A stretch of DNA of 64,000 bases from Archivesica marissinica (taxonomy: Eukaryota; Mollusca; Bivalvia; Venerida; Vesicomyidae), in assembly GCA_014843695.1 (NCBI GenBank), contig CM026391.1:37633515-37697514 (forward strand), given 5' to 3'. This document shows positions 1 to 64,000 of this stretch, piece by piece. The notes beneath the pieces were generated by a model. It saw only the letters and a program-made list of their open reading frames with translations, had not been told where the DNA came from and did no database searches. A program made the translations under genes and the position numbers. Within the stretch, counting starts at the first letter, position 1; each line of letters begins with the position of its first letter.

Positions 1-3000
1 GTGTACAGTATGTGTTACCATGCCGTGTGTATAGTATGTGTTACTATACCTTGTGTACAGTATGTGTTACCATGCCTTGTGTACAGTATTTGTTACCATG
101 CCGTGTGTACAGTATGTGTTATCATGCCTTGTGTACAGTATGTGTTACCATACCTTTTGTACAGTATGTGTTACCATGCCGTGTGTACAGTATGTGTTAC
201 AATGCCTTGTGTACAGTATGTGTTACCATACCATGTGTACAGTATGTGTTACCATACCTTGTGTACATTATGTGTTACCGTACCTTGTGCACAGTATGTG
301 TTACCATGCCTTGTGTACAGTATGTGTTACCATGCCGTGTGTACAGTATGTGTTACATGCCGTATGTACAGTATGTGTTACCATTCCTTGTGTACAGTAT
401 GTGTTACCATACCTTGTGTACAGTATGTGTTACCATACCTTGTGTACAGTAAGTGTTACCATACCTTGTGTACAGTATGTGTTACCATACCTTGTGTACA
501 GTATGTGTTACCATGCCTTGTGTACAGCATGTGTTACCATGCTGTGTGTACAGTATGTGTTACTAGGCCGTATGTACAGTATGTGTTACTATACCGTGTG
601 TACAGTATGTGTTACCATGCCGTGTGTACAGTATGTGTTACCATGCCGTGTGTACAGTATGTGTTACCATACCTTGTGTACAGTATGTGTTACCATGCCT
701 TGTGCACAGTATGTGTTACCATACATTGTATACAGTATGTGTTACCATGCCGTGTGTACAGTACGTGTTACCATGCCTTGTGTACATTATGTGTTACCAT
801 GCCTTGTGTACAGTATGTGTTACATTGCCGTGTGTACAGTATGTGTTACCATGCCTTGTGTTCAGTATGTGTTACCATGCCTTGTGTAAAGTATGTGTTA
901 CCATGCCTTGCGTACAGTATGTGTTACCATGCCGTGTGTACAGTATGTGTTACGATACATTGTGTACAGTATGTGTTCCCAAGCCTTGCGTACAGTATGT
1001 GTTACCATACCTTGTGTACATTATGTGTTACCATGCCGTCTGTACAGTAAGTGTTACCATGCCTTGTGTACAGTATGTGTTATCGTACTTTGTGTACAGT
1101 ATGTGTTACCATGCCGTGTGTACAGTATGTGTTACCATACATTGTGTACAGTATGTGTTACCAAGCCTTGCGTACAGTATGTGTTACCATGCCGTGTGTA
1201 CAGTATGTGATACCATAACATGTGTACAGTATGTGTTACCAGGCCGTCTGTACAGTATGTGTTACCATGCCGTCTGTACAGTATGTGCTACCATGCCGTC
1301 TGTACAGTCTGTGTTACCATGCCGCCTGTACAGTATGTGTTACCATGCCGTGTGTACAGTATGTGTTACTATGCCGTGTGTATAGTATGTGTTACCATAC
1401 CTTGTGTACAGTATGCGTTACCATGCCTTGTGTACAGTATGTGTTACCGTACCTTGTGTACAGTATTTGTTACCATGCCGTGTGTACAGTATGTGTTACC
1501 ATGCCTTGTGTACAGTATGTGTAACCATACCTTTTGTACAGTATGTGTTACAATGCCGTGTGTACAGTATGTGTTACAATGCCTTGTGTACAGTATGTGT
1601 TACCATACCTTGTGTGTACAGTATGTGTTGCCATACCTTGTGTACAGTATGTGTTACCGAACCTTGTGCACAGTATGTGTTACCATGCCTTGTGTACAGT
1701 ATGTGTTACTATGCCGTGTGTACAGTATGTGTTACATGCCGTATGTACAGTATGTGTTACCATACCTTGTGTACAGTATGTGTTACCATACCTTGTGTAC
1801 AGTATGTGTTATCATACCTTGTGTACAGTATGTGTTACCATACCTTGTGTACAGTATGTGTTACCATACCTTGTGTACAGTATGTGTTACCATGCCTTGT
1901 GTATAGTATGTGTTACCATAACTTGTGTACAGTATGTGTTACCATGCCTTGTGTACAGTATGTGTTACCATACCTTGTGTACAGTATGTGTTACCATGCC
2001 TTGTGTACAGTATGTGTTACCATACCTTGTGTACAGTATGTGTTACCATACCTTGTGCATAGTATGTGTTACCATACCTTGTGTACAGCATGTGTTACCA
2101 TGCTGTGTGTACAGTATGTGTTACCATGCCTTGTGTACAGTATGTGTTACTATGCCGTGTGTATAGTATGTGTTACCATGCCGTGTGTACAGTATGTGTT
2201 ACCATGCCGTGTGTACTGTATGTGTTACCATACCTTGTGTATAGTATGTGTTACCATGCCTTGTGCACAGTATGTGTTACCATACATTGTGTACAGTATG
2301 TGTTACCATGCCGTGAGTACAGTATGTGTTACCATGCCTTGTGTACAGTATGTGTTACCATGCCGAGTGTACAGTATGTGTTACCATACATTGTGTACAG
2401 TATGTGTTACCAAGCCTTGCGTACAGTATGTGTTACCATGCCATGTGTACAGTATGTGATACCATACCTTGTGTTCAGTATGTGTTACCATGCCTTGCGT
2501 ACATTATGTGTTACCATGCCGTGTGTACAGTATGTGTTACCATGCCGTTTGTACAGTATGTGTTACCATGCCTTGTGTACAGTATGTGTTACCGTACCTT
2601 GTGTACATTATGTGTTACCATGCCGTCTGTACAATATGTGTTACCATGCCGTCCGTACAGTATGTGTTACCATGCCTTGTGTACAGTATGTGTTACCATA
2701 CCTTGTGTTAAGTATGGGTTACCATACCTTGTGTACAGTATGTGTTACCATGCCTTGTGTACAGTATGTGTTACCATGCCATGTTTACAGTATGTGTTAC
2801 CATGCCGTGTGTACAGTATGAGTTACCATGCCTTGTGTACAGTATGTGTTACCATGCCATGTTTACAGAATGTGTTACCATGCCGTATGTACAGTATGTG
2901 TTACCATACCTTGTGTACAGTATGTGTTACCATACCTTGTGTACATTATGAGTTACCATACCCTGTGTACAGTATGTTTTACCGTACCTTGTGCACATTA

Positions 3001-4855
3001 TGTGTTACCATGCCTTGTGTACAGTATGAGTTACCATGCCTTGCGTACAGTATGCGATACCATACAGTGTGTACAGTATGTGTTACCATGCCTTGTGTAC
3101 AGTATGAGTTACCATGCCTTGCGTACAGTATGCGATACCATACAGTGTGTACAGTATGTGTTACCATGCCTTGTGAACACTATGTGTTACCATACCTTGT
3201 GTACAGTATGTGTTACCATGCATTGCGTACAGTATGTGTTACCATACCTTGTGTACAGTATGTGCTACCATGCCTTGTGTTCAGTATGTGTTACCATGCA
3301 TTGTGTACAGTATGTGTTACCATACCTTGTGTACAGTATGTGTTACCATGCCGTGTGTACAGTATGTGTTACCATGCCGTGTGTACAGCATGTGTTACCA
3401 TGCCTAGTGTACAGTATGTGTAACCATGTCGTGTGTACAGCATGTGTTAACATGCCATGTGCATAGCATGTGTGACCATGTCGTGTGTACAGTATTTGTT
3501 ACCATGTAGTTTGTACAGCATGTGTTACCCTGCCGTGTGTACAATATGTGTTACCATGCCGTGTGTACAGTATGTGTTACCATGCCTTGTGTACAGTATG
3601 TGCTACACTGCCGTATATACAGTATGTGTTACCATGCCATTTTACAGTATGTGTTACCATGCCTTGTGTACATTATGTGTTACCATGCCATGTTTACAGT
3701 ATGTGTTACCATGCCGTGTTTACAGTATGTGTTACCATGCCTTGTGTACAGTATGTGTTACCATGCCATGTGTAAAGTATGTGTTACCATCCATTGTGTA
3801 CAGTATGTGTTACCATGCATTGTGTACAGTATGTGTTACCATGCCATGTTTACAGTATGTGTTACCATGCCGTGTGTACAGTATGAGTTACCATGCCTTG
3901 TGTACAGTATGTGTTACCATGCCATGTTTACAGTATGTGTTACCATGCCGTGTGTACAGTATGTGTTACCATACCTTGTGTACAGTATGTGTTACCATAC
4001 CTTGTGTACATTATGTGTTACCATACCCTGTGTACAGTATGTGTTACCGTACCTTGTGCACAGTATGTGTTACCATGCGTTGTGTACAGTATGTGTTACC
4101 ATGCCTTGTGTACAGTATGTGTTAACATGCCTTGCGTACAGTATGCGATACCATACAGTGTGCACAGTATGTGTTACCATGCCTTGTGAACACTATGTGT
4201 TACCATGCATTGTGTTTAGTATGTGGTACCATAACTTGTGTACAGTATGTGTTACCATACCTTGTGTACAGTATGTGTTACCATGCCTTGTGTACAGTAT
4301 GTGTTACCATACCTTGTGTACAGTATGTGCTACCATGCCTTGTGTTCAGTATGTGTTACCATGCATTGTGTACAGTATGTGTTACCATACCTTGTGTACA
4401 GTATGTGTTACCATGCCGTGTGCACAGTATGTGTTACCATGCCGTGTGTACAGCATGTGTTACCATGCCTTGTGTACAGTATGTGTAACCATGTCGTGTG
4501 TACAGCATGTGTTAACATACCGTGTGTATAGCATGTGTGACCATGTCGTGTGTACAGTATTTGTTACCATGTCGTTTGTACAGCATGTGTTACCCTGCCG
4601 TGTGTACAGTATGTGTTACCATGCCGTGTGTACAGTATGTGTTACCATGCCTTGTGTACATTATGTGTTACACTGCCGTATATACAGTATGTGTTACCAT
4701 GCCTTTTTACAGTATGAGTTACCATGCCTTGTGTACATTATGTGTTACCATGCCATGTTTACAGTATGTGTTACCATGCCGTGTGTACAGTATGTGTTAC
4801 CATGCCTTGTGTACAGTATGTGTTACCATGCCATGTTTACAGTATGTGTTACCAT

Positions 4856-6560
4856 GCCGTTTGTACAGTATGTGTTACCGTACCTTGTGTACAGTATTTG
4901 TTACCATGCCGTGTGTACAGTATGTGTTATCATGCCTTGTGTACAGTATGTGTTACCATATATTTTGTACAGTATGTGTTACCATGCCGTGTGTACAGTA
5001 TGTGTTACAATGCCTTGTGTACAGTATGTGTTATCATACCTTGTGTACAGTATGTGTTACCATACCTTGTGTACAGTATGTGTTACCATACCCTGTGTAC
5101 AGTATGTGTTACCGTACCTTGTGCACAGTATGTTTTACCATGCCTTGTGTACAGTATGTGTTACAATGCCGTGTGTACAGTAGGTGTTACATGCCCTATG
5201 TACAGTATGTTGTACCATAACTTGTGTACAGTATGTGTTACCATACATTGCGTACAGTATGTGTTACCATACCTTGTGTACAGTATGTGTTACCATACCT
5301 TGTGTACAGTATGTGTTACCATGCCTTGTGTACAGCATGTGTTACCAAGATGTGTATACAGTATGTGTTACCATGCCGTATGTATAGTATGTGTTACTAT
5401 GCCGTGTGTACAGTATGTGTTACCATGCCGTGTGTACAGTATGTGTTACCATGCCGTGTGTACAGTATGTGTTACCATATCTTGTGTACAGTATGTGTTA
5501 CCATGCCTTGTGCACAGTATGTGTTACCATACATTGTGTACAGTATGTGTTACCATGCCGTATGTACAGTATGTGTTACCATGCCTTGTGTACAGTATGT
5601 GTTACCATACATTGTGTACAGTATGTGTTACCAAGCCTTGCGTACAGTATGTGTTACCATGCCGTGTGTACAGTATGTGATACTATACCTTGTGTACAGT
5701 ATGTGTTACCATGCCGTCTGTACAGTATGTGTTACCATGCCTTGTGTACAGTATGTGTTACCGTACTTTGTGTACAGTAAGTGTTACCATGCCGTCTGTA
5801 CAGTATGTGTTACCATGCCGTCCGTACAGTATGTGTTACCATGCCTTGTGTTCAGTATGATTTACCATACCTTGTGTACAGTATGTGTTACCATGCCGTG
5901 TGTACAGTATGTGTTACCATGCCGTCTGTACAGTATGTGTTACTATGCCGTCTGTACAGTATGTGTTACCATGCCGTCTGTACAGTATGTGTTACCATGC
6001 CGTCTGTACAGTATGTGTTACCATGCCGTCTGTACAGTATGTGTTACCATGCCGTCTGTACAGTCTGTGTTACCATGCCGTCTGTACAGCATGTGTTACC
6101 ATGCGGTCTGTACAGTATGTGTTACCATGCCGTGTGTACAGTATGTGTTATGATGCCGTGTGTATAATATGTGTTACCATACCTTGTGTTCAGTATGTGT
6201 TACCATGCCTTGTGTACAGTATGTGTTACCGAACCTTGTGTACAGTATTTGTTACCATGCCGTGTGTACATTATGTGTTATCATGCCTTGTGTACAGTAT
6301 GTGTTACACGCCGTATGTACAATATGTGTTACCATACCTTGTGTACAGTATGTGTTACCATACCTTTTGTACAGTAAGTGTTACCATGCCGTGTGTACAG
6401 TATGTGTTACAATGCCTTGTGTACAGTATGTGTTACCATACCTTGTGTACAGTATGTGTTACCATACCTTGTGTACAGTATGTGTTACCATACCTTGTGT
6501 ACAGTATGTGTTACCATACCTTGTGTACAGTATTTGTTACCGTGCCTTGTGCACAGTATG
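4856..6560 (+). repeat. higher-order block A, first copy, in the 26-bp array
   Basis: An ordered series of variant units that recurs 2676 to 2673 bp downstream (about 103 units). Landmarks include a TTTGTACAG unit, a run of CAGTATTTG and ATATTTTGTAC variants near 4960, a short unit near 5189 whose counterpart is near 7865, and a cluster of GTCTGTACAG units around 5960-6110. Translations of the two copies differ at only a few residues. This marks segmental amplification of many units at once. Edges are approximate. Confidence 0.7.
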
Positions 6561-7531
6561 TGTTACCATGCCTTGTGTACAGTATGTGTTACCATGCCGT
6601 GTGTACAGTATGTGTTACCATGCCGTGTGTACAGTATGTGTTACCATACCTTGTGTACAGTATGTGTTACCATACCTTGTGTACAGTATGTGTTACCATA
6701 CCTTGTGTACAGTATGTGTTACCATGCCTTGTGTACAGTATTTGTTACCATACCTTGTGTAGAGTATTTGTTACCATGCTTTGTGTACAGTATGTGTTAC
6801 CATACCTTGTGTACAGTATGTGTTACCATGCCTTGTGTACAGTATGTGTTACCATACCTTGTGTACAGTATGTGTTACCATGCCTTGTGTACAGTATGTG
6901 TTACCATGCGGTGTGTACAGTATGTGTTACCATACATTGTGTACAGTATGTGTTAACATACCTTGTGTACAGTATGTGTTACCATGCCTTGTGTACAGTA
7001 TGTGTTACCATACATTTTGTACAGTATGTGTTACCATACCTTGTGTACAGTATGTGTTACCATGCCTTGTGTACAGTATGTGTTACCATGCCGTGTGTAC
7101 ATTATGTGTTACCATGCCGTCTGTACAGTATGTGTTACCATGTCGTCTGTACAGTATGTGTTACCATGCCGTCTGTACAGTATGTGTTACCATGCCGTCT
7201 GTACAGTCTGTGTTACCATGCCGTCTGTACAGCATGTGTTACCATGCCGTCTGTACAGTATGTGTTACCATGCCGTGTGTACAGTATGTGTTACCTTGCA
7301 TTGTGTAGAGTATGTGTTACCATACCTTGTGTACAGCATGTGTTACCATACCTTGTGTACAGTATGTGTTACCATGCTGTGTGTACAGTATGTGTTACCA
7401 TGCCGTCTGTACAATATGTGTTACCATGCCGTCTGTATTGTATGTGTTACCATGCCGTCTGTACAGTATGTGTTACCATGCCGTCTGTACAGTCTGTGTT
7501 ACCATGCCGTCTGTACAGCATGTGTTACCAT

Positions 7532-9235
7532 GCCGTTTGTACAGTATGTGCTACCGTACCTTGTGTACAGTATTTGTTACCATGCCGTGTGTACAGTATG
7601 TGTTATCATGCCTTGTGTACAGTATGTGTTACCATATATTTTGTACAGTATGTGTTACCATGCCGTGTGTACAGTATGTGTTACAATGCCTTGTGTACAG
7701 TATGTGTTATCATACCTTGTGTACAGTATATGTTACCATACCTTGTGTACAGTATGTGTTACCATACCCTGTGTACAGTATGTGTTACCGTACCTTGTGC
7801 ACAGTATGTTTTACCATGCCTTGTGTACAGTATGTGTTACAATGCCGTGTGTACAGTAGGTGTTACATGCCCTATGTACAGTATGTTGTACCATACCTTG
7901 TGTACAGTATGTGTTACCATACATTGCGTACAGTATGTGTTACCATACCTTGTGTACAGTATGTGTTACCATACCTTGTGTACAGTATGTGTTACCATGC
8001 CTTGTGTACAGCATGTGTTACCATGCTGTGTATACAGTATGTGTTACCATGCCGTATGTATAGTATGTGTTACTATGCCGTGTGTACAGTATGTGTTACC
8101 ATGCCGTGTGTACAGTATGTGTTACCATGCCGTGTGTACAGTATGTGTTACCATATCTTGTGTACAGTATGTGTTATGCCTTGTGTACAGTATGTGTTAC
8201 CATGCCTTGTGTACAGTATGTGTTACCATGCCGTATGTACAGTATGTGTTACCATGCCTTGTGTACAGTATGTGTTACCATACATTGTGTACAGTATGTG
8301 TTACCAAGCCTTGCGTACAGTATGTGTTACCATGCCGTGTGTACAGTATGTGATACTATACCTTGTGTACAGTATGTGTTACCATGCCGTCTGTACAGTA
8401 TGTGTTACCATGCCTTGTGTACAGTATGTGTTACCGTACTTTGTGTACAGTAAGTGTTACCATGCCGTCTGTACAGTATGTGTTACCATGCCGTCCGTAC
8501 AGTATGTGTTACCATGCCTTGTGTTCAATATGTGTTACCATACCTTGTGTACATTATGTGTTACCATGCCGTGTGTACAGTATGTGTTACCATGCCGTCT
8601 GTACAGTATGTGTTACTATGCCGTCTGTACAGTATGTGTTACCATGCCGTCTGTACAGTATGTGTTACCATGCCGTCTGTACAGTATATGTTACCATGCC
8701 GTCTGTACAGTATGTGTTACCATGCCGTCTGTACAGTCTGTGTTACCATGCCGTCTGTACAGCATGTGTTACCATGCGGTCTGTACAGTATGTGTTACCA
8801 TGCCGTTTGTACAGTATGTGTGACGATGCCGTGTGTATAATATGTGTTACCATACCTTGTGTTCAGTATGTGTTACCATGCCTTGTGTACAGTATGTGTT
8901 ACCGAACCTTGTGTACAGTATTTGTTACCATGCCGTGTGTACAGTATGTGTTATCATGCCTTGTGTACAGTATGTGTTACACGCCGTATGTACAATATGT
9001 GTTACCATACCTTGTGTACAGTATGTGTTACCATACCTTTTGTACAGTATGTGTTACCATGCCGTGTGTACAGTATGTGTTACAATGCCTTGTGTACAGT
9101 ATGTGTTACCAGACCTTGTGTACAGTATGTGTTACCATACCTTGTGTACAGTATGTGTTACCATACCTTGTGTACAGTATGTGTTACCATACCTTGTGTA
9201 CAGTATTTGTTACCGTGCCTTGTGCACAGTATGTG
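7532..9235 (+). repeat. higher-order block A, second copy
   Basis: Counterpart of 4856-6560. The offset falls from 2676 to 2673 bp because the unit near 8175 has lost 3 bp. It keeps the same order of variant units with scattered substitutions, so it is an older duplication than the 2883-bp one that partly overlaps it. Confidence 0.7.
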
Positions 9236-9464
9236 TTACCATGCCTTGTGTACAGTATGTGTTACCATGCCTTGTGTACAGTATGTGTTACCATGCCGTG
9301 TGTACAGTATGTGTTACACGCCGTATGTACAGTATGTGTTACCATACCGTGTGTACAGTATGTGTTACCATACCTTGTGTACAGTATGTGTTACCATACC
9401 TTGTGTACAGTATGTGTTACCATACCTTGTGTACAGTATGTGTTACCATGCCTTGTGTACAGTA
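8327..9464 (+). repeat. higher-order block B, first copy (2883-bp offset)
   Basis: This stretch recurs 2883 bp downstream (111 units, three of them 25 bp long). I saw no difference between the copies in the parts compared, including the 128-codon open frames at 8454 and 11337. Marker units include a CAGTATATG variant near 8690, the CATGCGGTC unit near 8775 and the GTGTGACGATG unit near 8820. Confidence 0.8.
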
Positions 9465-11209
9465 TGTGTTACCATGCCGTGTGTACAGTATGTGTTACAT
9501 GCCCTGTGTACAGTATGTTTTACCATACCTTGTGTACAGTATGTGTTACCATACATTGTGTACAGTATGTGTTACCATACCTTGTGTACAGTATGTGTTA
9601 CCATACCTTGTGTACAGTATGTGTTACCATGCCTTGTGTACAGTATGTGTTACCATACTTTGTGTACAGTATGTGTTACCATGCCTTGTGTACAGTATGT
9701 GTTACCATGCCTTGTGTACAGTATGTGTTACCATGCCGTGTGTACAGTATGTGTTACCATGCCGTGTGTACAGTATGTGTTACCATGCCGTGTGTACATT
9801 ATGTGTTACCATGCCGTCTGTACAGTATGTGTTACCATGTCGTCTGTACAGTATGTGTTACCATGCCGTCTGTACAGTATGTGTTACCATGCCGTCTGTA
9901 CAGTCTGTGTTACCATGCCGTCTGTACAGCATGTGTTACCATGCCGTCTGTACAGTATGTGTTACCATGCCGTGTGTACAGTATGTGTTACCTTGCATTG
10001 TGTACAGTATGTGTTACCATACCTTGTGTACAGCATGTGTTACCATACCTTGTGTACATTATGTGTTACCATACCTTGTGTACAGTATGTGTTACCATAC
10101 CTTGTGTACAGTATGTGTTACCATGCTGTGTGTACAGTATGTGTTACCATGCTGTCTGTACAATATGTGTTACCATGCCGTATGTACTGTATGTGTTACC
10201 ATGCCGTCTGTACAGTATGTGTTACCATGCCGTCTGTACAGTCTGTGTTACCATGCTGTCTGTACAGCATGTGCTACCATGCCGTCTGTACAGTATGTGC
10301 TACCATGCCGTGTGTACAGTATGTGTTACCATGCCGTGTGTATAGTATGTGTTACCATACCTTGTGTACAGTATGTGTTACCATGCCTTGTGTACAGTAT
10401 TTGTTACCGAACCTTGTGTACAGTATTTGTTACCATGCCGTGTGTACAGTATGTGTTATCATGCCTTGTGTACAGTATGTGTTACCATGCCTTGCGTACA
10501 GTATGTGTTACCATGCCGTCTGTACAGCATGTGTTACCATGCCGTCTGTACAGTATGTGTTACCATGCCGTGTGTACAGTATGTGTTACCATACGCTGTG
10601 TACAGTATGTGTTACCATGCATTGTGTACAGTATGTGTTACCATACCTTGTGTACTATATGTGTTACCAAGCCTTGCGTACAGTATGTCTTACCATGCCG
10701 TCTGTACAGTATGTGTTACCATGCCTTGTGTACAGTATGTGTTACCGTACTTTGTGTACAGTATGTGTTACCATGCCGTCTGTACAGTATGTGTTACCAT
10801 GCCTTGTGTTCAGTATGTGTTACCATGCCTTGTGTAAAGTATGTGTTACCATGCTTTGCGTACAGTATGTGTTACCATGCCGTGTGTACAGTATGTGTTA
10901 CCATACATTGTGTACAGTATGTGTTACCAAGCATTGTGTACAGTATGTGTTACCATGCCGTTTGTACAGTATGTGATACCATACCTTGTGTACAGTATGT
11001 GTTACCATGCCGTCTGTACCTTATGTGTTACCATGCCTTGTGTACAGTATGTGTTACCGTAACTTGTGTACAGTATGTGTTACCATGCCGTGTGTATAGT
11101 ATGTGTTACCATACCTTGTGTACAGTATGTGTTACCATGCATTGTGTACAGTATGTGTTACCATACCTTGCGTACAGCATGTGTTACCATACCTTGTGTA
11201 CAGTATTTG

Positions 11210-12347
11210 TTACCATGCCGTGTGTACAGTATGTGATACTATACCTTGTGTACAGTATGTGTTACCATGCCGTCTGTACAGTATGTGTTACCATGCCTTG
11301 TGTACAGTATGTGTTACCGTACTTTGTGTACAGTAAGTGTTACCATGCCGTCTGTACAGTATGTGTTACCATGCCGTCCGTACAGTATGTGTTACCATGC
11401 CTTGTGTTCAATATGTGTTACCATACCTTGTGTACATTATGTGTTACCATGCCGTGTGTACAGTATGTGTTACCATGCCGTCTGTACAGTATGTGTTACT
11501 ATGCCGTCTGTACAGTATGTGTTACCATGCCGTCTGTACAGTATGTGTTACCATGCCGTCTGTACAGTATATGTTACCATGCCGTCTGTACAGTATGTGT
11601 TACCATGCCGTCTGTACAGTCTGTGTTACCATGCCGTCTGTACAGCATGTGTTACCATGCGGTCTGTACAGTATGTGTTACCATGCCGTTTGTACAGTAT
11701 GTGTGACGATGCCGTGTGTATAATATGTGTTACCATACCTTGTGTTCAGTATGTGTTACCATGCCTTGTGTACAGTATGTGTTACCGAACCTTGTGTACA
11801 GTATTTGTTACCATGCCGTGTGTACAGTATGTGTTATCATGCCTTGTGTACAGTATGTGTTACACGCCGTATGTACAATATGTGTTACCATACCTTGTGT
11901 ACAGTATGTGTTACCATACCTTTTGTACAGTATGTGTTACCATGCCGTGTGTACAGTATGTGTTACAATGCCTTGTGTACAGTATGTGTTACCAGACCTT
12001 GTGTACAGTATGTGTTACCATACCTTGTGTACAGTATGTGTTACCATACCTTGTGTACAGTATGTGTTACCATACCTTGTGTACAGTATTTGTTACCGTG
12101 CCTTGTGCACAGTATGTGTTACCATGCCTTGTGTACAGTATGTGTTACCATGCCTTGTGTACAGTATGTGTTACCATGCCGTGTGTACAGTATGTGTTAC
12201 ACGCCGTATGTACAGTATGTGTTACCATACCGTGTGTACAGTATGTGTTACCATACCTTGTGTACAGTATGTGTTACCATACCTTGTGTACAGTATGTGT
12301 TACCATACCTTGTGTACAGTATGTGTTACCATGCCTTGTGTACAGTA
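11210..12347 (+). repeat. higher-order block B, second copy
   Basis: Near-identical to 8327-9464. Identity stops at about 12348, after which the unit order instead follows about 6741 onwards (GTGTAGAG unit, TATTTG unit, CATGCTTTG unit, CATGCGGTG unit). The boundary looks like a recombination or unequal-exchange junction between two earlier copies. An assembly switch inside the repeat gives the same picture. Confidence 0.75.
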
Positions 12348-15300
12348 TTTGTTACCATACCTTGTGTAGAGTATTTGTTACCATGCTTTGTGTACAGTAT
12401 GTGTTACCATACCTTGTGTACAGTATGTGTTACCATGCCTTGTGTACAGTATGTGTTACCATACCTTGTGTACAGTATGTGTTACCATGCCTTGTGTACA
12501 GTATGTGTTACCATGCGGTGTGTACAGTATGTGTTACCATACATTGTGTACAGTATGTGTTAACATACCTTGTGTACAGTATGTGTTACCATACATTTTG
12601 TACAGTATGTGTTACCATACCTTGTGTACAGTATGTGTTACCATGCCTTGTGTACAGTATGTGTTACCATGCCGTGTGTACATTATGTGTTACCATGCCG
12701 TCTGTACAGTATGTGTTACCATGTCGTCTGTACAGTATGTGTTACCATGCCGTCTGTACAGTATGTGTTACCATGCCGTCTGTACAGTCTGTGTTACCAT
12801 GCCGTCTGTACAGCATGTGTTACCATGCCGTCTGTACAGTATGTGTTACCATGCCGTGTGTACAGTATGTGTTACCTTGCATTGTGTACAGTATGTGTTA
12901 CCATACCTTGTGTACAGCATGTGTTACCATACCTTGTGTACAGTATGTGTTACCATGCCTTGTGTACAGTATGTGTTACCATACCTTGTGTACAGTATGT
13001 GTTACCATGCTGTGTGTACAGTATGTGTTACCATGCTGTCTGTACAATATGTGTTACCATGCCGTGTGTACTGTATGTGTTACCATGCCGTCTGTACAGT
13101 ATGTGTTACCATGCCGTGTGTACAGTCTGTGTTACCATGCCGTGTGTACAGCATGTGTTACCATGCCGTGTGTACAGTATGTGTTACCATGCCGTGTGTA
13201 CAGTATGTGTTACCATGCCGTGTGTACAGTATGTGTTACCATGCCGTGTGTACAGTATGTGTTACCATGCCTTGTGTACAGTATGTGTTACCATGCCGTG
13301 TGTACAGTATGTGTTACCATGCCTTGTGTACAGTATGTGTTACCATGCCTTGTGTACAGTATGTGTTACCATGCCGTGTGTACAGTATGTGTTACCATGC
13401 CTTGTGTACAGTATGTGTTACCATGCCGTGTGTACAGTATGTGTTACCATACCGTGTGTACAGTATGTGTTACCATGCCTTGTGTACAGTATGTGTTACC
13501 ATGCCGTGTGTACAGTATGTGTTACCATGCCTTGTGTACAGTATGTTTTACCATGCCGTGTGTACAGTATGTGTTACCATGCCTTGTGTACAGTATGTGT
13601 TACCATGCCTTGTGTACAGTATGTGTTACCATGCCGTGTGTACAGTATGTGTTACCATGCCGTGTGTACAGTATGTGTTACCATGCCTTGTGTACAGTAT
13701 GTGTTACCATGCCTTGTGTACAGTATGTGTTACCATGCCGTGTGTACAGTATGTGTTACCATGCCGTGTGTACAGTATGTGTTACCATACATTGTGTACA
13801 GTATGTGTTACCAGCATTGTGTACAGTATGTGTTACCATGCCGTGTGTACAGTATGTGTTACCATGCCGTCTGTACCTTATGTGTTACCATGCCTTGTGT
13901 ACAGTATGTGTTACCGTAACTTGTGTACAGTATGTGTTACCATGCCGTGTGTATAGTATGTGTTACCATACCTTGTGTACAGTATGTGTTACCATGCATT
14001 GTGTACAGTATGTGTTACCATACCTTGCGTACAGCATGTGTTACCATACCTTGTGTACAGTATTTGTTACCATGCCGTGTGTACAGTATGTGTTACCATA
14101 CCTTGTGTACAGTATGTGTTACCATACCTTGTGTACAGTATGTGTTACCATACCTTTTGTACAGTATGTGTTACCATACCTTGTGTACAGTATGTGTTAC
14201 CATACCTTGTGTACAGTATGTGTTACCATGCCGTGTGTACAGTATGTGTTACCATGTCGTCTGTACAGTATGTGTTACCATGCCGTCTGTACAGTCTGTG
14301 TTACCATGCCGTCTGTACAGCATGTGTTACCATGCCGTCTGTACAGTATGTGTTACCATGCCGTGTGTACAGTATGTGTTACCATATCTTGTGTACCGTA
14401 TGTGTTACCATGCATTGTGAACAGTATGTGTTACCATACCTTGTGTACAGCATGTGTTACCATACCTTGTGTACAGTATGTGTTACCATACCTTGTGTAC
14501 AGTATGTGTTGCCATACCTTGTGTACAGTATGTGTTACCATGCCGTGTGTACACTATGTGTTACCATGCCGTCTGTACAGTATGTGTTACCATGCAGTCT
14601 GTACAGTATGTGTTACCATGCCGTATGTACAGTATGTGTTACCATGCCGTCTGTACAGTATGTGTTACCATGCCGTCTGTACAGTCTGTGTTACCATGCC
14701 GTCTGTACAGCATGTGCTACCATGCCTTCTGTACAGTATGTGTTACCATGCCGTGTGTACAGTATGTGTTACCATGCCGTGTGTATAGTATGTGTTACCA
14801 TACCTTGTGTACAGTATGTGTTACCATGCCTTGTGTACAGTATGTGTTACCGAACCTTGTGTACAGTATTTGTTACCATGCCGTGTGTACAGTATGTGTT
14901 ATCATGCCTTGTGTACATTATGTGTTACTATACATTTTGTACAGTATGTGTTACCATGCCATGTGTACAATATGTGTTACAATGCCTTGTGTACAGTATG
15001 TGTTACCATACCTTGTGTACAGTATGTGTTACCATACCTTGTGTACAGTATTTGTTACAGTGCCTTGTGCACAGTATGTGTTACCATGCCTTGTGTACAG
15101 TATGTGTTACCATGCCGTGTATACAGTATGTGTTACACGCCGTATGTACAGTATGTGTTACCATACCTTGTTTACAGTATGTGTTACCATACCTTGTGTA
15201 CAGTATGTGTTACCATACCTTGTGTTCAGTATGTGTTACCATACCTTGTGTACAGTATGTGTTACCATACCTTGTGTACAGTATGTGTTACCATACCTTG

Positions 15301-18300
15301 TGTACAGTATGTGTTACCATACCTTGTGTACGGTATGTGTTACCATACCTTGTGTTCAGTATGTGTTACCATACCTTGTGTACAGTATGTGTTACCATAC
15401 CGTGTGTACAGTATGTGTTACCATACCTTGTGTACAGTATGTGTTACCATGCCTTGTGTACAGTATGTGTTACCAAACCTTGTGTACAGTAGGTGATGCC
15501 ATGCCTTGTGTACAGTATGTGTTACCATACCGTGTGTACAGTATGTGTTACCATGCCTTGTGTACAGTATGTGTTACCATACCGTGTGTACAATATGTGT
15601 TACCATACCTTGTGTACATTATGTGTTACCATGCCTTGTGTACAGCATGTGTTACCATGCTGTGTGTACAGTATGTGTTACCATGCCGTATGTACAGTGT
15701 GTGTTACTATGCCGTGTGTACAGTATGTGTTACCATGCCGTGTGTACAGTATGTGTTACCATGCCGTGTGTACAGTATGTGTTACCATACCTTGTGTACA
15801 GTATGTGTTACCATGCCTTGTGCACATTATGTGTTACCATACATTGTGTACAGTATGTGTTACCATGCCGTGTGTACAGTATGTGTTACCATGCCTTGTG
15901 TACAGTATGTGTTACCATGCCTTGTGTACAGTATGTGTTACCATGCCTTATGTACATTATGTGTTACCATGCCTTGTGTTCAGTATGTGTTACCATGCAT
16001 TTTGTACAGTATGTGGTACCATATCTTGTGTACAGTATGTGTTACCATACCTTGTGTACAGTATGTGTTACCATGCCTTGCGTACAGTATGTGTTACCAT
16101 ACCTTGTGTACAGTATGTGCTACCATGCCCTGTGTTCAGTATGTGTTACCATGCATTGTGTACAGTATGTGTTACCATATCTTGTGTACAGTATGTGTTA
16201 CCATGCCGTGTGTACACTATGTGTTACCATGCCTTGTGTAGATTATGTGTAACCATGTCGTGTGTACAGCATGTGTTACCATGCCGTGTGCATAGCATGT
16301 GTGACCATGTCGTGTGTACAGTAATTGTTACAATGTCGTGTGTAAAGCACGTGTTACCATGCCGTGTGTACAGTATGTGTTACCATGCCGTGTGTACAGT
16401 ATGTGTTACCATGCCTTGTGTACAGTATGTGTTACACTGCCGTATATACAGTATGTGTTACCATACCTTGTGTACAGTATGTGTTACCATGCCTTGTGTA
16501 CAGTATGTGTTACCATGCTATGTTTACAGTATGTGTTACCATGCCGTGTGTACAGTATGTGTTACCATGCCTTGTGTACAGTATGTGTTACCATGCCATG
16601 TTTACAGTATGTGTTACCATGCCGTGTGTACAGTATGTGTTACCATACCTTGTGTACAGTATGTTTTACCATGCCTTGTGTACAGTATGTGTTACCATAC
16701 CTTGTGTACAGTATGTGTTACCATACCTTGTGTAGTGTATGTGTTACCATACCCTGTGTACAGTATGTGTTACCGTACCTTGTGCACAGTATGTGTTACC
16801 ATGCCTTGTGTACAGTATGTGTTACCATGCCTTGTGTACAGTATGTGTTACCATGCCGTATGTATAGTATATGTTACCATACCTTGTGTACAGTATGTGT
16901 TACCATACCTTGTGTACAGTATGTGTTACCATACCTTGTGTACAGTATGTGTTACCATATCTTGTGTACAGTATGTGTTACCATGCCTTTTGTACAGTGT
17001 GTGTTACCAAACCTTGTGTACAGTATGTGTTACCATGCCTTGTGTACAGTATGTGTTGCTATACCTTGTGTACAGTATGTGTTACCATGCCTTGTGTACA
17101 GTATGTGTTACCGTGCCATGTTTACAGTATGTGTTACCATGCCGTGTGTACAGTATGTGTTACCATGCCTTATGTACTGTATGTGTTACCATGCCATGTT
17201 TACAGTATGTGTTACCATGCCGTGTGTACAGTATGTGTTACCATACCTTGTGTACAGTATATGTTACCATACCTTGTGTACAGTATGTGTTACCATACCC
17301 TGTGTACAGTATGTGTTACCGTACCTTGTGCACAGTATGTGTTACCATGCCATGTGTGCAGTATGTGTTACCATGCCTTGTGTACAGTATGTGTTACCAT
17401 GCCTTGCGTACAGTATGTGATACCATACAGTGTGTACAGTATGTGTTACCAATCCTTGTGTACATTATGTGTTACCATACCTTGTGTACAGTATGTGTTA
17501 CCATACCTTGTGCACAGTATGTGTTACCATGCCTTGTGTACAGTATGTGTTACCATGCCATGTGTACAGTATGTGTTACCATGCCTTTTGTACAGTGTGT
17601 GTTACCATACCTTGTGTACAGTATGTGTTACCATGCCTTGTGTACAGTATGTGTTGCCATACCTTGTGTACAGTATGTGTTGCCATACCTTGTGTACAGT
17701 ATATGTTACCATGCCTTGTGTACAGTATGTGTTACCATGCCATGTTTACAGTATGTGTTACCATGCCATGTGTACAGTATGTGTTACCATGCCTTGTGTA
17801 CAGTATGTGTTACCATGCCATGTTTACAGTATGTGTTACCATGCCGTGTGTACAGTATGTGTTACCATACCTTGTGTACAGTATGTGTTACGATACCCTG
17901 TGTACAGTATGTGTTACCGTACCTTGTGCACAGTATGTGTTACCATGCCGTGTGTACAGTATGTTTTACCATGCCTTGTGCACAGTATGTGTTACCATGC
18001 CTTGCGTACAGTATGTGATACCATACAGTGTGTACAGTATGTGTTACCATGCCTTGTGAACACTATGTGTTACCATGCATTGTGTACAGTATGTGTTACC
18101 ATACCTTGTGTACAGTATGTGTTACCATACCTTGTGTACAGTATGTGTTACCATGCCATGCGTACTGTATGTGTTACCATACCTTGTGTACAGTATGTGC
18201 AACCATGCCTTGTGTTCAGTATGTGTTACCATGCATTGTGTACAGTAGGTGTTACCATACCTTGTGTACAATATGTGTTACCATGCCGTGTGTACAGTAT

Positions 18301-18404
18301 GTGTTACCATGCCGTGTTTACAGCATGTGTTACCATGCCTTGTGTACAGTATGTGTTACCATGTCGTGTGTACAGCATGTGTTACCATGCCGTGTGTATA
18401 GCAT

Positions 18405-19250
18405 GTGTGTCCATGTCCTGTGTACAGTATTTGTTACCATGTCGTGTGTACAGCATCTGTTACCATGCCGTGTGTACAGTATGTGTTACCATGCCGTGTG
18501 TACAATATGTGTTACCATGCCTTGTGTACAGTATGTGTTACACTGCCGTATATACAGTATGTGTTACCATGCCTTGTGTACAGTATGTGTTACCATGCCT
18601 TGTGTACAGTATGTGCTACCATGCCATGTTTACAGTATGTGTTACCATGCCGTGTGTACAGTATGTGTTACCATGCCTTGTGTACAGTATGTGATACCAT
18701 GCCATGTTTACAGTATGTGTTATCATGCCGTGTGTACAGTATGTGTTACCATACCCTGTGTACAGTATGTGTTACCGTACCTTGTGCACAGTATGTGTTA
18801 CCATGCCTTGTGTACAGTATGTGTTACCATGCCTTGTGTACAGTATGTGTTACCATGCCGTATGTACGGTATCTGTTACCATACCTTGTGTACAGTATGT
18901 GTTACCATACATTGTGTACAGTATGTGTTACCATACCTTGTGTACAGTATGTGTTACCATACCTTGTGTACAGTATGTGCTACTATGCCTTGTGTTCAGT
19001 ATGTGTTACCATGCATTGTGTACAGTATATGTTACCATACCTTGTGTACAGTATGTGTTACCATGCCGTGTGTATAGCATGTGTGACCATGTCGTGTGTA
19101 CAGTATTTGTTACCATGTCGTGTGTACAGCATGTGTTACCATGCCGTGTGTACAGTATGTGTTACCGTACATTGTGCACAGTATGTGTTACCATGCCTTG
19201 TGAACAGTATGTGTTACCATGCCTTGTGTACAGTATGTGTTACCATGCCG
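18405..19250 (+). repeat. higher-order block C, first copy (4004-bp offset)
   Basis: Unit order here is repeated exactly 4004 bp (154 x 26) downstream. Landmarks are the GTGTGTCCATG unit near 18408, the CAGCATCTG unit near 18452, the CACTGCCGTATATAC unit near 18541 and the CGGTATCTG unit near 18866. Flanking parts repeat at other whole-unit offsets: 17430 pairs with 21278 (3848 = 148 x 26) and 18028 with 22058 (4030 = 155 x 26). Confidence 0.75.
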
Positions 19251-19548
19251 TATGTACATTATCTGTTACCATACCTTGTGTACAGTATGTGTTACCATAC
19301 CTTGTGTACAGTATGTGTTACCATATCGTGTGTACAGTATGTGTTACCATGCCTTTTGTACAGTATGTGTTACCATACCTTGTGTACAGTATGTGTTACC
19401 ATGCCTTGTGTACAGTATGTGTTGCCATACCTTGTGTACAATATGTGTTACCATGCCTTGTGTACAGTATGTGTTACCATACCTTGTGTACAGTATGTGT
19501 TACCATACCTTGTGTACAGTATGTGTTACCATGCCTTGTGTACAGTAT

Positions 19549-20806
19549 GAGTTACAATGCCTTGTGTACAGCATGTGGTACCATAGCTTGTATACAGTAT
19601 GTGCTACCATGCCTTGTGTTCAGTATGTGTTATCATGCATTGTGTACAGTATGTGTTACCATACCTTGTGTACAGTATGTGTTACCATGTCGTGTATACA
19701 GCATGTGTTACCATGCCGTGTGTATAGCATGTGTGACCATGTCGTGTGTACAGTATTTGTTACCATGTCGTGTGTACAGTATGTGTTACCATGCCTTGTG
19801 TACAGTATGTGTTACTCTACCGTATGTACAGTATGTGTTACCATGCCGTGTGTACAGTATGTGTTACCATGCCGTCTGTACAGTATGTGTTACTCTACCG
19901 TATGTACAGTATGTGTTACCATGCCGTGTGTACAGTATGTGTTAGCATGCCGTCTGTACAGTATGTGTTACCATACCTTGTGTACAGTGTGTGTTACCAT
20001 ACCTTGTGTACAGTATGTGTTACCATGCCTTGTGTACAGTATGTGTTGCTATACCTTGTGTACAGTATGTGTTATCATGCCTTGTGTACAGTATGTGTTA
20101 CCGTGCCATGTTTACAGTATGTGTTACCATGCCGTGTGTACAGTATGTGTTACTATGCCTTATGTACAGTATGTGTTACCATACCTTGTGTACAGTATGT
20201 GTTATCATGCCTTGTGTACAGTATGTGTTGCCATACCTTGTGTACAATATGTGTTACCATGCCTTGTGTACAGTATGTGTTACCATACCTTGTGTACAGT
20301 ATGTGTTACCATACCTTGTGTACAGTATGTGTTACCATGCCTTGTGTACAGTATGAGTTACAATGCCTTGTGTACAGCATGTGGTACCATAGCTTGTATA
20401 CAGTATGTGCTACCATGCCTTGTGTTCAGTATGTGTTATCATGCATTGTGTACAGTATGTGTTACCATACCTTGTGTACAGTATGTGTTACCATGTCGTG
20501 TATACAGCATGTGTTACCATGCCGTGTGTATAGCATGTGTGACCATGTCGTGTGTACAGTATTTGTTACCATGTCGTGTGTACAGTATGTGTTACCATGC
20601 CTTGTGTACAGTATGTGTTACTCTACCGTATGTACAGTATGTGTTACCATGCCGTGTGTACAGTATGTGTTACCATGCCGTCTGTACAGTATGTGTTACT
20701 CTACCGTATGTACAGTATGTGTTACCATGCCGTGTGTACAGTATGTGTTAGCATGCCGTCTGTACAGTATGTGTTACCATACCTTGTGTACAGTATGTGT
20801 TACCAT
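19549..20806 (+). repeat. 806-bp duplication (31 units) in the 26-bp array
   Basis: Units from about 19549-20000 recur at 20355-20806, an offset of exactly 806 bp = 31 x 26. Shared rare markers are GAGTTACAATG, CATGTGGTACCATAGC, a TTGTATACAG unit, the CTCTACCGTATG pair and the GTTAGCATG unit. The copies look almost identical, so the duplication is recent or assembly-generated. Confidence 0.8.
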
Positions 20807-22408
20807 ATATTGTGTACAGTATGTGTTACCATGCCTTTTGTACAGTGTGTGTTACCATACCTTGTGTACAGTATGTGTTACCATGCCTTGTGTACAGTAT
20901 GTGTTGCTATACCTTGTGTACAGTATGTGTTACCATGCCTTGTGTACAGTATGTGTTACCGTGCCATGTTTACAGTATGTGTTACCATGCCGTGTGTACA
21001 GTATGTGTTACTATGCCTTATGTACAGTATGTGTTACCATGCCATGTTTACAGTATGTGTTACAATGCCGTGTGTACAGTATGTGTTACCATACCTTGTG
21101 TACAGTATATGTTACCATACCTTGTGTACAGTATGTGTTACCATACCCTGTGTACAGTATGTGTTACCGTACCTTGTGCACAGTATGTGTTACCATGCCT
21201 TGTGTAGAGTATGTGTTACTATGCCTTGTGTACAGTATGTGTTACCATGCCTTGCGTACAGTATGTGATACCATACAGTGTGTACAGTATGTGTTACCAA
21301 TCCTTGTGTACATTATGTGTTACCATACCTTGTGTACAGTATGTGTTACCATACCTTGTGCACAGTATGTGTTACCATGCCTTGTGTACAGTATGTGTTA
21401 CCATGCCATGTGTACAGTATGTGTTACCATGCCGTATGTACAGTATCTGTTACCATACCTTGTGTACAGTATGTATTACCATACCTTGTGTACAGTATGT
21501 GTTACCATACCTTGTGTACAGTATGTGTTACCATATCTTGAGTACAGTATGTGTTACCATGCCTTTTGTACAGTGTGTGTTACCATACCTTGTGTACAGT
21601 ATGTGTTACCATGCCTTGTGTACATTATGTGTTGCCATACCTTGTGTACAGTATGTGTTACCATGCCTTGTGTACAGTATGTGTTGCCATACCTTGTGTA
21701 CAGTATGTGTTACCATGCGTTGTGTACAGTATGTGTTACCATGCAATGTTTACAGTATGTGTTACCATGCCGTGTGTACAGTATGTGTTACCATGCCTTG
21801 TGTACAGTATGTGTTACCATGCCATGTTTACAGTATGTGTTACCATGCCGTGTGTACAGTATGTGTTACCATACCTTTTGTACAGTATGTGTTACCATAC
21901 CTTGTGTACAGTATGTGTTACCATACCCTGTGTACAGTATGTGTTACCTTACCTTGTGCACAGTATGTGTTACCATGCCGTGTGTACAGTATGTTTTACC
22001 ATGCCTTGTGTACAGTATGTGTTACCATGCCTTGCGTACAGTATGTGATACCATACAGTGTGTACAGTATGTGTTACCATGCCTTGTGAACACTATGTGT
22101 TACCATGCATTGTGTACAGTATGTGTTACCATACCTTGTGTACAGTATGTGTTACCATGCCATGCGTACTGTATGTGTTACCATACCTTGTGTACAGTAT
22201 GTGCTACCATGCCTTGTGTTCAGTATGTGTTACCATGCATTGTGTACAGTAGGTGTTACCATACCTTGTGTACAATATGTGTTACCATGCCGTGTGTACA
22301 GTATGTGTTACCATGCCGTGTTTACAGCATGTGTTACCATGCCTTGTGTACAGTATGTGTTACCATGTCGTGTGTACAGCATGTGTTACCATGCCGTGTG
22401 TATAGCAT

Positions 22409-23254
22409 GTGTGTCCATGTCGTGTGTACAGTATTTGTTACCATGTCGTGTGTACAGCATCTGTTACCATGCCGTGTGTACAGTATGTGTTACCATGCCG
22501 TGTGTACAGTATGTGTTACCATGCCTTGTGTACAGTATGTGTTACACTGCCGTATATACAGTATGTGTTACCATGCCTTGTGTACAGTATGTGTTACCAT
22601 GCCTTGTGTACAGTATGTGCTACCATGCCATGTTTACAGTATGTGTTACCATGCCGTGTGTACAGTATGTGTTACCATGCCTTGTGTACAGTATGTGATA
22701 CCATGCCATGTTTACAGTATGTGTTATCATGCCGTGTGTACAGTATGTGTTACCATACCCTGTGTACAGTATGTGTTACCGTACCTTGTGCACAGTATGT
22801 GTTACCATGCCTTGTGTACAGTATGTGTTACCATGCCTTGTGTACAGTATGTGTTACCATGCCGTATGTACGGTATCTGTTACCATACCTTGTGTATAGT
22901 ATGTGTTACCATACATTGTGTACAGTATGTGTTACCATACCTTGTGTACAGTATTTGTTAACATACCTTGTGTACAGTATGTGCTACTATGCCTTGTGTT
23001 CAGTATGTGTTACCATGCATTGTGTACAGTATATGTTACCATACCTTGTGTACAGTATGTGTTACCATGCCGTGTGTATAGCATGTGTGACCATGTCGTG
23101 TGTACAGTATTTGTTACCATGTCGTGTGTACAGCATGTGTTACCATGCCGTGTGTACAGTATGTGTTACCGTACCTTGTGCACAGTATGTGTTACCATGC
23201 CTTGTGTACAGTATGTGTTACCATGCCTTGTGTACAGTATGTGTTACCATGCCG
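22409..23254 (+). repeat. higher-order block C, second copy
   Basis: Counterpart of 18405-19250 with a few substitutions, for example CGTGTGTAC here for CCTGTGTAC at about 18417. The same landmark series also occurs twice in the right-hand inverted array, read on the minus strand from about 54865 and about 58114. Confidence 0.75.
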
Positions 23255-25698
23255 TATGTACAGTATCTGTTACCATACCTTGTGTACAGTATGTGTTACC
23301 ATACATTGTGTACAGTATGTGTTACCATACCTTGTGTACAGTAGGTGTTACCATATCGTGTGTACAGTATGTGTTACCATGCCTTTTGTACAGTATTTGT
23401 TACCATACCTTGTGTACAGTATGTGTTACCATGCCTTGTGTACAGTATGTGTTGCCATACCTTGTGTACAATATGTGTTACCATGCCTTGTGTACAGTAT
23501 GTGTTACCATACCTTGTGTACAGTATGTGTTACCATACCTTGTGTACAGTATGTGTTACCATGCCTTGTGTACAGTATGAGTTACAATGCCTTGTGTACA
23601 GCATGTGGTACCATACCTTGTGTACAGTATGTGCTACCATGCCTTGTGTTCAGTATGTGTTATCATGCATTGTGTACAGTATGTGTTATCATGCATTGTG
23701 TACAGTATGTGTTACCATACCTTGTGTACAGTATGTGTTACCATGTCGTGTATACAGCATGTGTTACCATGCCGTGTGTATAGCATGTGTGACCATGTCG
23801 TGTGTACAGTATTTGTTACCATGTCGTGTGTACAGTATGTGTTACCATGCCTTGTGTACAGTATGTGTTACTCTACCGTATGAACAGTATGTGTTACCAT
23901 GCCGTGTGTACAGTATGTGTTACCATGCCGTCTGTACAGTATGTGTTACTCTACCGTATGTACAGTATGTGTTACCATGCCGTGTGTACAGTATGTGTTA
24001 CATGTCGTGTGTACAGTATGTGTTACCATGCCTTGTGTACAGTATGTGTTACCATATCTTGTGTACAGTATGTGTTACCATATCTTGTGTACAGTATGTG
24101 TTACCATGCCTTTTGTACAGTATGTGTTACCATATCTTGTGTACAGTATGTGTTACCATGCCTTGTGTACAGTGTGTGTTACCATACCTTGTGTACAGTA
24201 TGTGTTACCATACCTTGTGTACAGTATGTGTTACCATGCCTTGTGTACAGTATGTGTTACCATGCCTTTTGTACAGTGTGTGTTACCATACCTTGTGTAC
24301 AGTATGTGTTACCATGCCTTGTGTACAGTATGTGTTGCTATACCTTGTGTACAGTATGTGTTACCATGCCTTGTGTACAGTATGTGTTACCATGCCATGT
24401 TTACAGTATGTGTTACCATGCCGTGTGTACAGTATGTGTTACCATGCCTTGTGTACAGTATGTGTTACCATGCCGTGTGTACAGTATGTGTTACCATGCC
24501 GTGTGTACAGTATGTGTTACCATGCCGTGTGTACAGTATGTGTTACCATGCCCTGTGTACAGTATGTGTTACCATGCCTTGTGCACAGTATGTGTTACCA
24601 TGCCGTGTGTACAGTATGTGTTACCATGCCGTGTGTACAGTATGTGTTACCATGCCTTGTGTACAGTATGTGTTACCATACCGTGTGTACAGTATGTGTT
24701 ACCATGCCTTGTGTACAGTATGTGTTACCATGCCGTGTGTACAGTATGTGTTACCATGCCGTGTGCACAGCATGTGTTACCATGCCGTGTGTACAGTATG
24801 TGTTACCATGCCGTGTGTACAGTATGTGTTACCATGCCTTGTGTACAGTATGTGTTACCATACCTTGTGTACAGTATGTGTTACCATGTCTTGTGTACAG
24901 TATGTGTTACCATGTTTTGTGTACAGTATTTGTTACCATGTTTTGTGTACAGTATGTGTTACCATGCCTTGTGTACAGTATGTGTTACCATGCATTGTGT
25001 ACAGTATGTGTTACCATGCCTTGTGTACAGTATGTGTTCCCATACCTTGTGTACAGTATGTGTTACCATGCATTGTGTACAGTATGTGTTACCGTACCTG
25101 GTGTACAGTATGTGTTACTATGCCTTGTGTACAGTATGTGTTACCATGCCTTGTGTACAGTATGAGTTACAATGCCTTGTGCACAGTATGTGTTACCATA
25201 CCTTGTGTACAGTATGTGTTACCATACCTTGTGTACAGTATGTGTTACCATACCTTGTGTACAGTATGTGTTACCATACCTTGTGTACAGTATGTGTTAC
25301 CATGCCTTGTGCACAGTATGTTTTACCATACCTTGTGAACAGTATGTGTTACAATGCCTTGTGTACAGTATGTGTTACCATACCTTGTGTACATTATGTG
25401 TTACCATGCATTGTGTACAGTATGTGTTACCATACCTTGTGTACAGTATGTGTTACCATACCTTGTGTACAGTATGTGTTACCATGCATTGTGTACAGTA
25501 TATGTTACCATACCTTGTGTACAGTATGTGTTACCATGCATTGTGTACAGTATATGTTACCATACCTTGTGTACAGTATGTGTTACCATACCTTGTGTAC
25601 AGTATGTGTTATCATGCCTTGTGCACAGTATATGTTACCATACCTTGTGTACAGTATGTGTTACCATACCTTGTGTACAGTATGTGTTACCATGCTGT

Positions 25699-26069
25699 CA
25701 GAAAGTTGATATGCGGGTCTCAAATTGTGCCTACTTGTATAGTAATAACTAGGATCACCGTCTTGTTAAAATAAATAATGTAAAATGTTCATAAAAAATA
25801 TTAAGAAAAGTACATAATTGAATAATGGTTAAGAATTAAAATACATAATGCTATATACATCGTTAGATTAAACACACCAAACTAAAATGTACTTCCAATA
25901 AGTGTATCACAGAGTGTAGCCGGTCCAGTGATTGGGTCGATCCATACCTACTAGGATCCCGCTACACCTGTGATACTCTCCTCTGAATATACTCCAGTTG
26001 ACAGTTACATCAATACTATTCTCATATGTTCTACAATGTTTCGTGTAATTTACACTCCATAGTATTATT
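25699..26069. other. AT-rich junction between satellite and LINE
   Basis: No coding signal is visible. The 26-bp array stops within a CATGCTGTCAG sequence, and about 200 bp of AT-rich DNA follows (many AATAAATAATG and AAAATATTAAG runs). An imperfect hairpin lies at 25904-25976, and then comes sequence leading into the end of the L2/CR1-like LINE. Its mirror image is 50347-50717. Confidence 0.7.
25904..25976. repeat. imperfect inverted repeat (hairpin) beside the satellite edge
   Basis: Arms GTATCACAGAGTGTAGC and GCTACACCTGTGATAC pair with a one-base bulge across a loop of about 40 bp. It is not followed by a T-run and has no cloverleaf, so it is neither a terminator nor a tRNA. It could be the remnant of a small fold-back element. 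Mirror copy at 50440-50512. Confidence 0.65.
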
Positions 26070-26789
26070 TTAACAAGTGTGTTTTGACTTGGTTTTGAAT
26101 ACTACGACTGTGTCATAGTGTTTTATATTATCAGGGAGTGAATTCCACAATGATGTGGCATGTTGGAAACATCTGCCACCATATCTTACAACACGATTTT
26201 GGCACACGTTTTTTGTGAGTTTTCCGTTCTCTGCTTTCGCGCAGGTCTGTATATTTCAATCATGTATTTGATGTAATTCGGGTCTTGGTCCTGTAGAGCT
26301 TCATAGGTGTGGATGATAATCTTATACTCAACCCAATGAAGTACATGAACCCATTGAAGTTCCTTGAGCACCAGTGTTATGTGCTTGTAACGGCGACGAG
26401 TTTTTGTGATGATTCGTGTTGCATTGTTCTTGATATTTTTTAATTGTGTTTAAACTGTACTTTGGAACACCGTACAGAAGAGCATTATAGAAATCCAAGC
26501 GCGACGTAACTAGGGAGTTAACTAATGTTGTTGTCGCATGGGAAGTGACGTATTCTCTTATGTGTCCTATATGGCGCAACTGTGCATAACTAGATCGACA
26601 ACCAGAACCTATATGTTTGTCCATGTCCATTTTTATATCTAGGAATGCACCGATAATTTCTTTTATTGCATACGTTACTATAAATAGTAACAAATTTAAT
26701 GGTAGAAAAGCAAAATATCTGGTCGACGCGGGCAATATATTTCGATTTTCGGTTCTGCCGGGTCAATATCCGATATTGGCCCTTGGCCC

Positions 26790-26830
26790 GCGCGTGCCGG
26801 ACCAATATTTGATATTGGCCCGGCACGCGC
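26790..26830. repeat. 41-bp hairpin with CCAAT motifs
   Basis: The 19-base arm GCGCGTGCCGGACCAATAT pairs with ATATTGGCCCGGCACGCGC across a TTG loop with a single mismatch. It is immediately preceded by a smaller palindrome (26761-26782) with the same CAATAT/ATATTG core. Mirror copy at 49586-49626. Confidence 0.85.
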
Positions 26831-27012
26831 CTAGAACGAATCGCGAGCACGTGTCACAGGTAGCAACAACATAGTAACTACATTGTGTAAACATGGCCGC
26901 CGAAGCAACACTAAAGTCGTTGTCTGACATATTGTTGTCTCTTGACGGTAAAATGGCTGAGCGAAATAAGCAAATAACAGCAGAAGAAACATACGGCTAT
27001 GTATGCAATAAA

Positions 27013-27144
27013 GAAGTTATTAAACGGCTGCGGTGGGCCATTTGTGTATATTGGCGCACCTATCCGATATTGACCCTCGGGCCAATATCTCCATAGGATG
27101 CGCCAATATCCACAAATGGCCCACCTCCGCGGTTTAATAACCTC
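27013..27144. repeat. 132-bp long hairpin with 46-bp arms
   Basis: Left arm 27013-27058 and right arm 27099-27144 are reverse complements with about six or seven mismatches. The inner part, GGTGGGCCATTTGTG then ATATTGGCGCA, matches at all but one position. The 40-bp centre is itself partly self-complementary (CCTAT..GATATTG against CAATATC..ATAGG). It shares the sequence TATCCGATATTG with the smaller hairpin region at 26761. Mirror copy at 49272-49403. Confidence 0.85.
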
Positions 27145-27711
27145 TAAATACTGGTTGATGGTTTTATTGTGGAACCGCCTACATTCACATGTTTTCAATG
27201 AGACTTTCATTTGGTTTGATTTGAAAAGGATTATTATTCATCCATAATACTATCACAAATAAACATATTTATATTCCTCGTATGGCTGTTGCAGCTCCAG
27301 AACTAGATTATGTTGGACTAAATGATAGATACAAGTTTCCATCGTCACATAAAAATGGTGGTTGAGCCAATACTTCTTGCATATTGCGTCGACAGGCTTA
27401 GATTACATCGTAAAGAACCTATGTCCGAGGACAGATCCTTGTGGCGCACTATATATGTCATCAAGACAGGGTTATTTCAAAATTAATAATAATTTTCTAT
27501 ACCACGGCAATTACCAAACAGCGATCAAAGAATGTATTAATAACATAGCCAATCTTAATAAAAATGTAAACCCAAACACTCTCTGGGAACTAATAAAAGG
27601 GAGCATAAGAACTGTAACTATAAACTATTCTTCATTTAAAACAAAACCAAATGCCCACGCGGAAATAGATCTAATAGTATTTGTTTATTATAGTGTCTAT
27701 TATAGTCTATT

Positions 27712-27941
27712 AAGGGCCAGCCATTTCTGACTTATGAGACACCTCTTTATGAACATGCCTCAGTACTTCCCGAATCATATGTGTGTATGCCAGGCGTCAT
27801 GCTGACAGGCAAGCGGTAACCATTATTTAACTAGATGGCGGTTCACCAACAGGCCATATCAGAATGAACCCCTGACGAGGTTCGAAGCTTCGACCTCCTG
27901 CTCCGTAGGCGGACGTCTTAATCACTAGGCCACTGAGACGG
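27712..27941 (-). mobile_element. tRNA-derived SINE inserted in the L1/Tx1-like LINE
   Basis: On the minus strand it starts CCGTCTCAGTGGCCTAGTGA (box A-like TGGCCTAGTGA) and continues to a box B-like CTTCGAACC about 50 bp later. A non-tRNA body follows, ending in a tail of CTATAATAG-type short repeats. It interrupts the LINE between the EIDLI and KEINTLG coding segments. The tRNA-like head does not fold into a complete tRNA and continues directly into the body, so this is a SINE rather than a tRNA gene. I found no clear target-site duplication. Confidence 0.8.
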
Positions 27942-30054
27942 TATAATAAAAGAAATAAATACGCTTGGAAGTATTGTAATACACTCAGATAGCCAAGACA
28001 ACAGAAGCAAGATAGATTTGGAAACTAAACAGCAAGAGTTAAGTGAAATATATGAAAGACAAATAAATGGTTTAATCTTAAGATAAAAAGCAATACCTCT
28101 TGAAGGTTCTGAAAATAATACAAAATATTTCGCAAATTTAGAACAGCGACATGCCGAAAAAAAGAGGAACATACATTAATCTTAACAAACTGGCTAACTT
28201 TTACACAAAATATAGGCGGTCTGCACTCCACGTATTGATTGTTTTCTCTGTCACATAACTTACATATGAGCAGTGAACACAATGTGATGGTATATTAACC
28301 GAGTACGAGTGCTTGCAATCTCTGTGTGACATGAACAACAATAAAAGCCCAGGGTCGGACGGTCTAACAACTGAGTTCTATATTTTGACAAGATATTAAA
28401 ATTGTTATTTGAAATCAATAAACAGCCCATACACTAAGGGTGAACTAACAGATCTCCAGAAACAAGGCATTATTACTCTATAGCCGAAATCAGGCAAACG
28501 GTTAGATATATATCAAACTGGCGGCCTATAAGTCTACTCAACAGTGTTTATAAAAGTGCAACACAAGCCATTGTAAGCCACATTAAAAACGTATTGCCCC
28601 AAACCATAAGTGCCAATCAAACTGGTTTTATGAAGGGATGCTATATTGGAGAAAATGTTCGATTACTTATTGAGACTATATCAATGAACATGACCTTCCT
28701 GGCCTCATATTCTTTTCATACCATGAATTTAGACTTTGATAGTCTAAATCATAAGTATCTTTACAAATGTCTAAGTCATTTTAATTTTGGAGACCCCTTC
28801 ATCACTTGGATCAAAATGTTTTATAATACTATAAATAGTATCATCATCAACAATGGTTATTTAACAAAAGCGTTACATATACAAAGAGGAGTAAGACAAG
28901 GTTGTCTACTATCATCGTTATCTATTTATTATATGCATGGAACTATTGTCATATAAAATCACTGTTGATAAAGATATAAAAGGGTATCAAAATAAATAAT
29001 AAAGAAATATAGCAAACATTGTTGTCCTACTTATTAAATGGGGAAGCACACCGTTTGAATATTTAATAGAATAAGAGATGTAATTACAGAATTTGGAGCC
29101 ATTAGTAGTCTAAAATTAAATGTATCCAAATCAGTAATATTAAGAATTGGAGCACTGCGACATACAACTACAACCTAGTTCAACCAAAACTACTTCTTAT
29201 GGACATCCAAGCAAACGAAGACTCTTGGATTACATTTTAGCAACGATAACGAACAGACTTTGCATCTAAACCTAGAACCAAAATTGCAAGTATTCCATAA
29301 CTGTCCAAAACAGATAGATGGCAACACCGTAAATTGACACTTCTAGGTAAAATGACAGTAATAAAGACATTTGCGCTTCCAAAATTGGTCTACCTATTTA
29401 CAGTTTTACCTATCCCAACAGAAAAGGTGCTAAAATTTACATCGTATAATATTCAACGCATCTGGGAAGGAAAATCAGACCAAATAAAACGCAATATACT
29501 TTTTCAAATCTATGCAAATGGAGGAATACAATTAAGACATGTTCGCAGTTCTATATTCAATTAAGGTATGCTGGGTAAAACGGATAACAAACAACCGCAC
29601 AGGTTCTTGGACATGTTTTTATGATAAGACTTTGAAGCAAAATTGGTGTAAATTTGTTATTTGATTGTAATCTTTCTTTGAAAGACATAAATAGAATGTG
29701 TCAAGCACAACCAGTTTTGTTTCCTGGTTTAAAATAAAACATATGTATGAACATCAAAATGATAAAGCCAGTAGGCCTATTATTTGGAATAATTCTGACA
29801 TAAAATTACAGGAAAAACTTTTATGATCAAGAATGGTACAATCACGGAACAAAGTATATTGAAAATCTTATGATTGTAGACATAATAATGTTTACACGTT
29901 TGAGAACGTAAAGCAAGTATATAATCTAAACAATAAAGATTTTTTAAAATACAACTATTTGATCAGTAATAGTCCTAAAAAGTACAAAGATAAATTAAAT
30001 CAACACATTGTTACTAGGCTAAGACCGAACAATTTGCTACAAAAATTAAATAAC

Positions 30055-30221
30055 AGATACATTCAAAGAACGTGGAACGTAGAAACTCCGAGCAAAAATG
30101 CTATATCAAACACAGATACATTCAAAGAACGTGGAACGTAGAAACTCCGAGCAAAAATGCTATATCAAACATAGATACATTCAAAGCACGTGGAACTTAG
30201 AAACTCCGAGCAAAAAATGCT
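30055..30221 (+). repeat. 59-bp tandem repeat inside the LINE ORF2 (about 2.8 copies)
   Basis: Units start at 30055, 30114 and 30173 with AGATACATTCAAAG; the last copy is partial and ends near 30221. The unit is LINE coding sequence (RYIQRTWNVETPSK). As 59 is not a multiple of 3, each extra copy shifts the frame. The third copy differs by a few substitutions (CACGTGGAACTTAG). Confidence 0.9.
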
Positions 30222-30333
30222 CAAAGGTGTTTAATGATGACAATCTTAAATGGAAAATACACTACTGCATGGCATATAATGCAACGATTCACACCAAACG
30301 GAGAACCTATCAATATACATATCTAATGAGACT

Positions 30334-30522
30334 ACGGGGAGGGCTGTAAATAATGTTGTTATAACTTGTAGCCCAACCCATTTGCTTTTTTCCCCTTGAC
30401 AAAACAAATGTATCGTATACTGCAATCATATAATTACACATTAATCTCCGATTAGTTCTTAGTATTGTATTTATATATGTAATGTATTGTATGCAAAAAT
30501 GCAATAAAATAGTATTAAATCT
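30334..30522 (+). mobile_element. 189-bp insertion with a 13-bp target-site duplication
   Basis: The direct repeat ATCTAATGAGACT flanks the insert at 30321-30333 and 30523-30535. Removing insert and one repeat rejoins LINE coding sequence in frame (QYTYLMRL then VQTNKYLYMC). The insert begins ACGGGGAGGGCTG and has an AATAAA signal at 30503-30508 near its end. It looks like a 5'-truncated retrotransposed 3' end of a LINE or other polyadenylated RNA. Confidence 0.8.
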
Positions 30523-30578
30523 ATCTAATGAGACTGGTTCAAACAAACAAGTATCTCTATATGTGTAAATTAACCGAC

Positions 30579-30622
30579 GTACGTATATAAGTTTATTTAA
30601 AGTCGCCACCACATGAATGCAT
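30579..30622 (+). mobile_element. 44-bp micro-insertion with an 11-bp target-site duplication
   Basis: The direct repeat AATTAACCGAC lies at 30568-30578 and 30623-30633. Taking out the insert and one repeat restores an open LINE frame running MCKLTD into SYLCDFCSM and the Cys/His motif. The size and duplication suit a very short target-primed or repair-associated insertion. The source is not identified. Confidence 0.75.
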
Positions 30623-30680
30623 AATTAACCGACTCCTACCTATGTGACTTTTGTAGTATGAGCATAGAAAGCATAGAACA

Positions 30681-31076
30681 TCTGTGTTGGGAATGCCCTG
30701 TCGTACAAGACCTATAGACTAACACCTGTGTTGGGAATGCCCTGTCGTACAAGACCTATAGACTAACATATGTGTTGGGAAGGCCCTGTCGTACAAGACC
30801 AATAGACTAACACCTGTGTTGGAAATGCCCTGTCGTACAAGACCTATAGACTAACACCTGTGTTGGGAATGCCCTGTCGTACAAGACCAATAGACTAACA
30901 CCTGTGTTGGGAATGCCCGGTCGTACAAGACCTATAGACTAACACCTGTGTTGGGAATGCCCTGTCGTACAAGACCTATAGACTAACACCTGTGTTGGGA
31001 ATGCCCTGTCGTACAAGACCTATAGACTAACACCTGTGTTGGGAATGCCCGGTTGTACAAGACCTATGGACTAACA
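30681..31076 (+). repeat. 44-bp minisatellite grown from LINE ORF2 C-terminal codons (9 copies)
   Basis: Units start at 30681, 30725, 30769, 30813, 30857, 30901, 30945, 30989 and 31033. The unit CTGTGTTGGGAATGCCCTG... is the LINE coding segment LCWECPVVQDL. In copies 1 to 8 the next codon is TAG; in the last copy (31067-31069) it is TGG (Trp), the expected residue. LINE coding then resumes at 31077 with CTCGAGATTAT. The eight extra copies (352 bp) shift the frame. Confidence 0.9.
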
Positions 31077-31390
31077 CTCGAGATTATCTAGGAACCATTG
31101 GTATTAATATTTCCTTAAACTTTAGATACATTTGATTAGGATACGAACTTAATAACATAGTTAATTTTATGATAATTCTGTGTACATAGTTTATCTCGAG
31201 TACGAAATATAAAAACACGTTGCCGAAATTCGAATCATTTAAATATCTGTTGTACATATCAAATGATCGAAATCGAAAAAGACATTGCGTTAAACTCGGG
31301 TAAAATAGCTAGACACAATTTGAAATGGTCAACATTCGTTCAACAAGGCAATCCCAGTGCATAAATACAAATTATAGTCGTATCAATACA

Positions 31391-31889
31391 GTAACCTCGT
31401 ATCATATAGAATAAAACATAAGCTCGTATCATATAGAATAAAACATAAGCTCGTATGATATAGAATAAAACATAAGCTCGTATCATATAGAATAAAACAT
31501 AAGCTCGTATCATATAGAATGTGTTTTGTAAAACATAACATTGTATCATATAGAATAAAACATAAGCTCGTATCATATAGAATAAAACATAACATTGTAT
31601 CATATAGAATAAAACATAAGCTCGTATCATATAGAATAAAACATAACATTGTGTGATATAGAATAAAACATATGCTCGTATCATTTAGAATAAAACATAA
31701 CATTGTATCATATAGAATAAAACATAAGCTCGTATCATATAGAATAAAACATAACATTGTATCATATAGAATAACACATAACCTCGTATCATATAGAATA
31801 AAACATAACATTGTGTCATATAGAATAAAACATAACATTGTATCATATAGAATAAAACATAACATTGTATCATATAGAATAAAACATAA
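31391..31889. repeat. 27-bp minisatellite (about 18 copies)
   Basis: The unit core is ATCATATAGAATAAAACATA, followed by either AGCTCGT (type A) or ACATTGT (type B). Types alternate A/B over much of the second half, giving a 54-bp dimer pattern. A 9-bp insert, GTGTTTTGT, at 31521-31529 is absent from the mirror array. As 27 is a multiple of 3, a 9-residue periodic frame stays open on the minus strand; this is not a gene. Confidence 0.92.
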
Positions 31890-32032
31890 GATATTAGGTA
31901 GAAGCGATCGACCCCCACCTTTCTCACTTTATAGCCACTTTTAATCATTTTTTTTTTACACATGTTCGTCAAATTAACCGAGGCAATGTTTCTATGCATT
32001 CATCATCAAGAGACACACTAAACATATAGAAA
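31890..32032. other. short spacer with poly-T
   Basis: Unrecognised AT-rich sequence with a T10 run at about 31948-31957. The mirror arm has A11 here (44467-44477), the one-base difference that changes the arm offset from 76425 to 76424. Confidence 0.6.
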
Positions 32033-32283
32033 ATAAAATTAAGCAATGTATGTATGTATATTCCATTAATGTCAAACCCCTTGCGGGAAACTAGCCATGT
32101 ATTCCTGGACAGGCTTAGCCGACCTAAGTGGTTAACCAGTACTAAGCAATGTGTGTGAGGAGCCTTGCTCAATAACACTACATAAGTGGCCTGACCGAGT
32201 ATCAAACCCGGACCGTTCGATTCCAAATCCGACGCTCTACCACTGGACCACGGACGTCACTCTACCACTGGACCACGGACGTC
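32033..32283 (-). mobile_element. tRNA-derived SINE with duplicated box A head
   Basis: On the minus strand the element opens GACGTCCGTGGTCCAGTGGT and this 25-bp head, including box A-like TGGTCCAGTGG, is present twice in tandem. A box B-like GGGTTTGATACTC follows, then a non-tRNA body with TTGAGCAAGGCTCCTC and a TACA-rich tail. The GAGCAAGG stretch recalls SINE bodies known from marine animals, from memory only. An 85-codon open frame across it is incidental. Confidence 0.8.
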
Positions 32284-32407
32284 ACACAAGTAATACTCTT
32301 TTACAATGTTATTTAAAAAAAACTTGGTAAAATATATAAAGAAATGAACGTATATACTTAAATACTTAACAAAAAATCGTTACCCGGATAGGGACATCAA
32401 AATGAAA

Positions 32408-32690
32408 AAATGTTCTAATTAACTTCTTTAAATGTTCTAATATACTTCTTTAAATGTTCTAATATACTTCTTAACATGTTCTAATATACTTCTTTAAATG
32501 TTGTAATATACTTCTTTAAATGTTGTAATATACTTCTTTAAATGTTCTAATATACTTCTTTAAATGTTCTAATATACTTCTTTAAATGTTCTAATATACT
32601 TCTTTAAATGTTCTAATATACTTCTTTAAATGTTGTAATATACTTCTTAAAATGTTGTAATATACTTCTTTAAATGTTGTAATATACTTT
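32408..32690. repeat. 22-bp minisatellite (about 13 copies)
   Basis: The unit core is AAATGTTCTAATATACTTCT with TT following; the main variant is TGTTGTAATA. The right-hand inverted arm begins inside this repeat. Confidence 0.95.
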
Positions 32691-32695
32691 ATATT

Positions 32696-32853
32696 TTGGA
32701 GGATAGTGCATGATACAGATATTCCAGAATCTCCTCTGGTTCTTTTCGTGCACGGTGTAGAGCACCGACACGAGACCTCGGTTTAACGTCCCATCTGAAA
32801 GACTGTTAATTTTATTAGGGTCAGACGGGGGATCGAATCTGCGACCGGTTCTT
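32696..32853 (+). repeat. dispersed repeat, copy 1
   Basis: Starts TTGGAGGATAGTGCA, contains GAATCTCCTCTGGTTCTTTT, GTGCACGGTGTA and ACACGAGACCTCGGTTTAA, and ends near GGATCGAATCTGCGACC. The same ordered blocks occur at 33682-33833. It resembles a SINE- or MITE-like interspersed repeat of marine invertebrates from memory; the class is uncertain. Confidence 0.75.
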
Positions 32854-33298
32854 TATCCTGCTGACAGCATATATATACATACAACGGTGCGTGATAGCTA
32901 AATTAATTATAGCTAACAACCTGAATTGTGTGAAATCTCGCTCATGTAATAATAAGTAATATATGAGTGAAATAGCCGAATGATTGAAATAAGTATAATT
33001 TCCGCAAATATCATCGTGCAGACGACCATTGGGTATACGGAGTGAGGTAGCCTTGCACAAGTCGAGTAATGTGTTACCATGCGAGTTACTCCCCTTATCT
33101 TGATTAGCGCGCATTAACTTATGATCAGGTAGATAGTTATCATCCAGACCCTGATTAATATAAGTTGAAAGAACTTGTTTCGCAATCGAGCTAAAATAAA
33201 TTTGTATAAACTAATTGGGCCGTATTGAGTTTCTGATCATATCAAAGGGTGTCATTTTGCCAGAAGATAAAAAGTGAAAAATCGATAGACTGGAAGCC
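32854..33298. other. unassigned DNA between repeats
   Basis: AT-rich sequence with short open frames (longest about 97 codons on the minus strand, overlapping the dispersed repeat) and no recognisable domain, RNA gene or repeat. Confidence 0.5.
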
Positions 33299-33473
33299 AG
33301 GCTACCGTTCACACTCCGCGCCTCACTAGAACCCAGGCTACCGTTCACACTCCGCGCCTCACTAGAACCCAGGCTACCGTTCACACTCCGCGCCTCACTA
33401 GAACCCAGGCTACCGTTCACACTCCGCGCCTCACTAGAACTCAGGCTACCGTTCACACTCCGAGCCTCACTAA
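33299..33473. repeat. 36-bp minisatellite (about 5 copies)
   Basis: Units start at 33299, 33335, 33371, 33407 and 33443 with AGGCTACCGTTCACACTCCG. The unit is much more GC-rich than its surroundings. A 12-residue periodic open frame (SSEARSVNGSLG) on the minus strand follows from 36 being a multiple of 3. The last unit is partial, with CGAGCC for CGCGCC. Confidence 0.93.
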
Positions 33474-33681
33474 CTGGCCGCGTCTTTCACTGGACGTCCG
33501 TTTACATAGTGTCGCGTAGCTTATCCATGCAATGTTACCATCGTCCTTGGCCATTTTCATTACAAGCTCACGTCCGGTGGGAATTGTTTTGTTTCGTAGA
33601 GTGTGGTTTACGTTTATTTATCGTCGCTACCGGTTGTCCATATGAGCGACGCCTGCTGAAGATATTAGTTATTACAGATTG
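33474..33681. other. unassigned DNA between the 36-bp repeat and dispersed repeat copy 2
   Basis: A 63-codon open frame starts at 33509 (MSRSLSMQCYHRPWPFSLQ...), but it matches nothing I recognise and runs into the dispersed repeat. No other structure is seen. Confidence 0.45.
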
Positions 33682-33833
33682 TTGGAGGATAATGCAATGA
33701 TACAGACAGAAACCCATTCAAGAATCTCCTCTGGTTCTTTTACGTGCACGGTGTACAGCACTGACACGAGACCTCGGTTTAATGTCCCCTCTGAATTTTA
33801 TTACGGTTAGACGGTGGATCGAACCTGTTTCTT
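33682..33833 (+). repeat. dispersed repeat, copy 2
   Basis: Same order of blocks as 32696-32853, in the same direction, with substitutions and small indels. Conserved parts include GAATCTCCTCTGGTTCTTTT and ACACGAGACCTCGGTTTAA. The divergence marks separate insertions or an old duplication. Confidence 0.75.
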
Positions 33834-34771
33834 AGAGATGTGTATCTTTCAATTTGTAGCTCGATTTCCTGACCAGGGCCCGATCCGTGAACATATTTAA
33901 TGTACACACAATACGGTGGTGGTACCTGGCTGTTGTCGGCTGTCCCATTATATAGAAGCGTTCTATTGCCATATTGTCAACACTATCGTGTGCACTATTT
34001 AACATCTCCTTCATAAAATTGCTCACTGTGTATGTAGCTTGTTCCGACTTTTCGTTGGCTAATTAACACACGATACAGAATATAATATTGATCCGCATGG
34101 ACTGTACGTGTAGATACTAGGTCTCGTATATCAGTGTTATACACCGGGCATATCAAAGAACAGGGATGCTTTTGGAATGAATACGAGCGTGTTCTGTATT
34201 GTACACTATCCTCCTAAAATAATATGGGTTTCTGGATGCCTCGCCCCTATTAACAAATGATCGACTATAAATAAGCTTATATCAAAATAAGTTATTGTTA
34301 CATAACCGTGTGTTTATTGTATCTATAAATCTACAGCCACAGCAGACGGTGCTCATCTGTAGACTCAACGGGCTCTAACTCCATAGTCTGACAAGACTGG
34401 CGGATGCCGAAGAGAAATCTATAGACAATGTACGTACGATAATGAGCGATGCAGGTATACTTGAACATGAATACCACCCACACACTCATAGGCAATAAAT
34501 GCCATAGTTATGTTAAACTTTATTAGAAATAGAGTGTATAATTTCCTGTAAAATATGTATTATAATTGAAAGGAACTGTGAAATTTAAGATTTTTACGTA
34601 TGTAAATAACAGTTCGTTTGGTGTGTATGCTGTATGTATAGACATTGCATTTGCAGAAAGTACAATACAACGGATATTTCTCGAGCAATGCCCATTTAAA
34701 ACAAGACAATAATATTAAGCAATACTGGATTATATATGGAAACCTAATATCAACATTTATACAGTCCAAAT
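33834..34771. other. unassigned low-copy DNA before the 31-bp satellite
   Basis: About 940 bp with only short open frames (64 to 87 codons), none with recognisable motifs. No tRNA, hairpin or tandem repeat stands out. It has no mirror copy in the window because the first assembly gap intervenes. Confidence 0.5.
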
Positions 34772-37700
34772 ACATGGCATATACACTAGCATGGTACATA
34801 ATACATGGCATGCACACTAGCATGGTACATAATACATGGCATACCCACTAGCATGATACATAATACATGGTATACCCACTAGCATGGTACATAATACATG
34901 GCATACCCACTAGCATGGTACATAATACATGGCATACCCACTAGCATGGTACATATTACATGGTATATCCACTAGCATGGTACATAATACATGGCATACC
35001 CACTAGCATGGTACATAATACATGGTATATCCACTAGCATGGTACATAATACATAGTCTACACACTAGCATGGTACATAATACATGGTATATCCACTAGC
35101 ATGGTACATAATACATGGTATACCCACTAGCATGGTACATAATACATGGTATACACACTAGCATGGTACATAATACATGGTATATCCACTAGCATGGTAC
35201 ATAATACATGGTATACCCACTAGCATGGTACATAATACATGGCATACCCACTAGCATGGTACATAATACATGGTATATCCACTAGCATGGTACATAATAC
35301 ATGGCATACCCACTAGCATGGTACATAATACATGGCATACCCACTATAATACATGCATACCCACTAGCATGGTACATAATACATGGCATACCCACTAGCA
35401 TGGTACATAATACATGGCATACCCACTAGCATGGTACATAATACATGGCATACCCACTAGCATGGTACATAATACATGGTATACCCACTAGCATGGTACA
35501 TAATACATGGTATATCCACTAGCATGGTACATAATACATGGTATATCCACTAGCATGGTACATAATACATGGCATACCCACTAGCATGGTACATAATACA
35601 TGGCATACCCACTAGCATGGTACATAATACATGGCATACCCACTAGCATGGTACATAATACATGGTATACCCACTAGCATGGTACATAATACATGGTATA
35701 TCCACTAGCATGGTACATAATACATGGCATACCACTAGCATGGTACATAATACATGGTATACCCACTAGCATGGTACATAATACATGGCATACCCACTAG
35801 CATGGTACATAATACATGGCATACCCACTAGCATGGTACATAATACATGGTATATCCACTAGCATGGTACATAATACATGGCATACCCACTAGCATGGTA
35901 CATAATACATGGCATACCCACTAGCATGGTACATAATACATGGCATACCCACTAGCATGGTACATAATACATGGTATATCCACTAGCATGGTACATAATA
36001 CATGGTATACCCACTAGCATGGTACATAATACATGGTATATCCACTAGCATGGTACATAATACATGGCATACCCACTAGCATGGTACATAATACATGGCA
36101 TACCCACTAGCATGGTACATAATACATGGCATACCCACTAGCATGGTACATAATACATGGCATACCCACTAGCATGGTACATAATACATGGTATACCCAC
36201 TAGCATGGTACATAATACATGGTATATCCACTAGCATGGTACATAATACATGGCATACCCACTAGCATGGTACATAATACATGGCATACCCACTAGCATG
36301 GTACATAATACATGGTATATCCACTAGCATGGTACATAATACATGGTATATCCACTAGCATGGTACATAATACATGGTATACCCACTAGCATGGTACATA
36401 ATACATGGTATACCCACTAGCATGGTACATAATACATGGTATATCCACTAGCATGGTACATAATACATGGCATACCCACTAGCATGGTACATAATACATG
36501 GCATACCCACTAGCATGGTACATAATACATGGTATATCCACTAGCATGGTACATAATACATGGTATATCCACTAGCATGGTACATAATACATGGTATACC
36601 CACTAGCATGGTACATAATACATGGCATACCCACTAGCATGGTACATAATACATGGTATATCCACTAGCATGGTACATAATACATGGCATACCCACTAGC
36701 ATGGTACATAATACATGGCATACCCACTAGCATGGTACATAATACATGGTATATCCACTAGCATGGTACATAATACATGGCATACCCACTAGCATGGTAC
36801 ATAATACATGGCATACCCACTAGCATGGTACATAATACATGGTATATCCACTAGCATGGTACATAATACATGGTATACCCACTAGCATGGTACATAATAC
36901 ATGGTATATCCACTAGCATGGTACATAATACATGGCATACCCACTAGCATGGTACATAATACATGGCATACCCACTAGCATGGTACATAATACATGGCAT
37001 ACCCACTAGCATGGTACATAATACATGGCATACCCACTAGCATGGTACATAATACATGGTATACCCACTAGCATGGTACATAATACATGGTATATCCACT
37101 AGCATGGTACATAATACATGGCATACCCACTAGCATGGTACATAATACATGGCATACCCACTAGCATGGTACATAATACATGGCATACCCACTAGCATGG
37201 TACATAATACATGGTATACCCACTAGCATGGTACATAATACATGGTATATCCACTAGCATGGTACATAATACATGGCATACCCACTAGCATGGTACATAA
37301 TACATGGCATACCCACTAGCATGGTACATAATACATGGCATACCCACTAGCATGGTACATAATACATGGCATACCACTAGCATGGTACATAATACATGGT
37401 ATATCCACTAGCATGGTACATAATACATGGTATATCCACTAGCATGGTACATAATACATGGCATACCCACTAGCATGGTACATAATACATGGCATACCCA
37501 CTAGCATGGTACATAATACATGGCATACCCACTAGCATGGTACATAATACATGGCATACCCACTAGCATGGTACATAATACATGGTATATCCACTAGCAT
37601 GGTACATAATACATGGTATACCCACTAGCATGGTACATAATACATGGCATACCCACTAGCATGGTACATAATACATGGTATACCCACTAGCATGGTACAT

Positions 37701-40700
37701 AATACATGGCATACCCACTAGCATGGTACATAATACATGGCATACCCACTAGCATGGTACATAATACATGGCATACCCACTAGCATGGTACATAATACAT
37801 GGTATATCCACTAGCATGGTACATAATACATGGCATACCCACTAGCATGGTACATAATACATGGCATACCCACTAGCATGGTACATAATACATGGTATAT
37901 CCACTAGCATGGTACATAATACATGGTATACCCACTAGCATGGTACATAATACATGGCATACCCACTAGCATGGTACATAATACATGGTATACCCACTAG
38001 CATGGTACATAATACATGGTATATCCACTAGCATGGTACATAATACATGGTATACCCACTAGCATGGTACATAATACATGGTATATCCACTAGCATGGTA
38101 CATAATACATGGTATATCCACTAGCATGGTACATAATACATGGCATACCCACTAGCATGGTACATAATACATGGCATACCCACTAGCATGGTACATAATA
38201 CATGGCATACCCACTAGCATGGTACATAATACATGGCATACCCACTAGCATGGTACATAATACATGGTATATCCACTAGCATGGTACATAATACATGGCA
38301 TACCCACTAGCATGGTACATAATACATGGTATATCCACTAGCATGGTACATAATACATGGTATATCCACTAGCATGGTACATAATACATGGTATATCCAC
38401 TAGCATGGTACATAATACATGGTATACCCACTAGCATGGTACATAATACATGGCATACCCACTAGCATGGTACATAATACATGGCATACCCACTAGCATG
38501 GTACATAATACATGGCATACCCACTAGCATGGTACATAATACATGGTATATCCACTAGCATGGTACATAATACATGGCATACCCACTAGCATGGTACATA
38601 ATACATGGCATACCCACTAGCATGGTACATAATACATGGCATACCCACTAGCATGGTACATAATACATGGTATATCCACTAGCATGGTACATAATACATG
38701 GCATACCCACTAGCATGGTACATAATACATGGTATATCCACTAGCATGGTACATAATACATGGTATATCCACTAGCATGGTACATAATACATGGTATACC
38801 CACTAGCATGGTACATAATACATGGCATACCCACTAGCATGGTACATAATACATGGCATACCCACTAGCATGGTACATAATACATGGCATACCCACTAGC
38901 ATGGTACATAATACATGCATACCCACTAGCATGGTACATAATACATGGCATACCACTAGCATGGTACATAATACATGGCATACCACTAGCATGGTACATA
39001 ATACATGGTATATCCACTAGCATGGTACATAATACATGGTAACCACTAGCATGGTACATAATACATGGTATACCCACTAGCATGGTACATAATACATGGC
39101 ATACCCACTAGCATGGTACATAATACATGGTATATCCACTAGCATGGTACATAATACATGGCATACCCACTAGCATGGTACATAATACATGGTATACCCA
39201 CTAGCATGGTACATAATACATGGTATACCCACTAGCATGGTACATAATACATGGCATACCCACTAGCATGGTACATAATACATGGTATATCCACTAGCAT
39301 GGTACATAATACATGGTATATCCACTAGCATGGTACATAATACATGGTATATCCACTAGCATGGTACATAATACATGGCATACCCACTAGCATGGTACAT
39401 AATACATGGCATACCCACTAGCATGGTACATAATACATGGCATACCCACTAGCATGGTACATAATACATGGTATATCCACTAGCATGGTACATAATACAT
39501 GGCATACCCACTAGCATGGTACATAATACATGGCATACCCACTAGCATGGTACATAATACATGGCATACCCACTAGCATGGTACATAATACATGGTATAT
39601 CCACTAGCATGGTACATAATACATGGCATACCCACTAGCATGGTACATAATACATGGCATATCCACTAGCATGGTACATAATACATGGCATACCACTAGC
39701 ATGGTACATAATACATGGCATACCCACTAGCATGGTACATAATACATGGCATACCACTAGCATGGTACATAATACATGGCATATCCACTAGCATGGTACA
39801 TAATACATGGTATATCCACTAGCATGGTACATAATACATGGCATACCCACTAGCATGGTACATAATACATGGCATACCCACTAGCATGGTACATAATACA
39901 TGGTATATCCACTAGCATGGTACATAATACATGGCATACCCACTAGCATGGTACATAATACATGGCATACCCACTAGCATGGTACATAATACATGGTATA
40001 TCCACTAGCATGGTACATAATACATGGCATACCCACTAGCATGGTACATAATACATGGCATACCCACTAGCATGGTACATAATACATGGTATATCCACTA
40101 GCATGGTACATAATACATGGCATACCCACTAGCATGGTACATAATACATGGCATACCCACTAGCATGGTACATAATACATGGCATACACTAGCATGGTAC
40201 ATAATACATGGCATACCACTAGCATGGTACATAATACATGGTATATCCACTAGCATGGTACATAATACATGGTATATCCACTAGCATGGTACATAATACA
40301 TGGTATATCCACTAGCATGGTACATAATACATGGCATACCCACTAGCATGGTACATAATACATGGTATATCCACTAGCATGGTACATAATACATGGCATA
40401 CCCACTAGCATGGTACATAATACATGGCATACCCACTAGCATGGTACATAATACATGGCATACACTAGCATGGTACATAATACATGGCATACCCACTAGC
40501 ATGGTACATAATACATGGCATACCCACTAGCATGGTACATAATACATGGTATATCCACTAGCATGGTACATAATACATGGTATATCCACTAGCATGGTAC
40601 ATAATACATGGTATATCCACTAGCATGGTACATAATACATGGTATACCCACTAGCATGGTACATAATACATGGTATACCCACTAGCATGGTACATAATAC

Positions 40701-42838
40701 ATGGTATACCCACTAGCATGGTACATAATACATGGTATATCCACTAGCATGGTACATAATACATGGTATATCCACTAGCATGGTACATAATACATGGCAT
40801 ACCCACTAGCATGGTACATAATACATGGTATACCCACTAGCATGGTACATAATACATGGCATACCCACTAGCATGGTACATAATACATGGCATACCCACT
40901 AGCATGGTACATAATACATGGTATATCCACTAGCATGGTACATAATACATGGCATACCCACTAGCATGGTACATAATACATGGCATACCCACTAGCATGG
41001 TACATAATACATGGCATACCCACTAGCATGGTACATAATACATGGCATACCCACTAGCATGGTACATAATACATGGTATATCCACTAGCATGGTACATAA
41101 TACATGGTATATCCACTAGCATGGTACATAATACATGGCATACCCACTAGCATGGTACATAATACATGGCATACCCACTAGCATGGTACATAATACATGG
41201 TATATCCACTAGCATGGTACATAATACATGGCATACCCACTAGCATGGTACATAATACATGGTATATCCACTAGCATGGTACATAATACATGGTATATCC
41301 ACTAGCATGGTACATAATACATGGCATACCCACTAGCATGGTACATAATACATGGCATACCCACTAGCATGGTACATAATACATGGTATATCCACTAGCA
41401 TGGTACATAATACATGGCATACCCACTAGCATGGTACATAATACATGGCATACCCACTAGCATGGTACATAATACATGGCATACCCACTAGCATGGTACA
41501 TAATACATGGCATACCCACTAGCATGGTACATAATACATGGTATATCCACTAGCATGGTACATAATACATGGTATATCCACTAGCATGGTACATAATACA
41601 TGGCATACCCACTAGCATGGTACATAATACATGGTATATCCACTAGCATGGTACATAATACATGGTATATCCACTAGCATGGTACATAATACATGGTATA
41701 TCCACTAGCATGGTACATAATACATGGCATACCCACTAGCATGGTACATAATACATGGTATACCCACTAGCATGGTACATAATACATGGTATATCCACTA
41801 GCATGGTACATAATACATGGTATATCCACTAGCATGGTACATAATACATGGCATACCCACTAGCATGGTACATAATACATGGTATATCCACTAGCATGGT
41901 ACATAATACATGGTATATCCACTAGCATGGTACATAATACATGGTATATCCACTAGCATGGTACATAATACATGGCATACCCACTAGCATGGTACATAAT
42001 ACATGGCATACCCACTAGCATGGTACATAATACATGGTATACCCACTAGCATGGTACATAATACATGGTATACCCACTAGCATGGTACATAATACATGGC
42101 ATACCCACTAGCATGGTACATAATACATGGCATACCCACTAGCATGGTACATAATACATGGCATACCCACTAGCATGGTACATAATACATGGTATACCCA
42201 CTAGCATGGTACATAATACATGGTATATCCACTAGCATGGTACATAATACATGGCATACCCACTAGCATGGTACATAATACATGGCATACCCACTAGCAT
42301 GGTACATAATACATGGCATACCCACTAGCATGGTACATAATACATGGCATACCCACTAGCATGGTACATAATACATGGTATACCCACTAGCATGGTACAT
42401 AATACATGGTATATCCACTAGCATGGTACATAATACATGGCATACCCACTAGCATGGTACATAATACATGGCATACCCACTAGCATGGTACATAATACAT
42501 GGTATATCCACTAGCATGGTACATAATACATGGCATACCCACTAGCATGGTACATAATACATGGCATACCCACTAGCATGGTACATAATACATGGTATAT
42601 CCACTAGCATGGTACATAATACATGGCATACCCACTAGCATGGTACATAATACATGGCATACCCACTAGCATGGTACATAATACATGGTATATCCACTAG
42701 CATGGTACATAATACATGGTATATCCACTAGCATGGTACATAATACATGGTATATCCACTAGCATGGTACATAATACATGGCATACCCACTAGCATGGTA
42801 CATAATACATGGCATACCCACTAGCATGGTACATAATA
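34772..42838. repeat. 31-bp satellite array (about 260 units)
   Basis: Tandem 31-bp units built on CCACTAGCATGGTACATAAT followed by ACATGG and a variable GCATAC, GTATAT or GTATAC block. Almost all variation is at two sites (GC/GT and CC/TC). Scattered units are 30 bp or shorter (for example near 35345, 35732, 37373, 38915, 40186). The first units at 34772-34855 are the most diverged (ATACACTAG, ATGCACACTAG, CATGATACAT), as expected at an array edge. TAG within the unit closes most frames. The array ends in assembly gap 1, so its true length is unknown. Confidence 0.97.
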
Positions 42839-43838
42839 NNNNNNNNNNNNNNNNNNNNNNNNNNNNNNNNNNNNNNNNNNNNNNNNNNNNNNNNNNNNNN
42901 NNNNNNNNNNNNNNNNNNNNNNNNNNNNNNNNNNNNNNNNNNNNNNNNNNNNNNNNNNNNNNNNNNNNNNNNNNNNNNNNNNNNNNNNNNNNNNNNNNNN
43001 NNNNNNNNNNNNNNNNNNNNNNNNNNNNNNNNNNNNNNNNNNNNNNNNNNNNNNNNNNNNNNNNNNNNNNNNNNNNNNNNNNNNNNNNNNNNNNNNNNNN
43101 NNNNNNNNNNNNNNNNNNNNNNNNNNNNNNNNNNNNNNNNNNNNNNNNNNNNNNNNNNNNNNNNNNNNNNNNNNNNNNNNNNNNNNNNNNNNNNNNNNNN
43201 NNNNNNNNNNNNNNNNNNNNNNNNNNNNNNNNNNNNNNNNNNNNNNNNNNNNNNNNNNNNNNNNNNNNNNNNNNNNNNNNNNNNNNNNNNNNNNNNNNNN
43301 NNNNNNNNNNNNNNNNNNNNNNNNNNNNNNNNNNNNNNNNNNNNNNNNNNNNNNNNNNNNNNNNNNNNNNNNNNNNNNNNNNNNNNNNNNNNNNNNNNNN
43401 NNNNNNNNNNNNNNNNNNNNNNNNNNNNNNNNNNNNNNNNNNNNNNNNNNNNNNNNNNNNNNNNNNNNNNNNNNNNNNNNNNNNNNNNNNNNNNNNNNNN
43501 NNNNNNNNNNNNNNNNNNNNNNNNNNNNNNNNNNNNNNNNNNNNNNNNNNNNNNNNNNNNNNNNNNNNNNNNNNNNNNNNNNNNNNNNNNNNNNNNNNNN
43601 NNNNNNNNNNNNNNNNNNNNNNNNNNNNNNNNNNNNNNNNNNNNNNNNNNNNNNNNNNNNNNNNNNNNNNNNNNNNNNNNNNNNNNNNNNNNNNNNNNNN
43701 NNNNNNNNNNNNNNNNNNNNNNNNNNNNNNNNNNNNNNNNNNNNNNNNNNNNNNNNNNNNNNNNNNNNNNNNNNNNNNNNNNNNNNNNNNNNNNNNNNNN
43801 NNNNNNNNNNNNNNNNNNNNNNNNNNNNNNNNNNNNNN
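42839..43838. other. assembly gap 1 (exactly 1000 N)
   Basis: A run of exactly 1000 N, a round size suggesting a nominal scaffold gap. It joins a contig ending in the 31-bp satellite to one starting inside the 22-bp minisatellite. Confidence 0.99.
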
Positions 43839-44017
43839 TTAAAGAAGTATATTAGAACATTTAAAGAAGTATATTAGAACATTTAAAGAAGTATATTACA
43901 ACATTTAAAGAAGTATATTACAACATTTAAAGAAGTATATTAGAACATGTTAAGAAGTATATTAGAACATTTAAAGAAGTATATTAGAACATTTAAAGAA
44001 GTTAATTAGAACATTTT
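43839..44017. repeat. 22-bp minisatellite, inverted arm (about 8 copies, truncated by the gap)
   Basis: Reverse complement of the 32408-32585 part of the left minisatellite (offset sum 76424). The first base after the N run is already inside a unit. Confidence 0.95.
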
Positions 44018-44140
44018 TTCATTTTGATGTCCCTATCCGGGTAACGATTTTTTGTTAAGTATTTAAGTATATACGTTCATTTCTTTATATATTTTACCAA
44101 GTTTTTTTTAAATAACATTGTAAAAGAGTATTACTTGTGT

Positions 44141-44391
44141 GACGTCCGTGGTCCAGTGGTAGAGTGACGTCCGTGGTCCAGTGGTAGAGCGTCGGATTTG
44201 GAATCGAACGGTCCGGGTTTGATACTCGGTCAGGCCACTTATGTAGTGTTATTGAGCAAGGCTCCTCACACACATTGCTTAGTACTGGTTAACCACTTAG
44301 GTCGGCTAAGCCTGTCCAGGAATACATGGCTAGTTTCCCGCAAGGGGTTTGACATTAATGGAATATACATACATACATTGCTTAATTTTAT
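44141..44391 (+). mobile_element. tRNA-derived SINE, inverted-arm copy
   Basis: Mirror of 32033-32283, with the same 25-bp head duplication (44141-44165 and from 44166) and the same tail. The 85-codon open frame from 44198 translates identically to its left-arm partner. Confidence 0.8.
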
Positions 44392-44535
44392 TTTCTATAT
44401 GTTTAGTGTGTCTCTTGATGATGAATGCATAGAAACATTGCCTCGGTTAATTTGACGAACATGTGTAAAAAAAAAAATGATTAAAAGTGGCTATAAAGTG
44501 AGAAAGGTGGGGGTCGATCGCTTCTACCTAATATC

Positions 44536-45025
44536 TTATGTTTTATTCTATATGATACAATGTTATGTTTTATTCTATATGATACAATGTTATGTTTTAT
44601 TCTATATGACACAATGTTATGTTTTATTCTATATGATACGAGGTTATGTGTTATTCTATATGATACAATGTTATGTTTTATTCTATATGATACGAGCTTA
44701 TGTTTTATTCTATATGATACAATGTTATGTTTTATTCTAAATGATACGAGCATATGTTTTATTCTATATCACACAATGTTATGTTTTATTCTATATGATA
44801 CGAGCTTATGTTTTATTCTATATGATACAATGTTATGTTTTATTCTATATGATACGAGCTTATGTTTTATTCTATATGATACAATGTTATGTTTTATTCT
44901 ATATGATACGAGCTTATGTTTTATTCTATATGATACGAGCTTATGTTTTATTCTATATCATACGAGCTTATGTTTTATTCTATATGATACGAGCTTATGT
45001 TTTATTCTATATGATACGAGGTTAC
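44536..45025. repeat. 27-bp minisatellite, inverted-arm copy
   Basis: Mirror of 31391-31889 with the same order of type A and B units but without the 9-bp insert seen at 31521-31529. Confidence 0.92.
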
Positions 45026-45337
45026 TGTATTGATACGACTATAATTTGTATTTATGCACTGGGATTGCCTTGTTGAACGAATGTTGACCATTTCAAATTG
45101 TGTCTAGCTATTTTACCCGAGTTTAACGCAATGTCTTTTTCGATTTCGATCATTTGATATGTACAACAGATATTTAAATGATTCGAATTTCGGCAACGTG
45201 TTTTTATATTTCGTACTCGAGATAAACTATGTACACAGAATTATCATAAAATTAACTATGTTATTAAGTTCGTATCCTAATCAAATGTATCTAAAGTTTA
45301 AGGAAATATTAATACCAATGGTTCCTAGATAATCTCG

Positions 45338-45735
45338 AGTGTTAGTCCATAGGTCTTGTACAACCGGGCATTCCCAACACAGGTGTTAGTCTATAGGTCT
45401 TGTACGACAGGGCATTCCCAACACAGGTGTTAGTCTATAGGTCTTGTACGACAGGGCATTCCCAACACAGGTGTTAGTCTATAGGTCTTGTACGACCGGG
45501 CATTCCCAACACAGGTGTTAGTCTATTGGTCTTGTACGACAGGGCATTCCCAACACAGGTGTTAGTCTATAGGTCTTGTACGACAGGGCATTTCCAACAC
45601 AGGTGTTAGTCTATTGGTCTTGTACGACAGGGCCTTCCCAACACATATGTTAGTCTATAGGTCTTGTACGACAGGGCATTCCCAACACAGGTGTTAGTCT
45701 ATAGGTCTTGTACGACAGGGCATTCCCAACACAGA
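45338..45735 (-). repeat. 44-bp minisatellite in the LINE, inverted-arm copy
   Basis: Mirror of 30681-31076 with the same copy number and the same single TGG-bearing terminal unit (CCATAG on the plus strand near 45348). Confidence 0.9.
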
Positions 45736-45793
45736 TGTTCTATGCTTTCTATGCTCATACTACAAAAGTCACATAGGTAGGAGTCGGTTAATT

Positions 45794-45837
45794 ATGCATT
45801 CATGTGGTGGCGACTTTAAATAAACTTATATACGTAC
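45794..45837 (-). mobile_element. 44-bp micro-insertion, inverted-arm copy
   Basis: Mirror of 30579-30622, flanked by GTCGGTTAATT direct repeats on the plus strand. Confidence 0.7.
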
Positions 45838-45893
45838 GTCGGTTAATTTACACATATAGAGATACTTGTTTGTTTGAACCAGTCTCATTAGAT

Positions 45894-46082
45894 AGATTTA
45901 ATACTATTTTATTGCATTTTTGCATACAATACATTACATATATAAATACAATACTAAGAACTAATCGGAGATTAATGTGTAATTATATGATTGCAGTATA
46001 CGATACATTTGTTTTGTCAAGGGGAAAAAAGCAAATGGGTTGGGCTACAAGTTATAACAACATTATTTACAGCCCTCCCCGT
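45894..46082 (-). mobile_element. 189-bp insertion with target-site duplication, inverted-arm copy
   Basis: Mirror of 30334-30522, flanked by AGTCTCATTAGAT on both sides on the plus strand. Confidence 0.75.
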
Positions 46083-46194
46083 AGTCTCATTAGATATGTA
46101 TATTGATAGGTTCTCCGTTTGGTGTGAATCGTTGCATTATATGCCATGCAGTAGTGTATTTTCCATTTAAGATTGTCATCATTAAACACCTTTG

Positions 46195-46361
46195 AGCATT
46201 TTTTGCTCGGAGTTTCTAAGTTCCACGTGCTTTGAATGTATCTATGTTTGATATAGCATTTTTGCTCGGAGTTTCTACGTTCCACGTTCTTTGAATGTAT
46301 CTGTGTTTGATATAGCATTTTTGCTCGGAGTTTCTACGTTCCACGTTCTTTGAATGTATCT
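46195..46361 (-). repeat. 59-bp tandem repeat, inverted-arm copy
   Basis: Mirror of 30055-30221 with the same three units and the same third-copy substitutions. Confidence 0.88.
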
Positions 46362-48474
46362 GTTATTTAATTTTTGTAGCAAATTGTTCGGTCTTAGCCT
46401 AGTAACAATGTGTTGATTTAATTTATCTTTGTACTTTTTAGGACTATTACTGATCAAATAGTTGTATTTTAAAAAATCTTTATTGTTTAGATTATATACT
46501 TGCTTTACGTTCTCAAACGTGTAAACATTATTATGTCTACAATCATAAGATTTTCAATATACTTTGTTCCGTGATTGTACCATTCTTGATCATAAAAGTT
46601 TTTCCTGTAATTTTATGTCAGAATTATTCCAAATAATAGGCCTACTGGCTTTATCATTTTGATGTTCATACATATGTTTTATTTTAAACCAGGAAACAAA
46701 ACTGGTTGTGCTTGACACATTCTATTTATGTCTTTCAAAGAAAGATTACAATCAAATAACAAATTTACACCAATTTTGCTTCAAAGTCTTATCATAAAAA
46801 CATGTCCAAGAACCTGTGCGGTTGTTTGTTATCCGTTTTACCCAGCATACCTTAATTGAATATAGAACTGCGAACATGTCTTAATTGTATTCCTCCATTT
46901 GCATAGATTTGAAAAAGTATATTGCGTTTTATTTGGTCTGATTTTCCTTCCCAGATGCGTTGAATATTATACGATGTAAATTTTAGCACCTTTTCTGTTG
47001 GGATAGGTAAAACTGTAAATAGGTAGACCAATTTTGGAAGCGCAAATGTCTTTATTACTGTCATTTTACCTAGAAGTGTCAATTTACGGTGTTGCCATCT
47101 ATCTGTTTTGGACAGTTATGGAATACTTGCAATTTTGGTTCTAGGTTTAGATGCAAAGTCTGTTCGTTATCGTTGCTAAAATGTAATCTAAGAGTCTTCG
47201 TTTGCTTGGATGTCCATAAGAAGTAGTTTTGGTTGAACTAGGTTGTAGTTGTATGTCGCAGTGCTCCAATTCTTAATATTACTGATTTGGATACATTTAA
47301 TTTTAGACTACTAATGGCTCCAAATTCTGTAATTACATCTCTTATTCTATTAAATATTCAAACGGTGTGCTTCCCCATTTAATAAGTAGGACAACAATGT
47401 TTGCTATATTTCTTTATTATTTATTTTGATACCCTTTTATATCTTTATCAACAGTGATTTTATATGACAATAGTTCCATGCATATAATAAATAGATAACG
47501 ATGATAGTAGACAACCTTGTCTTACTCCTCTTTGTATATGTAACGCTTTTGTTAAATAACCATTGTTGATGATGATACTATTTATAGTATTATAAAACAT
47601 TTTGATCCAAGTGATGAAGGGGTCTCCAAAATTAAAATGACTTAGACATTTGTAAAGATACTTATGATTTAGACTATCAAAGTCTAAATTCATGGTATGA
47701 AAAGAATATGAGGCCAGGAAGGTCATGTTCATTGATATAGTCTCAATAAGTAATCGAACATTTTCTCCAATATAGCATCCCTTCATAAAACCAGTTTGAT
47801 TGGCACTTATGGTTTGGGGCAATACGTTTTTAATGTGGCTTACAATGGCTTGTGTTGCACTTTTATAAACACTGTTGAGTAGACTTATAGGCCGCCAGTT
47901 TGATATATATCTAACCGTTTGCCTGATTTCGGCTATAGAGTAATAATGCCTTGTTTCTGGAGATCTGTTAGTTCACCCTTAGTGTATGGGCTGTTTATTG
48001 ATTTCAAATAACAATTTTAATATCTTGTCAAAATATAGAACTCAGTTGTTAGACCGTCCGACCCTGGGCTTTTATTGTTGTTCATGTCACACAGAGATTG
48101 CAAGCACTCGTACTCGGTTAATATACCATCACATTGTGTTCACTGCTCATATGTAAGTTATGTGACAGAGAAAACAATCAATACGTGGAGTGCAGACCGC
48201 CTATATTTTGTGTAAAAGTTAGCCAGTTTGTTAAGATTAATGTATGTTCCTCTTTTTTTCGGCATGTCGCTGTTCTAAATTTGCGAAATATTTTGTATTA
48301 TTTTCAGAACCTTCAAGAGGTATTGCTTTTTATCTTAAGATTAAACCATTTATTTGTCTTTCATATATTTCACTTAACTCTTGCTGTTTAGTTTCCAAAT
48401 CTATCTTGCTTCTGTTGTCTTGGCTATCTGAGTGTATTACAATACTTCCAAGCGTATTTATTTCTTTTATTATA

Positions 48475-48704
48475 CCGTCTCAGTGGCCTAGTGATTAAGA
48501 CGTCCGCCTACGGAGCAGGAGGTCGAAGCTTCGAACCTCGTCAGGGGTTCATTCTGATATGGCCTGTTGGTGAACCGCCATCTAGTTAAATAATGGTTAC
48601 CGCTTGCCTGTCAGCATGACGCCTGGCATACACACATATGATTCGGGAAGTACTGAGGCATGTTCATAAAGAGGTGTCTCATAAGTCAGAAATGGCTGGC
48701 CCTT
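48475..48704 (+). mobile_element. tRNA-derived SINE in the LINE, inverted-arm copy
   Basis: Mirror of 27712-27941, reading head to tail on the plus strand: CCGTCTCAGTGGCCTAGTGA at 48475, then box B-like CTTCGAACC near 48530. Confidence 0.8.
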
Positions 48705-48970
48705 AATAGACTATAATAGACACTATAATAAACAAATACTATTAGATCTATTTCCGCGTGGGCATTTGGTTTTGTTTTAAATGAAGAATAGTTTATAGTT
48801 ACAGTTCTTATGCTCCCTTTTATTAGTTCCCAGAGAGTGTTTGGGTTTACATTTTTATTAAGATTGGCTATGTTATTAATACATTCTTTGATCGCTGTTT
48901 GGTAATTGCCGTGGTATAGAAAATTATTATTAATTTTGAAATAACCCTGTCTTGATGACATATATAGTGC

Positions 48971-50346
48971 GCCACAAGGATCTGTCCTCGGACATAGGTT
49001 CTTTACGATGTAATCTAAGCCTGTCGACGCAATATGCAAGAAGTATTGGCTCAACCACCATTTTTATGTGACGATGGAAACTTGTATCTATCATTTAGTC
49101 CAACATAATCTAGTTCTGGAGCTGCAACAGCCATACGAGGAATATAAATATGTTTATTTGTGATAGTATTATGGATGAATAATAATCCTTTTCAAATCAA
49201 ACCAAATGAAAGTCTCATTGAAAACATGTGAATGTAGGCGGTTCCACAATAAAACCATCAACCAGTATTTAGAGGTTATTAAACCGCGGAGGTGGGCCAT
49301 TTGTGGATATTGGCGCATCCTATGGAGATATTGGCCCGAGGGTCAATATCGGATAGGTGCGCCAATATACACAAATGGCCCACCGCAGCCGTTTAATAAC
49401 TTCTTTATTGCATACATAGCCGTATGTTTCTTCTGCTGTTATTTGCTTATTTCGCTCAGCCATTTTACCGTCAAGAGACAACAATATGTCAGACAACGAC
49501 TTTAGTGTTGCTTCGGCGGCCATGTTTACACAATGTAGTTACTATGTTGTTGCTACCTGTGACACGTGCTCGCGATTCGTTCTAGGCGCGTGCCGGGCCA
49601 ATATCAAATATTGGTCCGGCACGCGCGGGCCAAGGGCCAATATCGGATATTGACCCGGCAGAACCGAAAATCGAAATATATTGCCCGCGTCGACCAGATA
49701 TTTTGCTTTTCTACCATTAAATTTGTTACTATTTATAGTAACGTATGCAATAAAAGAAATTATCGGTGCATTCCTAGATATAAAAATGGACATGGACAAA
49801 CATATAGGTTCTGGTTGTCGATCTAGTTATGCACAGTTGCGCCATATAGGACACATAAGAGAATACGTCACTTCCCATGCGACAACAACATTAGTTAACT
49901 CCCTAGTTACGTCGCGCTTGGATTTCTATAATGCTCTTCTGTACGGTGTTCCAAAGTACAGTTTAAACACAATTAAAAAATATCAAGAACAATGCAACAC
50001 GAATCATCACAAAAACTCGTCGCCGTTACAAGCACATAACACTGGTGCTCAAGGAACTTCAATGGGTTCATGTACTTCATTGGGTTGAGTATAAGATTAT
50101 CATCCACACCTATGAAGCTCTACAGGACCAAGACCCGAATTACATCAAATACATGATTGAAATATACAGACCTGCGCGAAAGCAGAGAACGGAAAACTCA
50201 CAAAAAACGTGTGCCAAAATCGTGTTGTAAGATATGGTGGCAGATGTTTCCAACATGCCACATCATTGTGGAATTCACTCCCTGATAATATAAAACACTA
50301 TGACACAGTCGTAGTATTCAAAACCAAGTCAAAACACACTTGTTAA
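48971..50346 (+). pseudogene. L2/CR1-like LINE RT relic, inverted-arm copy
   Basis: Mirror of 26070-27445. On the plus strand: PQGSVLG at 48972; LCDDGNLYLSFSPT from about 49064; WMNNN near 49170; insertion at 49266-49726; GAFLDIKMDMDKHI near 49770; VTSRLDFYNALLYGVP near 49910; and the final SLWNSLPDNIKHYDTV piece in a third frame at 50230-50343, with the stop at 50344-50346. Confidence 0.85.
49266..49726. mobile_element. CCAAT-motif hairpin element, inverted-arm copy
   Basis: Mirror of 26690-27150, with hairpins at 49272-49403 and 49586-49626. The 67-codon frame is at 49320-49523 on the minus strand with an identical translation. Confidence 0.5.
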
Positions 50347-50717
50347 AATAATACTATGGAGTGTAAATTACACGAAACATTGTAGAACATATGAGAATAG
50401 TATTGATGTAACTGTCAACTGGAGTATATTCAGAGGAGAGTATCACAGGTGTAGCGGGATCCTAGTAGGTATGGATCGACCCAATCACTGGACCGGCTAC
50501 ACTCTGTGATACACTTATTGGAAGTACATTTTAGTTTGGTGTGTTTAATCTAACGATGTATATAGCATTATGTATTTTAATTCTTAACCATTATTCAATT
50601 ATGTACTTTTCTTAATATTTTTTATGAACATTTTACATTATTTATTTTAACAAGACGGTGATCCTAGTTATTACTATACAAGTAGGCACAATTTGAGACC
50701 CGCATATCAACTTTCTG
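50347..50717. other. AT-rich junction, inverted-arm copy
   Basis: Mirror of 25699-26069, including the hairpin at 50440-50512. No coding signal is visible. Confidence 0.7.
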
Positions 50718-53700
50718 ACAGCATGGTAACACATACTGTACACAAGGTATGGTAACACATACTGTACACAAGGTATGGTAACATATACTGTGCACAAGGC
50801 ATGATAACACATACTGTACACAAGGTATGGTAACACATACTGTACACAAGGTATGGTAACATATACTGTACACAATGCATGGTAACACATACTGTACACA
50901 AGGTATGGTAACATATACTGTACACAATGCATGGTAACACATACTGTACACAAGGTATGGTAACACATACTGTACACAAGGTATGGTAACACATACTGTA
51001 CACAAGGTATGGTAACACATACTGTACACAAGGTATGGTAACACATACTGTGCACAAGGCATTGTAACTCATACTGTACACAAGGCATGGTAACACATAC
51101 TGTACACAAGGCATAGTAACACATACTGTACACCAGGTACGGTAACACATACTGTACACAATGCATGGTAACACATACTGTACACAAGGTATGGGAACAC
51201 ATACTGTACACAAGGCATGGTAACACATACTGTACACAATGCAGGGTAACACATACTGTACACAAGGTATGGTAACACATACTGTACACAAAGCATGGTA
51301 ACACATACTGTACACAAAGCATGGTAACACATACTGTACACAAGATATGGTAACACATACTGTACACAAGGTATGGTAACACATACTGTACACAATGTAT
51401 GGTAACACATACTGTACAGACGGCATGGTAATACATACTGTACAGACGGCATGGTAACACATGCTGTACACACGACATGGTAACACATACTGTACACACG
51501 ACATGGTAACACATACTGTACACAAGGCATGGTAACACATACTGTACACAAGGTATGGTAACACATAATGTACACAAGGCATGGTAACACATGCTGTACA
51601 CACGACATGGTAACACATGCTGTACACACGGCATGGTAACACATGCTGTGCACACGGCATGGTCACACATGCTATGCACACGGCATGGTAATAAATACTG
51701 TACACACGACATGGTCACACATGCTATACACACGGCATGGTAACACATGCTGTACACACGACATGGTAACACATACTGTACACACGGCATGGTAACACAT
51801 ACTGTACACACGGCATGGTAAAACATACAGTAAACATGGCATGGTAACACATACTGTACACAAGGCATGGTAACACATACTGTATATACGGCAGAGTAAC
51901 ACATACTGTACACAAGGCATGGAAACACATACTGTACACACGGCATCGTAACACATACTGTACACAAGGCATGGTAACACATACTGTACACAATGCATGG
52001 TAACACATACTGTACACACGACATGGTAACACATACTGTACACAAGGCATGGTAACACATACTGTATATACGGCAGTGTAACACATACTGTACACAAGGC
52101 ATGGTAACACATACTGTACACACGGCATGGTAACACATACTGTACACAAGGCATGGTAACACATACTGTACACAATGCATGGTAACACATACTGTACACA
52201 CGGTATGGTAACACATACTGTACACAAGGTATGGTAACACATACTGTACACAAGGCATGGTAACACATACTGTACACAAGGCATGGAAACACATGCTGTA
52301 CACACGGCATGGTAACACATGCTGTACACACGGCATGGTAACACATGCTGTGCACACGGCATGGTCACACATGCTATGCACACGGCATGGTAATAAATAC
52401 TGTACACACGACATGGTCACACATGCTATGCACACGGCATGGTAACACATGCTGTACACACGACATGGTAACACATACTGTACACACGGCATGGTAACAC
52501 ATACAGTAAACATGGCATGGTAACACATACTGTACACAAGGCATGGTAACACATACTGTATATAGGGCAGAGTAAAACATACTGTACACAAGGCATGGTA
52601 ACACATACTGTACACACGACATTGTAACACATACTGTACACAAGGCATGGTAACACATACTGTATATACGGCAGTGTAACACATACTGTATATACGGCAG
52701 TGTAACACATACTGTACACAAGGCATGATAACACATACTGTACACACGGCATGGTAACACATACTGTACACAAGGCATGGTAACACATACTGTACACAAT
52801 GCATGGTAACACATACTGTACACACGGCATGGTAACACATACTGTACACAAGGCATGGTAACACATACTGTACACACGACATGGTAACAAATACTGTACA
52901 CACGGCATGGTAACACATACTGTATACACGGCATGGTAACACATACTGTGCACACGGTATGGTAACACATGCTGTACACAAGGTATGGTAACACAAACTG
53001 TCCACACGGCATGGTAACACATACTGTACAGACGGCATGGTAACACATACTGTACACACGGCATAGTAACACATACTGTACATACGGTAGAGTAACACAT
53101 ACTGTACAGACGGCATGGTAACACATACTGTACATACGGCATGGTAACACATACTGTACACACGGCATGGTAACACATACTGTACAGACGGCATGCTAAC
53201 ACATACTGTACACACGGCATGGTAACACATACTGTACATACGGTAGAGTAACACATACTGTACAGACGGCATGGTAACACATACTGTACACACGGCATGG
53301 TAACACATACTGTACATACGGTAGAGTAACACATACTGTACACAAGGCATGGTAACACATACTGTACACACGACATGGTAACAAATACTGTACACACGAC
53401 ATGGTCACACATGCTATACACACGGCATGGTAACACATGCTGTATACACGACATGGTAACACATACTGTACACAATGTATGGTAACACATACTGTACACA
53501 AGCATGATAACACATACTGAACACAAGGCATGGTAGCACATACTGTACACAAGGTATGGTACCACATGCTGTACACAAGGCATTGTAACTCATACTGTAC
53601 ACAAGGCATGGTAACACATACTGTACACAAGGTATGGTAACACATACTGTACACAAGATATGGTAACACATACTGTACACAAGGCATGGTAACACATATT

Positions 53701-54088
53701 GTACACAAGGTATGGCAACACATACTGTACACAAGGCATGGTAACACATACTGTACACAAGGTATGGTAACAAATACTGTACACAAGGCATGGTAACACA
53801 TACTGTACACAAGATATGGTAACACATACTGTACACAAGGTATGGTAACACATACTGTACACAAGGTATGGTAACACATACTGTACACAAGGTATGGTAA
53901 CAGATACTGTACATACCACATGGTAACACATACTGTACACAAGGCATGGTAACACATACTGTACACAATGCATGGTAACACATACTGCGCACAAGGTACG
54001 GTAACACATACTGTACACACGGCATGGTAACACATGCTGTACACACGACATGGTAACAAATGCTGTACACACGACATGGTCACACATG

Positions 54089-54865
54089 CTATACACACGG
54101 CATAGTAACACATGCTGTGCACACGACATGGTAACACATACTGTACACAAGGCATGGTAACACATGCTGTACACACGGCATGGTAACACATAATGTACAC
54201 ACGGCATGGTAACACATACTGTACACAAGGTATGGTAACATATACTGTACACAATGCATGGTAACACATACTGAACACAAGGCATAGTAGCACATACTGT
54301 ACACAAGGTATGGTAACACATACTGTACACAAGGTATGGTAACACATACTGTACACAATGTATGGTAACACATACTGTACACAAGGTATGGCAACAGATA
54401 CCGTACATACGGCATGGTAACACATACTGTACACAAGGCATGGTAACACATACTGTACACAAGGCATGGTAACACATACTGTGCACAAGGTACGGTAACA
54501 CATACTGTACACAGGGTATGGTAACACATACTGTACACACGGCATGATAACACATACTGTAAACATGGCATGGTATCACATACTGTACACAAGGCATGGT
54601 AACACATACTGTACAAACGGCATGGTAACACATATTGTAAACATGGCATGGTAGCACATACTGTACACAAGGCATGGTAACACATACTGTACACAAGGCA
54701 TGGTAACACATACTGTATATACGGCAGTGTAACACATACTGTACACAAGGCATGGTAACACATATTGTACACACGGCATGGTAACACATACTGTACACAC
54801 GGCATGGTAACAGATGCTGTACACACGACATGGTAACAAATACTGTACACACGACATGGACACAC
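54089..54865 (-). repeat. higher-order block C, right array, copy 1
   Basis: Minus-strand unit order begins with the landmark also seen at 18405 and 22409 (the GTGTGTCCATG unit). The same landmark recurs at 58114, 3249 bp away (125 x 26 minus 1). The missing base is probably the short unit CACATATGTGCAC near 55330. Confidence 0.7.
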
Positions 54866-57339
54866 ATGCTATACACACGGCATGGTAACACATGCTGTAC
54901 ACACGACATGGTAACACATACTGTACACAAGGCATGGTAACACATGCTGTAAACACGGCATGGTAACACATACTGTACACACGGCATGGTAACACATATT
55001 GTACACAAGGTATGGTAACACCTACTGTACACAATGCATGGTAACACATACTGAACACAAGGCATGGTAGCACATACTGTACACAAGGTATGGTAACACA
55101 TACAGTACGCATGGCATGGTAACACATACTGTACACAAGGTATGGTAACACATACTGTACACAAGGTATGGTAACACATACTGTACACAATGCATGGTAA
55201 CACATAGTGTTCACAAGGCATGGTAACACATACTGTACACACTGTATGGTATCACATACTGTACGCAAGGCATGGTAACACATACTGTACACAAGGCATG
55301 GTAAAACATACTGTACACACGGCATGGTAACACATATGTGCACAAGGTAAGGTAACACATACTGTACACAGGGTATGGTAACACATACTGTACACAAGGT
55401 ATGGTAACACATACTGTACAAAAGGTATGGTAACACATACTGTACACACGGCATGGTAACACATACTGTAAACATGGCATGGTAACACATACTGTACACA
55501 AGGCATGGTAACACATACTGTACACACGGCATGGTAACACATACTGTAAACATGGCATGGTAACACATACTGTACACAAGGCATGGTAACACATACTGTA
55601 CACAAGGTATGGCAACAACTACTGTACACAAGGCATGGTAACACATACTGTACACAAGGTATGGCAACACATACTGTACACAAGGCATGGTAACACATAC
55701 TGTACACAAGGTATGGTAACACACACTGTACAAAAGGCATGGTAACACATACTGTACTCAAGATATGGTAACAAATACTGTACACAAGGTATGGTAACAC
55801 ATACTGTACACAAGGTATGTTAATACATACTGTACACAAGGTATGGTAACAGATACTGTACATACGGCATGGTAACACATACTGTACACATGGCATGGTA
55901 ACACATACTGTACACAAGGCATGGTAACACATACTGTGCACAAGGTATGGTAACACATACTGTACACAAGGTATGGTAACACATAATGTACACAAGGATT
56001 GGTAACACATACTGTACACACTGTATGGTATCACATACTGTACGCAAGGCATGGTAACACATACTGTACACAAGGCATTGTAACACATACTGTACACACG
56101 GCATGGTAACACATACTGTGCACAAGGTACGGTAACACATACTGTACACAGGGTATGGTAACACATACTGTACACAAGGTATGGTAACATATACTGTACA
56201 CAAGGTATGGTAACACATACTGTACACACGGCATGGTAACACATACTGTAAACATGGCATGGTAACACATACTGTACATAAGGCATGGTAACACATACTG
56301 TACACACGGCATGGTAACACATAATGTAAACATGGCACGGTAACACATACTGTACACAAGGCATGGTAACACATACTGTACACAAGGTATAGCAACACAT
56401 ACTGTACACAAGGCATGGTAACACATACTGTACACAAGGTATGGTAACACATACTGTACACAAGATATGGTAACACATACTGTACACAAGGTATGGTAAC
56501 ACATACTGTACAGACGGCATGCTAACACATACTGTACACACGGCATGGTAACACATACTGTACATACGGTAGAGTAACACATACTGTACAGACGGCATGG
56601 TAACACATACTGTACACACGGCATGGTAACACATACTGTTCATACGGTAGAGTAACACATACTGTACACAAGGCATGGTAACACATACTGTACACACGAC
56701 ATGGTAACAAATACTGTACACACGACATGGTCACACATGCTATACACACGGCATGGTAACACATGCTGTATACACGACATGGTAACACATACTGTACACA
56801 AGGTATGGTAACACATACTGTACACAATGCATGATAACACATACTGTACACAATGCATGATAACACATACTGAACACAAGGCATGGTAGCACATACTGTA
56901 CACAAGGTATGGTACCACATGCTGTACACAAGGCATTGTAACTCATACTGTACACAAGGCATGGTAACACATACTGTACACAAGGTATGGTAACACATAC
57001 TGTACACAAGGTATGGTAACACATACTGTACACAAGGCATGGTAACACATATTGTACACAAGGTATGGCAACACATACTGTACACAAGGCATGGTAACAC
57101 ATACTGTACACAAGGTATGGTAACACATACTGTACAAAAGGCATGGTAACACATACTGTACACACGATATGGTAACACATACTGTACACAAGGTATGGTA
57201 ACACATACTGTACACAATGTATGGTAACACATACTGTACACAAGGTATGGTAACAGATAATGTACATACGGCATGGTAACACATACTGTACACAAGGCAT
57301 GGTAACACATACTGTACACAAGGCATGGTAACACATACT

Positions 57340-58114
57340 GTGCACAATGTACGGTAACACATACTGTACACACGGCATGGTAACACATGCTGTACACACG
57401 ACATGGTAACAAATACTGTACACACGACATGGTCACACATGCTATACACACGGCATGGTAACACATACTGTACACAAGGTATGGTAACATATACTGTACA
57501 CAATGCATGGTAACACATACTGAACACAAGGCATAGTAGCACATACTGTACACAAGGTATGGTAACACATACTGTACACAAGGTATGGTAACACATACTG
57601 TACACAATGTATGGTAACACATACTGTACACAAGGTATGGTAACAGATACCGTACATACGGCATGGTAACACATACTGTACACAAGGCATGGTAACACAT
57701 ACTGTACACAAGGCATGGTAACACATACTGTGCACAAGGTACGGTAACACATACTGTACACAGGGTATGGTAACACATACTGTACACACGGCATGATAAC
57801 ACATACTGTAAACATGGCATGGTATCACATACTGTACACAAGGCATGGTAACACATACTGTACACACGGCATGGTAACACATACTGTAAACATGGCATGG
57901 TAGCACATACTGTACACAAGGCATGGTAACACATACTGTACACAAGGCATGGTAACACATACTGTATATACGGCAGTGTAACACATACTGTACACAAGGC
58001 ATGGTAACACATATTGTACACACGGCATGGTAACACATACTGTACACACGGCATGGTAACAGATGCTGTACACACGACATGGTAACAAATACTGTACACA
58101 CGACATGGACACAC
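57340..58114 (-). repeat. higher-order block C, right array, copy 2
   Basis: Second occurrence of the block in the right array. Over the first 250 or so codons its periodic translation is almost identical to copy 1. The left-array copies are 4004 bp apart but these are 3249 bp apart, so spacing has changed by whole units. Confidence 0.65.
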
Positions 58115-60947
58115 ATGCTATACACACGGCATGGTAACACATGCTGTACACACGACATGGTAACACATACTGTACACAAGGCATGGTAACACATGCTGTA
58201 AACACGGCATGGTAACACATACTGTACACACGGCATGGTAACACATATTGTACACAAGGTATGGTAACACCTACTGTACACAATGCATGGTAACACATAC
58301 TGAACACAAGGCATGGTAGCACATACTGTACACAAGGTATGGTAACACATACAGTACGCATGGCATGGTAACACATACTGTACACAAGGTATGGTAACAC
58401 ATACTGTACACAATGCATGGTAACACATAGTGTTCACAAGGCATGGTAACACATACTGTACACACTGTATGGTATCACATACTGTACGCAAGGCATGGTA
58501 ACACATACTGTACACAAGGCATGGTAAAACATACTGTACACAGGGCATGGTAACACATACTGTACACAAGGTATGGTAACACATACTGTACACAAGGTAT
58601 GGTAACACATACTGTACACAAGGTATGGTAACACATACTGTACACAAGGTATGGTAACACATACTGTACACAAGGCATGGTAACACATACTGTACACACG
58701 GCATGGTAACACATACTGTACACATGGCATGGTAACACATACTGTACACAAGGCATGGTAACACATACTGTACACAAGGCATGGTAACACATACTGTACA
58801 CAAGGCATGGTAACACATACTGTACACAAGGTATGGCAACACATACTGTACACAAGGCATGGTAACACATACTGTACACAAGGTATGGTAACACATACTG
58901 TACAAAAGGCATGGTAACACATACTGTACACAAGGTATGGTAACACATACTGTACACAAGGTATGGTAACACATACTGTACACAAGGTATGGTAACACAT
59001 ACTGTACACAAGGTATGGTAACAATACTGTCATAGGCATGGTAACCATACTGTACACATGGCATGGTAACACATACTGTACACAAGGCATGGTAACACAT
59101 ACTGTGCACAAGGTATGGTAACACATACTGTACACAAGGTATGGTAACACATAATGTACACAAGGATTGGTAACACATACTGTACACACTGTATGGTATC
59201 ACATACTGTACGCAAGGCATGGTAACACATACTGTACACAAGGCATGGTAACACATACTGTACACATGGCATGGTAACACATACTGTGCACAAGGTACGG
59301 TAACACATACTGTACACAGGGTATGGTAACACATACTGTACACAAGGTATGGTAACATATACTGTACACAAGGTATGGTAACACATACTGTACACACGGC
59401 ATGGTAACACATACTGTAAACATGGCATGGTAACACATACAGTACATAAGGCATGGTAACCATACTGTACACATGTACACAAGGCATGGTAACACATACT
59501 GTACACAAGGTATAGCAACACATACTGTACACAAGGCATGGTAACACATACTGTACACAAGGTATGGTAACACACACTGTACAAAAGGCATGGTAACACA
59601 TACTGTACACAAGATATGGTAACACATACTGTACACAAGGTATGGTAACACATACTGTACAGACGGCATGCTAACACATACTGTACACACGGCATGGTAA
59701 CACATACTGTACATACGGTAGAGTAACACATACTGTACAGACGGCATGGTAACACATACTGTACACACGGCATGGTAACACATACTGTTCATACGGTAGA
59801 GTAACACATACTGTACACAAGGCATGGTAACACATACTGTACACACGACATGGTAACAAATACTGTACACACGACATGGTCACACATGCTATACACACGG
59901 CATGGTAACACATGCTGTATACACGACATGGTAACACATACTGTACACAAGGTATGGTAACACATACTGTACACAATGCATGATAACACATACTGAACAC
60001 AAGGCATGGTAGCACATACTGTACACAAGGTATGGTACCACATGCTGTACACAAGGCATTGTAACTCATACTGTACACAAGGCATGGTAACACATACTGT
60101 ACACAAGGTATGGTAACACATACTGTACACAAGGTATGGTAACACATACTGTACACAAGGCATGGTAACACATACTGTACACAAGGTATGGTAACACATA
60201 CTGTACACAAGGCATGGTAACACATACTGTACACAAGGTATGGTAACACATACTGTACAAAAGGCATGGTAACACATACTGTACACACGGTATGGTAACA
60301 CATATTGTACAGATGGTAACACATACTGTACAAGGCATGGTAACACATACTGTACAGACGGCATGGTAACACATACTGTACACAAGGCATGGTAACACAT
60401 ACTGTACACAAGGCATGGTAACACATACTGTACACAAGGTATGGTAACACATACTGTACACACGGCATGGTAACACATACTGTACACACGGCATGGTAAC
60501 ACATACTGTACAGACGGCATGGTAACACATACTGTACAGACGGCATGGTAACACATACTGTACACAAGGCATGGTAACACATACTGTACAGAAGGTATGG
60601 TAACACATACTGTACAGACGGCATGGTAACACATACTGTACAGACGGCATGGTAACACATACTGTACAGACGGCATGGTAACACATACTGTACACACGGC
60701 ATGGTAACACATACTGTACACAGGCATGGTTAATGTACACAAGGTATGGTAACATATATTGTACACAATGCATGGTAACACATACTGTACGGAAGGCATG
60801 GTAGCACATACTGTACAGAAGGTATGTTAACAATTACTGTACACAAGGTATGGTAACACATACTGTACACAATGTATGGTAACACATACTGTACAGAAGG
60901 TATGGTAACAGATACTGTACATAAGGTATGGTAACACATACTGTACA

Positions 60948-61947
60948 NNNNNNNNNNNNNNNNNNNNNNNNNNNNNNNNNNNNNNNNNNNNNNNNNNNNN
61001 NNNNNNNNNNNNNNNNNNNNNNNNNNNNNNNNNNNNNNNNNNNNNNNNNNNNNNNNNNNNNNNNNNNNNNNNNNNNNNNNNNNNNNNNNNNNNNNNNNNN
61101 NNNNNNNNNNNNNNNNNNNNNNNNNNNNNNNNNNNNNNNNNNNNNNNNNNNNNNNNNNNNNNNNNNNNNNNNNNNNNNNNNNNNNNNNNNNNNNNNNNNN
61201 NNNNNNNNNNNNNNNNNNNNNNNNNNNNNNNNNNNNNNNNNNNNNNNNNNNNNNNNNNNNNNNNNNNNNNNNNNNNNNNNNNNNNNNNNNNNNNNNNNNN
61301 NNNNNNNNNNNNNNNNNNNNNNNNNNNNNNNNNNNNNNNNNNNNNNNNNNNNNNNNNNNNNNNNNNNNNNNNNNNNNNNNNNNNNNNNNNNNNNNNNNNN
61401 NNNNNNNNNNNNNNNNNNNNNNNNNNNNNNNNNNNNNNNNNNNNNNNNNNNNNNNNNNNNNNNNNNNNNNNNNNNNNNNNNNNNNNNNNNNNNNNNNNNN
61501 NNNNNNNNNNNNNNNNNNNNNNNNNNNNNNNNNNNNNNNNNNNNNNNNNNNNNNNNNNNNNNNNNNNNNNNNNNNNNNNNNNNNNNNNNNNNNNNNNNNN
61601 NNNNNNNNNNNNNNNNNNNNNNNNNNNNNNNNNNNNNNNNNNNNNNNNNNNNNNNNNNNNNNNNNNNNNNNNNNNNNNNNNNNNNNNNNNNNNNNNNNNN
61701 NNNNNNNNNNNNNNNNNNNNNNNNNNNNNNNNNNNNNNNNNNNNNNNNNNNNNNNNNNNNNNNNNNNNNNNNNNNNNNNNNNNNNNNNNNNNNNNNNNNN
61801 NNNNNNNNNNNNNNNNNNNNNNNNNNNNNNNNNNNNNNNNNNNNNNNNNNNNNNNNNNNNNNNNNNNNNNNNNNNNNNNNNNNNNNNNNNNNNNNNNNNN
61901 NNNNNNNNNNNNNNNNNNNNNNNNNNNNNNNNNNNNNNNNNNNNNNN
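60948..61947. other. assembly gap 2 (exactly 1000 N)
   Basis: A second run of exactly 1000 N, between the inverted 26-bp array and the 30-bp satellite. Adjacency and orientation of the two satellites are therefore not proven. Confidence 0.99.
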
Positions 61948-64000
61948 TTATGCATACCCTACAGTAAATACACATGTTTCTGCATAGACTACAGTAAATA
62001 GACATGTTTCTGCATAGACTACAGTAAATACACATGTTTCTGCATAGACTACAGTAAATAGACATATTTCTGCATACCGTACAGTAAATTCACATGTTTC
62101 TGCATAGACTACAGTAAATACACATGTTTCAGCATAGTCTACAGTAAATACACAAGTTTCTGCATCGACTACAGTAAATACACATGTTTCTGCATAGCCT
62201 ACAGTAAATACACATGTTTCTGCATAGCCTACAGTAAATACACATGTTTCTGCATAGACTACAGTAAATACACATGTTTCTGCATAGATTACAGTAAATA
62301 TACATGTTTCTGCATAGCCTACAGTAAATACACATGTTACTGCATAGCATACAGTAAATACACATGTTTCTGCATAGCCTACAGTAAATACACATGTTTC
62401 TGCATAGTCTACAGTAAATACACATATTACTGCATAGCATACAGTAAAGACACATGTTTCTGCATAGACCACAATAAATACACATGTTACTGCATAGCCT
62501 ACAGTAAATAAACATGTTTTTCCATAGACTACAGTAAATACACATGTTTATGCATAGCCTACAGTAAATACACATGTTTCTGCATAGCCTACAGCAGTAA
62601 ATACACATGTTTCTGCATAGCCTACAGTAAATACACATGTTTCTGCATGGACTACAGTAAATACACATGTTTCTGCATAGCCTACAGTAAATACACATGT
62701 TTCTGCATAGACTACAGTAAATACACATGATTCTGCATAGCATACAGTAAATACACATGTTTCTGCATAGACTACAGTAAATACACATGTTTCTGCATAG
62801 CATACAGTAAATATACAGGATTCTGCATAGCCTACAGTAAATACACATGTTTCTGCATAGTCTACAGTAAATATACATGTTTCTGCATAGCCTACAGTAA
62901 ATACACATGTTTCTGCCAAGCATACAGTAAATACACATGTTACTGCATAGCCTATAGTAAATACACATGTTACTGCATAGCATACAGTAAATACACATGT
63001 TTTTGCATAGCCTACAGTAAATACACATGTTTCTGCATAGTATTCAATAAATACACATGTTTCTGCATAACCTACAGTAAACACACATGTGTCTGCTTAG
63101 CATACAGTAAATACACATGTTTCTGCATAGCCTACAGTAACTACACATGTTACTGCATAGCATACAGTAAATACACATGTTACTGCATAGACTACAGTAA
63201 ATACACATATTTCTGCATAGCCTACAGTAAATACACATGTTTCTGCATAGTCTACAGTAAATACACATGTTTCTGCATAGCCTACAGTAAATACACATTT
63301 TTCTGCATAGCCTACAGTAAATGCATATGTTTCTGCATAGATTACAGTAAATACACATGTTACTGCATAGCCTACAGTAAATACACAAGTTTCTGCATAG
63401 TGTACAGTAAATATACATGTTTCTGCATAGCCTACAGTAAATACACATGTTTCTGCCAAGCATACAGTAAATATACATGTTACTGCATAGCCTACAGTAA
63501 ATACACATGTTACTGCATAGCATACAGTAAATACACATGTTTTTGCATAGCCTACAGTAAATACACATGTTTCTGCATAGCATACAGTAAATACACATGT
63601 TTCTGCATAACCTACAGTAAACACACATGTGTCTGCTTAGCATACAGTAAATACACATGTTTCTGCATAGCCTACAGTAACTACACATGTTACTGCATAG
63701 CATACAGTAAATACACATGATACTGCATAGATTACAGTAAATACACATATTTCTGCATAGTCTACAGTAAATACACATGTTTCTGCATAGTCTACAGTAA
63801 ATACACATGTTTCTGCATAGCCTACAGTAAATACACATTTTTCTGCATAGCCTACAGTAAATGCATATGTTTCTGCATAGATTACAGTAAATACACATGT
63901 TACTGCATAGCCTACAGTAAATACACATGTTCCTGCATAGCATGCAGTAAATGCACATGTTTCTGCATAGACTACAGTAAATACACATGTTACTGCATAG
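61948..64000. repeat. 30-bp satellite array (about 68 units, runs off the window)
   Basis: The period is 30 bp; the core is TGCATAGCCTACAGTAAATA followed by CACATGTTTC. Common variants are AGACTACAG, AGCATACAG and TGTTACTG. One unit near 62590 carries an extra CAG. A longer block recurs about 540 bp apart (the GTGTCTGCTTAG and CTACACATGTTACTG units near 63090 and 63630). As 30 is a multiple of 3, 10-residue periodic frames stay open on the minus strand (ETCVFTVGYA and MCIYCRLCRN types); neither is gene-like. Confidence 0.96.

Follow-up and report, generated by a model that had tools for sequence, protein, structure and literature searches.

A near-identical inverted repeat in the Archivesica marissinica assembly is probably an unpurged second haplotype placed in reverse

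We analyzed a window of 64,000 bp from Archivesica marissinica (assembly GCA_014843695.1, CM026391.1, positions 37,633,515 to 37,697,514 of the forward strand), in which two stretches of ∼7.1 kb stand as reverse complements on either side of a gap. We propose that the 17-kb contig carrying the second copy is probably the second haplotype (allele) of the locus found at ∼17 to 32.6 kb of the preceding contig, misplaced and reversed, and that the window would then hold no real palindrome. The evidence comes from the near identity of the two arms, from the collinearity of the satellite DNA outside them, and from the position of the contig ends.

The window comprises three contigs separated by two gaps of exactly 1000 N each: contig A (1 to 42838), contig B (43839 to 60947; 17,109 bp, minus strand), which lies in reverse and seems to be redundant with contig A, and contig C (from 61948), with a 30-bp satellite. 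Gap 1 (42839 to 43838), a placeholder, lies between the two copies, and gap 2 (60948 to 61947) adjoins the other end of contig B. Contig A begins with a 26-bp satellite array (1 to 25695, plus strand, ∼989 units, 89% matches) to the left of the left arm and continues with the 6.9-kb arm, a 22-bp minisatellite (32408 to 32689, plus strand, 282 bp), and a remainder (32690 to 42838, plus strand) in which ∼2.1 kb of different sequence precedes a 31-bp satellite (34769 to 42838) that runs up to the gap. Contig B contains, in reverse, the 22-bp minisatellite, which is cut, the same 6.9-kb arm, and the 26-bp satellite (50721 to 60947, minus strand, ∼394 units). At word sizes of 28 and 11 bases, contig C showed no match to contig A or contig B, and the 10 kb at 32690 to 42838 of contig A had no match on contig B. 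Tandem Repeats Finder, run on the whole window, reported eleven periods (22, 25, 26, 27, 30, 31, 33, 36, 44, 54, and 59 bp); tandem arrays make up 48,917 of the 64,000 bp.

The near-identical stretches cover 25411 to 32585 (plus strand), consisting of 285 bp of satellite and a 6.89-kb arm of decayed retrotransposon and minisatellite sequence, and 43839 to 51005 (minus strand). As placed, they are reverse complements, and a first-pass annotation was right to describe a near-identical inverted repeat here. A global alignment of 25481 to 32585 with the reverse complement of 43839 to 50935 yielded exactly three differences in ∼7.1 kb, all of them already listed in that annotation, and no others: a single substitution (G at 29227 versus T at 47189, or G/A once contig B is turned round), 9 bp present in the left copy and missing from the right one (31520 to 31528, plus strand, inside a 27/54-bp minisatellite), and a homopolymer run (T10 at 31948 to 31957 versus A11 at 44467 to 44477). 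The 9-bp insertion forms a TGTTTT-GT-AAAACA quasi-palindrome, a hairpin as read from the sequence, which suggests a templated insertion. The coordinate sum of 76416 reported for the repeat holds up to 31519 and is replaced further inward by 76425 (31529 to 31947) and then 76424 (31948 to 32585). Identity between the arms exceeds 99.9%, and over 7 kb such a level excludes chance. The outer limits first given to the arms (25699/50717) were too narrow, as homology runs on into the 26-bp satellite: ungapped identity reaches 25411/51005, which is 285 bp into the satellite, a register shift of 182 bp (7 units) brings two more 130-bp windows (25025 to 25284) to 100% identity, and longer collinear blocks carry the homology outward to ∼17159/59460. 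Nor do we see a simple pair of arms around one gap, the right arm belonging to a 17-kb contig that lies between two equal 1000-N gaps.

The part of the contig A array that is collinear with 50721 to 59460 (reverse complement) spans 17159 to 25695 (plus strand), outside the arm as first delimited. Positions on contig B are counted below along its reverse complement (B_rc; window position = 60948 minus B_rc), and the satellites were aligned with a tolerance for large gaps, so that some mismatches may be unit-to-unit misalignments. Ten collinear blocks (A 17159 to 24000, B_rc 1488 to 7751) contained 57 mismatches over 5,982 aligned bp (99.05% identity). They are parted by nine gaps, six of them exact multiples of the 26-bp unit (four of 26 bp, one of 104 bp, and one of 780 bp) and three of other sizes (126, 27, and 1 bp). 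The final 1,016 bp of the satellite alignment, part of which involves the 182-bp shift, were poorer, at 95.0% in one register. Also poorer were A 24001 to 24752 (93.9% with contig B), B_rc ∼7.7 to 9.4 kb (best matches in contig A of just 91 to 97%), and the outermost 1,487 bp of the contig B satellite (59461 to 60947), matched by scattered pieces of 90 to 100% identity over A 12235 to 17157; these three stretches are evidence against reading the copies as alleles. For each 260-bp window of contig B examined, contig A contained a sequence with an identity of 90% or more. Contig B was found contained within the homology of its partner, as a haplotig should be, with B_rc 1488 to 17109 collinear, more poorly so at ∼7.8 to 9.4 kb, and the outer 1487 bp made of the same satellite but not collinear.

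The same alignment was applied to four control pairings (the distal 15.5 kb of contig A versus contig B, distal versus proximal contig A, and two 10.2-kb parts of contig A versus its proximal 10.2 kb). Counting blocks no shorter than 300 bp and no less than 98% identical, we obtained 5,317 bp for contig A versus contig B and 0 bp in all four controls, with overall identities of 97.0 to 97.6% and 90.8 to 93.1%, respectively. Since the controls contained no such blocks, contig B is collinear with this part of contig A, beyond the mere sharing of a satellite. Neighboring 26-bp units in the contig A array have a mean identity of ∼89%, and within 1 to 25695, 520-bp windows compared at lags of 31 units (806 bp), 154 units (4004 bp), and 148 units (3848 bp) were at best 100%, 99.6%, and 98.7% identical, respectively. 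Because of these long internal copies, the pairing of single blocks is not unique. A stop-free frame of 638 codons also runs through the satellite at 23793 to 25709; it probably just reflects a repeat unit poor in stop codons that is read in three frames by rotation, and it is not evidence of a gene.

At the inner side, the limit of the right copy (43839) is the edge of the contig and not the edge of the homology. Contig B stops inside the 22-bp array, and its last 180 bp within this array are exactly equal to contig A, where the array runs 60 to 104 bp further, to 32689 (a range is given because the last 60 bp of contig B fit three 22-bp registers). At its outer side, contig B ends within the same 26-bp satellite. 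No base in the window crosses from one arm to the other: the continuous spacer of a palindrome was not found between the arms, which are separated by a gap, and on its inner side the right arm stops where contig B does. The inversion itself is without sequence support, and the inverted-repeat character of the locus depends wholly on the orientation assigned to contig B.

Of eight translated pieces searched against Pfam, seven in the arm and an eighth (32821 to 33210) beyond it, one scored above the cut-off, a remnant reverse transcriptase in the left arm (28444 to 28953, plus strand; PF00078, E = 1e-14), which we take from its wording to belong to a non-LTR element. A protein search with this remnant matched 9 of 30 candidates, all of them unnamed, with identities of up to 54%, and no viral contig contained an exact match to a 23-base piece of the satellite; the species cannot be told from either result. 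The minus-strand translations of 26186 to 26762, judged by eye, presumably contain motifs of another non-LTR reverse transcriptase in the opposite orientation; no Pfam match above the cut-off was found for this candidate. Words resembling tRNA box A and box B, also picked out by eye on the minus strand at 27800 to 27945 and 32170 to 32290, are presumed to mark what are perhaps tRNA-derived SINEs. In the window, ARAGORN found no tRNA and Rfam gave no match at gathering scores, and no intact gene was seen in the arm. Beyond the arm, a dispersed repeat occurs twice in direct orientation (32696 to 32841 and 33682 to 33827), its two copies sharing 80% identity in an alignment of 156 columns.

We asked how alike two alleles can be. 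For a diverse outbred species, a single substitution in 6.9 kb is a low number, and this SNP count, while compatible with alleles, is the main point against them. With a model of one non-recombining genealogy over 6,889 bp, the chance of at most one SNP is 2.8% at a theta of 0.01, 9.0% at 0.003, and 23.7% at 0.001, and about 1.4% of genealogies give this result at a theta of 2%. A fixed divergence used instead of the genealogy makes at most one SNP far less likely, but divergence varies from one allele pair to another. The earlier appeal to a usually greater difference between outbred alleles is a weak one, coalescent variance alone leading to at most one SNP in ∼1.4 to 9% of genealogies (theta of 2 to 0.3%). 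The 26-bp arrays adjoining the arm differ by many indels, mostly of whole units, as the alleles of a tandem array can differ. Together, the three arm differences and the array indels form an allele-like set, of a kind not specific to alleles.

We propose that the 26-bp satellite, which differs in unit number and arrangement, would have led the assembler to retain contig B as a separate 17-kb contig, that duplicate purging, if done, would have overlooked it, and that the scaffolder would have set it beside contig A, in reverse, between 1000-N placeholder gaps. We infer that both copies are alleles of one individual and, assuming Hi-C scaffolding, that the orientation was set by long-range contacts too coarse for so short a contig. 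Inversions of short input contigs are described as common in Hi-C scaffolding, because contacts extend over the whole contig, in PMC6719893. Gaps between duplicated pairs on one scaffold, which we find here at 42839 to 43838 and 60948 to 61947, are given as a primary mark of false duplications in PMC9516828, where false duplication in three VGP assemblies totals 24.1, 5.8, and 5.6 Mb, of which 22.2, 4.8, and 3.4 Mb, respectively, lie on the same scaffold, as against just 7 to 24% in three older assemblies. A literature search for a phrase on the 1000-N gap convention found none among the matches listed.

Among the three options raised by the first-pass annotation, the head-to-head scaffolding error fits best, and a real inverted duplication or a gene-converted palindrome is less favored. 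For the locus to be a real young inverted duplication, its arms would be near identical through recent origin or gene conversion and the gap would hide the rest of the spacer, which we consider unlikely. Contigs commonly break close to where near-identical repeats end, a recent duplication would likewise leave satellite flanks that are collinear but differ by unit indels, and an arm identity above 99.9% is within the range of known gene-converting palindromes, as reported in PMC3723533. However, no sequenced base links the arms, gaps lie at both ends of the right copy's contig, and this contig stops in a 282-bp minisatellite that contig A crosses unbroken, which is not a natural place for an arm to end on its inner side; moreover, short contigs are commonly inverted in Hi-C scaffolding, as stated in PMC6719893. 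Similarly improbable is a young real palindrome with the 26-bp satellite on both outer sides, in which the arms would be homogenized and the flanks would turn over by unequal exchange, placing the boundary between converted and unconverted sequence at ∼25411/51005. We also give a low probability to a real second copy residing elsewhere in the genome, i.e., a recent segmental duplication wrongly placed here: the region is satellite rich and duplication prone, with segmental copies in the array at lags of 806, 3848, and 4004 bp, but the locus would have to have been duplicated recently and its copy misplaced directly next to it, both unusual events, and the homology is in order across the arm and ∼8.5 kb of satellite flank.

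The remaining explanations invoke the reads themselves. Contig B might be a leftover contig of the same haplotype, split off by read or consensus errors (a homotype false duplication), as could be argued from the very low divergence, from the homopolymer length that accounts for one of the three arm differences, and from the size of contig B, which is about that of one long read. Yet the hairpin-like 9-bp insertion and the whole-unit array indels are atypical of read errors, and with few 1-bp gaps in the aligned satellite, contig B looks like a good consensus. As both kinds of indel, the 9-bp one and those of whole units, seem to reflect true differences between molecules, we prefer a second haplotype over a duplicated read contig, which we regard as very unlikely. 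A fold-back sequencing artifact, in which a missed hairpin adapter or a template switch lets a mirrored read enter the assembly, does produce long inverted repeats, but its mirror copy should abut the original and have an equal number of units. Instead, 10 kb of contig A without a match on contig B, plus the gap, separate the arms, and the arrays differ in unit number by many indels; on these two grounds we rejected this extremely improbable explanation.

If the repeat were a palindrome, it would suggest satellite-rich DNA maintained by conversion. Read as the second haplotype, it is an assembly warning, as a whole contig is likely redundant, and any copy number, satellite length, or structural variant called near 26 to 61 kb would then be incorrect. 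As alleles, the two copies would offer a small natural comparison between a flank nearly free of substitutions and a satellite whose unit number has changed extensively.

Among known systems, gene-converting sex-chromosome palindromes such as P6 of the human Y chromosome resemble this locus in their large inverted copies, with arm identities above 99.9% for human Y palindromes according to PMC3723533. The identity above 99% expected of such a palindrome was found here, with three differences in ∼7.1 kb; unlike P6-type palindromes, the locus is without a sequenced spacer or junction, has array indels in its flanks, and showed no intact gene. The Hi-C orientation errors of short contigs, as treated in PMC6719893, are matched by a 17-kb contig that lies between fixed-size gaps in the reverse of its homologue, Hi-C being assumed here. 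With respect to the heterotype false duplications, or unpurged haplotigs, of PMC9516828, our case differs in that the copy is reversed, is more than half satellite, and has a very low arm divergence, and it resembles them in having near-identical copies on one scaffold, a gap between them, and small allele-like differences.
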